Assembly: GCA_015063135.1 (NCBI GenBank)
Contig: SUTA01000008.1
Location: forward strand, 27,461 to 91,460
DNA: 64,000 nt
Reading direction: 5' to 3'
DNA from: Thermoplasmata archaeon
Lineage (GTDB): Archaea; Thermoplasmatota; Thermoplasmata; Methanomassiliicoccales; Methanomethylophilaceae
Part shown: positions 1-64,000 of the stretch, in pieces
Layout of the letters: the number at the start of each line of letters is the position of its first letter
How positions within the stretch are numbered: position 1 is the first letter of the stretch
Position numbers and translations under genes: made by a program
The notes under the pieces: model-generated
Seen by the model: only the letters and a program-made list of their open reading frames with translations
Told to the model about the DNA's origin: nothing
The model's database searches: none

Positions 1-922
1 CGGCCCCGGCCCTCTTAATGCCGAGGAGGGACTCCATCATGATCCTCTCCTCGTCGATCCATCCGTTCTGGGCGGCGGCCTTTATCATGGCGTACTCCCC
101 GGAGACCTGGTAGGCGGCGAGCGGCAGGTCGAACCTGTCCCTGGCCTCCCTGATGATGTCGAGGTACGGCCCGGCGGGCTTGACCATGATGATGTCAGCT
201 CCCTCGGCGACGTCCAGCTCGATCTCCCTCATGGCCTCGAGGCGGTTGCCGCACTGCATCTGGTAGCCGGCGCGGTTCCCCTTGCCGGGCGCGGAGTTGG
301 CGACGTCCCTGAACGGCCCGTAGTACGCGCTGTAGAACTTGGCGCTGTAGGCCATGATGGGGACGTTCTTGTGTCCAGCATCATCCAGGGCGCGCCTTAT
401 GGCGGCGATCTGGCCGTCCATCATGCCGCTGGGAGCGATGATGTCCGCTCCCGCATCGGCCTGCGACACCGCGGTCCTCCCGTAGAGCTCGATGGTCTCG
501 TCGTTGATGACGCACCCGTCGTCGTCCAGGACGCCGCAGTGGCCGTGGTCGGTGTACTCGCAGAGGCAGAGGTCGGCGATCACGAGCAGGTCGGACTTCT
601 CCTTCAGGCCGCTTATGGCCTTCTGGACCACGCCGTCCTTGGCGTAGGCTCCGGAGCCAACCGCGTCCTTCTTCTCGGGGATGCCGAACACCAGGATGGA
701 ATCCACTCCGCTGGACTGGATGTCCGAGGCGATCTTCTCGTACCCCGAGAGGGGGAAGGTCTTGACGCCGGGCATGGAGTCCGTGGTCTTCACATTCTTG
801 ATGTTCTGGTCGAAGAAAATCGGGAGGATGAAGTCGCTGGGGTGCAGCCTGGTCTCGGCGACCAGCTCCCTCATCTTCTCGCTCTGCCTAAGCCTTCTCA
901 TGCGCATCTCTGGATACATCAT
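1..922 (-). CDS. hemB: Porphobilinogen synthase (delta-aminolevulinate dehydratase), 3' end cut by window
   Basis: Condenses two 5-aminolevulinate molecules to porphobilinogen in tetrapyrrole synthesis. The 307 residues present carry the zinc-type cysteines in DLCLCEYTDHGHCG (C119, C121, C129) and the two Schiff-base lysines in YSAKFYSAYYGPF (K195) and IIMVKPAGPY (K248). Only roughly the last 15-20 residues are missing, beyond base 1. The ATG overlaps the hemA stop as ATGA, so it is the distal gene of the sirohaem-synthase/hemA/hemB operon. In a methanogen this pathway feeds F430, corrinoid and sirohaem. Identity is clear from the active-site motifs. Confidence 0.96.
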   Translation of the reverse strand, partial: MMYPEMRMRRLRQSEKMRELVAETRLHPSDFILPIFFDQNIKNVKTTDSMPGVKTFPLSGYEKIASDIQSSGVDSILVFGIPEKKDAVGSGAYAKDGVVQKAISGLKEKSDLLVIADLCLCEYTDHGHCGVLDDDGCVINDETIELYGRTAVSQADAGADIIAPSGMMDGQIAAIRRALDDAGHKNVPIMAYSAKFYSAYYGPFRDVANSAPGKGNRAGYQMQCGNRLEAMREIELDVAEGADIIMVKPAGPYLDIIREARDRFDLPLAAYQVSGEYAMIKAAAQNGWIDEERIMMESLLGIKRAGA

Positions 923-2160
923 TCCGAATCCCTCACTCCGAATACGTTTGCCACCGCCTCGCAGCTGGCGAGGTCCCCTTCGCGGGAGGCCTCCCTCAGG
1001 TTGCTGTATACGTCGGCCGTTATCTTGTTTATTATCGCCCTGGACATGTCGCTCAGGAGCTGCGCCGTGTCGGTGCTGTCCTTGCGGGAGAGCGCTGTCT
1101 CCAGCTCCCTGATCCTGATGTCCGCCAGCTTGATCCCTATGAGGCGGATGATCTCGTTGGCCGCCTCCTCTTTGCGTTCCCTGTCGAGCTTCTGCAGCTC
1201 CTGGGCTATGATCTTCTCCGCGCTGCTGATCTCCTTGGTCCTGAGCTCGACGTTGCGCTTCGCGATCGTCTCCAGCGAATCCATGTTGTCCAGGGACACG
1301 TTGGGGATCTCTGCGAGGTCCGCGTCCGCGTTGTGCGGGATGGAGACGTCGATGATTAGGAGCTTCCTGTCCGGGCGGGACGCCATGCTGCGCTCCACCA
1401 GCCCCCTGTGGAGGACGGTGTGCGGGGCGCCGGTGGCGACCAGGACGAGGTCGCTGACGGATATCGCGTCCTCCAATCTGTCCATGCTCGTGGCCGTGCC
1501 GCCGAGCTCGGCGGAGAGCTCCAGGGCGCGGCTGTAGGTGCGGTTCGACACTATGACGGTTCCGAGGTTCTTCCCTATCAGGTTCTTCGCTATGACGGAC
1601 GCGATGTCCCCCGCGCCCATGATGGTGATGCCCTTGCCGGAGAGGTCGCCTATCTTGGATTCCGCCAGCTCCACGGCCGCGGAACCCACCGAGACGGCGC
1701 CCTTGTTCAGCGCGGTCTCGGACCTTACCCTCTTCCCGACTATGGTGGCCTTCTCGAAGAGCTTCAACAGCATGCTCCCGAGGTGGCCCTCGCCCTTGGC
1801 CTTCGCGACGCTCTCCCTGACCTGGTGCTGGATCTGGTCCTCGCCCACGATCATGGAGTCGAGGCCGCAGACCACCCTGAAGAGGTGCTTGATGCTGTCC
1901 TTGTCCTCGAGGATGTACGTGATGTCGTTCGACGGGACGAGCCTCTGGGAGAGCTCCCTCAGTGCGTGGCGGACCTTGGCGTTGTCATCGCATGCTGTGT
2001 ACAGCTCGAACCTGTTGCAGGTCCTGACGATGACGTACTCGTTGACGTCGGCCATCTGCGACACCGCGTCAGGGACCGCCTTCTCCAGGATCGTCACCAC
2101 GTCGTTCAGGCCGACGGTGCCCCCGGCAGAGACGTATGTGACGTGCATGCTGACGATCAT
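919..2160 (-). CDS. hemA: Glutamyl-tRNA reductase
   Basis: NADPH-dependent reduction of Glu-tRNA to glutamate-1-semialdehyde, first committed step of C5 haem synthesis. The 413-residue protein has the catalytic cysteine in VRTCNRFELY (C48), the GLDSMIVGEDQI substrate motif, the NADPH fold with MGAGDIAS, and a helical C-terminal dimerisation domain. The start ATG overlaps the upstream gene as ATGA and the TGA stop overlaps hemB, so translation is probably coupled. I read all its codons: no in-frame CGA occurs although arginine is frequent (AGG, CGC). Confidence 0.97.
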   Translation of the reverse strand: MIVSMHVTYVSAGGTVGLNDVVTILEKAVPDAVSQMADVNEYVIVRTCNRFELYTACDDNAKVRHALRELSQRLVPSNDITYILEDKDSIKHLFRVVCGLDSMIVGEDQIQHQVRESVAKAKGEGHLGSMLLKLFEKATIVGKRVRSETALNKGAVSVGSAAVELAESKIGDLSGKGITIMGAGDIASVIAKNLIGKNLGTVIVSNRTYSRALELSAELGGTATSMDRLEDAISVSDLVLVATGAPHTVLHRGLVERSMASRPDRKLLIIDVSIPHNADADLAEIPNVSLDNMDSLETIAKRNVELRTKEISSAEKIIAQELQKLDRERKEEAANEIIRLIGIKLADIRIRELETALSRKDSTDTAQLLSDMSRAIINKITADVYSNLREASREGDLASCEAVANVFGVRDSE

Positions 2161-2789
2161 TCGAGCCCCCCTTTCTTCATGGCGAGGTGGAACGCGGGGT
2201 CGACGCCCTCCCTCTTGAGGACGTCCCATATCTCCTGGTCGTCGAGGATGCTGGCCAGGAACTCCGCCCTCTTGGACTGCGGGGACACCCGGTCCCTGAT
2301 CTCCGGCCTGACCCTCATCAGGAGCTCCAGCATCCTGTCGTAGGACTCGTCGAGGAACCCGTCGAGCATCCTGATGACATAGGGCGGGAATGCGGGCACG
2401 CGGCCCTCCGTTGAGACCGTGACCGTGTAGCCCTCCCTGCGGAGGACGGACGGGATGAGCAGGTCGCCACCGCCGTGCGCGGAGTTGGTCAGGATCCCCT
2501 TGGACATGGAGATGTCGCGGATGGCGTTGTTGAGTTCTTGATCGGCCGTGGCCGCTACGACTATGTCGGCGCCTTCCATGTAACCGGCCGCCGTCGCGGG
2601 GTCGACGTTCTCGCGGACCACTTCGTCGGCGAGCTCCGCCAGCTCGGGCATGATCTCCCCGGCGACCACTTTGATGTGGAACCCCTCGAAATGCTGGCAT
2701 TTGCGGAGGGCGACGCGCCCTCCCCCGAACACCGTGACCTTCCTGTTCCCCGGCGAGATCGCCACGGGCGACATGAGTATCCTATCCAT
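2157..2789 (-). CDS. Precorrin-2 dehydrogenase / sirohaem synthase N-terminal type
   Basis: NAD-dependent oxidation of precorrin-2 to sirohydrochlorin, possibly with ferrochelation (Met8p/CysG N-terminal family). The 210-residue protein has the Rossmann motif VFGGGRVALRK near residues 19-29 and TADQELNNAIRD further on, as in this family. First gene of the haem operon; its TGA overlaps the hemA start. A TATA-like element (GGTTTATAC read on plus, about 2827-2835) lies about 40 bases upstream. Family is clear; whether it also chelates iron cannot be told from sequence. Confidence 0.9.
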   Translation of the reverse strand: MDRILMSPVAISPGNRKVTVFGGGRVALRKCQHFEGFHIKVVAGEIMPELAELADEVVRENVDPATAAGYMEGADIVVAATADQELNNAIRDISMSKGILTNSAHGGGDLLIPSVLRREGYTVTVSTEGRVPAFPPYVIRMLDGFLDESYDRMLELLMRVRPEIRDRVSPQSKRAEFLASILDDQEIWDVLKREGVDPAFHLAMKKGGLE

Positions 2790-3121
2790 TCGCGCACCTT
2801 GCCTATGAAACGGGCATGGACCTATTGGTTTATACGTCCGACCGTTCTATCGTGTTATTATCCCCGTACGGGGTAGGGGTATATACCGCTATCGTACGAA
2901 CCTCGTCCGCCCACTAGCGTCAGTGGAATCGAATATGCCCATGGATTGCAATGTCTGGCACATACATAATGCGGGCAGCATTGACCGCCCCGTGGTCGCA
3001 CTCCGCCATCATATGCCAGCCTCGGCACGGTCGACCCGAGCCGCCATGCTGGACGGTTCCCTCTCTCCAATATATTAATATATACCCCGCACATGGGAGC
3101 TTATATAGGAAAGGGATTAGA
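2790..3121. promoter_or_regulatory. Divergent intergenic region between haem operon and aIF1A operon
   Basis: About 330 bases with no convincing gene. It contains the haem-operon TATA-like element near 2827-2835, a perfect palindrome CCCCGTACGGGG at 2862-2873 followed by a GTATATACC stretch, and an AT-rich TATA region (AATATATTAATATATACC, about 3069-3086) some 40 bases before the aIF1A ATG. The middle (2900-3050) is GC-rich and could encode a small RNA, but I recognise none. Confidence 0.55.
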
Positions 3122-3451
3122 ATGAGCGACAACGAACCCCTGGAGAGCCCGGACGAGGATGTAACCCGCGTCCGCCTGCCCAATGTCAAAGAGAACGAGA
3201 TGTTCGGCATAGCCGACCAGCTCCTGGGCGCATCGAAGATCAAGGTCATGTGCGAGGACGGCGTGTCCCGCGTCGGCCGCATCCCCGGGAAGATCAAGAA
3301 GAGGATGTGGATAAGGGAGGGCGACCTCCTGATCATCTCCGTCTGGGATTTCCAGCCGGACAAATGCGACGTCAAGTTCAGGTACACCAAGACCCAGGCC
3401 GTGAACCTCAGCAAGAGGAACAAGGTCCCGAAGAACCTTGACATATTCTGA
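3122..3451 (+). CDS. eif1A: Translation initiation factor aIF1A
   Basis: OB-fold initiation factor that binds the A site of the small ribosomal subunit. The 109-residue protein carries the S1-like core (IKVMCEDGVSRVGRIPGK, then RMWIREGDLLIIS and WDFQPDKCDV), matching archaeal aIF1A of about 100-115 residues. ATG 3122 fits the start of homology and sits 40 bases after a strong TATA region. Ends with TGA. First gene of a long translation and ribosome-biogenesis operon; no in-frame CGA. Confidence 0.97.
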   Translation: MSDNEPLESPDEDVTRVRLPNVKENEMFGIADQLLGASKIKVMCEDGVSRVGRIPGKIKKRMWIREGDLLIISVWDFQPDKCDVKFRYTKTQAVNLSKRNKVPKNLDIF

Positions 3452-3462
3452 GCGGTGCCCGC

Positions 3463-4266
3463 ATGACCTCATACGAGGAGGCCTACGCATACCTTGAGAG
3501 GCATGTGGACGCCCTCAAGACCAACAAGACCGGCGACGAGCGCCAGACAGACGCGGAGGTCTTCGACAGGAAGACCCTGATGACCATCTACGACTTCATG
3601 ACGTCCGGGTACATCGACGCCGTCCAGTACCCCATATCCACCGGCAAGGAGGGCAACGTCTTCTACGCCACCGACGAGGACGGCGAGGCGATGGCCCTCA
3701 AGATCTTCAGGACCTCGACCTCCACCTTCAAGAGGGTGGCCAAGTACGTCGAGGGCGACCCCAGGTTCAGGGGGGTCGTGGGAAACCGCTGGAAGATGAT
3801 CTACGCTTGGGTCAACAAGGAGTTCAAGAACCTGGCCCGCTACAGCGAGGCCGGGATACCGGTCCCGGAGCCCATAACGTTCAGCCAGAACTGCCTCCTG
3901 ATGGAGTTCATCGGGGACGAGACCGGCCCGGCGCCGCAGCTCAAGGACGTGGTACTCGACGACCCCACAGACACGTACGACGAGGTCGTCTCATTCATAA
4001 TCGACGGCTGGAAGGACGCGCACCTGGTGCACGGCGACCTCAGCGAATACAACATACTGATGATGGACGGCCAGCCCATAATGATCGACGTAGGCCAGGC
4101 GATGACGTCCGACCATTACAACGCGAAGGAACTCCTCGAGAGGGACATCCGCAACATCAACAGGTTCTTCAGGCACCGCGGCGCGGACGTCATCGACGAC
4201 GCGGTGATCATGGAGGAGACCCTCAACGGGAAGGACGAAGACGAGGAAGAGGAGGAAGAGGAATGA
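3463..4266 (+). CDS. rio1: RIO1-type atypical serine kinase/ATPase
   Basis: RIO kinase required for late small-subunit maturation. In 267 residues it shows the nucleotide-binding loop STGKEGNVFYA, the lysine in MALKIFR, the catalytic loop LVHGDLSEYNIL and metal-binding IMIDVGQA. The C-terminus is a run of Glu/Asp (final ten residues nearly all Glu), a common RIO tail. The TGA overlaps the ATG of the KH gene (ATGA). RIO1 followed by the Dim2-like KH protein is a conserved archaeal pairing because both act on pre-40S/30S particles. Confidence 0.96.
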   Translation: MTSYEEAYAYLERHVDALKTNKTGDERQTDAEVFDRKTLMTIYDFMTSGYIDAVQYPISTGKEGNVFYATDEDGEAMALKIFRTSTSTFKRVAKYVEGDPRFRGVVGNRWKMIYAWVNKEFKNLARYSEAGIPVPEPITFSQNCLLMEFIGDETGPAPQLKDVVLDDPTDTYDEVVSFIIDGWKDAHLVHGDLSEYNILMMDGQPIMIDVGQAMTSDHYNAKELLERDIRNINRFFRHRGADVIDDAVIMEETLNGKDEDEEEEEEE

Positions 4267-4811
4267 GGACCATCAAGGTGCCGCAGGACAGGGTCGGCAC
4301 GCTCATAGGGAAGAACGGGGAGACCAAGAAGATGCTCCAGGACATCTCCGGGATAAAGCTGGACATCGACACCGAGGAGGGGGACGTCATCATCCACGAC
4401 GACGTGGAGCTGGAGGACCCCGTCATGGCCCTCAAGATCATGGACGTCATCAGGGCCGTCGGCAGGGGTTTCAACCCCGAGAAGGCCACCAGGCTCTTCG
4501 ATGACGACGAGTACCTGGAGATCGTCGACCTGAAGGACTTCGTCGGCGACCGCGAGGGCGCCGTCCACAGGGTCAGGGGCCGCCTCATAGGGAAGGACGG
4601 CAAGACCCGCAGGATCATCGAGGACCTCACCGGCTGCGACATGATCATCTACGGCAACACCGTCGGCCTCATCGGGAACTCGATAAGCCTGCCCGTGGCC
4701 AAGCACGCCGTGGAGCTCATCCTGCACGGCAGCGAGCATGCGACGGTCTACCACTACCTCGAGAGCCAGAGGCCCCGCCTCAGGATCGCCGAGATGGGAT
4801 TCGACGTGCGA
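4263..4811 (+). CDS. KH-domain RNA-binding protein, Dim2/Pno1-like; ends at CGA
   Basis: Binds the 3' region of small-subunit rRNA during maturation, together with RIO1 and Nob1. Two KH modules are visible, with GxxG loops in GTLIGKNGETKK and RGRLIGKDGKTRR. No canonical stop follows; the frame runs straight on into Pus10. The first in-frame CGA (4809-4811) gives 182 residues, normal for archaeal Dim2, and lies 9 bases before the Pus10 ATG. A real KH-Pus10 fusion is the alternative, but the same CGA pattern recurs throughout the window, so I end the gene here. Confidence 0.88.
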
Positions 4812-4820
4812 GGGTTCCCC

Positions 4821-6047
4821 ATGGAGCAGTGGATACAGGACAATTACGATAAAGCGAAGCAGCTGGCAGCCATGGGCCTCTGCGACCATTGCCTCGGCCG
4901 CATGTTCGGCAAGATAGGCAGCGGGATGACCAACGACGCCAGGGGCCGCATCATACGCGATGCCCTCAGGGAGAACGGGGACGACCTCCCCGCCGAGGAC
5001 TTCTGCCCCCTGTGCGAGAACGTCTTCGAGCTCATGGACAGGTTCGCCGAGGCCGCCGCGGAGGCGGTGAACTCGGTCGAGTCCAACAACTTCCTGGTGG
5101 GCTCCAAGGTCGAGCCCGAGATAGCCGCCCGCGAGAAGCAGATCTGGGCGGATCTGGGTCTCGAGAGCCCGGAGTCCCTGAACAGGGAGCTCAACAGGGA
5201 GATCGGCAAGGCCGCGCTCCCCCTCATCAACCGCCCGGTGGAGTTCAAGGTGCCCGAAGTCGTGGCGCTGGTGGACACCAGGTTCGCCGACGTCACGCTG
5301 GACATCGCGCCCCTGTTCATCGCCGGCAGGTACAACAAGTACAGCAGGGAGATACCCCAGACCATCTGGCCCTGCAGGATGTGCCACGGCAAGGGATGCG
5401 ACTACTGCCACGGCAAGGGGAAGATGTACGAGACCTCCGTCCAGGAGATCATCGGGGACATCGCCCTCGAGATGACCGGCGGCGAGGAGCACTTCTTCCA
5501 CGGCATGGGCCGCGAGGACATAGATGCCAGGATGCTCGGGGACGGCCGCCCGTTCGTCCTCGAGATAAGCCGCCCCGTGCGCAGGTTCATCGACCTCGAC
5601 GAGCTCGAGGAGAGGTCCAGCGCCGGAGAGATGGCAGCATTCAACAGCCTCCACTTCGTCAAGCGCGAGGCCGTGGAGAGGTACAAGGCCGCCGCTTCTG
5701 ATAAAGTATATCGCGTGCACGTGTTGGTAGACGGCAAAGTTAATAAAGAGGCAGTAGTTAGGGCGGCACAATCGTTCAAGGACGCCGACATAAACCAGCG
5801 GACTCCGCGCAGAGTCGAGCACAGACGTGCCGACCTCGTGCGCCACAGGAGGATCCACTGGGTGAAGGCGGACTCCATCGGCGAGGACTCGTTCGATCTC
5901 GAACTGGAGACCGACTCGGGGACCTACGTCAAGGAGTTCGTGTCGGGAGACGAGGGCAGGACCGAACCGAGCTTCTCAGAGGCTCTGGGGGTCCAGTGCC
6001 GCGTCGAAACGCTCGACGTGTTGGCGATCAACTATCACGAACCACGA
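4821..6047 (+). CDS. pus10: tRNA pseudouridine synthase Pus10 (positions 54/55); ends at CGA
   Basis: Makes pseudouridine 54/55 in archaeal tRNA T-arms. The N-terminal zinc part has CDHC (residues 21-24) and CPLC, then CRMC...CDYC; the catalytic block GREDIDARMLGDGRPFVLEI contains the catalytic Asp; GTYVKEFVSGDEGR closes the catalytic fold. The first in-frame CGA, 6045-6047, gives 408 residues and lies 10 bases before the L21e ATG. Without termination there the frame would stay open to 6683 through two other genes. I scanned the codons: this is the only in-frame CGA after 4811. Confidence 0.92.
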
Positions 6048-6057
6048 GGGATAATCC

Positions 6058-6354
6058 ATGCAGAGATCCAGAGGAACGAGGACGAAGACCCGCAACGTCC
6101 TCAAGAAGAAAGTCAGGGCACGCGGCCTGTCGCCGATCACCAAAGGCCTCCAGACGTTCGAGGAGGGCCAGAAGGTCAACATCATCATCGACCCCAGCGT
6201 CCACAAGGGCATGCCGTTCTCCAGGTTCCACGGGAAGACCGGCGTCGTCGTCGGCGAGAGGGGAAGCGCCTACGAGGTCAGCGTCAAGGACGGCAACAAG
6301 ACCAAGCTGGTCGTCGCCCGCCCCGAGCACCTCGTCAGGAACAACGACAGCTGA
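6058..6354 (+). CDS. rpl21e: Large ribosomal subunit protein eL21 (L21e)
   Basis: Structural protein of the archaeal/eukaryotic large subunit. The 98-residue basic protein has the family pattern: N-terminal MQRSRGTRTKTRNVL, then GQKVNIIIDPSVHKGMP and FHGKTGVVVGERGSAYEV. Length is typical. It begins 10 bases after the CGA that closes Pus10, in a different frame, and ends in TGA, 11 bases before rpoF. Order L21e-rpoF-DUF655-ksgA is widely conserved in archaea, which supports every call in this stretch. Confidence 0.97.
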   Translation: MQRSRGTRTKTRNVLKKKVRARGLSPITKGLQTFEEGQKVNIIIDPSVHKGMPFSRFHGKTGVVVGERGSAYEVSVKDGNKTKLVVARPEHLVRNNDS

Positions 6355-6365
6355 GGTGCGTCGCT

Positions 6366-6683
6366 TTGACTGAGCGCTACGTGTCGCTTGCCGAAGTAAG
6401 GGACCTGCTCGCCGCAGAGAGCGAGAGGAGGGAGCTCCTCACATCGCAGAAGGCGGCGCTGGACCACGCGCAGACAGTCAGCACCATCCCGCTGGAATCA
6501 GCCCAGAAGATCATCGAGGAGGTCAGCCAGCTGGAGGACGTCACCGACGCCATCGCGGTCAAGATCGCGGACATGCTTCCGCAGTACCCCGAGGACGTCC
6601 GCGCCATCTTCCAGAAGGAGAGGATCAACCTCGAGCCCGACAAGGTCGACGCCATCATCGCGATCGTCGAGAAATACATCTGA
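6366..6683 (+). CDS. rpoF: RNA polymerase subunit F (Rpb4 homologue), TTG start
   Basis: Forms the stalk of archaeal RNA polymerase with subunit E'. The 105-residue protein begins LTERYVSLAEVRDLL and ends with an HRDC-like helical domain (QYPEDVRAIFQKERINLEPDKVDAIIAIVEKY). No ATG or GTG fits; TTG 6366 is preceded by GAGGTG with proper spacing. Subunit E' is encoded far away at 56.4-57.0 kb. TGA stop; no in-frame CGA. Confidence 0.93.
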   Translation: MTERYVSLAEVRDLLAAESERRELLTSQKAALDHAQTVSTIPLESAQKIIEEVSQLEDVTDAIAVKIADMLPQYPEDVRAIFQKERINLEPDKVDAIIAIVEKYI

Positions 6684-6695
6684 GGAGGCCTTCCG

Positions 6696-7259
6696 ATGGA
6701 GGACTACGCTTACATCCTAGACTACCTGCCCCAGGGGGCGCAGGGCGCCGGCTTCGGCAAGAAGGAGCCGCTGTGCTACGCTATCGGAGACGAGGAGTTC
6801 AAGCTCTTCGAGCTCGTGCCCAAAGCAGGCGTGATGGTCAATATAGGCGTCAGGACGTACATCGGCAAGGACGACGCGGGCAAACGCGACATGATCGACC
6901 ACGTCAAGAGGCGCATCAACTTCGACGACCTGACCAACAACGCGGTCGCCGAGCTGGACTACGCCCTGACCGAGATCGTCATGTCCAAGCAGGACAGGTT
7001 CGTAGCTTTCTTCAACGAGGCCCAGCCCATCAGCATGCGCAAGCACCTGCTGGAGGAGCTCCCGGGCCTCGGGAAGAAATACATGGCGGCCGTCCTCGAG
7101 GAGAGGAAGAAGCAGCCCTTCACCGATTTCGCTGACCTCTCCGCCAGAACCGGGATCAAGAACCCCGAGAAGCTCATCGTGGCGCGCATCCACCTGGAGC
7201 TCTCCGACAAGGAGAGGAAGCGCTATCTTTTCGTGAAATGTCCGGAACGGGCCAACTGA
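6696..7259 (+). CDS. DUF655 protein (helix-hairpin-helix nucleic-acid-binding family)
   Basis: Conserved archaeal protein always near rpoF/ksgA. The 187-residue sequence has an N-terminal OB-like part (EEFKLFELVPKAGVMVNIGVRTYIG) and a C-terminal HhH region (LEELPGLGKKYMAAVLEERK). Preceded by an excellent ribosome-binding site (AGGAGG at 6684-6689). The last 22 bases overlap ksgA. Role unproved; location and HhH motif suggest RNA binding in rRNA or tRNA maturation. Confidence 0.9.
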   Translation: MEDYAYILDYLPQGAQGAGFGKKEPLCYAIGDEEFKLFELVPKAGVMVNIGVRTYIGKDDAGKRDMIDHVKRRINFDDLTNNAVAELDYALTEIVMSKQDRFVAFFNEAQPISMRKHLLEELPGLGKKYMAAVLEERKKQPFTDFADLSARTGIKNPEKLIVARIHLELSDKERKRYLFVKCPERAN

Positions 7260-8020
7260 TCTCCGAAACGGGGGTCGTCCCGAAGAAGTCCAAGGGACAG
7301 AACTTCCTGACCGACGGCCGCGTGGCCGACCGGCACATCTCCTACGCCGGCATACAGAGGACGGACCGCGTCCTTGAGGTGGGCCCCGGCCTGGGCATCC
7401 TCACCGAGAGGCTGCTGGAGAAGACCGACGACCTCACCTGCATCGAACTGGACGACATCCTGGCAGATTACATCTCCAGGACCTACGGCGACAGGCTCAA
7501 GCTCATCCACGGCGACGCCGTGAAGGTCCCGTTCCCGGAGTTCGACGTGTTCGTCAGCAACCTGCCCTACAGCGTATCCACCCCCATCATATTCAAGCTG
7601 CTCGACTGCTCCTTCAGGACCGCCGTCGTCATGGTCCAGAAGGAGTTCGCGGACCGCATGGTCGCCGACGTCGGCAGCCCCGACTACTCCCGCCTGACCG
7701 TCGGGCTCTTCTACCGCGCCGACTGCGAGATCATGGAGACCGTCCCCGCATCCCGCTTCAACCCGAAGCCGAAGGTGGACTCCGCCCTCGTGAGGATCAC
7801 CCCCCGGAAAGCCCCGTTCGACGTCATCGACGAGGAACTGTACTTCAAGGTCACCAAGGTAGCGTTCGACCACCGCAGGAAGAAGATCGGGACCTCCCTC
7901 AAGGCCGCCGGACTGGTCAAGCCGGGCATGGACGTCCCGTACCTCGACGACAGGATAGAGAACCTGCGCCCGGCGGAGATCGCGGAGATCGCGGATGCCA
8001 TATCAGGGTCCGGGAACCGA
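7238..8020 (+). CDS. ksgA: 16S rRNA dimethyladenosine transferase KsgA/Dim1; ends at CGA
   Basis: Dimethylates two adjacent adenosines near the 3' end of 16S rRNA. Signature motifs: GQNFLTDGRVADR, SAM-binding LEVGPGLGILTERLLE, CIELDD, and SNLPYSVSTPIIFKLL (NLPY catalytic motif). The C-terminal helical domain ends ...EIADAISGSGN, where the first in-frame CGA (8018-8020) gives 260 residues, the usual size. The next canonical stop would be 8087-8089, inside the next gene. All arginine codons in the gene were inspected: none is CGA. Confidence 0.94.
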
Positions 8021-8040
8021 GCGGATCGGAGGCGAAGAGC

Positions 8041-8703
8041 ACGAAGGACCATCTCGCCCGCAGGTACTGCGTCTTCTTCATGGGCCTAATCACCATAACA
8101 TTCGGGATCGCGATCATAACAAAGGCGGACCTCGGGACCTCGCCCATCACCTCCATCCCCTACAGCCTGTCGCTGATCTTCGACGGGATAACGTTCGGCA
8201 CGTTCACGCTGATGTTCAGCATCCTCCAGGTGGCCCTCCAGTTCGTGATCCTGGGCAAGGATGCCGACAGGTTCAACCTGATGCTCCAATTCGTGATATG
8301 CTTCGTCTTCGGCTACTTCGTCGACTTCGCAATGATGGCCATGTCGTGGTTCGAGCCCTCCGAGTATGCGGCCAGGGTGCTGTCTGTCGTCGCCGGCTGC
8401 TTCGTCCTGGCCTTCGGCGTCTACCTGCAGCTGGTGGCGGACGTGGTCATGGTTCCGGGCGACGGATTCGTGTACGCCCTGAAGATGAGGCTCCGCTGGG
8501 AGTACGCCAAGGTCAGATTCACCCACGACCTCACCCTGGTTGCAATCGCAGCCGTAATGTGCCTCATATGCCTCGGGGACCTGGGAGGCGTTAGGGAAGG
8601 CACCCTGATCAGCGTCGCATGTGTCGGGCTGATAGCCCGCCAGTACCTCAACCGCCTCGGATGGCTGACGAGGCCCCTCCTGCCACCCTCTCCCGAGCAA
8701 CGA
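8041..8703 (+). CDS. YczE/YyaS-type membrane protein; ACG start, ends at CGA
   Basis: Polytopic membrane protein (about five or six hydrophobic segments) of the YczE family, whose role is not established. Homology-like sequence (HLARRYCVFFMGLITITF, then KADLGTSPITSIPYSL) begins before the first ATG (8080). No ATG, GTG or TTG exists upstream in frame, but ACG 8041 is preceded by GGAGG at 8028-8032 with ideal spacing, so an ACG start is inferred. First in-frame CGA, 8701-8703, gives 220 residues ending LLPPSPEQ; the next canonical stop lies at 8830-8832. Confidence 0.75.
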
Positions 8704-8835
8704 TTGCCGGGGCCCGTACCTTCGGCTGCATGGCGAAGCGTCAGGCTTAGGAACCATCGGAAGACGACGGCTGTGAAACAATGTGCCAGCCTGATATTTT
8801 TTATAGATTTAGCATCATATGAAAAACGATGAACG

Positions 8836-10755
8836 ATGAACGAGCTCTTCCTCATGCTTAGCCTTGGGTTGTTCACCTTGCTCGCTGGGATCTGCTCTGT
8901 CGTCTTCAACAAGCTGAAGCTGCCGCCGCTCATAGGATACCTCGTTGCAGGAATAATACTGGCCAACATCTGGGAGGTAAGTGAGGAGGGCGACCTAATC
9001 GTCGACATCCTCTCGGATATGGGGTTAGTCCTGCTGATGTTCTGCATCGGATTGGAGATCAACCTCAGGAAATTGAAGAAGCAAGGCATGTTCGCCATGA
9101 TCGTGTGCATGGTGCAGATGCCTCTGATCCTGATCGGCGGCTTCGCCGCTGGTGCCTTCATGGGCATGGATATGGTCCAATCCCTGGCGCTAGGCGCCAT
9201 CATGTCCGGCTCCAGCACAGCGGTCGTCCTGGCGGTCCTGGAATCACAGAACTACCTGGACAAGGACCATAACGAGATGATCATCCTCGTGCTGATCGTC
9301 GAGGATATCGGCCAGGTCGTTCTGCTCTCCATCCTCGGTCCCATGATGACCGGGGCGGACATGAGCCTCGACTCCCTCATGATAATGATCCTCAGCATCA
9401 TCGCATTCATGGCCGCCAGCATATTCATCGGCCTCCGGATGATGCCCCCGGCCCTCAACTGGCTGGCGGACAACACATCGAAGGAGGTAGTAATCGTCTT
9501 GGCTGTGGGGATGGCCTTCACCCTGGCATACCTGTCTATGCTGGTCGGGCTGTCCATGGCCATCGGCGCCTTCCTGATGGGGCTGATAGTGGCTTCCACC
9601 AGGAAGAGCAAGGACATACATCATGCCATTGAGCCGATGGAACGCCTCTTCATGGCCATGTTCTTCATCTCCGTGGGGATGGAGGTCGCCATAGGGTCTT
9701 TCGTAGACAACATCCTGCTGATCATCGGTCTCTACCTGGTGTTCCTGGTTCTGAAGATCCTCTCCGTGTATCTGGGCTACTTCGTGGCCAACGAGAAGGG
9801 AAAGATCTGCTGGCTTTCCGCCGTGAGCCTCACCGTGATGGGCGAATTCGCATTCATCATCGCCAAGGAGGCCCTTGATAACGGGGTGATGGGCCAGGAC
9901 ATGTACACAGCCGTGGTGGGAGCGGCCCTGATATCGATGATAGCCCTCCCGGTGATAGCGAAATATGCCGAGCGCGGATGGGATGCCATGGAGAGGAGAT
10001 GCCCCGAAGCGGTCGCCAGCGGGCTCGGCAGGGTGGTCCGCTACAGGGACGACATCTACGAGTCGTTCCTGGGAGCCTCCAATCGCTCCAAGAGGGCCAT
10101 CCGCAGGAGCATGGCTTTCGCCTACGTGAACATGCTGCTCATAATCGCCGTGCAGCTGTTCTTCTTCCTATTCGCTGCCCCCATGGCCCATTGGCTGGAT
10201 GACTGGACCCCCGTGATCAACTACGATGGATGGTGCCTCATCACCATGATCGCCAACTTCCTCATCCTGTTCCCGCTGGCCCTGCAACTCGTCAACAATG
10301 CGAAGATCCTGGACAGGGCGGTGGTCAGGAGCAGCAGGCTCATGGCCAAATCGGCAGGCTCCCAGAAGCGCTACCAGAAGATCCTGGAATTCAATTCTGG
10401 GATAGTCGCATTCGCCATCGTGACCCTCATCATCGCAGTGGTCCCGAATCCCCTGGGATTGATGCAGCATGTGATGCTGTTCATCCTCGCAGGGGCGTCC
10501 ATAGCCTTCATGGCGTTCCTCGCTTACCTGAAGGAGAGGAACGATGAGCAGGAAGGAGGGGCCGACGAGGGAGCACCGGAGGCCGAAAAGCCCCCTGAGC
10601 CCGTCACAGACAGCATCAAGCATGAGGTGGACCAGGATGACACCGGCCAGCAGCATCGCGACGTGTCTGGCCAGGGGCTCTTCGAGGTCGTCAAAGCGGA
10701 TAACGTGGATGGGGGATACGAGATATTCGTCCAGCCCGGAGAGCGCAACCTGCGA
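8836..10755 (+). CDS. CPA2-family cation/proton antiporter, copy 1; ends at CGA
   Basis: Na+/K+:H+ exchange at the cytoplasmic membrane. The first 400 residues form a KefB/NapA-like transporter (about 12 helices) with SGSSTAVVLAVLE and LIVEDIGQVVLLS, the conserved acidic site. Then come a basic linker, three or four more helices and an acidic tail ending YEIFVQPGERNL. The CGA at 10753-10755 gives 639 residues. A TATA element for the next gene starts 6 bases later. I read every codon: this is the only in-frame CGA. No RCK/TrkA-N domain is present. Confidence 0.9.
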
Positions 10756-10760
10756 ACCTA

Positions 10761-10777
10761 TTTTATCTTTTTAAAGC
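10761..10777 (+). promoter_or_regulatory. TATA-box promoter of antiporter copy 2
   Basis: AT-rich block TTTTATCTTTTTAAAG about 26 bases before the ATG at 10798, the spacing of an archaeal TATA box serving a leaderless mRNA. It sits just after the CGA closing copy 1, in otherwise GC-rich coding sequence, which argues that the two antiporters are separate genes rather than one 1,300-residue protein. Confidence 0.7.
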
Positions 10778-10797
10778 GATTCTCCCGCTGGATAGGT

Positions 10798-12720
10798 ATG
10801 GACGAATTCCTACTGCTGATCAACCTCACGGCTTTCACGACGGTTGCTGCAGTCTGCTCCATGGTGTTCAACAAAATCCGCCTGCCCCCTCTGATCGGCT
10901 ACCTGTCCGCGGGCATCATCCTGACCACCGTATGGGAGGTCACCGAGGAGTCGGAGTTCATCATCAGCATCCTGGCCGACATGGGATTGATCATGATGAT
11001 GTTCTGCATCGGAGTGGAGATCAATCTGAAGAAGTTGCGTAAGCAGGGGATGTTCGCCATAATGGTCGGGATGGTCCAAATTCCGATGATATTGATCGGG
11101 GGCTACATCGCCGGGACCCTCATGGGCTTCGGCATGGTGGAATCCCTCGCGCTGGGCGCCATCATGTCCGGCTCGAGCACCGCCGTGGTGCTGGCCGTCC
11201 AGAGGTCCACCACCATCCTTGACCGCGACCACAAGGAGATGCTGGTCCTCGTGCTCATAGTCGAGGACATCGCACAGGTGGTGCTGCTGTCCATACTCTC
11301 GCCCATGATGGCCGGGAGCGAGATGGACGCCGACGCGCTGATCATCATGATCCTGAGCATCATGGTGTTCATGGGCCTCAGCATCTTCGTCGGCCTGCGC
11401 CTAATACCGCCCGCGATAAACTGGCTGGCCGACAACGTGTCCCACGAGGTGGTGATGGTCTCCGTCCTCGGATTCACCTTCACCATGGCCCTCATGTCCG
11501 TCTACGTCGGACTGTCCATGGCCATCGGGGCGTTCCTGGCGGGTATGATGGTCGCCTCCACCAGGAAGAGCCAGGAGATCCATCGCAGCATAGAGCCCAT
11601 GGAGAGCCTCTTCATGGCCATGTTCTTCATCTCCGTGGGGATGGAGATCACCGCGGGCGACCTCGTGGATAACCTCGGGACCAGCGCCCTGCTGTACTTC
11701 ATATTCGTCGTGCTGATGGTCACCGGCGTGTTCATCGGCTACATGGTGGCCAATGAGAAGGGGAAGACCGCGTTCCTCTCGGCCGTCAGCCTGGCTGTCA
11801 TGGGGGAGTTCGCGTTCATCATATCCAAATCCGCGCTGGAATACGGCGTCATCACCACATCCCTGTACACCTCCATCGTGGAGACCGCCCTGCTGTCCAT
11901 GGTCATACTGCCCATAGCCGCGAAGTTCGCCGAGCGGTTCTGGGACAAGAGCGCCGAGAAGTGCCCCGAGGGCATCAAGCGCTTCTGCACCCGCATGCTG
12001 GCCAGGAGGGACAGCATCTACGCCAAGATGTCCGAGGCCACCAAGAAGTCCAGGAGGGCGGTCAGAAGGACCATGGCGCTGGCCTACATCGATATCCTCG
12101 CCATAATCATCATACAGATCATCTTCTTCCTCGGCGTCGATCCGGCTGCAAAGTGGCTCGCCGAGGAGACGGGGTCCAGCGAGCTGCTCTGGGACATGAT
12201 CCTGATGACCATCAACTTCCTGGTCCAGCTGGTGCCCGCCCACATGGTCGTCACGAACGTCAAGTTCCTGGACGAGGCCGTGGTCAGGAGCAGCAGATAC
12301 ATGTCCAACGGGAGGCGCGGGCGCCTGGACCCCTCCAAGATCTACCAGATGTTCCTCGAGCTCAACTCCTATGTCCTGGCGTTCGTGATAGTCCTGCTGA
12401 TCATCACGGTCGTCCCGAACCCGCTTGGGATCTGGGAGCAGACCCTGATGTTCGCCATCGCCGCCCTCATCCTGGTCCTGTCATTCTGGTTCAACATCCA
12501 CAACAAGAAGGAGGCCGGCGACATGGACGTCTACGACATGGACGACTTCGCCAGCGACGGGGGCAGCGCCCCGGATAAGGATGGGGAGAAGGTTGAGGAG
12601 GATCCGGCGGAGAAGCCGGCCGCCCATTCGGTGCCCGTGAAGGTGAAGGAACCGAATCCCGAGGGGGAGTGGGACTCCGAGATCGAAGTCTTCATCCCCG
12701 AGGGGAAGAGGGAATTCCGA
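10798..12720 (+). CDS. CPA2-family cation/proton antiporter, copy 2; ends at CGA
   Basis: Tandem paralogue of the preceding gene with the same architecture: antiporter core with SGSSTAVVLAVQ and LIVEDIAQVVLLS, linker, extra helices and an acidic tail (VEEDPAEKPAAH...). Its C-terminus EIEVFIPEGKREF aligns with YEIFVQPGERNL of copy 1, and both are followed at once by CGA. The CGA (12718-12720) gives 640 residues, one more than copy 1. It directly abuts the CGA of the convergent amidohydrolase, together reading CGATCG. Confidence 0.9.
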
Positions 12721-14010
12721 TCGCCTCTGGCAGAGGCTCCTCCAGACGTCCTCGGACCTATCCATGACGTCGTCCACGTCCAGGGTGGCCACGCGGCCGT
12801 CGTCCACGACCACATCGCCCTGGCAGAGCACGGTCCTCACGTTGAGGCTGTTGGCCGAGTAGGCGATGTTCGCTATGATGTTCTCGGGCACGAGAGGCCT
12901 GAGGTTGGGGGACCTGCCGCTGAGGATCACGATGTCCGCGTACTTGCCGGGCTCGATGGATCCGAGGGAGTCCTGCATCCCGATGGCCTTCGCGCCGTTG
13001 ATGGTGGCGAAGTCCAGGAGCTGCTGTGCGTTGCACACGGTGGGATCCCATCTGCTGGCCTTCTGAAGGAGGCCCAGGGTCTTCATCTCGGCGAACATGT
13101 CGAGGGAGTTGTTGGTGGTGCTCCCGTCGGTGCCGAACGATACGTTGACGCCGTTGGCCAGGAACTCGGGGACAGGGGCGACCCCACCTGTGGCGAGCTT
13201 CATGTTGGACACGGGGCAGGACGAGATGGACATGCCGGCATCGCCCATGAGCCTGACCTCGCGCTGAGTGAGCCACGCGGAGTGCGCGGCGACGCCGCGG
13301 GGGCCGAATACCCCGATCTCGGAGAGCCACTCGCCGGGTCTCATGCCGGTCTTCTTCTTGTGGTCGTTTACCTCCCCTCTGGTCTCGGAAAGGTGGAAGT
13401 TCATGGGGGCCCCGACGGAATCGGAGAACTCCTTGGCCTGGACGCAGGTCTCCTCGTTGCAGACGTAGACGCCCTGGAGGCCGACTCCTGGCACGATCTT
13501 CCTCTGGCCCTTGTACCTTGCGTGGAAGCCCTTGCAGTTCTGAACAGGGTTGCCGTTCTGGGTGGTCTTGTCCTCGTCCAGGCAGCACCAGCAGAGGACT
13601 CCGCGGATGCCGGCCTTCTTGACTGCCTCGGCGATGACGTCCTCCGAGTAGTAGAGGTCCATGAAGGTGGTGGTCCCGCCGCGCATCATCTCGATGCAGC
13701 CCAGCTTGGTCCCGATGTCGAGGTCGTAGTCGGTCCTGTCGGAGTCGATCCTGAATACGTTGTCCAGGAAGTCCGGGAAGGTCATGTCGTCCACGACCCC
13801 TTTCATCACGGTCATGGCGACGTGCGTATGGGTGTTGATCATTCCCGGCATGACGATGTCGCCGGTGGCGTCGATCTCCCTGTCGGCGGTCCCCTTGTAC
13901 TCGGGGCCGACGGATACGATTCTCTCGCCGTCCACGACCACATCCCCGCGGATTACCCTGCGGGAAGCGTCCTGGGTGACGATCCATGCGTTGCGGATCG
14001 CTGTTATCAT
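12721..14010 (-). CDS. Amidohydrolase (adenosine / 5'-methylthioadenosine / S-adenosylhomocysteine deaminase family); ends at CGA
   Basis: Metal-dependent deaminase of the MtaD/DadD type. Motifs in order: MPGMINTHTHVAM (metal HxH), MNFHLSETRGEV, GVAAHSAWLT (His) and VSFGTDGSTTNNSLDMFAEMK (Asp). In methanogens related enzymes deaminate SAH, MTA and 5'-deoxyadenosine. CGA at 12723-12721 gives 429 residues, the family norm; the frame otherwise continues antisense through the antiporter to 12481. Checking all arginine codons found no earlier CGA. Substrate is not decided by sequence. Confidence 0.88.
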
Positions 14011-14048
14011 GAGGGGATGATACCCGTATGGGGTATATAGTTATCCGC

Positions 14049-16247
14049 TCGTCCGTAGAACTGCGGCGAGTCCCAGGAGGTCCTGCGCTTCTTGGCCTCC
14101 CTGCCGACCTTCTCGTAGAACTGGAACGCCGTGTCGTCCACGGACGGCGGGATGCTGCGGACCGCCTGCTCGAAGTGCCTCATGGACACCTCCCTCGCGT
14201 TCGGGTCCTCCCTGTACGCCGACAGCCCCGCCTCCCTGCAGACCATCGCCAGGTCCGCGCCGACGTATCCGTCGGTCATCGCTGCGAGGGCGTCTAGATC
14301 CACGCCGCCGAGCGGCATGTCCCTGGTGTGGATGCCGAGGATGGCCCTGCGTGACGCCTGGTCCGGCCTGCCCACGAGGATCATCGTGTCCAGCCTGCCC
14401 GGCCTCAGGAGCGCGGGATCGACCATGTCCGGGCGGTTGGTGGCGGCCATCACCGTCACCCCCTTGAGGTTCTCCACCCCGTCTATGGATGTCAGGATCT
14501 GCGCCACTACCCTCTCCCAGGCCTGGCTGTCACCGGACCCGCGGATGGGGGCGATGGAATCGATCTCGTCGAAGAAGATGATGCACGGAGAGAGCTGCTT
14601 CCCCCTCTTGAATATCTGGCGGACGGCCCTCTCGCTCTCGCCCAGCCACTTGCTGGCGATCTCCGGCCCGTTCACGGTGATGAAGTTGCACCCGGCGGCA
14701 TTGGCGACAGCCTTGGCGATGAGGGTCTTCCCGGTGCCCGGAGGGCCGTACAGGAGTATCCCCTTGCCTGGCTTGATGCCGAGCCTGTCGAAGGCCTCGT
14801 TGCCGTCCTCCGTCGCTATGACCTCGTCCAGCCTCGACCTCACGGAGTCCAGGCCGCCTATGTCCCCCCAGGTGACCTTGGGGATCTCGACGGTGACCTC
14901 CCTCATGCCGCTGGGCTCTATCTCCCCGAGCGCGTCCATGAAGTCGTCCATGGTGACCTTCATGGCCTCGAGGACCTGCGGCGGGACTGGTTTGTCCAGA
15001 TCCAGGGAGCTCATGCGCTTGCCCAGGCACTTCATGGCGGCCTCCCTGCACAATGCTGCGAGGTCCGCGCCGACGAAGCCCTGCGTTATGGATGCGAGCT
15101 GCTCCAGGGAGACGTCCTCGGTCATGGGCATCTCGCGGGCGTGGACGCTCAGGATGTCGAGCCTCGCCCTCCTGCCCGGGACGCCTATCTCTATCTCCCT
15201 GTCGAACCTTCCCGGACGCCTCAGCGCCGGGTCGATGGAGTCCTCGCGGTTGGTCGCGCCGATGACGATGACGTTGCCGCGGTCGCCCATGCCGTCCATG
15301 AGGGTCAGCAGCTGCGCAACGACCCTCCTCTCCACCTCGCCAGGGGCGGCATCCCTCTGCGGTGCGATGGAATCTATCTCGTCCAGGAATATTATGCTGG
15401 GAGCGTTCTCCGCAGCCTCGGCGAACATGTCCCTGAGGCGCTCCTCGCTCTCCCCGTAGTACTTGCCCATGATCTCCGGTCCGCGGATCGAGTACATTGA
15501 TGCGCCGGACTCGTTTGCCACCGCCTCTGCGATGAGGGTCTTCCCGGTGCCGGGCGGGCCGTACAGCAGCACGCCCCTGGGCGCGGATATCCCGAGCCTA
15601 TCGAACAGCTCCGGATGCTTCAGCGGCAGCTCTATGATCTCCCTGATGCGGCGGAGCTCGTCATCCAGGCCGCCCACGTCGTCGTAGGTGACCCTCTTCC
15701 CCCCTGGGCTCGCCTTGGACTTCTCCTGCGGGGAGTCCTTGACCGTGATGTCCGTGTCCTCGCCGACGACCACCGGCCCCTGCGGGGACGTGGAGACGAC
15801 GGCGAAGGTGGACCTGTTGCCCATGAGGGCGATGTTGGGGACGATGATGTCCGTGCCTGCGATCAGCGGCCTGCCGATCAGCCCGTTGCGGAATACGCTC
15901 TCGAACTCCTTGTCGAACTCGATCCTCTTCCCCTCGGGGATGTTGGGAGCGAGCACTACCTTCCTGGCGGGCTGGGGCTCGCATCTGGAGACGGTGACGT
16001 TCTCGTCGACGCTGACGCCGGCGTTGGTCCTGGTCAGGCCGTCTATGCGTATCAGGCCCTGCCCCTCGTCCTCGATGGAGCATTTGAATACCTTGGCGAC
16101 GACCGGGCGCTTGCCCTCGATCATGATGGTGTCGCCCAACGACAATCCCAGAGCGCGCCTGGTGTCCGAATCGACCCTGGCGCGCCCGAACCCGGCCTCC
16201 GACTGGCGCTGCGCCATTGCGACCTTGAGGACGATGGAACCGGGCAT
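14049..16247 (-). CDS. cdc48: CDC48/VAT-type AAA+ ATPase; ends at CGA
   Basis: Hexameric protein unfoldase (VCP-like). The N-terminal double-psi barrel (AQRQSEAGFGRARVDSDTRR) is followed by two AAA domains, each with GPPGTGKTLIA and a Walker B (IIFLDEIDSIAP; IIFFDEIDSIAP), plus arginine fingers. The first CGA, at 14051-14049 after SWDSPQFYG, gives 732 residues as in VAT; the canonical stop would lie past the amidohydrolase start. A TATA-like TTTTATTATC sits about 25 bases before ATG 16247, suggesting a leaderless mRNA. Confidence 0.94.
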
Positions 16248-16267
16248 GCCATCGTGTATGCCTAGCG

Positions 16268-16303
16268 AGATAATAAAAGATGGGAAAGGGGCCCGGAGGC
16301 CCC
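16268..16303 (-). terminator. Terminator-like hairpin of the lysine operon, overlapping the cdc48 promoter
   Basis: On the minus strand a GC stem (GGGGCC / GGCCCC, plus 16288-16303) is followed by a pyrimidine run ending CATCTTTTATTATC. The hairpin lies 10 bases after the dapL TAA. The same T-rich stretch supplies the likely cdc48 TATA box, so termination and the next promoter share sequence. Confidence 0.6.
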
Positions 16304-16312
16304 TGGAAGTGT

Positions 16313-17476
16313 TTACTGGTAGCTCCCGCGCTCCATCCTCTCGAGCGCCAGCCTGATCCTCTCGACGGGCTCGGTGACGGTCATGCGGATGTAGCCCTCG
16401 GCGCTCTCGCCGAAGCCGGTGCCGGGGGTGACGATGATCCCCAGGTCCACCATCTTCTTGGTGAACTCGAAGGAATCCTCGCCGCAGTCGAACCAGACGT
16501 AGAAGGTACCCTTGGGCATGTTGACCTTGTAGCCGAGCTTCTTCAGCCCGTCGACCAGGACCTTGCGCCTCTCGGCGTAGACGGCCATGTTGTCTGCGAT
16601 GATCTTGGGCAGCTTGCCGTCGTCGCCGTACAGCTCCAGGGCCTTGATGGCGGCCTTCTGGATGAAGATGGGGGCGCCGGAGTCGATCTGCCCCTTGCAC
16701 TTCTTCAGGCCGGCTATCAGGTCGGGGTGGCCGACCGCGTATCCCAGCCTGAAGCCGGTCATGTTGAACGTCTTGGAGAACGATCCGAACTCGATGCAGT
16801 CGGGGCCGGCCTGCAGCGCGGAGGGCGCCTGGTAGCCGTCGTAGCACATCTCGGAGTACGCGTTGTCGTAGCAGAGGATGGTGCCGTTGGCCTTGCACCA
16901 GTCGTAGACCTTCTTGAGGTACGCGACGTCGCAGGTGGCGCCGGTGGGGTTGTTCGGGTAGTTCAGGTAGAGCATCTTCGCGCCCTTGGGGCACTCGTCG
17001 ACGTCCAGCAGCCAGTCCTTCTCGGCCCTCAGGGGGACCTTGACGCACTTGGCCTCGTTGAACAGGGTGGACGCTCCGGAGTACACGGGGTAACCGGGCG
17101 ACGGGGCGATGATGGTCTCGCCGCAGTTCACGAACGCCTGGGCGATGTTGAATATGGCCTCCTTGGATCCGATGGTGACGCACACCTGGGTGTCCGGGTC
17201 GATGTCCAGGCCGAACCTCTTCTTGTACCACTTGGCGACCGCCACGCGGAGGTCCCTCTCGCCCGCGGAGGACGAGTACTTCTGGTTCTCGTTGACGCAC
17301 GCCTGCTTCGCCATCTCCTCGACGATGATGCCGGGGGTGGGGAGGTCGGGGTCGCCGATCCCGAAGTCGACCATGTCCCATCCTGCCGCCTTCTTCTCGC
17401 GGGAGAGCTCCTCCAGCCTGACGAAGAGGTACGGCGGGATCGCCTTCAATCTGTCTGCCTGCTCGAATGTTGTCAT
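16313..17476 (-). CDS. dapL: LL-diaminopimelate aminotransferase (class I/II PLP aminotransferase)
   Basis: Converts tetrahydrodipicolinate directly to LL-diaminopimelate, bypassing the acylated route. The 387-residue protein has fold-type I signatures: LNYPNNPTGATCD, CYDNAYSEMCYDG, and the PLP lysine in FGSFSKTFNMTGFRLGY. Last gene of the lysine operon, ATGA-overlapped by dapF, which decides DapL over generic aspartate/alanine aminotransferase. TAA stop, one of only three in the window. Confidence 0.88.
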   Translation of the reverse strand: MTTFEQADRLKAIPPYLFVRLEELSREKKAAGWDMVDFGIGDPDLPTPGIIVEEMAKQACVNENQKYSSSAGERDLRVAVAKWYKKRFGLDIDPDTQVCVTIGSKEAIFNIAQAFVNCGETIIAPSPGYPVYSGASTLFNEAKCVKVPLRAEKDWLLDVDECPKGAKMLYLNYPNNPTGATCDVAYLKKVYDWCKANGTILCYDNAYSEMCYDGYQAPSALQAGPDCIEFGSFSKTFNMTGFRLGYAVGHPDLIAGLKKCKGQIDSGAPIFIQKAAIKALELYGDDGKLPKIIADNMAVYAERRKVLVDGLKKLGYKVNMPKGTFYVWFDCGEDSFEFTKKMVDLGIIVTPGTGFGESAEGYIRMTVTEPVERIRLALERMERGSYQ

Positions 17477-18309
17477 CAGTATCCCTCTATTTCTCCCTCG
17501 AAGACGAGCTCCGCGGGTCCCTCCATGAGGACGTATCCGAGGTCCGGGTCAACCGTGATCCTCAGCCATCCCCCGGGGAGCTCCACATCCACCGGCTTCC
17601 CGAACGGGACCAGCCCGTTGAGCGCCGCGGCCGTGGTGGTGGCGCATGCCCCTGTCCCGCAGGCCAGGGTCCATGCGGCCCCCCTCTCGTAAACCGTTAT
17701 ATGAATCTTCCCGTCCTCGACCCTGCAGAACTCCACGTTGGTCTTGCGGGGGAAGAACGGATGCGCCTCCAGGACTGGCCCCAGCGCCCTGACCTGCTCC
17801 TCGGTGAGCGGGTCGAAGGTGATGAAGTGGGGGTTGCCCATGGAGACGGCGTTCGCCCTGAACCTGACTCCCATGGCCTCGAAGGGCTGATCGATGAACC
17901 TGCCGTCGAAGTCGACGGGGACCTCCCTGCCCTCCAGGATGGGGGCTCCCATGTTGATCCTGACCGCGGCGACCTTCCCTCCCTTCAGGGACACCGTCGC
18001 CTCGAGGTCTCCCCTGAGGGTGTGGACGGTGAACACGTCGCCCTTCACGAAGCCGAAGTCGCGGGCGTGCTTGGCGAGGCACCTGATGCCGTTGCCGCAC
18101 ATCTCCGCCTCGCTGCCGTCGGCGTTGATGATCCTCATGGTGACGTCGGTGCCCTCTCCGGGGAGGAGGTAGAGCACGCCGTCCGCGCCGATGCCGTAGT
18201 GGCGGTCGCAGACCCTCCGGCACCACTCCGGGTCTATCTCCAGATGCTGGGTGATGCCGTCCACGAGGACGAAGTCGTTGCCGATGCCCTGGTACTTCCA
18301 GAACCTCAT
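17476..18309 (-). CDS. dapF: Diaminopimelate epimerase
   Basis: Interconverts LL- and meso-diaminopimelate. In 277 residues both catalytic cysteines are seen: GSEAEMCGNGIRCLAKHA and WTLACGTGACATTT, plus MRFWKYQGIGNDFVLVD at the N-terminus. The ATG overlaps the lysA terminal CGA as CGATG, and its TGA overlaps dapL. Translational coupling along the operon is likely. Confidence 0.97.
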   Translation of the reverse strand: MRFWKYQGIGNDFVLVDGITQHLEIDPEWCRRVCDRHYGIGADGVLYLLPGEGTDVTMRIINADGSEAEMCGNGIRCLAKHARDFGFVKGDVFTVHTLRGDLEATVSLKGGKVAAVRINMGAPILEGREVPVDFDGRFIDQPFEAMGVRFRANAVSMGNPHFITFDPLTEEQVRALGPVLEAHPFFPRKTNVEFCRVEDGKIHITVYERGAAWTLACGTGACATTTAAALNGLVPFGKPVDVELPGGWLRITVDPDLGYVLMEGPAELVFEGEIEGY

Positions 18310-19565
18310 CGCTGCAGCCTCTTGGGGACGATCTGGTGCCTCCACATCTCCTCGATGGACTCGGCCTCGCGGATGAGCTCCGCCTGGCCGTCGTTGACCA
18401 GCACCTCCGCGCACAGGGGGCGGGAGTTGTAGTTGCTGCTCATGGAGAAGCCGTAGGCCCCGGCGTTGTAGACCGCCAGGATGTCGCCCTCCTGCGGGTC
18501 GGGGAGGACCCTGTCGTGGGCGATGTAGTCGCCGGACTCGCAGATGGGGCCAACGACGTCGTACTTCCTGGTGCACGCCTTGCCCATCCTGTTGGCGATG
18601 GCCACGTGGTGGTAGGAGTCGTACATCGCGGGGCGGATCAGGGTGTTGAATCCCGCATCGGTCCCGATGTAGGTCTTGACCCCGGTGTCCTTGATGTCGT
18701 TGACCGTCGCCAGGAGCACCACCGCATCGCACACGATGTACCTGCCGGGCTCGAGGACTATTGTCCTTACATCGGTCTCCTCCAGGATCATGTCCGTGAG
18801 GTTCATGGCCATCTCGCCGACGTCCATCTCCTCCTCCTGCGGCTTGTACGGGACCCCGATGCCGCCGCCGATGTCGATGAACTCCAGGTCGATGCCCAAC
18901 TCGGCGATCTCGTTGGTCAGGTTGATGAGGACCTCGACCATGTCCATAAAGGGCTCGACGGACTGCCCGCCGGAGCCGATGTGCGCATGGATCCCCTTGA
19001 TGTCGAACCCGAGGTCCTTGGCCCTGGCGTAGGTGCTGATGACCTGGTCCAGGGGGATCCCGAACTTGGCGCCCTTGGATCCGGTGATGACCTTGGCGCT
19101 GTGGCCGGAGCCCACGTTGGGCGTGATCCTGAACGAGACCTTGTGGCCGGGGGAGATCTCCGCCAGCCTCTCCATCTCGGAGACCGAGTCCAGGTTGATC
19201 ATGACGCCGGTCTCGGCGACCTCCCTGAGCTCCCTGTTGCTGACGTTGACGCCGGTGTACATGATCCTGTCCGGCGTGAACCCCGCCTTGAGGCAGGTCC
19301 TGACCTCGCCGATGGAGACGGCATCGATGCCGGAGCCCTCCTGCTCGAGGATCCTGAGCACGGCCAGGCTGGTGTTCGCCTTGCAGGCGTAGTGTATCCT
19401 GGTGTCCATGTACCTGGAGTAGGCCTCGTACACCTTGCGGTAGTTCTCCCTTATGCGGGCCTCGTCCACGACGTAGACCGGGGTCCCGAACTCCCTGGCG
19501 ATCTCCGGTGCGGAGACGCCGCCGATCATCATGTTGCTGTCCTTGGTCTCGAACTCGCGCATCAT
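18309..19565 (-). CDS. lysA: Diaminopimelate decarboxylase; CGA then TGA at its end
   Basis: PLP-dependent decarboxylation of meso-diaminopimelate to lysine. Motifs: IHYACKANTSLAVL (PLP lysine), GIHAHIGSGGQSVEP, FIDIGGGIGVPY, VLEPGRYIV and ICESGDYIAHDR. The protein ends ...VPKRLQ followed by CGA (18311-18309) and directly TGA (18308-18306). In either reading it finishes here: 418 residues with CGA as stop, one more if CGA is arginine. CGA overlaps the dapF start (CGATG). ATG 19565 overlaps lysC in the same way. Confidence 0.96.
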
Positions 19566-20926
19566 CGCTGACCCACTCCTATGTACCTGTCGTGCAGCAG
19601 CCTGACGACGTCCACGACCTTGCCCATGGGGACGACGAAGTTGAGGGACACCTCGGAGGCTCCCTCGGAGATCATCTCCACGTTGGCGCCCGCCTCCTTG
19701 ACGGCGCCGAAGATGTCCCCGGACACGCCGCACTTGGAGAGCAGGTTGTCGCCCACAGCGCAGACCAGCGCCACGTTGTTCTTCACGTCTATCCTCTCGA
19801 TGTCCGCGCCGCCGAGGCCGTTGAGCTGCCTCAGGGTGTCCTTCACATCGGTGTTGTGCACCAGGAATGCGACGGTGGAGAGGGAGGTGGATATGGAATA
19901 GATGATCACATCGATCTCGGCGATCTTCTCCACGATCTTGGCGACCATGGCGGGCCTGTAGGCGATCTCCGCGGAGCTGATGGTGATGATGGACAGGTCG
20001 GTCTTGGTGGCGACGGACCTGAGCAGGTCGCCCTTGGGCTTCCTGAGGTGGTGGATCAGGGTCCCGGGCTCCTCCGGCTTGAAGGAGTTCCTCACCTTGA
20101 GCGGGATGTGCTTGACCCTGACGGGCTCGATGGTCCTGGGGTGCAGGACCTTGGCGCCGAAGTACGCGAGCTCGGCGGCCTCGCCGAAGTTCATCTCGTC
20201 AATCTTCACGGCGCCGGGGATGATCCTTGGATCGGAGGACATGAAGCCGTCCACGTCGGTCCAGATCTCGAGCATGTTGGCGTCGATGGCGTTGGCCACC
20301 ACGGCGGCGGAGTAATCGGAACCTCCCCTGCCGAAAGTCAGCGGGGCGCCGTCGTCGTTCATGCCGTAGAACCCGGTGATGATCGGGATGATGCCCTCGG
20401 ACAGCAGGGGCTTGACGTTGAGGGTCATGCCGAGGGACGTCCTGGACAGGTCCGCGGAGCCGGACATGGGGTTGCCGACGGCGTAGATCCCGGCATCCTC
20501 GGATGTGAGGGCCTCGGACTTGTAGCCCATGGACCTGAGGAGGAACGACAGCATGAGAGAGGAGAACCTCTCGCCCTGGGAGACCACGAGGTCCCTGTAG
20601 TAGGGGTTCGCGCGGTCGGAGGAGATGGCGGCCTCCATGGACTTCATGCGCCTGTCGAACTCGGCGAGGAACTCCTCGTACAGCGGGGAACCCTCATCCA
20701 TGATCTGCCTGGCCTCGGCCAGGTGCTTGTGCCTGAACGATTCCAGGACGACGGAGATGTCGCTGCCAGACTCGTCGACCAGCGCCACGAGGAAGTTGGT
20801 GACCCCGGACATGGCGGATACGACGACGACCTTGTCGCCCTCGGTGTTCACTACGATATTCGCGACCCTCCTGAGGGCCTCCGCGGAGCCCACGCTGGTC
20901 CCGCCGAACTTCATGACTGTGATCAT
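19565..20926 (-). CDS. lysC: Aspartokinase; CGA then TGA at its end
   Basis: Phosphorylates aspartate, entry to the lysine, threonine, methionine and homocysteine branch. N-terminal VMKFGGTSVGSAEALRRV is the kinase signature, with GFYGMNDDGAPLTFGRGGSDYSA further on; two C-terminal ACT domains (about 310-453) imply allosteric control. It ends ...IGVGQ-CGA-TGA, the CGA (19567-19565) overlapping the lysA ATG as CGATG. If CGA is read as arginine the protein is one residue longer. Confidence 0.96.
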
Positions 20927-20936
20927 ATTAGCACCT

Positions 20937-21806
20937 TCAAATGCCGAGGGACTCCAGGATGGGGTCCACGATCTTCCTGCCGCTGTCGGACAGGGGCGTC
21001 AGCGGGAGCCTGGGCATCCCGTCGCCGTACCCCATGCGGCCCATGATGTACTTGATGGGTATGGGGTTGGTTTCGCAGAACAGCGCGCCGAACAGGGGGA
21101 GCAGCTTGGACTGGATCGAGCGGGCGAGCTCCACGTCGCCGCTGGCGGCGGACCTCACCATGTCGGATACCAGCCCGGGGCAGCAGTTGGATGCCACGGA
21201 TATGACGCCGTCGGCGCCCTGACACATGAGCGAGAGGGTGAGCGCGTCGTCGCCGCTGAGGACGGAGAATCCCTCCGGCCTGCGGGCGAGGATCTGCTGG
21301 ATCTGCCCCATGTTGCCGCTGGCCTCCTTCACGCCGACGATGCCGTCGAGCTCCGCGAGCCTCATCAGCGTGTCCACGCCGACGTTGGACCCGGTCCTGC
21401 CAGGGATGTTGTACACGATGACAGGGATGTCAACGGCGGACTCGATGGCGGCGTAGTGCCTGTATATGCCCTCCTGTGTGGGCTTGACGTAGTAGGGCGA
21501 GATGGAGAGCACCCCGTCCGCCCCCATGTCCTGGGCCTCCTTGCTCAGGTACACGGCCTCGGAGGTGTTGTTGCTCCCGGCTCCCGCCAGGATCTTCGCC
21601 CTCTTGGCCTCGTCGACCACGATCTTGATGACTCTCACGTGCTCCTCGTAGGACATCATCGCCGATTCCCCGGTGGACCCACACGGGACGAGGAAATCGA
21701 CCCCGTTGTCCTCCTGGAAGCGGACGAGCCTCCTGAGAGCCTCCTCATCGACCCCGTCCTTGCAGAAGGGGGTCACTATTGCAGTTCCAGTTCCTGCGAA
21801 CTTCAT
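20937..21806 (-). CDS. dapA: 4-hydroxy-tetrahydrodipicolinate synthase
   Basis: Condenses pyruvate with aspartate semialdehyde. TIM-barrel signatures: GTGTAIVTPF, PCGSTGESAMMSYEEH, VYNIPGRTGSNV, and the Schiff-base lysine in GIVGVKEASGN. I chose ATG 21806 (MKFAGTG), just after the lrp TGA; ATG 21815 overlapping lrp would add three residues. 289 residues is normal. Second gene of the lysine operon. Confidence 0.96.
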   Translation of the reverse strand: MKFAGTGTAIVTPFCKDGVDEEALRRLVRFQEDNGVDFLVPCGSTGESAMMSYEEHVRVIKIVVDEAKRAKILAGAGSNNTSEAVYLSKEAQDMGADGVLSISPYYVKPTQEGIYRHYAAIESAVDIPVIVYNIPGRTGSNVGVDTLMRLAELDGIVGVKEASGNMGQIQQILARRPEGFSVLSGDDALTLSLMCQGADGVISVASNCCPGLVSDMVRSAASGDVELARSIQSKLLPLFGALFCETNPIPIKYIMGRMGYGDGMPRLPLTPLSDSGRKIVDPILESLGI

Positions 21807-21807
21807 G

Positions 21808-22239
21808 TCATGCATCTCCGAAATGTTCCTTCAGGATAAGGCGGGTGCGCGTGCTGAGGATGTTGTCGTAGCGCCTGACGCGCTCGATTATGTCGTTGAG
21901 CATCTGCGATGACTCCACATCCACGATGGCTATTATGTCCTGGTCGCCGGTGACCTCGAAGACCTCCGTCACTCCCTCGTATCCGGCCAGCTCCCGGGCT
22001 ATGTCCTGGGTGTCGGTGTTGACGTCGATCCTGATCTCGACGAGGGCCTTCACGTTCCTGGAGCTCGTCTTGATCGTGAACCCGCGGATGATTCCCTCCT
22101 CGGTCATCCTGTGCACCCTGCTGCGGACAGTCCCCTCCGAGACCCCGAGCAGGTTGGCGATCTCCACGAAGGGGCATCTCGAGTCCTTCTTGAGGATCTC
22201 GATGATCTTCTTGTCGAGGTTGTCTATCATGGTGCGCAT
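21808..22239 (-). CDS. Lrp/AsnC-family transcriptional regulator
   Basis: The 143-residue protein has an N-terminal winged helix-turn-helix (LDKKIIEILKKDSRCPFVEIANLLGVSEGTVRSRVHRM) and a C-terminal RAM/ACT-like domain (GVTEVFEVTGDQDIIAIVDV). It leads the lysine operon, so it probably senses lysine or a related amino acid and controls its own operon, similar to LysM-type regulators; that role is inference. An AT-rich TATATATT stretch about 45 bases upstream is the likely promoter. Confidence 0.92.
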   Translation of the reverse strand: MRTMIDNLDKKIIEILKKDSRCPFVEIANLLGVSEGTVRSRVHRMTEEGIIRGFTIKTSSRNVKALVEIRIDVNTDTQDIARELAGYEGVTEVFEVTGDQDIIAIVDVESSQMLNDIIERVRRYDNILSTRTRLILKEHFGDA

Positions 22240-22378
22240 CCTGCCTGTAAGGCTATGTTTGCGCTATATCCAAGCCCTATATATATTGTGGGATTTCGTT
22301 GTCGGAGCTATGGAATCCGTTCCTCGGGATGCCTCACACGGCTCTGCAGGCCATCCTCACTGCGGAATCCGCAGAATA

Positions 22379-24007
22379 TCACTCGACGGTGTCACCCGGT
22401 CTCCTCTGACCGTCGCAGGGCAGGAGGGTGACCTCCAGCCTGTTGTACGGGATCTCGATGTCATTGTCCTTGAACAGCTTGAAGATGATCTCCCTGAGCT
22501 GGCCGGCGTAGGAGGCGCTGTTGTCGAAGTCGTCCACCGTGCAGCCGAGCCTGTACTCGATCCCGGAGTCCATGAACTGCGTGAGCCTGGTGTTGGGCAT
22601 GTAGACGTCGCCCTCCGTGACCACGTGCGGGTGCATCTTGGCCGCCTTGATCATGAGCTCCTTGGCCAGCGAGAGGTTGGCGCTGTACGCGACCTCCATG
22701 TACACGTAGATGACGGTGTTCTTGCTGTCCCTGGTCAGGTTGACCATGGTGGCGCCGGTGACGACGTTGTTGGGCATGGTGATGATCTGGTCCTTGGCCC
22801 AGTTCCTGAACTCGGTGAACATGATCCTGACCTTCTGGACGATGTACACCTCGCCGTTGATCTTCACGTAGTCGCCCTTCTTGAACGGGCGCGTGGACAG
22901 GAGGACCATGCCGCTGAAGAACTGGTTGAGGGTGCTCTGCGCGCCCAGGGTGATCCCCAGGGACACCACTCCGGCGCTGACCAGGATGCCTCCGAGGTCC
23001 ACTCCGAAGGACGCGAGTATGGCTGCCGTGGCGCCCACGGCGATGACCAGCTTGCCCATCATCTTGAACAGCGGGATCAGGGAGTTATCCACGCCCTCCA
23101 CCTCGGTGGTGTAATGGATGCCGTTTATGAAGGCGGAGATGAGGAACATGTAGATCTGCCATATGATGTACGACAGGACGAGGACCGCCGTGGGCGTGCT
23201 CAGCATCTGCAGGATATGCAGCAGGTTGGAGGACGCTCCGGCGATGATGAAGCACTGGTTGAGCGCCACTATAATCATGAGGACTAACACGGTCTTCGTA
23301 AGGCCGCTCTTTAGGGCGGCCTTCTCCTCCGCGGTCTTCCTTAAGCCGACGATGCGGGCCATTATGGGGACTATAACCATCACGACGACATAGGTCAGGA
23401 GAAGCCAGATGACCATGGTCACCACTACCGTGACCCATACGTTGTCCAGCGGGGACGGCAGGGTGTTCGGGATTATCCCCATGAACTTGTTGTACATTCC
23501 GTCGCCGCCGAAGGAATCGTTGACGGTGATGTCCATGATGATGCTGATGGCGACGGCGGACTCTCCCGACTCGGCCGTATCCCTGACGGTGATGACGGAG
23601 GTCATGTCCTCGTGCTTGGTGTCGATGTAGTTGTCGATGGAGACGGTGATCTTGGCCGTGCTGATGTGGCCGTACTTGGTGTCGCCCACCGGCCCTATGA
23701 TCTGGTTGTCCACCACGGTGGTGACCTTCACCCCGTGGGATGAGATCTCCTTGATGGGGGTGACGCTCAGATAGGAATCCGACTCGTTATCTATGAAGGC
23801 GTAGATGGTCATGCTCTGGCCGTTCTTCACGGAGACTTCGGTGTTGACCTCGATCTCCGTCTCGGTCACGGCGCCCGTCGTGTATTCGCTGGTGAGCGTG
23901 ACCGAGATGTCGTCTCCGCTCACGGCTCCGTCCGCCTCGCCGATGGGGACGACCATCGCCAGAAACACCGCGACTAATAGGACGGACAGGGCCACTCTAC
24001 GCTCCAT
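22379..24007 (-). CDS. MscS-family mechanosensitive channel with N-terminal extracytoplasmic domain
   Basis: Membrane-tension-gated channel. The 542-residue protein begins with a signal-like hydrophobic stretch (residues 5-25), an extracytoplasmic domain of about 170 residues, then helices ending in the MscS pore signature GAQSTLNQFFSGMVLL and the cytoplasmic beta domain (FKKGDYVKINGEVYIVQKV). ATG 24007 follows a TATA-like ATTATATAATAAAG shared with the divergent peptidase gene. Stop TGA. The large N-terminal domain is unlike E. coli MscS. Confidence 0.88.
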   Translation of the reverse strand: MERRVALSVLLVAVFLAMVVPIGEADGAVSGDDISVTLTSEYTTGAVTETEIEVNTEVSVKNGQSMTIYAFIDNESDSYLSVTPIKEISSHGVKVTTVVDNQIIGPVGDTKYGHISTAKITVSIDNYIDTKHEDMTSVITVRDTAESGESAVAISIIMDITVNDSFGGDGMYNKFMGIIPNTLPSPLDNVWVTVVVTMVIWLLLTYVVVMVIVPIMARIVGLRKTAEEKAALKSGLTKTVLVLMIIVALNQCFIIAGASSNLLHILQMLSTPTAVLVLSYIIWQIYMFLISAFINGIHYTTEVEGVDNSLIPLFKMMGKLVIAVGATAAILASFGVDLGGILVSAGVVSLGITLGAQSTLNQFFSGMVLLSTRPFKKGDYVKINGEVYIVQKVRIMFTEFRNWAKDQIITMPNNVVTGATMVNLTRDSKNTVIYVYMEVAYSANLSLAKELMIKAAKMHPHVVTEGDVYMPNTRLTQFMDSGIEYRLGCTVDDFDNSASYAGQLREIIFKLFKDNDIEIPYNRLEVTLLPCDGQRRPGDTVE

Positions 24008-24060
24008 AAAATGCTGAATGCTTAGATTATATAATAAAGACGTGGGCGCTCGTAGTGCCG

Positions 24061-24894
24061 ATGACCCTCGGACTCCCAGAAATATCGGCGATTGTAGCAT
24101 TGGCAGTGGTGGCTTCCGCGGCGATCCAGGATCGGCGCACCCGGAGGGTTCCCGACATTCATTGGACCCTCATGGCGGCCCTGACCATCCCCCTTGCATC
24201 CGCCATGGCATGGGACGGAGGCGGGGCGGCGGGCGCTCTGCTGCTCCTGGCCGGGGACGTCCTGCTGGCGGCGTACATGCTCTCCCCGGCCCTGACCGGC
24301 GTGCGGGGGGCGGCGGTGCTGTTCGCCTCTGCCGCCCTGTGCATGGCATCCGCCTGGGCCTCTGCGATGCCCGCGACCGCGGCCCCTCCCCTCCTCTGCA
24401 TGCTCCTGGTGTCGATCAGGGGCATCGGCGGGGCGGATATCAAATGCCTGTGCTGCATCGGGATGGCTCTGCCGGAATGGCCGGCCGTCGGCACCTTCCT
24501 GCCCCCTCCGCAGCTGCCTGTCCTATCGATTGCCTTCTGCGCTCTGGCCATGTGCATCCCATACGGTATTCGCAACATCATCAGCAACATCGGAACAGGG
24601 TGTCCCGCGGGGCTAATAGCATCCACATCGGTGGTGCCCGTGTCCGAGGCCAGGGGCGCCTTCGCATGGCCCGCCGAGGACGTCGTCGACGGGGAAGTGC
24701 GCTACGTCGGGAGGACCGATGCCTCGGCGATAGACCGCCTGGAGGCCGTCGGATGCGAGGAGACCCGGATGATCCCAATGATACCGTTCATAGTCCCCGT
24801 GGCGCTGTCACTGGCGATGGTCCTGGCCATCGGCGACCCGCTGGGATCGCTTGCGCTCCTCTGGCACGATGTTCATCTCATGGCCGCACTTCGA
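24061..24894 (+). CDS. Archaeal type III prepilin / preflagellin peptidase (A24 family); ends at CGA
   Basis: Membrane aspartic protease that trims class III signal peptides of pilin-like proteins. The two catalytic motifs are present: AAIQDRRTRRVPD (first Asp) and IRGIGGADIKCL (second Asp in GxGGAD). About six to eight hydrophobic segments. The first in-frame CGA (24892-24894) gives 277 residues; without it the frame stays open more than a kilobase, antisense to the next gene. GTG 24055 is an alternative start. It overlaps the convergent gene by 48 bases. Confidence 0.82.
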
Positions 24895-25875
24895 GCATCT
24901 GGAGCCGTCGAGGCCGGTGATGTCCACGAGGTACCCGAGCCTCTCGATGACAACCTCGCCGCACTCGGGGCAGACGGTGTCGTCTGCGCCCTCGATCAGC
25001 GTGTTGCCCACATAGACGTAGTGCAGGCCCGCCTCCATGCCGATGTCCCTGCAGTGCATGACCGTCTCCACCGGAGTCCAGGCCACATCCATCATCTCGT
25101 TGTCGGGGTGGAACCTGCTGAAATGCACCGGGACGTCCTCCGACAAATGGTCCCTGACCCACTCGCAGAACGCGCGGATCTCGTCGTCGGAGTCGTTGTA
25201 GCCTGGGATGACCAGATAGGTGAGCTCCAGGTGGATTCCCTCCTCGTGGACGATCTCCGCGGACCTCAGGACCGGAGCCAGGTGCGCTCCGCACACCTGC
25301 ATGTAGAATGCGTCGGTGAAGCCCTTGACGTCCATGTTGACCGCGTCGGCGATGGAGCAGAGCTCCCTCAGGGGCTCCTCGTTGATGTAGCCGTTCGTCA
25401 CCAGGATCAGGTCCAGCGCGGCGTCCCTCTCCAGGACGTCCATGATGTACTCGAACCAGATGGCCGGCTCGTTGTATGTGAAGGCGATGCAGTCCATGCC
25501 CTCGCCCCTGCACATCGACACCAGGTCCCACGGGTCCTCGTAGGTGGTGCGCTTCTTCCCGGAGGGGAGCATGGATATGGCGTAGTTCTGGCAGTGCTTG
25601 CAGCGCATGTTGCATCCGATCCCGCCGACCGAGAAGCACCTCGACCCGGGGCGGTAATGGAACAGCGGCTTCTTCTCCACGGGGTCGACGCACAGCGACG
25701 ACACCTTCCCGTAGGAGTAGGCCACGAGCATGTCCTCGTCGGCCCTGCGGGCCCCGCAGCGTCCGAAATCTCCCGGCTTGAGAAGGCAGCCGTGGGGGCA
25801 GAGGAGGCACTTGTAGAAGTCTCCCTGGCGCTCGTAGTAGCGCGCCTCGACGCGTTCGCCGTTAGTAGCTGCCAT
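24847..25875 (-). CDS. AmmeMemoRadiSam-system radical SAM protein (PflA-like activase); ends at CGA
   Basis: Radical SAM enzyme with the cluster motif CNMRCKHCQNYAISM and an N-terminal cysteine-rich region (CLLCPHGCLLKPGDFGRCGAR). C-terminal rubredoxin-like knuckles TVCPECGEVV and GSRCSKCGHEMNIVP are typical of this family. CGA at 24849-24847 gives 342 residues ending EERK; no canonical stop occurs until 24808. The partner Memo and AMMECR1 genes are not in the window. Overlaps thiL by 14 bases. Substrate unknown. Confidence 0.88.
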
Positions 25876-26794
25876 GTCCGATCCTGCTCCTGGAGCCTTC
25901 CCGTATCAGGTCCGGATGGTCGCCGTCGTGGACCATCCCTATTATGCTGAACTCCACCTCCATCTCGTACAGCTTCCTGAACCTGTCCTTGTCCGCGGTG
26001 AAGAGGAGCTCGTACTCCCCTCCCCAGTATAGCAGGAGGTCCTGGACGTCCCTGCCGGAGGCCTGCGCCATCTCCTCGACGCCTTCCCCGCGCGGTATGA
26101 AATCGAACTCGACGTCTATGCCGACATGCGAGTGCGAGCATATCCCGTTGAGCGCGGTGCCCAGGCCGTCGGAGAGGTCCATGCACGATGTGACCACCCC
26201 GGACGAGGCCAGGGCCATTCCCTCCGCGACCCTCGGGACGGGGACGTACAAGGACTGCCTCGCATCCTCCATCTCGACCCCGAGCTCCAGCGAGAGGAAC
26301 CCAGCCGCCGGCCCGCCTATGGGCCCCGTGACGGCCACGATGTCCCCGGGATTGGCCCCCGAGCGGGTCATCGGCTTCCTTCCGTCCATGGACCCGATCG
26401 CCGTCCCGGCGACGATGCCGGATCCGAACTTGGTGTCCCCTCCGGCTATACCGGTGCCGCAGAACTCGCAGCACTGGTCGATGCCGCTCATGATGTCGTA
26501 GGCGGCCTGGGCCTCCAGGTCCGGCGGGAGGGCGAGGGCCGCGAGGAACCCCGTGGGCCTGGCGCCCATGGCGGCCAGGTCGCTGAAGTTGACCGCGGCA
26601 GCGTACCATCCGAACTGCTCGTATGACATGCCCGCCGGGAAATGCCTGTCGAAGGTGACGATGTCCGTGGTGACCACGGTGTCCTTCCCCAGCACCGCTG
26701 CGTCGTCGCCCGGGCCGATTAGGCCCTCGGGGCGGATGAAGGTCATGAAATCCTCTATGAGCGCGCGCTCGCCGATCTCCGATATCCTCGGCAT
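25862..26794 (-). CDS. thiL: Thiamine-monophosphate kinase
   Basis: Phosphorylates thiamine monophosphate to the pyrophosphate. PurM/ThiL-fold signatures: IGPGDDAAVL, VVTTDIVTFDRHFP, AVNFSDLAAMGARPTGFL, GGDTKFGS and MDLSDGLG. 310 residues, TAA stop. The ATG 26794 is preceded by AGGTGG and lies 38 bases after the CGA closing polB. Operon with polB and the YchF-like GTPase upstream. Confidence 0.93.
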   Translation of the reverse strand: MPRISEIGERALIEDFMTFIRPEGLIGPGDDAAVLGKDTVVTTDIVTFDRHFPAGMSYEQFGWYAAAVNFSDLAAMGARPTGFLAALALPPDLEAQAAYDIMSGIDQCCEFCGTGIAGGDTKFGSGIVAGTAIGSMDGRKPMTRSGANPGDIVAVTGPIGGPAAGFLSLELGVEMEDARQSLYVPVPRVAEGMALASSGVVTSCMDLSDGLGTALNGICSHSHVGIDVEFDFIPRGEGVEEMAQASGRDVQDLLLYWGGEYELLFTADKDRFRKLYEMEVEFSIIGMVHDGDHPDLIREGSRSRIGHGSY

Positions 26795-26832
26795 CGCCAC
26801 CTGTATGGCGATGCACCGATAAAACGCATCGG

Positions 26833-29244
26833 TCGGAAGAAGTCGTCCAGGCTCTTTACCTTGGGCTTGGGCTTGGGCTGCGGCATCTTGCTGGCGCCGC
26901 CCTTGGGGTCGTCGTCGGACGTTCCGAAATTGCCGCCGAACAGGGTGGCCTGCTGGCTCCCCATCATGAGGTCCTTCTCGGTCCACCCCAGCACCTCGGT
27001 GATCCTCGATGCGGTCTCCGCCAGCCTCTTGACGTAGTACTTGTAGTCGGGGACGGCCTCCAGCGGGACGCCGCTGACGAACGGCTCCACCTGCTGCGGG
27101 GTGGACGTGGAGTTGGTGACGACCCACGACACCTTCATGCCGGGGATGAACTCGTACCCGCGCTCGATGAGCTTCTTCGCCGCCTGCACGTTGGCCATGC
27201 TGTCCGGGTTGGCGTAGGCGTCGAGGCCCCTGCACGTCTTGGAGATCACCAGCCTCTCGGGAGCGACCTTGCCGGACTTGACCTCCTGTATGGTGGTCTT
27301 CACGTAGGACAGCGCCTCGTCCATCCTGTCGTCGAGGATCAGCTCGAACAGCCTCGTGAGCATGTCGCTCTGCAGATCGAACGAGTCCGACCTCCTGACC
27401 TCGTATCCCCTTATCAGCAGGTTGTCCTGCACCTCGGGCCACACGATCCTCCCCACGTACCTCTTCTTCATTCCGTGGGTGAACATCGGCTCGAGGAGCT
27501 TCTCGAACTCGAGCGTCCCGCCGTCGCGGGAGTACCTCTCGGCCATCCTGTTCCCGAACTCCACCGAGCCCTCGAGAGTGTGCTCCGGGGACTGCATGAA
27601 GACGGAGTCGGTATCCGAGTAGATCACTGGGATCCCCTCGGCCTCGACCTCCTCGATGATGCCCTTGACGTTGGCCCTCGCGAACGACGTGATCGCCGCT
27701 CCGATGCTCTTGTCGGTGAAGCGGTAGAACGTGGATGCGAACACCCCGTAGAAGGTGTTCATCAGGACCTTCACCGCGGCCTGCAGACCGTCGAGATAAT
27801 GGTACTCGTGATCGTCCTGCGCGGCCTTCATCCTCTTCTTGATGGAGTCCCTCTCGTCCATGAGGTCGGCGAGGATCCTCGGCAGGAGCCCCTCCCTCCT
27901 CTCCTTGGACATGAACCTCGCGCCGGACGGCGCCCTGATCTCGCCGTCGTCGGCGAGGGTGGTGAAGCAGATGTTCTTCGCGATGATCAGCGAGGGGTAC
28001 ATGGACTTGAAGTCCAGGACGCAGACCCAATGGTACAGGCCGGGCGTCATGTTGTGCACGTAGCCTCCCTCGATCTGCTCCGCGCCGGCTATCCTCGCCC
28101 CCATCTGAGGGACCGCGACCTTGGCGCGGTCGGCGGCGCGGATTAGCAGCGAATCGGCGAGCTGCGAGGAGCCCGACGTGAGCACGTCCTCGATCGTCAG
28201 TTTCGACACCGCCGCGAGGTCCATGCCCTTGCGGAGCGTGCCCACTTCCAGGAGGATCCTGAGCGCTAGCTCCGCATCCTTGACGCAGTACTCCAGGACC
28301 TTCTCCCTGTTCCTCGACCACTCCTCGTCCATGTGCCTCGGGTCGACATCGAGCTTCTGCTCTCCGAGCAGCTCCAGCGCGACGGCGTTGAGCGTCTCCT
28401 GCTTCGGGCGGATCTCCCTTTTTGCTGCCCACCATGCGTCGCAGATGAGACGGCCCTTGACCCTCCAGAACCTGTCGCTCACGAGCCTCGGCTGACCCCC
28501 GTCCCTGCCCCACGGCATGGCGTCCGTCATCCTGTTCGTCTTGGCCCTCTCGCCGATCTTCGTGATGTCGTAGTTGTCGATGTTGTACCCTGTGATCACG
28601 TCGGGGTCGACCGTCTTGATGAGGTCGGCGAAGCCGTCGATTATCTCCTTCTCGGTGCCCACGATCGGCTTGCAGGGAGTTATCTTCCCGTCCTCCCAAA
28701 CCACTGCGCAGATCGTCAGCAGGAACCCGTGCAGGACGCTGTTCTCGATGTCGAACGAGAGTATCCTGAGGCCGGGGTCGAAGGAGTCGATGTTCTCGAA
28801 CGACTCCATCTGTATGGTCAGGTCCGTCAGGTACTGCCCCTCGACCGGGTCCCCCCTGACGCGTATGCAGGAGCCCATGTCCTTGTCGTAGAAGAAGCGG
28901 TGCTGAAGGCTGATGTCCGAGGACAGCACCGGGTGCCCGGCCTTCCTCAGGCGGTTCCTGAAATCCGATGCCTTCCACGGGTTCTTGATCGTGATCTTCA
29001 GGACGTCGTGCATCTCCGACTTGTACAGGAGCCTGTCCGGCTCCGTGGAGACGACCTCGGGATCCCTCGACAGGATCTCCGCCGTCTCGGGCCTGGGGTC
29101 CACGGCGTACAGGTAGGGCAGGTAGCCCTTGCAGACTATGGCGATGGACTCCTTGCCGCGGGTCTTGCCGAACAGCTCGACCACGGGCTCCCCGTCGACC
29201 ATCAGGGATGATGCGCTGATGATGCGGACGTCCCACTCGCCCAT
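26833..29244 (-). CDS. polB: Family B DNA polymerase with C-terminal PIP box; ends at CGA
   Basis: Replicative or repair DNA polymerase with proofreading. Exonuclease motifs ILSFDIEN and GYNIDNYD; polymerase motifs A (LDFKSMYPSLI), B (KVLMNTFYG) and C (IYSDTDSVF). A proline/lysine linker leads to VKSLDDFF, a PCNA-interacting box that belongs at the extreme C-terminus; CGA (26835-26833) follows immediately, giving 803 residues. Read-through would add 26 residues encoded by thiL sequence. I scanned every codon: no other in-frame CGA. Start ATG lies 4 bases after the GTPase gene. Confidence 0.96.
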
Positions 29245-29248
29245 GCTA

Positions 29249-30439
29249 TCACTTGTTCGCCACGATGCGGATGACGTCGCCGTCCTGCAGCTCGTAGTCC
29301 GCCCCGACCGTGCGCTTGGTCTTCGCGTTCACGGCGCGGATGAACTTGTCGCCCAGGTCCGTGTGGACCCTGTACGCCAGGTCCCTGGCGGTGGAGCCGC
29401 GCGGGACCAGGAACGCATCGGGGAGCACCCTGCCGAAGTGGTCGGTGTACTTGTTCTCGTCCTCCACCGGGTAGACGGTGATGAGGTCCAGCATCTTGAA
29501 CGCGGCGTCCTCGATGCACTTCTGCACACCGGTGCCGCCGAACTTGGCCATGTTGTCGGCCATGTACTGGAGAGCCTTCCTCTGGCCCTCGTTGAGGTTC
29601 ACGCCCTCCTTGATCTTGAACATCGCATCGCCGGGGACGTAGTCCACCAGGCCCGCCGCCGCTGCCTTCTTCAGGGCCAGCTCGGTCTCGGCCATGGTGA
29701 CGACGCACATCTCGTTGACGGACTGCACCCTCTCGATGTTCCCCTCGGGTGCGATGTCCGCCTTGTTCATGGCGGCGATCATCGGCTTGGCCTGCTTCCT
29801 GATCTCGGCGCAGAGCCTGAGCAGCAGGTCGTCGTCCTCCCACTTCAGGGGGTCCTCCGGGAACTCCACATGCTTAAGGGCCTCCTTGATCTGGTTCTCG
29901 GTCACGTTGAGCCCGGCCAGGCGCTCATGGAGGATGACCTCGGGCTTGCTGCCGTTCATCCTCGCCTGCCTGACGATCCTCCCGAAGCCGTTCTTGATGA
30001 TCTCGCGCATCCAGCACTCGATCTCGGTCCTCAGGAACAGGATATCCTCCGCCGGGTCGTGGCTGCCGACGTCCCCGGGGACTCCCTCGATGTCGGTGGA
30101 CCCGCTGACGTCGACCACGTTGATCAGCGCATCGGCCTGCCTCAGGTCATCCAGGAACTTGTTGCCCAGGCCCTTGCCCTGCCACGCGTCCGGGACCAGC
30201 CCGGCCACATCCAGGAGTTCTACCGGGACCATCCTGACGCCGTCTACGCACAGCGAGTTGTGCGGGGTGCACTTGACGCCCAGCTCCTTGCATGGGCAGG
30301 TCGTGCGCACATGGGCCACGCCCTTGTTGGGCTCGATGGTGGTGAACGGGTAGTTGGCTATCTCCACGGGCGCCATGGTGGCGGCGCCGAAGAACGTGGA
30401 CTTCCCGACGTTCGGCTTGCCGACGATTCCTATCTGCAT
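29249..30439 (-). CDS. YchF/Ygr210-type OBG-family P-loop GTPase/ATPase
   Basis: TRAFAC NTPase of the archaeal Ygr210 group. Walker A GIVGKPNVGKSTFF, G3 LLDVAGLVPDA, AMNKAD (G4), and a C-terminal TGS domain (FLVPRGSTARDLAYRVHTDLGDKFIRAV). 396 residues, TGA stop, first gene of the operon with polB and thiL. Members associate with ribosomes; the exact role is unresolved. ATG 30439 was chosen because homology starts there. Confidence 0.92.
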   Translation of the reverse strand: MQIGIVGKPNVGKSTFFGAATMAPVEIANYPFTTIEPNKGVAHVRTTCPCKELGVKCTPHNSLCVDGVRMVPVELLDVAGLVPDAWQGKGLGNKFLDDLRQADALINVVDVSGSTDIEGVPGDVGSHDPAEDILFLRTEIECWMREIIKNGFGRIVRQARMNGSKPEVILHERLAGLNVTENQIKEALKHVEFPEDPLKWEDDDLLLRLCAEIRKQAKPMIAAMNKADIAPEGNIERVQSVNEMCVVTMAETELALKKAAAAGLVDYVPGDAMFKIKEGVNLNEGQRKALQYMADNMAKFGGTGVQKCIEDAAFKMLDLITVYPVEDENKYTDHFGRVLPDAFLVPRGSTARDLAYRVHTDLGDKFIRAVNAKTKRTVGADYELQDGDVIRIVANK

Positions 30440-30538
30440 GTGATCGGCGTCTGGATGCCCTCTATCTTTAACATATTGTCGGTCGCGGGCGCGAACCGCA
30501 CACGTCCTTATTTCAACTCGGACCCCCTGACCCCGCTC

Positions 30539-31147
30539 ATGAAGGGCACATCGATCATCATCGACGAATCCAAATGCGACGGCTGCGGCCTCTGCGTAAC
30601 CGCCTGCCACGAGGGGGCTCTTGCCCTCGTCGGGGGCAAGGCCAGGGTCGTCCGCGACGACCTGTGCGACGGCATGGGGGACTGCCTCCCCGCCTGCCCG
30701 CAGGGGGCCATATCATTCGCGGAGAAGCCGGCCAGCCGCCCGTCCGGGATCCCGATGATGCCCGCTGGCGGCTCCACAATGCCGCCGGCGCCTTCAGGCG
30801 TCCAGTGGCCCATCCAGCTGGCGCTCGTGCCCTCGACCGCCGGGTTCCTGAGGGGCAGGCTGGTCGTGGGGGCGGACTGCACCGCGTTCACGGCCGACGA
30901 CTTCAAGAGGAGGTTCGTCCACGGCGATCCCCTGGTCATAGGCTGCCCCAAGCTCGATGACAGGGCCAGATTCGACAAGATCGCGGACATCCTGAGGGAC
31001 AACGACATAACATCGGTGGACATCATCAGGATGGAGGTGCCCTGCTGCGGGGCTCTGGTGCGCCTGGTCCGGGCGGCCGTCCAGGCCTCCGGGAAGGACA
31101 TCCCCGTCAACGAGATAACGGTCCGCAGAGACGGCTCGCTGCTCCGA
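30539..31147 (+). CDS. 4Fe-4S ferredoxin-domain protein; ends at CGA
   Basis: Two [4Fe-4S] motifs at the N-terminus (CDGCGLCVTACHEGA and CDGMGDCLPACPQGAISF), a proline-rich linker, and a C-terminal domain with GCPKLDDRARFDKIADILR and MEVPCCGALVRLV. This arrangement occurs in anaerobes as a putative iron-sulfur oxidoreductase of unknown role. The first CGA (31145-31147) after RRDGSLL gives 202 residues; the frame otherwise stays open antisense to the next gene. Overlaps that convergent gene by 12 bases. Confidence 0.85.
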
Positions 31148-31588
31148 TCCGAAGAAATCCGACATTATCCGGGCCAGGGAATCCGCGTCCCCCGCTATCC
31201 TCCCGTCCAGGGCGCCCGTTATCATCATGTTGTCCATGGAGTGCTCCGCGGTGCGGACGTCGGTCTTGATACCGAAGCAGGGGATTCCCCTGGCATAGGC
31301 GTATCCGAGCTCCACGCAGGCGCCCTCGTCGGGCACGCGGCCGTCCATGTTCAGGACCAGCGCATCACAGGAATCGAGAAGTGCCAGATCAGAATCGAAC
31401 ACATACTTGGAGACCTTGTTGATGGTCTCGCGGTCCCCCTTCTCCACCCTGGGTATCTCCACCCCCGACTCCTGCGGAAGGAGGGCCTCGAACCCGTATC
31501 CAGAGAGCCTCTCCTTGAGCCTGCGGTTGTACTCCTGCTCGGCCTCGCAGAAGAGCGGGCCGGCGATGTAGAGCCTGATGGGAGCCAT
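31136..31588 (-). CDS. Nucleoside 2-deoxyribosyltransferase family protein; ends at CGA
   Basis: Family hydrolysing or transferring the sugar of deoxynucleosides. Motifs: RLYIAGPLFCEAEQEYN, SDLALLDSCDALVLNMDGRVPDEGACVELGYAYARG (catalytic Glu in DEGACVELG), then FGIKTDVR. The CGA at 31138-31136 after MSDFFGSEQ gives 150 residues, the usual family size; the frame otherwise runs about 340 bases antisense into the ferredoxin gene. Confidence 0.88.
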
Positions 31589-31663
31589 GGTAGGACATGG
31601 AAATCTGCATTAAGAAACCTACCAGAAGGAAACCCATATCCGTTACCTGTCCATGTCCTGAAC

Positions 31664-32301
31664 ATGGACGAGTCCGTATTCGCAGACGCCGAGCGCTACG
31701 CCGCCGAAATCTTCAAGGACGACAGCAGCGGCCACGACTTCTACCACACCGTCAGGGTGCACAACAACGCGGTGGCCATCTGCAGGGAGGAGGGCGGGGA
31801 CATGGACACGGTGAGGTTGGCCACCCTGCTCCACGACGTGGACGACAGGAAGCTGTTCGGCGACAACGGCATGGCCAACGCCCGCTCGTTCATGGCGTCC
31901 CACGAGATATCCGGCGGGATGCAGGACTCCGTGTGCCATATCATCTCCAGATCTCCTTCAAGGGGAAGGACACCGTGGCCCCGGACACCCTCGAGGGGAG
32001 GATAGTGCAGGATGCCGACAGGCTCGACGCCATAGGGGCCATAGGCATAGCCAGGGCCTTCGCGTACGGCGGCAGCCGCGGAAGGGCCATGCACATACCC
32101 AGCGAGAAGGCCAAGGAGGACATGACCGAGGAGGAGTACTTCGCCAACCAGGGCACATCGGTCAACCACTTCCACGAGAAGCTCCTGAAGCTGAGGGACC
32201 TCATGAACACCCCGACCGCCAGGAGGATAGCCGACGCCCGCCACGAGTACATGGTCGGGTACCTGGAGGAGTTCATGGCCGAATGGGAAGGGGAGCGCCG
32301 A
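31664..32301 (+). pseudogene. HD-domain phosphohydrolase (YedJ-like), split by a one-base frameshift; ends at CGA
   Basis: HD metal-dependent phosphohydrolase. The first part carries HDFYHTVRVHNNA and LLHDVDDRKLF (HD motif); near 31950 the frame breaks. Sequence continues one frame over as ISFKGKDTVAPDTLEGRIVQDADRLDAIGAIGIARAFAYGG. One extra base, giving ISQIS across the junction, would restore a normal protein of about 213 residues. In the downstream frame the first CGA (32299-32301) follows AEWEGER, with TGA three codons later. Either an inactivating deletion, a programmed -1 shift or a sequence error. Confidence 0.75.
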
Positions 32302-32415
32302 ATCTGCTGATTCCATCAAAAATACTACGGATTCCGTAGCAAAATAACGATTATCGAACGATTCACGATAATTCCATGCGACTTTATTTTATATCATAAC
32401 CCAGTAACGGCGCCC
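32302..32415 (+). promoter_or_regulatory. nadX promoter region with two inverted repeats
   Basis: CTACGGATTCCGTAG (32325-32339) is a perfect 7+1+7 inverted repeat. Further down, TTATCG and CGATAA form a second dyad around 32350-32371, followed by a TATA-like TTTATTTTATAT about 25-35 bases before the nadX ATG. The dyads look like operator sites for an unidentified regulator, or a terminator of the preceding gene for the first one. Confidence 0.45.
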
Positions 32416-33222
32416 ATGCGCATTACGATCGTGGGTTGCGGCTCCATCGGCCAGAAGCTGGCCGCCGCCGCTGATGAGATGGCCGAGGTCAAGAGGATCT
32501 ACATAATGGACATCGTCAAGGAGAAAGCGGAGCAGGTTGCCTCCGGCCTGAAGAAGGCCATCGTCGTCGACGACGTCGAGGAGGAGCTCTACCACTGCGA
32601 CCTCGTCATCGAGTCCGCGTCGCAGGACGCCGTGCGCACGATCATGCCCAAGGTCGTCGCCAGGGGCGTCGACATCATGATCACCTCCGTAGGGGCCCTC
32701 GTAGACGACGAGTTCAGGAACGCCGTCTACCAGAAGGCCAAGGAGTGCGAGGCAAAGATCTACATCCCGTCCGGGGCCGCCTGCGGCACCGACGGCCTCA
32801 GGTCGTCCGCCGTGGGGAGGCTCGACGAGGTCGAGCTCATCACCACCAAGGCCCCCGTCAGCCTGAAGGGCGCCCCGTTCCTCGACCTGGACCACCTGGA
32901 CCTCGACTCCATCAAGGAGCCCACCGAGATCTTCAACGGCCCGGCCAGGGACGCCGTCAAGCTGTTCCCCAGGAACGTCAACATCGCGGCCACGGTGAGC
33001 CTGCTGGGCATAGGCTTCGACAAGACCAGGGTGAGGGTCATCGTGGACCCCGCCACCCACACCAACTCCCACGAGCTCAGGCTCAAGGGCGAGTTCGGCG
33101 AGATGGTCTGCCACACCTACAACGTCCCGGACCCCGAGACCCCCCAGACTTCCCATCTCGCGGCGATGTCCACCATCTCCGCCCTCAAGAGGATAGTCAG
33201 GAGCGAGTGGATCGGCATCTGA
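32416..33222 (+). CDS. nadX: L-aspartate dehydrogenase (NAD de novo synthesis)
   Basis: Oxidises aspartate to iminoaspartate, first step of NAD synthesis in archaea lacking NadB. The 268-residue protein has the Rossmann motif ITIVGCGSIGQKL, the domain-II stretch YIPSGAACGTDGLR, and HTNSHELRLKGEFG near the C-terminus. ATG follows a TATA box. TGA stop. Confidence 0.93.
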   Translation: MRITIVGCGSIGQKLAAAADEMAEVKRIYIMDIVKEKAEQVASGLKKAIVVDDVEEELYHCDLVIESASQDAVRTIMPKVVARGVDIMITSVGALVDDEFRNAVYQKAKECEAKIYIPSGAACGTDGLRSSAVGRLDEVELITTKAPVSLKGAPFLDLDHLDLDSIKEPTEIFNGPARDAVKLFPRNVNIAATVSLLGIGFDKTRVRVIVDPATHTNSHELRLKGEFGEMVCHTYNVPDPETPQTSHLAAMSTISALKRIVRSEWIGI

Positions 33223-33308
33223 CCGACCCCGTCCGCCTCGGCCTCGAAGGCCGTAGTGGCGCACCTTTTATATCGTGCGTGCCCATCCGCGCGTACAGGT
33301 GCTCCACC

Positions 33309-34742
33309 ATGGAACAGAGAATCATCGAGCAGATCGAGAAGGTCGTCGGCAAGGAGGGCTACTCCATCGAGCCCGCGGTGCTGTACACTTACGGCTTCGA
33401 CGCCTCCATTTTCCACAACACTCCGGACATCGTGGTCCAGCCCAGGACCACCGAGCAGGTCTCGGAGATCATGAAGATCGCTCATGCCAACAGGATACCC
33501 GTCGTCCCCCGCGGATCGGGTACCGGCCTCTGCGGCTCCGCCGTCCCCATCAAGGGCGGCATCGTCATGGCCATGCAGAGGATGAACAAGGTCAAGAGGG
33601 TCAGCGTCGCGGACCTGTGGGTCGACGTCGAGGCGGGCTGCATCTACAACGACCTCAACGCGGAGCTCTCCAAGTACGGGTTCTTCTTCCCCCCGTCCCC
33701 GGGATCGGCCGAGGCATGCCAGATCGGCGGCATGGTCGCCACCAACGCCTCCGGCATGCGCGCAGTCAAGTACGGCGCCACCAGGGACTTCGTCCTCGGG
33801 CTCACCTTCGTGAAGGCGGACGGAGAGATCGTCCGCTGCGGCACCAGGACCATCAAGGACGCCTCCGGCTACCAGCTGGCCAGGCTCATGTGCGGCTCCG
33901 AGGGGACGCTCGGCATCATCACCGAGGTCACCCTGAAGCTGACCACCAAGCCCAAGAAGTCCGCCTCCTGCCTCTGCTGCTTCAAGAACGTGGAGGATGC
34001 CGGGAAATGCATCTCCGCGATCATCGCCAGGCCCCTCATCCCCGCATCCTGCGAGCTGATGGACAGCGTGAGCATCAACGCGGTCAACAAGGCCAGGGGC
34101 AACCCCCTGCCGAACTGCGGCGCGCTGTGCATCGTCGAGGTGGACGGCGAGACCGACGAGGTCATCGACAGGGACCTGAAGATCGTGGAGGAGGTCGCCA
34201 ACGAGATCGGCGCCACCGACGTCATCCCCACCAAGGACAAGAAGCTCATCGCCCAGTGGACCGATGCGAGGAAGTCCGTCATGACCTCCCTGTCCGCCCT
34301 GAAGCCCGGCTGCTCCTCAGTCTCCCTCGCGGACGACATGGGCGTGCCGGTGAGCCTGGTCCCCCAGGCGGTCAAGGCGTTCCAGGAGATCGCCGAGAAG
34401 CACAACGTCACCATCGCCACCTACGGGCACGCATCCGACGGGAACCTGCACACCAAGATGGTCATCGACCCGAAGAACAAGGACGAGTGGGACCGCGGAG
34501 TCGCCGCCGTCAACGAGATCTTCGACGTGTGCGTGAACCTCGGCGGGACCGTCACCGGCGAGCACGGGGTAGGAATCTCCAAGGCGCCCAACTTCGCCAA
34601 GGAGAGGGCCTCCGAGATGTCCACCATCAGGGCCATCAAGGCCGCCATGGACCCGGAGAACATCCTCAACCCCGGCAAGCTCGACCAGTGGGAGGGGTCG
34701 ATCCTCAGGAACCTGAGGTACCCCTGCCCCGAGTACATGTGA
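33309..34742 (+). CDS. FAD-linked oxidase, glycolate/D-lactate dehydrogenase (GlcD) family
   Basis: FAD-binding PCMH-type oxidoreductase. IPVVPRGSGTGLCGSAVP is the FAD pyrophosphate motif; PPSPGSAEACQIGGMVATNASGMRAVKYG and GSEGTLGIITEVTLKL are family hallmarks; HASDGNLHTKMVID and TGEHGVG lie in the C-terminal cap. 477 residues. A TATA-like CTTTTATAT sits about 40 bases upstream of ATG 33309. No GlcE/GlcF partner is adjacent. Substrate (D-lactate, glycolate or other 2-hydroxyacid) is uncertain. Confidence 0.9.
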   Translation: MEQRIIEQIEKVVGKEGYSIEPAVLYTYGFDASIFHNTPDIVVQPRTTEQVSEIMKIAHANRIPVVPRGSGTGLCGSAVPIKGGIVMAMQRMNKVKRVSVADLWVDVEAGCIYNDLNAELSKYGFFFPPSPGSAEACQIGGMVATNASGMRAVKYGATRDFVLGLTFVKADGEIVRCGTRTIKDASGYQLARLMCGSEGTLGIITEVTLKLTTKPKKSASCLCCFKNVEDAGKCISAIIARPLIPASCELMDSVSINAVNKARGNPLPNCGALCIVEVDGETDEVIDRDLKIVEEVANEIGATDVIPTKDKKLIAQWTDARKSVMTSLSALKPGCSSVSLADDMGVPVSLVPQAVKAFQEIAEKHNVTIATYGHASDGNLHTKMVIDPKNKDEWDRGVAAVNEIFDVCVNLGGTVTGEHGVGISKAPNFAKERASEMSTIRAIKAAMDPENILNPGKLDQWEGSILRNLRYPCPEYM

Positions 34743-34746
34743 AACC

Positions 34747-34781
34747 ATCGGGGCCGGGAAGGCCCCGATTCCCTTCTTTTT
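34747..34781 (+). terminator. Intrinsic terminator after the FAD oxidase gene
   Basis: ATCGGGGCC / GGCCCCGAT forms a perfect 9-bp stem with a short GGGAA loop, followed by CCCTTCTTTTT, four bases after the TGA. The best intrinsic terminator in the window. Confidence 0.8.
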
Positions 34782-34853
34782 GGATCACGATAAGGGGCGG
34801 AGCCATCGCTCCGCAGCATGATTCGTGAAGCGCGCGACCTGCAACCGTCGTAT

Positions 34854-35531
34854 TCAGGCCCAGTAGAGGGTGGGCATGAAGAACCTTACGTAGGCGAACT
34901 CCAGCGCCGCTATCGCGATGACCACGATGTACACCGGCATGTTCCACCCGACGATCTTGGACCCGTCCAGCGGGGGGATCGGCAGCATGTTGAACAGGGC
35001 CAGGATGGAGTTGAGGCTCGCCAGCATGAAGAACGGGACCACTGCCCATCCGTAGTTGGTGAGCAGGCACCCCACGATACCCACGACCGCCAGCACGATG
35101 TTCACAACCGGCCCGGCGAGGCTGATCTTGGCGTAGGTCGCCTTGTCGGTCTGGCCGGAGATCATGACCGCCCCGGGCATCGCGAAGAGGAACCCGATGA
35201 CGGATGTCAGCAGGGTGATGAACAGTCCGATGGGATACATGCGGTACTCGGAGGCCAGACCCGCCTTCTGGGCGGTGAACTTGTGCCCGAGCTCGTGCAG
35301 CAGGAAGCTGAAGATGACGAGACCGATGCACATCCCGAACAGGCCGACCCACTTCCAGTCCTCTCCGAGGTAGTACGCGAAGTAGTCCAGGATGCTGCTG
35401 TTGCGGTACAGGATCGTGAATGCCAGCGCGAGGACGCCCATGGAGATGAGGATGTCCCTGATCTCGATGCTGCTGAAGCTGATCTTTCCCTTCTCGGGGT
35501 TGATGCGGTACAGCCCGTCCTCGTCATACAT
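34854..35531 (-). CDS. M50-family membrane zinc metalloprotease
   Basis: Site-2-protease-like membrane peptidase of 225 residues with about six hydrophobic segments. Zinc motif HELGH in FSFLLHELGHKFTAQ and the second motif NMLPIPPLDGSKI (NxxPxxxLDG). The N-terminal 30 residues are cytosolic. TGA stop. The strand switches at both ends, so it is probably monocistronic. Substrate unknown. Confidence 0.9.
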   Translation of the reverse strand: MYDEDGLYRINPEKGKISFSSIEIRDILISMGVLALAFTILYRNSSILDYFAYYLGEDWKWVGLFGMCIGLVIFSFLLHELGHKFTAQKAGLASEYRMYPIGLFITLLTSVIGFLFAMPGAVMISGQTDKATYAKISLAGPVVNIVLAVVGIVGCLLTNYGWAVVPFFMLASLNSILALFNMLPIPPLDGSKIVGWNMPVYIVVIAIAALEFAYVRFFMPTLYWA

Positions 35532-35583
35532 ACGGGTGGGATGGCACTCCTGTTAATAAAGGTAGAGCGCGCTCGGGTGCCCG

Positions 35584-37497
35584 ATGGTCGGCGAAAGGAG
35601 GAACTCAGCCCACGGCAAGGAGGCGTTCAGGTGGTGCGATTCATGCGGCACGCTGCTCCTCGGCGGGAGCTGCTCCAAATGCGGCTCCGAGGGAAGGGAG
35701 TTCGAAGTCAACAGCCCCGGGGACATCAGGCCCTGCATGGGCGACTCCGTAGGAATAGTGAAGGGGCTCTTCGAGGAGGCCTTCGGCACATCGGCGCCGC
35801 TGGACGGCGCCATGATGTTCCTGAACAAGGTCCCGGGAGAGGACCGCACGGACGAGATCGTCGCCTACGGCGCCGTCCTGGGGATCCTGAGGTTCGACAT
35901 GAGGCTGGACCGCCTGGTCCTCGAGATAAGGCAGCCCAGTGCGGACCTGTTCGCGCCCGTGGCCAGCAAGAACATCGTCACGTTCGCCGGCATGTCCGGC
36001 CACCTCAAGGGGAAGACCGTGCCCGGAGCCAACGTCACAGAGGTCGTCGGTGACTTCCGCGAGGGGGAGACCCTCATACTGAGAAAGGCGGCCAAGGTCG
36101 GCGCGGGCATCGCATTGGCGGACTCGTCCTCCCTCAGGGAGGCGGAGCGCGCGGTCAAGATAAGGGACCTGGACAACCCATCGGAGCCCAACATAGCCAG
36201 ATGCTCGATCGACGGCTTCGTGGAGAGCAACCGCGCACACATAAAGTCGATAGCGAAGAAGGGCGTCAGGGAGATCAGGGCGTTCCTCGCCGAGAGGAAC
36301 CCGAAGGGGCTCCCGGTCACCGTCTCGTTCTCAGGTGGAAAGGACTCCCTTGCCGCCTACGGCCTCGCATCGCAGGCGGCCGAGGGGCTGGAACTCATCA
36401 ACATAGACACCGGCCTGGAGTTCCCGGAGACCCTGGAATACGTCAGATCCTTCGCGGAGAAGAACAAGCTGAAGGTCCACACCGCCCGCGGCGGCAGCGG
36501 CTTCTGGGACAACGTGGATTCCTTCGGCCCCCCGGCCAAGGACTTCAGGTGGTGCTGCAAGGTATGCAAGCTCGGTCCGGTCACCGACCTGATATCTGGC
36601 ACATACCCAGACGGCACTATTACCGTCGAGGGGAACAGGTGGCTGGAGTCCTTCGCCCGCTCCGGGATCGGCTTCGTCACCAGGAATCCCTTCGTCCCCA
36701 ACCAGATCAACCTGAACCCCATCAGGTCGTGGAACGCGGCAGAGGTCTGGGGGTACATCCTGATGTTCGGACTGGACTACAACCCCCTCTACGACAGGGA
36801 CTTCGAGAGGATCGGCTGCTATCTGTGCCCATCCTGCCTGTCCAGCGAGTGGAGGAACACCGGCCGGATACACCCGGAGCTGTACAGCGTCTGGGAGGCC
36901 TATCTGAGGAAATACGCCGAATCCCGCGGGCTCCCCGAGGAGTACGCATCCATGGGATTCTGGAGGTGGAAGGTCCTGCCGCCGAAGATGGTGCTCCTGG
37001 CCGAGGGCCTGGACCTTAGGATGTCCCCGGAATCCGCATCCAACGTGTCCATGGACATGCTGAAGGGGGCTTCCCCGTGCACCGCCGGCGGCTACTCCAT
37101 GGAGGCCGTCGTCAAGATGGAGAGGGTCAGGGACTTCTCGTACGTGGAGGACGCCCTGAGGACCGTGGGCGAGGTGAAGTACTCGCCGGAATTCGAGATC
37201 GCGCTGCTGAAGATGCCGAACGGCAGGGCAAAGCTCTTCGGCGGGGGCCAGGTATCCGTGACCGCCCCGGACGCGAAGAACGCCAAGCTGGTGTTCGAGA
37301 GGGCCGTGAAGGCCCTGATCAGGGCGGAGATGTGCACCGAGTGCGGGATCTGCGAGAAGGGATGCCCGAGGCACGCCATACGCATCAAGGGAGGCATGAG
37401 GGTGGATCCGGAGAGGTGCAGCTCCTGCGGCAGGTGCGAGAAGTCCTGCATGGTCATCCACTACTACGACAAGCTCATGCAAGGCCCGAAGGGCCGA
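35584..37497 (+). CDS. Phosphoadenosine-phosphosulfate-reductase-like protein with zinc-ribbon and ferredoxin domains; ends at CGA
   Basis: Modular 637-residue protein: N-terminal zinc ribbon (WCDSCGTLLLGGSCSKCG), a PUA-like region, a PP-loop/PAPS-reductase domain (VTVSFSGGKDSLAAYGLA, RWCCKVCKLGP, GCYLCPSCLSSEW) and a C-terminal 2x[4Fe-4S] ferredoxin (CTECGICEKGCPRHA, CSSCGRCEKSC). Such archaeal proteins may reduce or transfer activated sulfur with built-in electron supply. First CGA is 37495-37497; checking all arginine codons found no earlier one. A CAA at 37479 is followed by a small GC hairpin, but CAA is used as glutamine elsewhere. Confidence 0.85.
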
Positions 37498-37543
37498 GCG
37501 CCCGCGCACCCTCCTTTTTATAATAGACCCCCATCCCACCCGC

Positions 37544-38257
37544 ATGGATTTGATGTTCGGCGTCTCGATGGTCCTCGGCATAGGGCCCGCCCTGGCGCTC
37601 ATGTGGATCGTCATGAAGAAGTACACCTACCCTGCGGTGGAGCAGCCCTTCTTCAGCGACGCCACGTTCTTCCTGCTGTTCTTCTGCGGCCTCATCGTGG
37701 GCTCCGTGCTCTTCGCCGTGATGATAATGTTCCATCTGGCCAGCAGCATGGTCTACATGATCCTGCTGGCGGCGATCCAGGTGATGGTCATGGTCGTGAT
37801 CATGAACCTGAAGCGGTTCAGGGGGAAGTCGGACTCCATATTCTACGGCTACGGGCTCGGCCTGGGCATCTCATGCGGCATGTCCATGGGCATCGCCTAC
37901 ACCATCACGTCCCTCATCAAGGACATCGAGGTGGATGCCAGCATAGTCATCCTGCTGGTCATCGCGGTCACCATGTCCATGATGCTTGGCGCCTGCGGCA
38001 CGACCATCGGCGAGGGCATCGCGAGGAACAGGCTCATGGAGTTCATCTTCCAGGCCCTGCTGTTCCTGGTCGCCTACGACCTGATGCTCTACTCCGTGCT
38101 GAACACCGGCGCCGACGGCGGACTGGCGTTCTACGGCTCATGCATCCTGATGTGCCTGCTCGCCGGCGGATACTTCTACTACATGATGCACCTGAAGCTG
38201 CGCAACATCGTGCGCGAGGTGCTGAAGATGGAAGGGAAGAAGAGGAGCGACCTGCGA
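37544..38257 (+). CDS. Polytopic membrane protein of unknown function; ends at CGA
   Basis: 237 residues with about seven hydrophobic segments and a short basic C-terminus (REVLKMEGKKRSDL). I do not recognise the family. ATG 37544 follows a TATA box (CTTTTTATAATAG, about 37513-37525), 16 bases past the previous CGA, so the two are separate transcripts. CGA 38255-38257 is followed after one base by the CGA of the convergent gene (plus strand CGAATCG). The next canonical stop is at 38282. Confidence 0.75.
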
Positions 38258-38258
38258 A

Positions 38259-38693
38259 TCGGCCCTTGTAGATCCCGGGCCTGACCTCTGCGATCAGGCA
38301 GCGCTCCATCATTGCGCCGATGTACTTCCCGGCGTTCTTTCCGACGATCTCCTCCACATCGTCCTCCGTGAAGGTCCCCTTGCACTCGGTGAGCCCCCTG
38401 GCGAGGATCTCTAGCTTCTCCTCCAGGTCCGAGGTGTGCTCGAACTTGAAGACCATGGTGGAATATGGGTCGGTCTCCTCTATCCTGCGCTTCTTGGCCT
38501 TCTCGTCCGGGGGGATGTAGCCCATCGCCAGCCCCAGCGCGCGCCTGACGGTCGCCTGGTCCTCGGATGCGAACACCACGCGCATCTTCCTCTGGTTCTC
38601 GGTGTAGCCGCAGAAAGGGCACGAGGATTCCTTGTTGGACCCGTCGATTATGCGGGGACGGCGGCACAGGGCGCATTCGGCCAGACCGTACAT
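38259..38693 (-). CDS. Zinc-ribbon protein of unknown function; ends at CGA
   Basis: 144 residues. N-terminal four-cysteine ribbon CALCRRPRIIDGSNKESSCPFCG, then a helical region (SEDQATVRRALGLAMGY) and a C-terminal winged-helix-like part (TEDDVEEIVGKNAGKYIGAMMERCLIAEVRPGIYKG). It resembles small archaeal transcription or translation regulators but I cannot assign it. CGA 38261-38259 gives a natural end; the frame is otherwise open antisense across the membrane-protein gene. Its ATG overlaps the pdaD CGA as CGATG. Confidence 0.72.
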
Positions 38694-39166
38694 CGCCTGT
38701 ACTCCGTGAACACCAGGGCCGCCACGCAGCAGCCGTAGTTGTCCATGGGGATCTGGAGCTCCTCGGTGACGAACTGGATGTCCCCGAACTCCACGGACCT
38801 GATCCTGGCCATCTCGTCCATCTTCCAGCGGAGGATCTCCTTCAGGGACTCCGCGGAGCCGTGGATGTGGCCCTCGGCGACGTAGCCGCCCTTCCCGTCG
38901 AGGCGGTACGCGTAGGCGATGCCGGCAGCGATGGTCTCCCCTTCGCTGCCCCTCATCTGGGCCAGCACGCAGTGGGTGACCGCGCCCATGGGCATCTCGC
39001 ACCTCTCGATGAGCTCCGCGCCTATCGGGATGACCGATGACACGGAGACCAGGTTCTGCTCCCCTATGCCGGAAGAGATCAGCGCCTTGTCGAACGCGTT
39101 GAGATCGGACACCTCGCTGACTGCCGAGCTGCTGGTGATGAAGAACTTCGAAGGGACCAATTCCAT
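38693..39166 (-). CDS. pdaD: Pyruvoyl-dependent arginine decarboxylase; ends at CGA
   Basis: Makes agmatine from arginine for polyamine and agmatidine synthesis. The self-cleavage Ser-Ser lies in NLVSVSSVIPIGAE; N-terminal PSKFFITSSSAVSE and later ETIAAGIAYAYRLDGKGGYVAEGH match MJ0316-type enzymes. 157 residues. It ends VFTEYR then CGA (38695-38693), which overlaps the next ATG (CGATG). Agmatine is needed for agmatidine in archaeal tRNA-Ile. Confidence 0.94.
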
Positions 39167-39200
39167 GGGCACTGCAAATGCAATGTAGGATAAAAGGGCC

Positions 39201-39923
39201 TCGCCCGTAGTACTGCACCGCATCGGAGGACGGGGCGGAGCTCTGCTCGTCTATCCTCTTCTGTATCTGCTCGGCCTCCTGGAGGAGGGGCTTGGAGTCC
39301 ACCTTCATGCCTGGGACCATCTTCCTCAGCGGGGCGATGAACTCGGATGCCGCGCCGGGATCCGGGATGTTCTGGTTCGCAGGCTCCACCAGGGCCACGA
39401 CGTCCATGCCGAAGGAGGGCGCGGAGTACATCATCACGCCGGTCATCCCGCGTATCATCCCGCCGGTCATCAGCGGGACGCCGGACTTCCTGGCGAGCTT
39501 CTCGGAGTTCTCCCCGGAGTGGCAGACCACCATGGTGTCCTCGGGGCTGAACCTGGGGACCCCCTCGAGGCAGATGACGGTGTCGCACCCGCACCTGCGC
39601 AGATGGTCCAGGATCGCCATCGACAGCTCGTAGCAGTCCTCGGGCTTCGGGGCGTACTCGGACATCACGACCGCGATGTCCCTGCACCTCTTCCCGTTGC
39701 CCTTCTTGCCGTACATCCTGACCGGGGGCATGGCGATTCCGCCGGACACGAGGCAGTACGGGGGCATGTCGGGAGATGTGAATCCGACCACTGGCTCCAT
39801 CTCCAGCTGGGACACCAGGTAGTTGGGCGCGATCGAGCTGACGAGCCCGGCGCCCGGGAATCCTATGATGGCGACGGGGCGGTCCAGGTCCGGTCCGCCG
39901 TAGCGTATGGTCCTCGTGGTCAT
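39201..39923 (-). CDS. PAC2-family protein (proteasome assembly chaperone-like); ends at CGA
   Basis: About 240 residues. N-terminal RPVAIIGFPGAGLVSSIAPNYLVSQLEMEPV and MPPYCLVSGGIAMPPVRMYG are PAC2 signatures; the C-terminus is helical (LRKMVPGMKVDSKPLLQEAEQIQKRIDEQ). CGA 39203-39201 follows AVQYYG. ATG 39947 would add eight residues; I chose 39923 because family similarity starts there. Archaeal PAC2 proteins may help proteasome assembly, but this is not shown for all members. Confidence 0.85.
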
Positions 39924-39962
39924 ATCGAGCACCAATCCGTTACACATAATTATGGGTTGTCC

Positions 39963-41249
39963 ATGGCACCGTCAATGAAAGGCCACTCCATCGAGTACGC
40001 CGCCACTTCCGGCGGGATACCTGTCGTCGTCGAGACCATCCCCGGCTGCGGGAGCTATGCGTGCATGGCGGCTGTCGCCACCGGCTCCAGGGACGAGTAC
40101 CCCGAGATTTTCGGGCTGTCCCATCTGCTGGAGCACACGGTCTTCAGGAGGACCGGCACCAGGGACTCCTACCAGATGGCGCTGGAGATCGAGGGCGCCG
40201 GAGGGGAGCTCAACGCCTTCACCGGCAGGGAGATGACCGCCTACCACAGCATCACCATCGAGGAGACCGCCGCTGTCGCCAGGGACATCGTCGGCGAGAT
40301 CGTGGCCGACCCGGCCATCACCGCCGAGGACACCGAGATGGAGAAGAAGATCGTGCTCCAGGAGCTCAGCATGATTAAGAACGAGCCTGACAGGTACATC
40401 CACGACCTGTACCTCACCACGCTCTGGAGGGGGCACCCGCTCAGCCAGGACGAGGGAGGCGACGAGAAGGTCGTCGCCGGGCTCACCAACAAGGAGCTGA
40501 GGCAGTACTACGAGGAGCGCTACCTGATCCCGAACATCTGCGTCTACGCCGCCGGGGCCGCCGACCTGGACGAGACCGTCGCCTGGGCCGAGGAGACCTT
40601 CGACGGCATGGCCGGCGGGAGGAGAAACCCGCGCTCGCCGCCCTCAATGCCCGGGTCCGAGTACAGGTTCATCGAGAACAAGGCCGACCACTACCAGGTG
40701 GCCATGGGGTTCCCCGTGGACAAGTCGAGGGTCCCCAGGAGGGAGATCCAGCAGATGTTGTCCGCCATCATCGGCTCCGGGACCAGCTCCAGGCTGTTCC
40801 AGGACATCAGGGAGAAGAAGGCCCTGGTCTACTCCATCTACACGTCATCCAACGTCGACAGCGACGCCGCCGCGCTCACCGCGTTCATGTCCTGCACCGA
40901 GAAGAACGTGGTCGAGGCCATGGAGACGACCTCCTCCGTGATCGGGAAGTTCCTGGCCGAAGGCATCGAGCCAGGCGAGCTCGACAGGGCCAAGAGGCTC
41001 ATCAAGGGCGCCAACATCCGCCACATGGAGTCCACCGAGAACAGGCTCTACAGGCTGGGCGTGAACCATATGGTCAACGGCGAGACCGCCACCCTGGAGG
41101 ACCGCCTGGCCAGCATCGATGCAGTCACGGAGGACGAGGTCATGAAGCTGGCCGAGGAGATACTCAGGCCGGACCGCCTGAACACCGTCGTCCTGGGAGC
41201 GAAGTCCCACAAGCTGAAGAAGTACGATTCATCGGCGCTCTCGTTCCGA
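39963..41249 (+). CDS. M16-family zinc peptidase (pitrilysin/processing-protease type); ends at CGA
   Basis: 428-residue peptidase with the inverted zinc motif HLLEH in GLSHLLEHTVFRRTG and downstream Glu in the EIVADPAITAEDTEMEKKIVLQE helix. The C-terminal M16 domain shows SSRLFQDIREKKALVYSIY. A full two-domain M16B protein. ATG 39963 is near an AT-rich CATAATTATG, giving a nearly leaderless transcript. CGA 41247-41249 after SSALSF; it overlaps the convergent methyltransferase by 9 bases. Confidence 0.9.
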
Positions 41250-41867
41250 TCTGCGACCGACGAAGACTACCCACCTCTCCTCCGGGACGCTGAACGTCCT
41301 CACTGAGAAGCCGGCGGTTTCCATCATGGCGATTATATCGGAGTCGTAGCGGAGACGGCACCCGCATTCCCTGAGGGACTCCTCCATGAACGCCTCGTCT
41401 CCAGGGTTCGCCTGCATCTCCGAACCTATGACGAACATGCCGCCCTCGGACAGCACCCTGTGGGCCTCCGACATCCCCTTCTCCAGGTCCGGCCAGAAGA
41501 AATAGGTCTCCATGGCGGTGACCATGTCGAAGGACGCGTCCGCGTACGGGATCCCGCAGACATCGCCGACTGTCGCCTTCAGGGCGCCCTGGTCCACGAG
41601 GTCGGAGTTCAGCTCCAGGGTCATCCCCACGGACTCCTCGGAGATGTCCAGGCCGTAGAAGAGAGCGTACGGGTACCTCTCCGAGAGCTTCCTGATGAAG
41701 CCCCCGCCGCCGCAGCCGACGTCGAGAACGGAGCCGTCCATGGCCTTTGGCATGTGAGAGAGGCAGAAATCCCAGAGCCTGGCATGGTGCTCGTTCATAT
41801 GCTCCAGGGTCAAGCGGCCCTCCTCCCCCTCGGGCTTCGAGTACTGCGTGTTGGTCCCGTCGGTCAT
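41241..41867 (-). CDS. SAM-dependent methyltransferase (class I); ends at CGA
   Basis: 208 residues. SAM motif I GSVLDVGCGGGGFIRKL, motif II acidic FYGLDISEE, DVCGIPYADASFDMV (motif IV) and VLSEGGMFVIGSEM. Belongs to the Methyltransf_11/25 group; substrate not deducible. CGA 41243-41241 after FVGRRSE; the frame continues only four codons to a canonical stop at 41229-41231, so either end gives a nearly identical protein. Confidence 0.88.
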
Positions 41868-41923
41868 GCCCGGGTGATGGCGGTCATGGGTAAACGTTTT
41901 TTCGTGCTTCCCGATTCACGGTC

Positions 41924-42337
41924 ATGGAAGACCCCTCCGAGAGGATGAGGTACGACATCCTCGAGACCAAGTCATATCCGCTCGCCGAGCAGGCGGGGAT
42001 GTTCTGCGATTCGCTATCCACCCTCCTGGACGGCGATTTCTCGCTGTTCGACGGCCTGGAGTACAGGTTCGAGCCCGATGAGCCGTACGAGATACACTTC
42101 GGGTGGTACGCCGACGGCCTGGACGCCCAGCTCGGGTTCTTCGCCGACCCGGACAACTCGTTCTGGGCCGTGACCAAAGGCGGGAGAAGGAGGAAAGGGA
42201 GGGCCTACGGGGATCCCGAGGCCCTCTGCGGGCAGTTCCTGGACGCTCTGAGGGAGCTCAGGCAATCGCAGCTTCTGCATCATGCGGACGGTGACGTCCC
42301 GGGTCCTGGGGACGCACTCGGCGTCCGCTATCTCCGA
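41924..42337 (+). CDS. Small protein of unknown function; 3' end uncertain (CGA)
   Basis: I do not recognise it. The reliable part, 41924 to about 42262, encodes roughly 113 residues, acidic and aromatic-rich (YRFEPDEPYEIHFGWYADGLDAQLGFFADPDNSFWAV), as in small single-domain archaeal proteins. The first in-frame CGA is 42335-42337, overlapping the convergent gene by 72 bases; canonical TGA lies at 42386. A CAA at 42263 directly abuts the CGA of the convergent gene and would be a more natural end if it too terminated, but CAA is glutamine elsewhere. Confidence 0.55.
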
Positions 42338-43045
42338 CGGGACCGCCCATCTGAAGGAATCGTTCTCCGGGTTGAGCACCGGGTCTGAATCCACTCTGTA
42401 TAGCATCGGATGGACCTTCCAGAGGGTGCTCCCTTCCCTGTCGTAGACGGGGGCGAGGCGGGCCTCGGGGGCCCCCACCTTGATGCCGGTCTCCTCCAGG
42501 ACCTCCCTGGCGGCCGCCTGCTCCTCGGTCTCCCCGTCCTCGATCTTGCCCGCGACGAGGGACCATTTGCCCGGGTAGGAGTGGCAGTGATCGGGGCGGT
42601 GCAGCAGGAGGACCCTGCCGTCCCTGATGAGCGCCGAGGACACCACCTCGCGCACCCTGATTCCCTCTATGTCGACAGTGCCAGCATCCGCATCCACAGT
42701 GACGATGTCCCCATCCCTGAAGATGTCGGTCTGTGGTATCTGGTCCACCATGGGGATCGAGGAGATCACGGCGCCCGTGGCGACGATGGTCTCGGCGGCC
42801 TCGTTGATGACCGCGGCGGGCTGCTTCCCGTGGACCATGAGGTCGTACATGACGAACGAACCGACTGTGCTGCCCTTCCCCTTGGGGAATACCAGGATCT
42901 TCCCGGCCACGTTGCCGCCCTTGCCCACGCAGATCTCGCCGGTGGAGCCGTTGACCCCTCCCAGGAAGCTCAGGGGCTCCGGGACGGTGACCACCTCCCC
43001 CCTGGCCTTGCCAGGGGAGATCATCCTTCCCTGGAACGTGGTCAC
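42266..43045 (-). CDS. Phosphomevalonate dehydratase small subunit (AcnX swivel, DUF126) fused to a Nudix domain; ends at CGA
   Basis: Residues 1-130 are the aconitase-X swivel domain: MISPGKARGEVV, GGVNGSTGEICVGKGGNVAGKILVFPKGKGSTVGSF and KQPAAVINEAAETIVATGAV. From about 134 a Nudix hydrolase follows, with box GKIEDGETEEQAAAREVLEETG. No stop or CGA separates them, so the fusion is real in sequence. GTG 43045 overlaps the large-subunit TGA (GTGA). CGA 42268-42266 after RMMQKL gives 259 residues. The pair dehydrates 5-phosphomevalonate in the archaeal mevalonate pathway. Confidence 0.87.
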
Positions 43046-44217
43046 ATGACCACCTCCAGCAGGGCCGCAAGATCGCGGCACATGACCTTCTGGGAGCACA
43101 GGGTGGGCAGGTAGTTGCCGGCCTTGGCCGAGTTGGTCGCTGTCCTCTGGAAGGTGCCCTCGATGGGGGCGACGACCATGCAGGTGTCGGCCAGGACAAG
43201 CCCGAACTGCTCCATGACCTTCACATCCTCGGCGCATTTCTCCCTGACGGCGGCCGATGTGCAGAACCATATCTCGATGTCGTCGCGGACCTTCTTCTTG
43301 CCCTTGAGGAACGCTGCGATCTGGTGCATCTCCTTCTCGGTGAGGTGCGGGCAACCCAACGCGATGAGCTGGACGTCCTCCACGGTGTTCAGCTTGGCGT
43401 AGGCCTCGTCAAGCTCCTTCTTGCCGATGTGGATCCTCTCCAGCTCCGAGACGTCGAATTTCCCTGCCTCCGGCGTGACGCCCTCGACGTGGTACAGCGC
43501 GACCGACCCGGATGCGGCCATGGCCGCGGAGAGGGTCTTGGCCTCCTCCACGCCCGGCCTTATGCCGGTGAAGTAGGGGACGCCGCTGCCGATGGCCATC
43601 CCGACCGCCTGTCCCAGCAGGGAATAGGAGAACAGGGACCCGTCGGTCTCCGCGTCGATGACCACGGTCGGCCTGCGCTTCTCATCGAGGTGCAGGCCGT
43701 AGTTCGCGGTCTTCCCGAGGATGGCCGCGGCCAGGGCCCCGGGACCGCCCTCGCGGTTGGTCCTGGCACCTATGAACGAATTGACGAACGACAGCGCCGA
43801 GGACTCGGCCCAGGCCACATGGTCGCCCAGCTTGGGGACGTTGGCGCCGGTGTACGGTGTGCAGGAGCAGGTGGTCTTGATGCCCATGCTGCCGTAGAGT
43901 TCGATGATTCTCAGCTGCTTCTCGGCGAACTGCTCGGTTATGTGCATCTCCTTCCAGCGTGTGCGGTCCATCCCTACGGGGTTGAGGGTGGAGGGAACGG
44001 AGACTCTGGCACCTCCGGCCACCATGTCCTCGAGGTACTTCAAGCCGCCGTCCCCGATGGTCTTGTAGGAGGCCCCGGACAGATGTGCCGACGTGATGTC
44101 TATCAGGTTCTCGGCGCCGTAGATCTTGCCGAGGGCGGTGACCAGCTCCATGGCTTTCCTGGGTCCTTCGCCCTTCTCGCCGTTCAATATCGCTTCTTCC
44201 TCTCTCGTGAGGTCCAT
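43042..44217 (-). CDS. Phosphomevalonate dehydratase large subunit (aconitase X, DUF521)
   Basis: 391 residues. Cluster/substrate motifs include TSAHLSGASYKTIGD, TTCSCTPYTGANVPKLG, WAESSALSFVNSFIGARTNREGGPG and SGVPYFTG. The family forms anhydromevalonate phosphate from phosphomevalonate in most archaea. I use ATG 44217; TTG 44223 would add two residues. TGA stop overlaps the small-subunit GTG. A TATA-like GATTATATC lies about 25 bases upstream. Confidence 0.9.
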   Translation of the reverse strand: MDLTREEEAILNGEKGEGPRKAMELVTALGKIYGAENLIDITSAHLSGASYKTIGDGGLKYLEDMVAGGARVSVPSTLNPVGMDRTRWKEMHITEQFAEKQLRIIELYGSMGIKTTCSCTPYTGANVPKLGDHVAWAESSALSFVNSFIGARTNREGGPGALAAAILGKTANYGLHLDEKRRPTVVIDAETDGSLFSYSLLGQAVGMAIGSGVPYFTGIRPGVEEAKTLSAAMAASGSVALYHVEGVTPEAGKFDVSELERIHIGKKELDEAYAKLNTVEDVQLIALGCPHLTEKEMHQIAAFLKGKKKVRDDIEIWFCTSAAVREKCAEDVKVMEQFGLVLADTCMVVAPIEGTFQRTATNSAKAGNYLPTLCSQKVMCRDLAALLEVVM

Positions 44218-44270
44218 GCTCAAGGGATATCCTTATTAATGATATAATCAATCCCAGTAATCACGGACAC

Positions 44271-44384
44271 GGATATGGGTGATGGGCGAACTCTTCCTGT
44301 TGGTCAAGAGGACGATGGCACGAGCCGGAATCCTGGCGACTTTCCTTTCTTTCAGGAAAATAACGAGACCCGTCACCCGTATCC
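44271..44384. other. Long imperfect inverted repeat upstream of crcB (candidate structured RNA)
   Basis: Arms 44271-44286 and 44369-44384 pair over 16 positions with two G-U wobbles as RNA. Inside are smaller dyads, including TTTCCT/AGGAAA near 44341-44359. It ends 18 bases before crcB. A fluoride riboswitch would be logical here, but I cannot match the crcB-motif consensus, so it is left as an unassigned structure on either strand. Confidence 0.4.
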
Positions 44385-44401
44385 AACTATAGCGTGATCC
44401 C

Positions 44402-44770
44402 ATGGCCGATACCGTAGCTCTGTTCGCAGTCGTGGCGCTGGGCGGGGCCATCGGTGCCGTGATGAGGTTCGCCGTCTACCGCACCGTCGATACGGAATTC
44501 CCTTGGGCGACGTTCATCGTCAACGTGGTCGGCTGCATGCTGGCATCCTATCTCATGTTCAGGTACGGTTTCGACATGGCGGATACAACCAAGACCTTCC
44601 TCTTCGTGGGGATCTTCGGAGCGTTCACGACCATGTCCACCTTCTCCATAGACACCATCAATCTGATGGCGGACCAGCAGTGGCTCCCGGCCATCGGCAA
44701 CATCGCCCTGAACTCCGTGATATGCGTCGGAGGAGCGGCCCTCGGAAGGCTGCTGGCTCTTTCGATCCGA
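44402..44770 (+). CDS. crcB: CrcB/Fluc fluoride channel; ends at CGA
   Basis: Small membrane protein exporting fluoride. 122 residues with four hydrophobic helices; signatures GGAIGAVMRFAVYR, FIVNVVGCMLASYL and FVGIFGAFTTMSTFS. The CGA 44768-44770 after LLALSI gives exactly the family length; without it the frame runs 500 bases antisense through the next gene. Overlaps the convergent YbaK gene by 9 bases. Confidence 0.94.
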
Positions 44771-45238
44771 CCTTGGCTTGCGGATGTCCGCGTAGGAGAA
44801 ATCTATCATCCTGGGCAGATCCTCGACCCTGACCTCGATCTGGTACCCCACCTTGCCCGCGCTGAAGTAGATGCGCTCCTTCGACTGGGCGGAGGAATCG
44901 ACGGTGATGGTCATGGGGCGCTTGATGCACAGCGGGGAGCAGCCGCCGTGGACGTAGCCGGTCAGCGGCAGGAGCTCGTCCTGCCTTATCATGGAGACCG
45001 ACTTCTCCCCGACGCTGGCCGCCGCCTTTTTGAGGTCGAGGTCGCCAGATACCGGGACTACGAAGACGTGGTAGGACTTGGGCTTCCCGACGGTCACCAG
45101 GGTCTTGAACGCCTCGTCGGGGTCCTGTCCCATGGCCTCGGCCACCTCCATGCCGCTCATGACCCTGTCTCCGTAATGGTGGACGGTGTAGGGTATCCCG
45201 AGCTTGTCGAGGTGCCTCATCGGATTGGTCTTCTCCAT
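44762..45238 (-). CDS. YbaK/EbsC-type Cys-tRNA(Pro) deacylase; ends at CGA
   Basis: Removes cysteine misacylated onto tRNA-Pro. 158 residues; motifs FKTLVTVGKPKSYHVFVVPV, DLKKAAASVGEKSVSMI, and LLPLTGYVHGGCSPLCIKRPM (GG[CF]SP). The CGA 44764-44762 after RKPRSD gives the normal size; otherwise it continues to 44387 through crcB antisense. Confidence 0.93.
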
Positions 45239-45332
45239 GATGCTGGAATGGGGATTTCGGATAAATAACCGCCGTGGAGCGGAGGGAGAAGTTTGGCGGC
45301 CGCGCCGGCGGCCGCCGTATGATAAAGACGTT

Positions 45333-45749
45333 TCGATCGAAGATGAGCTCCAAGCCGTCGGATGTCCCCTCGGGGAGGTACTTTATCAGGATGCTCCAAG
45401 CCTCCTCGACGGTGGAGTCGTTGGTCATGTTCGCGATGTTCTCCGACTTGTAGATGTGGCAGCTGTCGCCTATCGTCACCTTGAACGACTCGTCGGCCGT
45501 GTCGGTGACCAATCCGGGGACCATGTTGACCTTCAAGGAGACGATGTGCCTGTTCACGAGGTCGCGGACCTCGTCCACGAGCTCCTCCGGAACGTTCAAA
45601 CGCCCCTCCTTCTCCTTACCCGACTCCATCTCATAGAAATGGTACTTCATTACGAGGGCATCCGAGGAGTCCCTCTTGACGGTGATCGATGCTTTGCATC
45701 CGGTCATCGGCGCGTTCATCGTGTATTCGCACTCGAATTCGGTTGCCAT
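45333..45749 (-). CDS. Small protein of unknown function; ends at CGA
   Basis: 138 residues, mildly acidic, no membrane segment: FECEYTMNAPMTGCKASITV at the N-terminus, a helical middle (VPEELVDEVRDLVNRHIVSL) and DGLELIFD at the end. No family recognised. A TATA-like ATATATTATT (minus strand, about 45774-45784) precedes ATG 45749. CGA 45335-45333 gives a natural end; the next canonical stop is inside another gene, at 44658. Confidence 0.7.
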
Positions 45750-45813
45750 GGGCAGTGGATGCCCTTCGAATGACAATAATATATCGTTGCAGAAGACGCG
45801 ATGCCATCCCGCA

Positions 45814-46929
45814 TCGGGGATGCAGCGTGATGAGCTCCCATGCGCAGTGCGCCTCGGTGCGAATGGGTATGGCCCATCCGCTCATCCCGGGCGTCACATA
45901 CAGGCGCGTCCCCAGGCAGTCGTATTCCCCGCATACTTGGGGATAGAACAGCCTGTACAGCGTCTTCAGCGGCCACAGCTGCCCGGCATGCGTGTGTCCG
46001 GAGAGCTGCAGCGCGGAGACCTCCTCTTCGAGCTGAACGTTGTCGTAGGGCTGGTGGTCCGCGACGACCAATGCTCCGCCCGGATAGGGGTTCACCAGCT
46101 CGGACCAGTCCTTCCTCGAATCGACGCTGAGGTCCTCCCTGCCCAGCAGGACCAGGTCGGAGTCCACCTGCACGAACTCATCGGCCAGGACGATGATGCC
46201 GGCACCCTCGAGCGCATCCAGGAGCTGCTCGTCCGTATACGTGCGGCCCCCGACGAAATCCGCGCCCGGCTGCCTATCGTGATTCCCGTACACGAAGTAC
46301 ACCGGGATGTCGACGGTGGACAGGATGGAATACGTCTCCACCATCTCCTCGTACGTGGTGAGCTCGTCGGTCACGTCCCCTCCGAGGATCAGGAACTCGG
46401 CCCCGGATTCGTTGACCTGCCTGCAGAAATCCCTGAGGACGTCCATCGATTGGGCCGATCCGGTATGCAGGTCGGCTGCGAACGCGAATGTATGCGCCCT
46501 CTCGAGGCCGTCCGCCTGCCATTCGTGGATGTCCTCGTTCACCGTCTCCGCGTTCACGGTGCCGTACGCGAGCACGACTATGCAAATGGCCAGACCTATC
46601 GGTGCGCCTATCCTGTGATCGAACCTATGCCTCGATTCGCCGTCGGCATCGCCCCTGGCCCTTATCCAGCGGACGGCGTATTCGACGACGCTAGCGACCA
46701 CGTCCCCGATCAATGCAACGTAGATGGCGCACATGATGCGGCCGAAGTTGTAGGGAAGCCACCACTCGATGGCCGAGAAAAGGACCGCCACCGCCGGGAT
46801 CAGGATGAGCTTCAGGAGGAAGACCGCCGAACGCAGGACCCTGTGCTCTTCCTTCCTAAGAGGGATCTGGGCCGCGTACAGAACGGCCCATGCCAGGAAG
46901 GCCTCAGCGATGAAGAGCACATCAATCAT
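45814..46929 (-). CDS. Membrane-anchored calcineurin-like metallophosphatase; ends at CGA
   Basis: 371 residues: four N-terminal hydrophobic segments (to about residue 120), then a metallophosphatase domain with AADLHTGS (D.H), LILGGDVTDE (GD), YFVYGNHDRQ (GNHD) and LSGHTHAGQLWP (GHTH). Similar to YkoQ/YaeI-type enzymes acting on lipid-linked phosphates. ATG 46929 opens the first helix. CGA 45816-45814 follows CAWELITLHP; all arginine codons checked, none earlier is CGA. Confidence 0.88.
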
Positions 46930-47161
46930 TGTACATCGAACCCTCAACCCAGATGATTGGATGGTTGGTTGATAATCATTTCTGAAAAACAGCCGGCGTC
47001 GTCGACCTCACAAGTTCGCTGGGTCCGAAATCCCAGTGGAACACGCATCCCTGCTATTGCAATTATTCGTGATGCACACGAACCGATCATTTGGCTCCCG
47101 AAAGGCATCTGCACAGCCTTTTTTACTCTGGCCCACGATACACGCTGTGAAGTTCGATACC
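46930..47161. promoter_or_regulatory. Divergent promoter region, metallophosphatase / secreted hydrolase
   Basis: AT-rich intergenic stretch. A CCTTTTTTACTC block at about 47117-47128 lies 30-40 bases before the hydrolase ATG and is a plausible TATA/BRE. No gene is supported here. Confidence 0.4.
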
Positions 47162-49474
47162 ATGAAGGCCGGGATCATCCTCGCGATCGCTGCCGCTGCC
47201 GTTGTTATCTCAGCGGCAGGCATCATTCTGATCCATTCGGAGGGTGACCGGGACCTCACATGGCAATACATGGAACAATACAATCCAGATGCTGCCGAGC
47301 TTCTTTCCAGATACACAGATGACCTGACGCTTCAGACCGCGTCGCATTTCGCACTTTTGGATGCAGGTGTGACGGAATCCCTCCTCGGCGACTATCCATC
47401 ATACTGGAACTGCATGGCAGAGGCCTGCGGCGTGAGTCCGGACGGCGATCAGGACTCGAAGGCCACCGTGGAGGATCTCAAGGCCCTGATCGACAAGGCT
47501 GAGCCGCTGAAGGCCGCCATCGGCGAAGGCAAGCCGCTGGTCGTTGACGGCCTGGCAGCGCCCATATTCGAATTCACGGACGGCAAGGCTGAGGAGTATT
47601 CCAATGCGGACAGCACCATAATGCGCTTCTGCGTCTATGTAGAGACGGAGCACGACATGGATCTGGACGGGAAGAGGGACTTGGTCAAGGTTTTCCTCCA
47701 GGTCCCGAGGTCCGCGATGGAGGGCAATTACAAGGCACCGGTCATATACGAGGGGAGAGTGTATTCAGCCGGCACCGGGGAGATCGTCTACGATTACGAG
47801 AGCTCCGAGTTCGATGTCGACGCGATGTACAGCAGCCCCGATCCCCGCACACCTGCGGGCGAAGCCGACCCGATGGAGCATGCCCTTTCCTCCCGGCAAT
47901 CCGAATGGTACTACGAGGACGCCAGAGGGGAGAAGATGGCCTATGACAGGATCGATGCCTTCGACGACCTCCTCGTGCGCGGATACGCATTCGCGACATC
48001 ATCGGGAACGGGGACGTGGGGCTCCGAGGGGATTCAGACATGCCAATCCGATCTCGAGATGGAGGCGCACAGGTCCGTGATAGAATGGTTCGCCGGCGAT
48101 GCCGTCGCCTATACCGACAGGACGGGGAACGTCGCCATCGCAGCGGATTGGTGCAGCGGCGATGTGGGCATGATCGGGAAGTCCTATGCCGGATGCACAT
48201 GCATATCCATGGCTGGGATGGGGATAGACAACCTGAGGGCCGTCTACGAGTACTCCGGCATGAACGGGATGTACAACTACGTCAACTCGCAGGGGTGCTA
48301 CATTTACGCTGAAACCCCGTATCTGCCCGAATTTGCATCGCTCTACACCTCCATCATCAATGACGAGGAGGAATGGGACGAGGTATCCGAGATCCATCTG
48401 GCGTACTTCGGAAAGCTGAAGGAGCTCGAAATGGCCAATAACGGCGATTTCAACTCCGAATGGGCGAAGAGGGAGAGCACCGATGTCGTCCCAAGCGGCA
48501 CTGCCGTGATGATCTGCCAGGGCCTCAACGACTATAATGTCATGGCCGACGGCGCCTATTCCTCATACCGGGGTTTTATCGATGCGGGAATGGATGCCAA
48601 GGTCATACTCCATCAGGGAGGCCACGACTATCTCTCCGACGCGAAGGGGCACTACGACATGCTGGTCGACGGGACGAGGAACTCCGTGCTGGTGAACAAG
48701 TGGTTCTCCCACTACCTGTTCGGTGCCGACAACGATGTGACCGAAATGCCCAGGATAACGATGCAATCCGCCGATTGCAGTTCCTGGACAAGTTATGATG
48801 ACTGGGGCAACGGCGTGATGAGGGACTACGAATTCCCATCCGGCACGGTCGCCCTCGCCAGATCCGACTTGGATTACGACGGATTCGACTATGCGGAGCA
48901 GATCGTGGATCTGGATAGCGGCGCCTACCTCATGGACATCAATGGCACGGGATTGATCGACGGCAGAGGCGTATTCCATCTGCGCATCAGGACGGATGAT
49001 CTCGGAAGGGACCTGCTGCCAGTATCCGTATATCTTTTCGATGTGTCCGATGAGGAGTTCGAGTTCGTCGATTACACCCCCGGGGAAGCGGATAAGATCA
49101 CCGTCGGAGAAGGGACATCCTGGATAGGAGGAGGGCTCAGAAACTATGACATCCTGGGTTTCGAGACCAAAACTAATGACACCAAGATAGTGTCCTACGG
49201 ATTCGCGGACCTCTACAACCCCGATTCCACCAGGGACCCGACGACCTGCGCGGAACGCACCGAATTGGACGGGGGATGGTACGATTACAACGTCTACCTC
49301 AATTCCACCCTGTACGAAGTCCGGGAGGGCCATCACCTGGTGGCTGCGATCACTCCGCTCCCGATAGCCACATTCGTCGCCGACCAGATGGAAGAGGAGA
49401 TAGAGGATTACTCCTTCACGATAGACCTGGATGGCTCCTGGGTCTCCATCCCGTTCTCCCCATCCCGGTTGTGA
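47162..49474 (+). CDS. Membrane-anchored or secreted X-Pro dipeptidyl-peptidase / CocE-type serine hydrolase
   Basis: 770 residues. Residues 4-24 are a signal anchor (AGIILAIAAAAVVISAAGII). The S15 alpha/beta-hydrolase domain contains nucleophile GMIGKSYAGCTC, acid ICQGLNDYNV and base LHQGGHDYLS; a C-terminal beta domain (PPC-DAP type) starts near 560. Lower GC and acidic. TGA stop. I scanned all 771 codons: no in-frame CGA. Likely exported peptidase or esterase acting on external substrates; neighbours are also exported. Confidence 0.87.
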   Translation: MKAGIILAIAAAAVVISAAGIILIHSEGDRDLTWQYMEQYNPDAAELLSRYTDDLTLQTASHFALLDAGVTESLLGDYPSYWNCMAEACGVSPDGDQDSKATVEDLKALIDKAEPLKAAIGEGKPLVVDGLAAPIFEFTDGKAEEYSNADSTIMRFCVYVETEHDMDLDGKRDLVKVFLQVPRSAMEGNYKAPVIYEGRVYSAGTGEIVYDYESSEFDVDAMYSSPDPRTPAGEADPMEHALSSRQSEWYYEDARGEKMAYDRIDAFDDLLVRGYAFATSSGTGTWGSEGIQTCQSDLEMEAHRSVIEWFAGDAVAYTDRTGNVAIAADWCSGDVGMIGKSYAGCTCISMAGMGIDNLRAVYEYSGMNGMYNYVNSQGCYIYAETPYLPEFASLYTSIINDEEEWDEVSEIHLAYFGKLKELEMANNGDFNSEWAKRESTDVVPSGTAVMICQGLNDYNVMADGAYSSYRGFIDAGMDAKVILHQGGHDYLSDAKGHYDMLVDGTRNSVLVNKWFSHYLFGADNDVTEMPRITMQSADCSSWTSYDDWGNGVMRDYEFPSGTVALARSDLDYDGFDYAEQIVDLDSGAYLMDINGTGLIDGRGVFHLRIRTDDLGRDLLPVSVYLFDVSDEEFEFVDYTPGEADKITVGEGTSWIGGGLRNYDILGFETKTNDTKIVSYGFADLYNPDSTRDPTTCAERTELDGGWYDYNVYLNSTLYEVREGHHLVAAITPLPIATFVADQMEEEIEDYSFTIDLDGSWVSIPFSPSRL

Positions 49475-49691
49475 CCTTCACCATGTCCGTCGTGGGCTAC
49501 TTCCCCGGTGCTTCCACTTTTCCACGATATCGGCATTGACCTCTGCATGCAAGGGCTCGATTGTGCTGATCCTCCGCGACATTTCCGATATATCCGCCAT
49601 GCGATGAGTATTATCGAACAGGATTTATCATATGATTCCAATCACTGTCCGCAAATCATAATGCCGGCAGGCATAGAATGAGGGGGAACGG

Positions 49692-51218
49692 ATGATGGAA
49701 AGGAAACTGCTGGCGATCCTGGCGATCGCAGCCATTGCCGTCGCGGCGGCCACCGTGATCGTAGCAACATCGCACACGGGCGAAAAGGTCGAAATCATCT
49801 ACGATCTGAACGACGACCTGACTGCGGGAGTGGAGGATGTCACTGGCGACCCCGTCAGACTGACCATCCCCTCGCAGACCGTTTCGGACGGGAAGACATA
49901 CACTGTGACGCATATCGAATACGGCGCATTGGACAAATGCGGCAAGATGGAGTATCTCAACCTCCCGTCATCCCTGATGTACATCGAGGACGGCGTCCTC
50001 GACAGCCGCTATTCCCTCAAAGGCATAGATGTCGCCGAGGGCAACGAGTTCTACAGCTCCGTCGACGGCGTCCTCTTCGACGCTTACAAGAAGCTCCTCG
50101 TGAAATATCCGGCATCCAAGACCGGCGAGAGCTACACCGTGCCGGAGAGCGCATGGGTCATAATGGACATGGCATTCTGCGGAGCTTCCAAGCTGAAGGG
50201 TGTCGTCCTGCATGACGGCATATACTCGTTCGGGAACTTCACATTCAAGGACTGCACCAGCCTCAGATCGGTGACGATCCCCGAATCCCTGAGCACCATC
50301 GGATTGGGATCGTTCAACGGATGCAGTTCCCTCGAAAGCATCGATGTCTCGACGAAGAACAAGCACTATGAGTCGGAGGACGGAATCCTCTATCAGATCG
50401 GAGGATACAGGCTCCTCCAGTATCCCATAGGCAGCTCCGCCGCGGTCTTCGAACTCCCCGAGATGGTCATGGAGATCTCCGACGGGGCATTCGCGGAATG
50501 CACCAAACTCAAGGAGATAACGCTCAACGGCAACCTCATATGGATCGGGGCGAAGGCTTTCGAAGGATGCACATCGCTAACCACCGTGCACAACAATTCC
50601 TGTCTGCCCGTGATCGCAGGATCGGACATGTGCGGTTCAGTGGCCAAATACGCTTCGGAAGTCGACGGCACCGTCGGATCGTACGTGGACGATGACGGAT
50701 TCGCATACAGCTACAACATGAAATCCGGTATCGCGCAGATCACAGGATACAGAGGGGAAGCGAAGGACCTGTCCATCGAAGCGGATGTCGACATCGAGGA
50801 AGACAAGTACGAGATCAACAGCATAGGGATAATAGCCTTCCTCGGCACCGATGTGGAGAAGGTATCCCTGCCTAGCACCTTGGTGTCCATCGCCGCCACC
50901 GCATTCTATGGATGCGGTTCGCTGACGGACTTCGCCGCGGGAGGTCTGGCCTACATAGGCATATCCGCATTCTCTGGATGCAGTTCCCTCGCTCGGATAG
51001 ACCTGGACATGAGCATCAGCTTCGTTGATGACAGCGCATTCGAGGACATCAGCACGATAAAGCGCATCGAGTTCGACTCGGGACTGATGTACGTCGGCGA
51101 TGATGCGTTCAGCGGATTGGAGTTCTTCGACGGCGAGACGGAGGTCATACCGGTCGCGGAGGAGCTGAGCGGTACCATATGGACCGGCAGCGGAGACGGG
51201 AAGGTCTACTACTCCCGA
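49692..51218 (+). CDS. Exported BspA-like leucine-rich-repeat protein, copy 1; ends at CGA
   Basis: 508 residues with an N-terminal hydrophobic signal anchor (LLAILAIAAIAVAAATVIVA). At least ten BspA-type repeats of about 23 residues follow, such as YIEDGVL, IGLGSFNGCSSLESIDV, IGAKAFEGCTSLTTV and IGISAFSGCSSLARIDL. These surface proteins mediate adhesion in gut bacteria and occur in gut methanogens. CGA 51216-51218 after GKVYYS; canonical stop only at 51279, antisense to the next gene. No earlier CGA. Confidence 0.87.
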
Positions 51219-51220
51219 TC

Positions 51221-52597
51221 TCAGTCCACGGCCGTCAGGACGAGGTTCCCGCTGCCCTCGAAGGTATGCCCGGCGAGCTGATCCCAGTCCAGCCTTCCAC
51301 CGTCCTTGTAGAAGCTGTACATCTTGAAGGCATCCGGTTCGACCGTCACGCCCTCCCCGATGATCAGCTTCTCGATGTAAGTGCTGAACAGGAACGAGTC
51401 CTTGCAGAAGACTGAGCTCCCGTCGGCGATCGCCACTTCCTTGAGCTGCACGTCCCCGAAGAAGGCTGCGCTCTCGACCTTCACATCGGCGGACGAGATG
51501 TGCACCGATTCCAACTTGCTGCATCCGAACGCCCCGCTGGAGATCTGCTTTAAGGTGCTCGGGAGATCAGCTGATATCAGGCCTGCGTAATAGAACGCAT
51601 TCTTGCCGATGGATGTCAGTCCCTCCTTGAATTCGAACCGCTGCAGCGCATAGCAATTGGAAAAGGCCTCTTCGCCTATCGTCTTCACTGCCGGTGCATT
51701 CACCTTCTTCAGCTTATAGCAGCTTTCGAAGATGCCATCGGGTATGCCATCCATCGATCTCGAGAGGGTCGCCTCCGTCATATCCTCATTGACGCTGAAC
51801 GCATAGTTTCCGATCGATGTCACGGAATCGGGGATCGTGAGCGATCTGACATCACAGTATGAGAACGCATACTCCCCTATGCTCTCGAGATTACGGGGAA
51901 GGGCAAAATCCTTCAGGGCAACGCAGCCGTAGAAGGCGTAATCGCCGATCTTCGTGATGGTGGACGGGAATTCCACGGTTGTCAGGTGCTTGTAGTATTT
52001 GGAGAAGCTCTTCACAGGTATGCTGGTCACCCCGTAATCGAAGATTATCTTCTCCAGCTTTTCCTGGCTGGCATGCCAAGGGGCCTTGCATTCGAACTTG
52101 TCCTTCCTCTCGCTGCTGTAGTCCTTCATAGGGCCCGAACCCGTGATCTTGATTTCCTTCAGGTTGGTCAGCAGTTCGATGGAGACCCTGCCGTATTCCA
52201 TATCGCATGGAACCGTCATCTTGGTCGCGGAGATGTAGGGCCTAGCGGTACCGTCGAAACTGAATGTCCCGAGATACTTCACGCCCTCGCCTATGACTAT
52301 GTTCTCGACCAGCAGGTCGTAATCCTCCCAGGGCGGATACACGATGCTCTGCTCCGGTCCGTAATTGTTTATCCTGCCATCGCCTGCAGATACTTTCAGG
52401 AATGACAGGGTCTTGACGGAAGGGTCCCACTTCCACTGCACGCCCCCTCCCGCGTCTCCCGTCTGGACGCCGTCGGCCTCCGAATACGACGAGACTATAA
52501 CGGCAGAAGCGGAGAGCAGCATCAATGCGGATACGCCGACTACTATCATCAGGCCCTTGTGCTTGAAGATATCTCTGAACTCGACCTTGCCGTCCAT
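51221..52597 (-). CDS. Exported BspA-like leucine-rich-repeat protein, copy 2
   Basis: 458 residues. Signal anchor at residues 13-36 (GLMIVVGVSALMLLSASAVIV), then BspA repeats (IGDYAFYGCVALKDFALP, IGEYAFSYCDVRSLTIP, IGEEAFSNCYALQRFEF, ISSGAFGCSKLESVHI). Convergent with copy 1, with two bases between the CGA of one and the TGA of the other. Ends in TGA, unlike its neighbour. Surface adhesion or matrix role by family. Confidence 0.86.
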   Translation of the reverse strand: MDGKVEFRDIFKHKGLMIVVGVSALMLLSASAVIVSSYSEADGVQTGDAGGGVQWKWDPSVKTLSFLKVSAGDGRINNYGPEQSIVYPPWEDYDLLVENIVIGEGVKYLGTFSFDGTARPYISATKMTVPCDMEYGRVSIELLTNLKEIKITGSGPMKDYSSERKDKFECKAPWHASQEKLEKIIFDYGVTSIPVKSFSKYYKHLTTVEFPSTITKIGDYAFYGCVALKDFALPRNLESIGEYAFSYCDVRSLTIPDSVTSIGNYAFSVNEDMTEATLSRSMDGIPDGIFESCYKLKKVNAPAVKTIGEEAFSNCYALQRFEFKEGLTSIGKNAFYYAGLISADLPSTLKQISSGAFGCSKLESVHISSADVKVESAAFFGDVQLKEVAIADGSSVFCKDSFLFSTYIEKLIIGEGVTVEPDAFKMYSFYKDGGRLDWDQLAGHTFEGSGNLVLTAVD

Positions 52598-52956
52598 GGT
52601 AGCGTATGTCCCTGGATTGGATATAATGATTATCGATTTCCTTCGGTTACCGGGCGTGAGAATCCTGGGATGACCCACATCGGAGATCCTTCCATGATGC
52701 TCCATACCTTTCTTTGATTCAATATGATGACTTTACTGCATCCATTCATGCAAAGGCACAAAAAGAGTCAAATGAGGACATGTCTGAATCATCAGCATAC
52801 TTTTGCATACGAGTTGTTTTCGATGAATTAGGCGGACCCGCCGGGAACCGCTTGAGTCAATGGCCAGACATCAAAAATCAAGGTAACTTATACCCTGTAT
52901 ACAGGTATCAGTTCCGTAACTTATCTGATGAAATAATACTCGACAGAATGACAAAT
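52598..52956. other. AT-rich intergenic region with tRNA-derived repeat
   Basis: About 360 bases of lower GC with no supported gene. It contains the first copy of the repeat described at 52831-52927. The remainder shows no recognisable motif. Confidence 0.5.
52831..52927. repeat. tRNA-derived repeat, copy 1, with GTATAC dyad
   Basis: Begins GGCGGACCCGCCGGGA, identical to the 3' end of the tRNA-Arg at 54998-55074 (same orientation), then diverges. Downstream is GGTAACTTAT and the dyad ATACCCTGTATACAGGTAT. A second copy, by eye about 80% identical over roughly 95 bases, lies at 53516-53610. The pair brackets the toxin-antitoxin genes like attachment-site duplications. Confidence 0.7.
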
Positions 52957-53223
52957 TCAGTCGTATATGTTGGATTTGTGTCCTATCTCAACCAACAGGA
53001 TCACAAGTTTTCCCTTGTCGATCTTGCTGATGAGTCTGTAGTCCCCCACCCTGTATCTCCACAATCCTGCCTTATCGCCGGTCAGTGCCTTTCCCGAAGC
53101 GAACGGGTTGTCGGTACCATCAAGATGTTTGGAGATCCAGTTGAGTATCATCGTTCTCGTGAAACGATCCATATTCCTCAGCTGCTTGATAGCATCCTCG
53201 GCGTATTCGACGGAATAGTTCAC
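52957..53223 (-). CDS. RelE/ParE-family toxin
   Basis: 88 residues of the RelE fold: VEYAEDAIKQLRNMDRFTRTMILNWI, GLWRYRVGDYRLISKI and LVILLVEIGHKSNIYD. RelE members cleave mRNA on the ribosome. GTG 53223 overlaps the antitoxin TGA (GTGA). TGA stop. Arginine codons are AGA, AGG and CGT; no CGA. Confidence 0.9.
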   Translation of the reverse strand: MNYSVEYAEDAIKQLRNMDRFTRTMILNWISKHLDGTDNPFASGKALTGDKAGLWRYRVGDYRLISKIDKGKLVILLVEIGHKSNIYD

Positions 53224-53444
53224 TCTTCATCACCGAACATCCTGAGGACTTCCGCATGAGAGTAGGTCTTAGGATTATCGAGGTATCTCTTGTATGCTGC
53301 TTCGCCAACGGCAATGTCGTATTCATCCTCAATCTTCTCGAAGAGGGCCTGCTTGAAGGCCTCCCCCATAGAGACACCCATCAAGGCCGCGTATCTTCTG
53401 GCGAGGGTTTCCTCTTCTTCAGTGAGTCTTATCGAGAATGCCAT
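53220..53444 (-). CDS. Ribbon-helix-helix antitoxin (RelB/DUF6290-like)
   Basis: 74 residues: RHH beta strand MAFSIRLTEEEETLARRYAALMG, then a toxin-binding tail (YKRYLDNPKTYSHAEVLRMFGDEE). Precedes and overlaps the toxin gene, as usual for type II modules. A palindromic operator overlaps its promoter, so autorepression is likely. Confidence 0.9.
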   Translation of the reverse strand: MAFSIRLTEEEETLARRYAALMGVSMGEAFKQALFEKIEDEYDIAVGEAAYKRYLDNPKTYSHAEVLRMFGDEE

Positions 53445-53462
53445 TCGATCACTGATAATGTG

Positions 53463-53484
53463 TAGTACATTGTACTATTTAAAT
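53463..53484 (-). promoter_or_regulatory. Antitoxin promoter with palindromic operator
   Basis: TAGTACATTGTACTA (53463-53477) is a perfect 7+1+7 dyad beginning 18 bases upstream of the antitoxin ATG and directly adjoining the TATA-like TTTAAATA (read on minus, 53477-53484). The placement between TATA box and transcription start is typical of an RHH autorepressor site. Confidence 0.65.
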
Positions 53485-53489
53485 GTCCA

Positions 53490-53610
53490 TATGGGGATTC
53501 GAACCTGAATCTAAAGCGGACCCGCCGGGAACCGCTTAAGGTAATGGCCAGACGTCAGAGATTAAGGTAACTTATGCCCCGTATACGGGCATAAGTTCGG
53601 TTACTTATCA
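53490..53610. repeat. tRNA-derived repeat, copy 2, with GTATAC dyad
   Basis: GGGGATTCGAACCTGAATCT (about 53493-53512) resembles the T-arm/variable region of the tRNA-Arg gene. It is followed by GCGGACCCGCCGGGA (53516 on), the tRNA 3' end again. The dyad here reads TATGCCC-CGTATAC-GGGCATA (7-base arms); relative to copy 1 both arms changed together. Confidence 0.7.
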
Positions 53611-53626
53611 ATGAGGTCGGAAACGA

Positions 53627-54814
53627 TCATTCCATTAACCAATCCAGAACGTTCCTGATCAGTATTCCATTCTCGTTCCCTAGACCGAAACGGTCCAGTG
53701 TCAGGATCGTCTTGGCATAGTTGTCCTTCGGCCTCAAGAGCGGTTTGACCTCCCGTTTACGTGTATCGTCCGTCATCAGGGTCTGGCAGACCTGGATGTA
53801 CTCCATGGTATCATACCTCACGGCAAGGAAATCCACCTCGGAATCCCTGTAGCATCCTACCCTGACGTCATATCCCCTGCGCAGCAGCTCCACGTACACC
53901 AGATTCTCCAGCGGTTTGCTTATATCGGTACCTGCGGTAATATTCAGAACGGCCTTCCTCATCCCCAGGTCAGTGACGTAATACTTCCCGATGGTGGAGA
54001 ACAGTTTCTTTCCGACCATGTCGTAACGGTCGCAGGGCAGTATGAGGAACGCTTCCTCCATGGCCTTCATGTAGATCCCGACGGTGGATTCCGGGATTCC
54101 GGTACCTTCAGATACTGAAGCTTTGCTGGTGATGTTGCCGATATTCGCATAGAGGAACCTCGCTATCACCTCCACCTTTGTGGGATCGCTGACGTTGACG
54201 TGTCTCAGGACGTCCTTGACGACGATTGTGTTGTACACTCCCTGAAGATAGTCCTGCCTGTATCTCAGATCCCTCGATGGATCCACTCCCGGCAGCCCCC
54301 CGCATTCGAGGTATTCGATGAATGCCTTCTCCCTGTCGGTGTACCTGTGCATCTCCATGTATTCGGAGAAGGACAAGGGGAACACTTCGATCTCCGTATG
54401 ACGGCCGGATATGCGAGTGGCCAACTGTGATGAGAGCATATCGGAGTTGGAACCAGTGACATAGACATCGCAGTTCTTCTCTGCATTCAGTGCCGAAAGG
54501 GAAAGTTCCCAATCCTTCACATCCTGTATCTCGTCCAACAGAACGTACGTTCTACGGTCCGGATTGATTCTATGATGGAGATAATCGTTCAGCTGTTCGC
54601 TGGTCTTTATCTTCTGGAACTCGAATTTCTCGAAATTGATGAAGATGATGTCCTCCTCAGGAACGCCGGACCGTCTGAGCTCTTCGGCATAAAGTTCCAT
54701 GATGACAGACTTTCCGCTACGCCTCATGCCCGTAATGACCTTGATGACTCCTGTATCATCACGTCCCGCACGGATCTTGCTGAGATACTGCTCGCGTACC
54801 AGATAATCTCCCAT
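53627..54814 (-). CDS. AAA-family ATPase with DUF4143 domain
   Basis: 395 residues. Walker A ITGMRRSGKSVIM, Walker B YVLLDEIQDVKDWE, sensor VTGSNSDMLSSQLATRISGR, then a winged-helix and DUF4143 nuclease-like end (YRDSEVDFLAVR). Such proteins are common accessory, horizontally mobile genes in gut bacteria and archaea; function unknown. Lower GC than flanks. TAA stop. All its arginine codons are AGG, AGA, CGT, CGC or CGG, so it shares the CGA avoidance of the host. Confidence 0.9.
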   Translation of the reverse strand: MGDYLVREQYLSKIRAGRDDTGVIKVITGMRRSGKSVIMELYAEELRRSGVPEEDIIFINFEKFEFQKIKTSEQLNDYLHHRINPDRRTYVLLDEIQDVKDWELSLSALNAEKNCDVYVTGSNSDMLSSQLATRISGRHTEIEVFPLSFSEYMEMHRYTDREKAFIEYLECGGLPGVDPSRDLRYRQDYLQGVYNTIVVKDVLRHVNVSDPTKVEVIARFLYANIGNITSKASVSEGTGIPESTVGIYMKAMEEAFLILPCDRYDMVGKKLFSTIGKYYVTDLGMRKAVLNITAGTDISKPLENLVYVELLRRGYDVRVGCYRDSEVDFLAVRYDTMEYIQVCQTLMTDDTRKREVKPLLRPKDNYAKTILTLDRFGLGNENGILIRNVLDWLME

Positions 54815-54997
54815 GATTTTGACATGTCATTGTATGTATAAATCTTTTATTAATCGTGGATTTATGTAAATAATTCATAAAAATTCGATTACTCGTATAT
54901 TTATGCTATTAATCAAAATAGCCAGAGATGATATGCAGTATAATGATTCCTGTATACTGCCGGTATACTGCGGTATACGAACCATTTTTCAATAATT
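54815..54997. other. AT-rich spacer with three GTATAC repeats
   Basis: Strongly AT-rich, no gene. At 54951-54979, TGTATACTGC, GGTATACTGC and GGTATACG follow each other at about 11-base spacing, next to the 3' end of tRNA-Arg. The GTATAC core is the same as in the dyads of the two tRNA-derived repeats. Confidence 0.55.
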
Positions 54998-55074
54998 TGG
55001 CGGACCCGCCGGGATTCGAACCCGAGTCTGAGGCTCCGGAGGCCTCCATGCTATCCAAGCTATACTACGAGTCC
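54998..55074 (-). tRNA. tRNA-Arg (anticodon CCG), CCA encoded
   Basis: Complete cloverleaf on the minus strand: acceptor GGACTCG with CGGGTCC, anticodon stem GAGGC/GCCTC closing the loop CTCCGGA (anticodon CCG), T-arm TCGGG-TTCGAAT-CCCGG, discriminator G, CCA encoded. C34 restricts it to CGG codons. Its 3' end is copied twice upstream of the AAA gene, marking it as an integration target. Confidence 0.93.
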
Positions 55075-55196
55075 TGGTAAGGAAGAAAGATTGTGGTTTC
55101 TAGAAGAATGAAAGGAAGGATGTGCCGGGGAGGGTGGCTCCCCGGCGATCCTGAGCCTCCGGATGAGAGGGTGGAGGCGAATGAAATGGATCCTTC

Positions 55197-55376
55197 TCAG
55201 TTCTTCTTCTCGGTGTACCCGCAGCGGCCGCAGGAGACGCGGTCCTTGTGGGTAGCCATGAAGGTGCCGGGTCCGCACTTGGGGCAGACGGGCTTGGTCC
55301 TGGAGACCTTGTCGCCCTCGACCTTGTATGCGTCGGACTTCTTGATCGCTTTCTTGGGTGCTGCTGCCTTCGCCAT
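55197..55376 (-). CDS. rps27ae: Small ribosomal subunit protein eS31 (S27ae)
   Basis: 59-residue zinc-ribbon ribosomal protein: [34 protein letters not shown] has the C-x2-C...C-x2-C set. N-terminal lysine-rich extension. Lies 2 bases after S24e; the S24e-S27ae pair is conserved in archaea. TGA stop. Between this gene and tRNA-Arg (55075-55196) I see no gene. Confidence 0.96.
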
Positions 55377-55378
55377 CT

Positions 55379-55693
55379 TCACTCCTCCGCGGGTGCCTCG
55401 GCGGGCTTGTCGGCCTCGATGCCGTTCCTCTTCAGCAGGTACTCCCTGTCGAACTCGAGCGCGGCGGCCTTGTTCTCGTAGACCTTGGCATATCCCTTGG
55501 ACATGCCCTTTCCGAAGACGGACTCGATGCTGTCGACGACGACGCACTCCCTCTTGGACTTCATCTGCTTGGCGACTTCCTCGGCGACGGCGTTCCTGCC
55601 GGGGGTTGCCTCCCCGTTGTGGTCGATGGTGAAGTAGACTTCGACCCTCTTGACCAGGGGGTTCTCTTTCTTCTGGGTTATTTCCATTTTCAT
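55379..55693 (-). CDS. rps24e: Small ribosomal subunit protein eS24
   Basis: 104 residues; [42 protein letters not shown] and [24 protein letters not shown] are the family blocks. Alanine/glutamate-rich tail. The ATG overlaps the upstream TGA as ATGA. TGA stop. Confidence 0.96.
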
Positions 55694-56193
55694 TCTTTTT
55701 CCTCCATTGCGGCCACGTACTTGGCGGCCGTTTTCCTGATGCCCTCATCCGTGGTGATTAGCATCATGCACTTCCCGGGCATGCCGTAGACGACATCCGT
55801 GCCGTCCGGGGCGCAGAGGATCACCGGCAGCAGGGCCAGGTCCTCCTCCCCTTCAACACGGATGAGCCCTCCGGACCCGTCCATGCACCCGCGGATCGCA
55901 CCGGCCAGCTCGCCGGTTATCATACCCGCGGGGTTGGAGACGACGATCTTGGGCTCGTCCTCGACGAGCCTCGCGAACTCTGTCATCTCCCTGCGCTCGG
56001 TCATCCCGTCGTATATCGACAGGAACGGCCTCACGCCCATCTTCCTGAACGTCAGGGATACCACGTCCCCGACGGTCACTAAGCGGTTTCCCGCCCCGAG
56101 GGACTTGGCCTCCCCGTCGGGGAGCTCCCTTCCGAGCGGTTCCTTGAAAGACTGCCTGCCGGACTCCGGCAGGGCGAGGTCCTTCTCGAACAT
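55690..56193 (-). CDS. GTP-dependent dephospho-CoA kinase (DUF359)
   Basis: Last step of archaeal coenzyme A synthesis. 167 residues; [37 protein letters not shown] and [34 protein letters not shown] match the family (DxxT-like and GEED motifs). Position between Spt4 and S24e is the conserved archaeal arrangement. TGA overlaps S24e. Confidence 0.92.
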
Positions 56194-56199
56194 GATGGA

Positions 56200-56415
56200 T
56201 CAGCGCACCCTGAGCGCGTATCTCCCGTTCTCGGAGATCCCCATGTTCTTGGCGATCTCCGACTTCTCGAAGTCGATGACGGCGAGGAGGCCCTGCCACT
56301 CCCTGGTTGTCTCTCCGCCGCAGCGGTAGCAGGCGTAGCCCTTGTCCTTCCACTCCTTCGTCTCTTCCTCGATGTAGTTGCAGTTCTTGCAAGCCCTGAG
56401 AACCGGTCCGGCCAT
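56200..56415 (-). CDS. spt4: Transcription elongation factor Spt4 (RpoE'')
   Basis: 71-residue zinc-ribbon partner of Spt5. CKNCNYI and CYRCGG supply the four zinc ligands; WQGLLAVIDFEKSEIAKNMGISENGRYALRVR is the usual C-terminus. Directly follows rpoE with one base between. TGA stop. Confidence 0.95.
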   Translation of the reverse strand: MAGPVLRACKNCNYIEEETKEWKDKGYACYRCGGETTREWQGLLAVIDFEKSEIAKNMGISENGRYALRVR

Positions 56416-56416
56416 G

Positions 56417-56980
56417 TCACTCGGCCTCCTTCCTCTTCTTGCGGTCCTCCTCGAGCCACTCGAGCTTCCCGAGACCGGGCTGGCGCATGGTGAGGCCGAT
56501 CTTGCTGTCCTGGGGGTTCTTCTCGTTGAGGTCCACGCTGACGATCCTCGCCTTGACGACATCGCCGACGGCGAGGTACCTTCCGGACTCCTTCCCCACG
56601 AGCCTCTGGTTGGACTCGTCGATGTCCACGCGGTCATCCATGATCTGGCTGACATGGAGGAGTCCGTCCAGGGGACCGAACCTGACGAAAGCGCCGAATT
56701 TGAGGATCTCGACGACCTTTCCCTCGACGATCTCGTTGTCCCTGGGCTTGAACACGACCTGCTCGAACTTGACGGTCTGATAGACCGCGCCGTCCCCGTG
56801 GACGATGCGACCGGGTCCGACCGGCCTGACGTTCTTGATCAGGACGGTGAACTGCTTGTCGTCGCCAAGGCGGCCCTCGTAGGAGTACCACGTGAGTTCG
56901 TCTATCGCACTGGCGATGTCCTCCTTGAGTTCGGCCGGCGGAATGCGGACGACCTTCTCGACCTCTGTGAGCATGTACAT
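56417..56980 (-). CDS. rpoE: RNA polymerase subunit E' (Rpb7 homologue)
   Basis: 187 residues: N-terminal RNP-like domain (EKVVRIPPAELKEDIASAIDE) and S1 domain (FGAFVRFGPLDGLLHVSQIMDD ... VGDVVKARIVSVDLN). Stalk partner of RpoF. First gene of the rpoE-spt4-DUF359-rps24e-rps27ae operon. TGA stop. The 117 bases upstream are AT-rich and hold the promoter. Confidence 0.96.
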   Translation of the reverse strand: MYMLTEVEKVVRIPPAELKEDIASAIDELTWYSYEGRLGDDKQFTVLIKNVRPVGPGRIVHGDGAVYQTVKFEQVVFKPRDNEIVEGKVVEILKFGAFVRFGPLDGLLHVSQIMDDRVDIDESNQRLVGKESGRYLAVGDVVKARIVSVDLNEKNPQDSKIGLTMRQPGLGKLEWLEEDRKKRKEAE

Positions 56981-57097
56981 GGTTAGCCCTCTTTCTCTGT
57001 GGTCGAATAGGCACGTCCTATATAAGCGTAATCACACGCGAGTGTTTTAATTATGATAGGGAAGGGGTTTGGTGCCGCCCTCTGGACGGCCTGAGGC

Positions 57098-57631
57098 TCA
57101 CATGTCGGGGAACTTCTCGTCGTAGCGCTGCTTGCAGACCTTGATCATGTCGCGGGCGGCGTCAGCGTCCAGCATCTCCTTGGCCTCGGTGACCTTGCCC
57201 TCCAGGGCCTTGTAGACGCTGAAGAAGTGGCGGATCTCCTCGGTGATGTGCTTGGGGAGCTGGTTGATGCTGTCGTAGTCCTTGAAGAAGCGGTCCTTGG
57301 CCGCGACGCAGATGACCTTGTCGTCCTGGTCGCCGCCGTCGATCATCTTCAGCAGGCCGATGGGCTTGCAGTCGACGAGGGTCAGGGGCAGGATGTCCTC
57401 GGAGCAGATCAGCAGGATGTCCAGGGGGTCTCCGTCGAAGGCATAGGTCCTGGGGATGTATCCGTAGTTCCAGGGATACTGGACGGAGGTGGAGAGGATC
57501 CTGTCGAGGGCCAGGAGGCCGGTCTCCTCGTCAATCTCGTACTTGACCTTCGATCCCTTGGTGATCTCGATGACGGCGGTGAACTTCTCGGGGGTGACCC
57601 TGTCCTTGGAGAGCTCGTGCATTACGTTCAT
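57098..57631 (-). CDS. ppa: Inorganic pyrophosphatase (type I)
   Basis: Hydrolyses PPi, driving biosynthesis. 177 residues; EITKGSKVKYEIDEETG, NYGYIPRTYAFDGDPLDILL (metal-binding aspartates) and DDKVICVAAKD are diagnostic. Single-gene unit with its own upstream AT-rich region. TGA stop. Confidence 0.97.
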   Translation of the reverse strand: MNVMHELSKDRVTPEKFTAVIEITKGSKVKYEIDEETGLLALDRILSTSVQYPWNYGYIPRTYAFDGDPLDILLICSEDILPLTLVDCKPIGLLKMIDGGDQDDKVICVAAKDRFFKDYDSINQLPKHITEEIRHFFSVYKALEGKVTEAKEMLDADAARDMIKVCKQRYDEKFPDM

Positions 57632-57658
57632 GGCACGGCCTATCCGAAAACAAGTATA

Positions 57659-58093
57659 TCAGAGGAACGGCCCAGGACGGTCCGAGATGGCGCTCAGGGG
57701 GCGGTCGCCTTCGGGCAGCATGGCCACGGGCTCACCGGAAGCGTCCATGTACCCGTACCCGAAGGTCTCCACTGGATTTACGATATCGACACTGGAATAC
57801 TTGCTGGCACATGATGCTCCGATGCCGCATGTGAGCGCCAGGACGGTGTCGTATCCGATGTCTGCGGGCATGCGGTCAGCCACCTTAGGCATGAGGCACG
57901 CGGCCGATGTCGAGGCCGTGCCGACGACGTCAATGCCGTCCGCCCTGAGCCTCGATGCGAGCCCCTCCGCGCCGTCGCGGCCGGTGACGCCGCACAGCCT
58001 GGCACATGTGGTGCATGACCATATGAGGACGTGCCTTCCCCTGAGGCTCTCCACAAGCTCCGAGTAGTCCCTGTCGCGCGCCATAACCATCAT
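57659..58093 (-). CDS. MetV-like zinc-binding protein (methylene-THF reductase C-terminal-domain family)
   Basis: 144 residues. LIWSCTTCARLCGVTGRDGAEGLASRLRADGIDVVG and LALTCGIGASCAS resemble the CxxC-type domain of MetV and MTHFR C-terminal proteins, which help methylene-tetrahydrofolate reductases or pterin enzymes. No MetF is adjacent, so the partner is unknown. ATG 58093 follows a TATA-like TTAAATATC by about 25 bases; ATG 58084 is an alternative. TGA stop. Confidence 0.55.
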   Translation of the reverse strand: MMVMARDRDYSELVESLRGRHVLIWSCTTCARLCGVTGRDGAEGLASRLRADGIDVVGTASTSAACLMPKVADRMPADIGYDTVLALTCGIGASCASKYSSVDIVNPVETFGYGYMDASGEPVAMLPEGDRPLSAISDRPGPFL

Positions 58094-58183
58094 AGCGCTC
58101 CTGCGAGCCCCTGGGAGATATTTAAGGGATTCCCGCACAACCCATATATCCACCTTCATTATCGCGAGATTCAGTGAATTATC

Positions 58184-59134
58184 ATGGCGTCCAAGAAAAT
58201 GGATCTCATCGCAGTAGAAGACATCAAAGTAAAGAAGGGAATGACCGTCAACGAGATGATGATGGCCATGGGCAGGGCCGGCGGATTCACCGCCCAGAAG
58301 CTCGCCGATGCCACCGACATCGCGGCCAACATGATCCAAAAGGAGGGCTGCCTCAGGATCCTGTCATTCCCCGCCTGCATCATGGCCACCGGGACCCGCG
58401 GGGTCATCGTCGACATGGTAAAGAACGGCATGATCGACCTCATCATCACCACCTGTGGGACCCTGGACCACGACCTGTCTAGGACCTTCGCCCACTACTA
58501 CAAGGGCGACTTCATGATGGACGACGCCATGCTCAGGGACGAGTACGAGATCTCCAGGCTGGGCAACGTCCTGGTCCCCGACTCCTGCTACGGAGAGGTC
58601 CTGGAGGACAACCTCCTCCCCATGTTCGACGAGATATTCGCCGAGACCACCTCCCTGACCACCCACGAGATCATCGACCAGGTGGGCGCGAGGCTGAACA
58701 ACGAGGACTCCCTCCTGTACCAGTGCCACAAGCACAACGTTCCCATCGTCGTCCCCGGAATCACCGACGGTTCCTTCGGATGCCAGCTCTGGATGTACTA
58801 CCAGCTCCACAGGAAGCTCAGGATCGACCTGTTCGCCGACGAGCAGATGCTGTCCGAGATGACCAACGACGCCGAGTACACCGGCGCCATCATCATCGGA
58901 GGCGGGATCTCCAAGCACCACGTCATCTGGTGGAACCAGTTCCGCGGCGGCCTGGACTACTGCATCTACCTCACCACCGCCATGGAGTACGACGGTTCCC
59001 TCTCCGGCGCCCAGATAAGGGAGGCCGTGAGCTGGGGCAAGGTGAAGCCCGAGGCCAAGAAGATGACCGTCGAGGGCGACGCCACCATCACCCTCCCGCT
59101 GATCTACGCGGGAGTGGTGGACAGGGTGCTCTGA
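58184..59134 (+). CDS. dys: Deoxyhypusine synthase family protein
   Basis: Transfers aminobutyl from spermidine (or related amine) to aIF5A lysine. 316 residues; GTRGVIVDMVKNGMIDLIITT, TCGTLDHDLSRTF, NNEDSLLYQCHKHNVPIVVPGITDGSFG, IIIGGGISKHHVIWWNQF and the SWGKVKPEAKKMTVEGDAT block with the catalytic lysine region. TGA overlaps the next ATG (TGATG). Confidence 0.93.
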   Translation: MASKKMDLIAVEDIKVKKGMTVNEMMMAMGRAGGFTAQKLADATDIAANMIQKEGCLRILSFPACIMATGTRGVIVDMVKNGMIDLIITTCGTLDHDLSRTFAHYYKGDFMMDDAMLRDEYEISRLGNVLVPDSCYGEVLEDNLLPMFDEIFAETTSLTTHEIIDQVGARLNNEDSLLYQCHKHNVPIVVPGITDGSFGCQLWMYYQLHRKLRIDLFADEQMLSEMTNDAEYTGAIIIGGGISKHHVIWWNQFRGGLDYCIYLTTAMEYDGSLSGAQIREAVSWGKVKPEAKKMTVEGDATITLPLIYAGVVDRVL

Positions 59135-60114
59135 TGGATACCGTCCTCGTCATACCCGGCGACGGGTTCGGCCCCTCCGTGGTCGACATCGCCGTGAAGA
59201 CGCTGGAGGCCGTCTCCACCGGGATCGACCTGATCCCCGGGGAGATCGGCTACGCTGCGTACGAGAAGAGCACGCAGGACATCACCCTCGAGACGCTGGA
59301 GGCCCTCGCGGAAAGCAAAGGCGTGCTCTGCGGCCCGTGCAGGGCAAGGACCGATGACCGCGGGAAGACCCACGACCCGCTGGATATCCTGAAGACCCAC
59401 ATGAGCCTTTTCGCCATGATGAGGAGATTCAAATCATACCGGCCCGGAGGGCCGAGGGTGGCCCTCGACCTCTGGGCCAGCATCACCGCCGTCGGCCGCG
59501 ACACCGTCGAAACGGCCGAGCTCGGAGGCATCACCCTGACCAAGTACGTCAGGACATCCAACTACGACCGCACGATGGGGCTGGCCTACTCCATCATGAA
59601 GGTGCACAGCAGGAACAGGATCGCCTGCATCAGCAGCGATGACATCTTCCCGGAGAGCAGCAGGCTGTTCAGGGAGGAGTTCGACAGCATCTTCGGAGAG
59701 GGCTTCGAGACGGAGCACATGAACGTGGCCGAATGGTCGGAGGACGCGGTGATGCACCCAGAACGCTTCGACGCGGTCATATGCGCCGACCTCTACAGCC
59801 GCATGGCGGCTGGGGTGATGGCCGGGATCACGGGCGGCAACCATCTGTCGCCCTACCTGTACCCCGGCGAGAAGGGGAGCCTCCTGTACACTAACCGCAT
59901 CGATGACTTCCCCAAGGACCGTGCCGCATACGCCAACCCCACCGCGGCGATCGCCTCCGCGGCCATGCTCATGCAGGCCATGGGCAGGGTCCCCGGGGCC
60001 GATGCCGTATTCAGAGCCCTGGAGGAGACCTACGCCGAGGGGAGCGCTACCCCCGACATGGGCGGGAACCTCACCACGGCCGAGTTCGCGGACAGGTTCT
60101 TCAGGCACCTGCGA
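59134..60114 (+). CDS. Isopropylmalate / isocitrate / homoisocitrate dehydrogenase family; ends at CGA
   Basis: NAD(P)-dependent beta-decarboxylating dehydrogenase, 326 residues. VIPGDGFGPSVVDIAV (nucleotide side), YDRTMGLAYSIMKVHSRNRIAC, DAVICADLYSRMAAG and GGNLTTAEFADRF. The pattern is divergent (ARTDDRGKTHDPLDILKTHM replaces the standard substrate loop), so LeuB, AksF (coenzyme B synthesis) or another substrate is open. The CGA 60112-60114 after RFFRHL ends it just before the next TATA box. Confidence 0.82.
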
Positions 60115-60118
60115 ACCC

Positions 60119-60130
60119 TTTCTTTTATAC
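60119..60130 (+). promoter_or_regulatory. TATA-box promoter of the methyltransferase gene
   Basis: CTTTCTTTTATACGG lies about 30 bases before ATG 60158 and 5-10 bases after the CGA closing the preceding gene, showing that the preceding coding sequence ends there. Confidence 0.65.
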
Positions 60131-60157
60131 GGGCCCCGCATATTACAGGGGGATAAC

Positions 60158-61207
60158 ATGAAGGACACGGGTCACAGGTCATGCGTTGAGTCCGCGCTCA
60201 GATTCGAGGAGACGGACCGCACTCCCGTCAACAACTTCTCCCTGGTAACCGCCGCGCACAGCGCCGGCGTCACCGTCGAGGCGGCCAGATGGGACCCTCG
60301 GATGTCCGCGAAGGTCTCCGTCGACTACGCCATGAAGACGGAATCCGACTTCGTCAAGCCCGTCCTGGACTCCCAGGTGCCCTTCATGGACCTGGGCATG
60401 AACGTCACCCTGCCGGAGAACGACTACGGCAGGGTCCACGGCCACATCGCCTCCAACGCGGAGGAGATCGACGATCTGGCTCTTTTCGACCCGTACGCCG
60501 CCGAGGAATGCCCCAACTTCACCAAGGTCTTCGTGGAGAGCCTGGAGGAGACCGCGAGGATCCTCCCGGAGGACCTCCACATCTGCGGCCTCTCCTGGGG
60601 CCCTTTCACCACCGCCGGCTACGTCATGGGCATGGAGGAGATGATCATGAACACCATGATGGAACCGGACCTGGTGAAGAAACTCGTTGCCAAAGTCACC
60701 GACTACGTCTCCGGGATCCAGAGGCGCATGGTCGACGCGGGCGCCACAGTCATGTGGATGGCCGATCCCTCGTCCTCTGAGGACATGATATCCGCCGATA
60801 TGTTCAACGAGTTCTCCCGCGACGCCATCAAGAGGTGCATCTCCGACGTCAAGGCCGAACACAAGGACATCCCCGCGTTCATCCACATCTGCGGGAAGAC
60901 CCTGGACACCATCCCGTTCCTGTTCGATACCGGGGCCGACTGCCTCAGCTTCGACCACGCCGTGAACCCCGGCGCAGCCAAGAAGGCCGCCAAGGGGAGG
61001 ATAGCGCTGATGGGCAACATCGACCCGGTGGCCCAGATACTCTATGGGACCCCCGAGAGCATCACCCAGGAATGCTACAGCATCCTGGACCAGGCCGCCA
61101 GCGGAGGAGGGTTCATCCTCGCCCCCGGATGCGAGACGCCCCTCAAGAGCCCGGACGAGAACGTGCTGGCCATGGGCCGCGCGGGCAGGGAGTTCTGGAA
61201 GAAGCGA
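60158..61207 (+). CDS. Uroporphyrinogen decarboxylase-fold corrinoid:CoM methyltransferase (MtaA/MtbA-like); ends at CGA
   Basis: Zinc-dependent methyl transfer from methyl-corrinoid protein to coenzyme M. 349 residues; zinc ligands HICGKT (His-x-Cys) and GCETP (Cys), SWGPFTTAGYVMG, DPSSSEDMIS, SFDHAVNPGAAKK and RIALMGNIDPV. CGA 61205-61207 after GREFWKK gives MtbA size; read-through would go into the tRNA gene. Whether methanol-, methylamine- or other-substrate specific is not decided; no cognate corrinoid genes are nearby. Confidence 0.87.
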
Positions 61208-61255
61208 GGGGCGACCAAATCTTTATTAAGAAGGTGCCTGTACGGAGCCCTAAGT

Positions 61256-61342
61256 GCAAGGGTAGTCAAGCATGGCCAACGACGCTAGCTTGAGGGGCTA
61301 GTCCTTAGCGGTCCGCGAGTTCAAATCTCGTCCCTTGCACCA
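61256..61342 (+). tRNA. tRNA-Leu (anticodon GAG), CCA encoded
   Basis: Class II tRNA: acceptor GCAAGGG / CCCTTGC, anticodon stem CTAGC/GCTAG with loop TTGAGGG (anticodon GAG), long variable arm, T-arm GAGTTCAAATCTC, discriminator A, CCA encoded. A TATA-like CTTTATTAAG lies about 30 bases upstream, just past the CGA of the methyltransferase gene. Confidence 0.92.
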
Positions 61343-61470
61343 TTTTCGCTCCCAATTGCTCCCTGTTCATCGCTGCAAAGGCGCCCCTATGGCCCGATTC
61401 AGCGCCCGCCGGCCTTTTTCCAGCCTTAGTTATTTATGTATAACCACGCATGCGCGCCCTAAGTGTGCTG
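61343..61470. promoter_or_regulatory. Intergenic promoter of the homocysteine cluster
   Basis: No gene. A TTATTTATGTATAACC block at about 61430-61445 is the likely TATA element for the DUF39 gene. Confidence 0.5.
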
Positions 61471-62622
61471 ATGTCCAAGACTTATGAGCAAATCAACGAG
61501 AGGATCCGTTCCGGCAAGGCCGTCGTATACACGGCCGAGGAAGTCATGGACCTCGTCAGGAAGAAGGGCGCCGAGAAGGCGGCCGAGGAAGTGGATGTGG
61601 TGACCACCGGCACGTTCGGTGCCATGTGCTCATCGGGAGCGTTCGTGAACTTCGGCCATTCGTCCCCTCCCATCCGCATGACGGACATCAGGCTCAACGA
61701 CGTCGAGGCCTACGGCGGCCTCGCGGCCGTGGACACGTACATCGGCGCCACGGCGCTCACCGAGGACCCCAAAGGGGGGTACGGCGGCGCCCATGTCATC
61801 GAGGACCTCATCGCGGGGAAGAAGATACACCTCCGCGCCTGGGGCCCCGGCACCGACTGCTACGTGAGGAAGAGCATCGACACTTACATCACTCTCGACG
61901 ACATCAACGACGCGTACCTCTACAACCCGCGCAACTGCTACCAGAACTACAGCGTCGCCACCAACACGTCCGAGAGGACCATCTACACCTACATGGGCAA
62001 GCTCCTGCCCAAGATGAAGAACGCCTCGTTCAGCTCCGCCGGCCAGCTGTCCCCCCTCCTGAAGGACCCCCATCTGGAGACCATCGGCATGGGGACCAGG
62101 ATCTTCTTCGGCGGCGGGGAGGGCTACGTCACGTGGCCCGGCACCCAGTACAAGACCAACGTGGAGGAGGTCGACGGCGTCCCCGTCGCAGGGGCCAGGA
62201 CCCTGGCGCTCATAGGGGACATGAAGCAGATGGACAGCAAGTTCGTCCGCGGCCTCGACATCACCGGCTACGGCATATCCATGGCCGTCGGAGTGGGCAT
62301 CCCGATCCCGATCCTGAACAAGGAGATCATGGAGCACGCCGCGAAGAGCGACGAGGAGCTCTTCGCCGAGATGGTGGACTACAGCCAGCCCGTGGACAGG
62401 CCGCCCATGGCCAGATACAGCTACGCCCAGCTCAGGTCCGGCAAGGTGGAGTACCAGGGCAGGATGATCAGGACGTCCTCGCTTTCGTCCTATTCCGGCG
62501 CCAGGAAGGTGGCCAGCATCCTGAAGGACTGGATCGAGCACAAGGAGTTCACGCTCAACCAGCCGGTCATGACCTTCCCGAAGGAGATGAAACTGAAGAA
62601 GCTCGAGGAGAGGGGGTGCCGA
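61471..62622 (+). CDS. Homocysteine biosynthesis protein, DUF39 (aspartate-semialdehyde sulfurtransferase subunit); ends at CGA
   Basis: Archaeal family (MA1821 type) that with a NIL/ferredoxin partner converts aspartate semialdehyde and sulfide to homocysteine. 383 residues; TTGTFGAMCSSGAFVNFGHSSPPIRM, GAHVIEDLIAGKK, NPRNCYQNYSVATNTS and GTRIFFGGGEGYV are conserved. No C-terminal CBS pair. ATG 61450 would add seven residues. CGA 62620-62622 after LEERGC is followed by one base and the next ATG. Every arginine codon checked: none earlier is CGA. Confidence 0.9.
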
Positions 62623-62623
62623 A

Positions 62624-63028
62624 ATGGAGAAGAAGCTCAAGATCCTCTTCGAGGAGTTCAACGTCCAGGACTCCGTTTCCTACATAGTCGTCTCGGAGTT
62701 CAATCTGAAACCCAACGTCCTCAAGGCGGAGATCCACGGGGACGGGTCAGGAATCATGATCCTCGGCCTGAACGGCGAGGAGGAGAAGCTCAACAAGGTC
62801 ATAGAGAGGCTGGAGGAGGCGGGGTTCCAGGTCAAGGAGCTGGTCAAGCGCATAGACAGGAACGACGACCTATGCTTCCACTGCGGGGCCTGCGTCTCGC
62901 TATGCCCGTGCGCCGTCTTCAGCCACGACCCCGAGACCTGGGAGGTCGTCATGGACACCAGCAGATGCATCGCATGCAAGGCCTGCGTGAACGCCTGCGC
63001 GGTGCACGCCCTCAGCGTCCACCTATGA
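62624..63028 (+). CDS. NIL-domain 2x[4Fe-4S] ferredoxin (homocysteine synthesis partner)
   Basis: 134 residues: N-terminal NIL/ACT-like domain (VVSEFNLKPNVLKAEIHGDGSGIMILGLNG), then CFHCGACVSLCPCAVF and CIACKACVNACAVHAL clusters. Corresponds to MA1822-type proteins that deliver electrons or bind sulfide for the DUF39 enzyme. TGA overlaps the next ATG (ATGA). Confidence 0.93.
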   Translation: MEKKLKILFEEFNVQDSVSYIVVSEFNLKPNVLKAEIHGDGSGIMILGLNGEEEKLNKVIERLEEAGFQVKELVKRIDRNDDLCFHCGACVSLCPCAVFSHDPETWEVVMDTSRCIACKACVNACAVHALSVHL

Positions 63029-63732
63029 AGCGCCTCTTCCGCTACAAGGAGACGATCGCCACCATCGTCGGCGCCGAGCCACATATCAAAACGGCGGAGT
63101 CGGCCATTTTCGAGGCGAGGGAGATCATCGAGAGGAAGGTCTACGAGGATCCATTCTTCCGGATCACCTACGAGCCCTACCCGGCCGATCCGAGGGACCA
63201 CGAGCTCATCCAAAGGATGTGCCAAGCATCAGAGCTGGCTGGAGTCGGACCGTTCGCCGGCGTCGCCGGTGCCGTGGCTACGTTCGCCGTCGAGAGGATG
63301 GTTTCCGGGGGCGCGGACCTGGCGATCGTGGAGAACGGCGGGGACATCGCATTCTACTCGCCCGAACCCAGAACCATCGGCCTGTTCGCAGACCACCCCG
63401 TGCTGAAGGGCGTGGCATTCATGATGCGTTCCGACAGGGTCACAGGGGTATGCTCCTCATCTGCCAAGATAGGCCCCTCGGTATCGCTGGGGGGATCCGA
63501 CGTATGCACCGTGTTCTCCGACGACGTCATCCTCGCGGATTGCTGCGCCACCGCGCTCGGGAACCTTGTCAGGGACGAATCCTCCCTCGCCGGAGCGCTG
63601 GAATCCATTGGGTCCATAGAAGGCGTGAAGGGGTGCCTGGCATGCATAGGCGACAAAGTCGCCGTGTACGGGGACCTGCCCGAGATGGTCGAGGCCGACA
63701 CGGACGATGCCGTGGCGATGATGATGGGATGA
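63025..63732 (+). CDS. UPF0280 / COG2122 ApbE-like protein (homocysteine synthesis accessory)
   Basis: 235 residues; FRITYEPYPADPRDHELIQRMCQASELAGVGPFAGVAGAVATFAVERM and VENGGDIAFYS match UPF0280, and CSSSAKIGPSVSLGGSDVCTVFSDDVILADCCATALGN is ApbE-like. In Methanosarcina COG2122 is genetically linked to sulfide use for homocysteine. Forms a three-gene operon with the two preceding genes. TGA stop. Confidence 0.9.
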   Translation: MKRLFRYKETIATIVGAEPHIKTAESAIFEAREIIERKVYEDPFFRITYEPYPADPRDHELIQRMCQASELAGVGPFAGVAGAVATFAVERMVSGGADLAIVENGGDIAFYSPEPRTIGLFADHPVLKGVAFMMRSDRVTGVCSSSAKIGPSVSLGGSDVCTVFSDDVILADCCATALGNLVRDESSLAGALESIGSIEGVKGCLACIGDKVAVYGDLPEMVEADTDDAVAMMMG

Positions 63733-64000
63733 TATCGTCATCAACCAGCAGCAGAATGTGATAATGCTCCAGGAAAGAGCCGAAAAAGATTGTGTCCACA
63801 GTGTGGGTAAAATCCCTGGGAACATCTCGTAGAAGAACACACCACCCCCGCATTGAATATAAACTTCACAAGGAAACCTAAATCTGCGGATTGTAGTACT
63901 ACAGTGATGTAACCATACGGATCTGACGTTTTTCTTTATATGTTGGGTAAAGAGCCAGCACATTCCGGGAAGGTATTAAATATGTAACCTTACATATAGG
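63733..64000. promoter_or_regulatory. AT-rich intergenic tail with two palindromes
   Basis: No gene supported. TGTAGTACTACA (63892-63903) and TATGTAA-CC-TTACATA (63981-63996) are near-perfect dyads; the latter lies beside a TATTAAATATG stretch. They look like operator sites of a gene starting beyond the window. Confidence 0.4.

Follow-up and report, generated by a model that had tools for sequence, protein, structure and literature searches.

An archaeon of the Methanomethylophilaceae in which CGA is very probably read as an additional stop codon

AGR arginine codons are used as stops in vertebrate mitochondria. Such sense-to-stop changes are confined to mitochondria in the literature that we found, in the parts of it drawn on here, and the cellular reassignments described there convert a stop into a sense codon or exchange one amino acid for another; as far as our search of that literature showed, the CGA codon considered here is likely to represent the first arginine-to-stop change outside mitochondria. 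In Sphaeropleales mitochondria, UCA (and UCG) has passed from sense to stop (PMC6821328). From the sections of that study used here, the resemblance is that a sense codon has vanished from genes, would serve as a stop and is accompanied by an altered release factor, and that the cognate tRNA gene is absent there in the case of UCG; the difference is that the algal change concerns an organelle, a bacterial-type mtRF1a and the second codon base, whereas ours concerns a cellular genome, archaeal and 1.86 Mb in size, an eRF1-type aRF1 and the first base. The bacterial arginine codons CGA, CGG and AGG reported with Codetta to be reassigned to Trp, Gln and Met (PMC8629427) are likewise rare and associated with altered tRNA sets but, in the portion of the paper concerned, they pass to another amino acid, in bacteria, and in low-GC genomes for CGA and CGG, whereas here the change would be to stop. 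The terms “to stop” and “sense-to-stop” do not occur in the text of that paper.

The window analyzed here, a 64,000-nucleotide stretch of DNA, belongs to a GC-rich archaeal genome of the Methanomethylophilaceae (1.86 Mb, 87% complete). The best aRF1 matches of this species (84–86%) are mostly titled Methanomethylophilaceae (order Methanomassiliicoccales), and the species groups with its genus mates in our tree with branch support of 100/99. The original prediction was that CGA had been reassigned to stop at 33 gene ends in the window, and CGA is indeed present on the predicted strand at all 33, being in each case the first in-frame CGA or stop of the named reading frame (Table 1). CGA is very probably read as a stop in this species beside TGA and TAA, with aRF1 as the predicted reader, and it would be an added stop rather than a replacement of TGA. 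Were CGA instead an ordinary but depleted arginine codon, the ends would be mis-called and the genes would continue to the next canonical stop, for which there is room at the four non-diagnostic sites 18309 (-), 19565 (-), 32299 (+) and 41241 (-), where such a stop lies at most three codons on. At the other 29 sites, at least eight further codons separate the CGA from the next canonical stop and, as had been predicted, read-through would fuse neighboring genes or run antisense, with frames extending by up to 1,094 codons; a Pfam search of the frame 4263–6680 read through its CGAs finds KH, Pus10 and Rpb4/RpoF in a single fusion.

Table 1. Putative CGA stop codons in the window, with the gene or reading frame that each would end, and one arginine tRNA gene.
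Feature	Coordinates	Strand	Basis or remark
KH-domain (KRR1/PNO1-like) gene 4263-4811, CGA stop	4809..4811	+	Read-through joins KH to Pus10 and RpoF
pus10 4821-6047, CGA stop	6045..6047	+	TIGR01213 matched over 3-401/402, through residue 403 of 408; CGA is codon 409
ksgA 7238-8020, CGA stop	8018..8020	+	TIGR00755 matched through 254/256, residue 253 of 260; CGA is codon 261
DUF6198/YczE-like membrane protein 8080-8703, CGA stop	8701..8703	+	DUF6198 match 4-183 of 207
Na/H exchanger gene 8836-10755, CGA stop	10753..10755	+	Position and family; domain ends well upstream of CGA
Second Na/H exchanger gene 10798-12720, CGA stop	12718..12720	+	Position and family; domain ends well upstream of CGA
Amidohydrolase gene 12721-14010, CGA stop	12721..12723	-	NF004701, scoring under its cut-off, matched through 429/432, residue 429 of 429
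CDC48-type AAA ATPase gene 14049-16247, CGA stop	14049..14051	-	Orthologue comparison
ORF 18309-19565, end CGA ambiguous	18309..18311	-	TGA is very next codon
ORF 19565-20926, end CGA ambiguous	19565..19567	-	TGA is very next codon
ORF 24055-24894, end CGA	24892..24894	+	Position alone, no Pfam match; weak
Radical SAM gene 24847-25875, CGA stop	24847..24849	-	Family; domain ends well upstream; next stop 12 codons farther
DNA polymerase B gene 26833-29244, CGA stop	26833..26835	-	DNA_pol_B matched through 451/453, residue 750 of 803
4Fe-4S protein gene 30260-31147, CGA stop	31145..31147	+	Position and family; domain ends well upstream of CGA
Nucleoside deoxyribosyltransferase gene 31136-31588, CGA stop	31136..31138	-	PF05014 matched through 115/117, residue 120 of 150
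Phosphohydrolase-like ORF 31933-32301, end CGA	32299..32301	+	TGA 2 codons on; non-diagnostic
PAPS-reductase-domain gene 35584-37497, CGA stop	37495..37497	+	Fer4_7, slightly under cut-off, matched through residue 623 of 637
ORF 37544-38257, CGA stop	38255..38257	+	Homologue ends 2-4 codons away; no Pfam match
DUF5817 gene 38259-38693, CGA stop	38259..38261	-	Homologue ends at same codon
pdaD (pyruvoyl-dependent arginine decarboxylase), CGA stop	38693..38695	-	PF01862 (PvlArgDC) matched through 160/161, residue 172 of 176; CGA is codon 177
PAC2 gene 39201-39947, CGA stop	39201..39203	-	PF09754 matched through 214/215, residue 235 of 248; homologue ends at most 4 codons away
M16 peptidase gene 39957-41249, CGA stop	41247..41249	+	Same end codon in 3/3 homologues
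Methyltransferase gene 41241-41867, end CGA	41241..41243	-	TGA 3 codons on; non-diagnostic
ORF 41924-42337, end CGA	42335..42337	+	Position alone, no Pfam match; weak
AcnX-swivel/NUDIX ORF 42266-43045, CGA stop	42266..42268	-	Position and Pfam family
crcB 44402-44770, CGA stop	44768..44770	+	TIGR00494 matched through 117/117, residue 119 of 122; CGA is codon 123; homologue ends at most 2 codons away
YbaK/EbsC-type deacylase gene 44762-45238, CGA stop	44762..44764	-	TIGR00011 (just below cut-off) 151/152 at residue 152 of 158; CGA is codon 159; one homologue end
ORF 45333-45776, end CGA	45333..45335	-	Position alone, no Pfam match; weak
Phosphodiesterase-like gene 45814-46929, CGA stop	45814..45816	-	Weak NCBIfam family match
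BspA-type LRR gene 49692-51218, CGA stop	51216..51218	+	LRR_5 matched through residue 475 of 508
tRNA-Arg(CCG)	54998..55074	-	Among four Arg tRNA types of genome; no UCG anticodon among the four
Isocitrate/isopropylmalate-dehydrogenase-family gene 59134-60114, CGA stop	60112..60114	+	PF00180 matched through 346/348, residue 320 of 326
URO-D/MtaA-like gene, ORF 60002-61207, CGA stop	61205..61207	+	PF01208 matched through 345/346, residue 397 of 401; CGA is codon 402; real start probably downstream of ORF start
Homocysteine biosynthesis (HcyBio) gene 61450-62622, CGA stop	62620..62622	+	PF01837 matched through 349/349, residue 369 of 390; CGA is codon 391; one homologue end

Read-through frames from 30 of the 33 sites were searched against Pfam and 10 against NCBIfam (nine common to both, 45814 (-) against NCBIfam only), with 18309 and 19565 left out of these profile searches. 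The original prediction had noted lengths that match families; the profiles of Pus10, KsgA, YbaK, CrcB, PvlArgDC, HcyBio and URO-D run to their end just before the CGA; five of the 30 Pfam frames gave no match at 1e-5, and in some others the domain ends far upstream of the CGA, so that these cases are uninformative. Homologues define the end at eight of the listed sites (two of them by one template), the remainder having no template in our sample or being based on profiles. All five pdaD homologues stop at the same codon, where CGATG overlaps the start of the next gene, and in the CGATCG at 12718..12723 the CGA ends of two genes on opposite strands abut.

Gene ends and internal codons were counted in a sample of 479,810 bases of this genome. 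A first homology-based end count, which kept antisense ORFs and was noisy, was replaced by greedy strand filtering and then by stricter end tests. Among 104 homologue-defined ends there were 51 TGA, 32 CGA, eight TAA and no TAG, with 13 unresolved, TGA thus remaining commoner than CGA. CGA accounts for 32 of the 91 resolved ends, compared with 8/481 in 34 relatives that use CGA as a sense codon, a count that also gauges the noise of the test (Fisher p 4e-21); G041, classed as CGA-sense through two single-template matches, had been removed before the Fisher tests, leaving the 34. At least two template species support 24 of the 32 ends and a single template eight, one of which, at +18329 in the window and absent from the original list, is probably an antisense artefact. 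Under the stricter end test CGA occupies 14 of 25 gene ends, and five of these 14 have 27–68 supporting homologues each, 212 of the 256 homologues ending at the exact codon; in G041, however, a single locus entered this comparison on each strand. The claim that sense CGA is missing inside genes was also borne out, with none in 26,052 aligned codons and none among 1,453 aligned arginine codons, compared with 327/8,268 in the CGA-sense relatives (p 4e-24); five canonical stops within the same blocks indicate the level of noise. No internal CGA in these codons was aligned to another amino acid, as a sense-to-sense reassignment would entail. Many relatives are nearly devoid of CGA in coding sequence yet end few genes with it, as a merely rare arginine codon might, but the excess of CGA ends, the read-through into other genes or antisense, and the profiles and homologues that end at or near CGA already contradict that explanation, to which we give virtually no weight. 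An assembly or sequencing artefact is unlikely, because CGA ends occur in independent assemblies.

The missing tRNA-Arg(UCG) for which the original prediction suggested looking was borne out insofar as this gene was not found among the 44 tRNA genes of the 87% complete assembly, which has 41 of the 42 anticodon types of the complete genome of its genus mate G016 and is missing only this one. In G016, G031 and G041 tRNA-Arg(UCG) adjoins a conserved 355-aa gene; synteny with sister species places the ancestral site in an interval that is assembled in the window genome and lacks the tRNA. Synteny at the tRNA-Arg(GCG) locus, which is rearranged in this species, was set aside, and the tRNA-Thr(GGT) locus decided instead. 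A copy elsewhere in the genome is possible because of the incompleteness of the assembly, and G009 retains a divergent tRNA-Arg(UCG) away from the ancestral place, contrary to the idea that species with a CGA in aRF1 lack this tRNA. A first search pattern, whose spacer was too long, yielded tRNA-Pro(CGG) together with chance matches; a second recovered tRNA-Arg(UCG) signatures in many genomes and missed real ones in G010, G041, G108, G110 and G091, found by BLAST, and in G009, found by full inventory only. Since the same searches missed real genes, absence by pattern or BLAST in G003, G014, G015, G018, G019 and G032–G035 is no evidence of loss. G010 and G041 keep the tRNA yet end some genes in CGA; therefore, its loss is not required for CGA ends.

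A codon left unassigned by loss of its tRNA might instead stall ribosomes, with translation ended by rescue (Pelota/ABCE1) or by slow near-cognate reading rather than by recognition through aRF1, and it would agree with this that the NIKS and YxCxxxF motifs of aRF1 are unaltered and that no tRNA-Arg(UCG) was found. We consider this unlikely: about a third of stops are CGA, that of the aRF1 gene included, which would be unlikely if CGA stalled ribosomes; CGA ends occur in G010 and G041 with the tRNA present; and the aRF1 of the window species carries unique substitutions beside NIKS. These substitutions, Asn65 and His66, were found when the release factor was examined as the original prediction had suggested, and are present in none of 102 other aRF1 rows. 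They align to eRF1 positions 69 and 70, and the latter, as Ser70, is among the stop-recognition residues listed in part of a study of the Blastocrithidia code, in which a position-70 change likewise accompanies altered stop reading (PMC12153298); there, however, UGA is read through as sense, whereas here the stop set would widen. Position 64 is Met or Leu throughout the 96 rows of at least 64% identity and Arg, Lys, Gln or Asn in the other 26. According to one section of a study of eRF1, Arg68Ala lowers the predicted penalty for a first-position C from about 6 to 1–2 kcal/mol (PMC5681627). As relatives that read CGA as arginine also have Met64, this residue is at most permissive. A degenerate pattern of the unusual aRF1 motif found no match in viral contigs. 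The aRF1 gene itself ends in a CGA that overlaps the next ATG, where genus mates have TGA or TAA; P0001, the copy in the protein collection, was called with 63 extra residues beyond this CGA, which look like noise and in this respect also argue against a rare arginine codon.

Traces of the same usage are present in relatives. The CDC48 gene ends in CGA in G010 and G041 as well, compared with TGA or TAA at the same position in 21 other full-length orthologues, and cytidylate kinase genes of the Methanomethylophilus clade end in CGA where a sister species has TGA. Together, 25 genus mates show a weak excess of CGA ends (26/645, p 0.015), and 14 sets of the Methanomethylophilus clade show 16/241 (p 7e-4); a five-genome subset chosen after the counts were known was not used as a test. 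CGA is near-absent from coding sequence in many relatives with few CGA ends. Of 49 sets classed as CGA-depleted (at most one CGA outside aRF1, less than 0.6% of arginine codons, at least 60 arginine codons; on the tree G041 is labeled depleted, and L106 and L116 CGA-sense), 45 have exactly one CGA within the aRF1 gene. It is codon 77 in all 24 distinct full-length genus mates, never any of 18 other conserved arginine positions, and codon 24 in the Methanomethylophilus clade; in the window species codon 77 is CGC and no CGA lies inside the aRF1 coding sequence. Judged by sequence, CGA may be a stop in each of the CGA-depleted relatives, and their in-frame aRF1 codon looks like a release-factor self-sensor placed at a former sense codon.

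The bacterial prfB gene is autoregulated by frameshifting at an in-frame UGA. Recoding is also described for the class-I release factors of Mimivirus and Megavirus, in a paper that, in the passage used here, states such mechanisms to be absent from archaeal homologues (PMC3521657). In the relatives' aRF1, as in prfB and, from the same passage, in the viral genes (PMC3521657), the release factor gene has within its reading frame a signal that its own product would recognize, but the signal is CGA instead of UGA, a single arginine codon with no frameshift, and autoregulation is predicted. When aRF1 is scarce, tRNA-Arg(UCG) would read the aRF1 CGA and more aRF1 would be made; when it is abundant, translation would stop there.

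An alternative raised with the original prediction keeps the code standard and has C-to-U editing turn CGA into UGA in mRNA. The two codons are one such change apart, and most relatives have TGA as the homologous stop, so that editing retains a very small probability. It would be needed at many unrelated gene ends, where no flanking motif is apparent by eye, the codon-77 CGA of the relatives' aRF1 would have to stay arginine, and neither the loss of tRNA-Arg(UCG) nor the aRF1 changes would be explained. We know of no C-to-U editing of archaeal mRNA.

Reassignment of CGA to stop accords with its internal absence, the homologue-defined CGA ends, the undetected tRNA-Arg(UCG), the empty syntenic site and the altered aRF1. 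From sequence we infer termination of ribosomes at CGA, aRF1 as the reader, the autoregulation and the following order of events. Met or Leu at the position of eRF1 Arg68 in the aRF1 of this part of the family would have weakened rejection of a first-position C and made CGA a leaky stop whenever its tRNA was weak. Over large parts of the family, coding sequence would then have lost its CGA codons, save one in aRF1, and CGA would have begun to replace TGA at some gene ends. In the lineage of the window species, the ancestral site would have lost its tRNA-Arg(UCG), codon 77 of aRF1 would have become CGC, aRF1 would have gained Asn65 and His66 beside NIKS, and CGA would have risen to about a third of stops. 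On balance we favor a history in which CGA is ambivalent between stop and arginine across much of the Methanomethylophilaceae, one aRF1 CGA sensing the gene’s own product, and in which the window species dropped both tRNA and sensor, CGA becoming a full fourth stop signal.

We know of no earlier cellular archaeal-type release factor gene with a conserved signal for its own product, and the aRF1 codon, if the reading is true, would be the first. Standard gene calling would mis-annotate genomes with CGA stops. A stop codon appears to have been added to the code of a GC-rich archaeal genome, whose living relatives resemble intermediate stages, with CGA purged, a few CGA ends, a weak-looking tRNA and then tRNA loss; codon capture by a release factor may therefore be directly testable in this family.

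Every one of the 33 CGA triplets proposed as stop codons in the window is present and closes the open reading frame attributed to it; at four of these sites a canonical stop follows 0-3 codons past the CGA, so those four are not diagnostic. When the frames were read through CGA, the recognized families ended just before it in many cases (Pfam, 30 of the 33 frames; NCBIfam, 10 frames), the profile searches covering every frame except the ambiguous 18309 and 19565, and 45814 being covered by NCBIfam alone. Five of the 30 frames matched nothing in Pfam, and the matched domain of some others ended far upstream of CGA. KH, Pus10 and RpoF share a single frame, separated only by CGA-containing sequence. 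In five convergent gene pairs, CGA ends lie on both strands within 10 bases of each other; at one of them, 12718/12721, the hexamer CGATCG constitutes the two opposed stops.

Gene ends were counted in a 479,810-base sample of the assembly that includes the window, with TAA- or TGA-terminated ORFs from other species serving as templates. Among 104 ends, 51 were TGA, 32 CGA and 8 TAA, with none TAG and 13 unresolved; templates from at least two species supported 24 of the CGA ends and a single species the other eight, one of which (window position 18329, plus strand) is probably antisense. Within conserved alignment blocks of the same sample, CGA occurred at none of 26,052 codons (0/1,453 arginine codons), and five canonical stops were encountered. 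In 34 relatives that use CGA as arginine, by contrast, CGA closed 8 of 481 genes (p = 4e-21) and made up 327 of 8,268 internal arginine codons (p = 4e-24). The same end test yielded CGA at 1/104 ends in the complete genus mate G016 and 2/96 in the relative G009. A stricter test gave 14 CGA ends out of 25 and no internal CGA in 14,113 codons; for five of its ends, each with 27-68 supporting homologues, the exact end codon was recovered in 212 of 256. With CGA frequent at ends and missing internally, the original prediction that it serves as a stop codon in this species is the best supported interpretation. Among the papers listed by the literature search, none described a stop function for CGA, or any change to termination within Methanomassiliicoccales; most subscription papers and bioRxiv fell outside the scope of the search, so a report elsewhere is possible; a term search of the main text of a Genome Biology survey of the order (PMC10804542) returned no instance of stop codon, genetic code, CGA or release factor. 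TAG closed none of the 91 resolved ends, and in aligned blocks internal TAG (2) was at the same noise level as TGA (2) and TAA (1); its absence at ends would fit reservation of TAG for pyrrolysine.

The assembly (1.86 Mb, 40 contigs, 87% complete) yielded 44 tRNA genes, with arginine anticodons TCT, CCT, GCG and CCG. As had been anticipated, anticodon TCG was not found among these 44 genes of the 87%-complete assembly. G016 has 42 anticodon types, of which 41 were detected in the window genome, the one exception being tRNA-Arg(UCG), the cognate of CGA; this tRNA is also present in G031, G020, G010 and G041. It adjoins a conserved 355-aa gene in G016, G031 and G041. Beyond that gene in the window genome, homology resumes at C25 position 95744; the interval between is assembled, and aligning tRNA-Arg(UCG) to it scored no higher than the best of 200 shuffles. 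The tRNA has been lost from its ancestral site; given the incomplete assembly, its loss from the whole genome is likely rather than established. Inspection by eye (with an ARAGORN drawing for G016 only) revealed a 31-39 mismatch, leaving a four-pair anticodon stem, in tRNA-Arg(UCG) of G016, G031, G010, G041 and G020. In G009 and G011, position 33 is C instead of U. Judged from sequence, this tRNA appears to be a weak one across the genus.

The release factor aRF1 of the window species, also singled out beforehand, carries Asn65 and His66 (eRF1 positions 69 and 70 by alignment) directly after NIKS-KTTM, where all 102 other aRF1 rows compared have Lys followed by Asn or Ala. At position 64, the counterpart of eRF1 Arg68, the 96 rows of at least 64% identity (the window species among them) all carry Met or Leu; the 26 more distant rows carry Arg, Lys, Gln or Asn. 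A simulation study predicts that without Arg68 the discrimination against C at the first codon position, as in CGA, falls from about 6 to 1-2 kcal/mol (PMC5681627). Replacement of Arg68 by Met64 would be a plausible mechanism for CGA reading, and it can only be permissive because CGA-sense relatives have Met64 too. We predict that aRF1 is the reader of CGA. The window species' aRF1 gene is free of CGA up to its end, which is itself a CGA that overlaps the ATG of the following gene. Its protein-collection entry, P0001, continues for 63 noise-like residues beyond the CGA, and many such fusions probably stand in databases. P0003, an 89% relative, ends in KVN-RECQ, compatible with KVN-CGA followed immediately by the next gene's ATG; from its sequence, this is perhaps another aRF1 gene ending in CGA. 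The nearest aRF1 matches (84-86%) are MAGs mostly titled Methanomethylophilaceae, several from animal guts. In the aRF1 tree the window species clusters with its genus mates (support 100/99) as sister to all of them (94/93, just below the starred level).

CDC48 ends in CGA, at the same position, in 3 of 24 full-length genus orthologues (window species, G010 and G041, the latter two having identical aRF1 proteins), and none of the 24 contains an internal CGA. An excess of CGA ends is weak in 25 genus mates (26/645, p = 0.015; the G041 count includes one place on both strands) and clearer in 14 Methanomethylophilus-clade sets (16/241, p = 7e-4). In that clade the cytidylate kinase gene (Pfam) ends CGA-NNN-ATG ahead of a TruB/Cbf5-type gene at 11 loci, at least two of which repeat the same or a near-identical genome. 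The CGA is in frame with the following ATG, so the arrangement may reflect termination followed by restart, or else fusion of the two proteins by read-through. In L102, the sister of L093, the codon is TGA. A relative available in culture is Methanomethylophilus alvi Mx-05 (JCM 31474; PMC10673518). In L088 (UBA593) CGG dominates arginine usage (177/302), as against AGG in its relatives.

Coordinates and loci of features in the window, the window genome and its relatives
Feature	Location	Strand
Shared KH, Pus10 and RpoF frame	window 4263-6680	
Convergent CGA ends	window 12718/12721, 31145/31136, 38255/38259, 41247/41241, 44768/44762	both
Conserved 355-aa gene, window genome	C25:94321-95364	
tRNA-Arg(UCG) of the genus	L286:179-253; L340-L343 and L433:187-261	(-)
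Cytidylate kinase CGA-NNN-ATG ends	L083, L084, L088, L090, L093, L096, L108 (about 500-1550); also L393, L395-L397	
Genus aRF1 genes with codon-77 CGA	L044-L059, L118, L125-L138, L204-L214	

Codon 77 of aRF1 is CGA in all 24 distinct full-length genus-mate genes, amid many variable adjacent synonymous sites, and CGA never occurs at 18 other conserved arginine positions of these genes; in the Methanomethylophilus clade the retained aRF1 CGA is codon 24. Across 49 sets with CGA purged from genes (at most one outside aRF1; 294,563 codons, 16,771 for arginine), 45 of 49 internal CGAs fall within aRF1 (by subtraction). Exactly one aRF1 CGA was found in 45 of these sets, at codon 77 (26), 24 (14), 49 (3), and 10 or 122; there are two in L082 and three in L106, and neither L099 nor the window species has any. 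In 35 sets classed as CGA-sense, seven aRF1 genes have none, 12 one, nine two, five three and two four. The simplest reading is that selection has preserved, within the aRF1 gene, the one codon open to competition between aRF1 and the tRNA; this codon is probably a release-factor self-sensor. Autoregulation of aRF1 through this codon, like the order of evolutionary steps, is a prediction. Bacterial prfB is a precedent for autoregulation of a release-factor gene. The Mimivirus release factor provides a further precedent for a signal within such a gene (PMC3521657). The aRF1 gene of the relatives resembles both in holding a candidate self-sensing codon.
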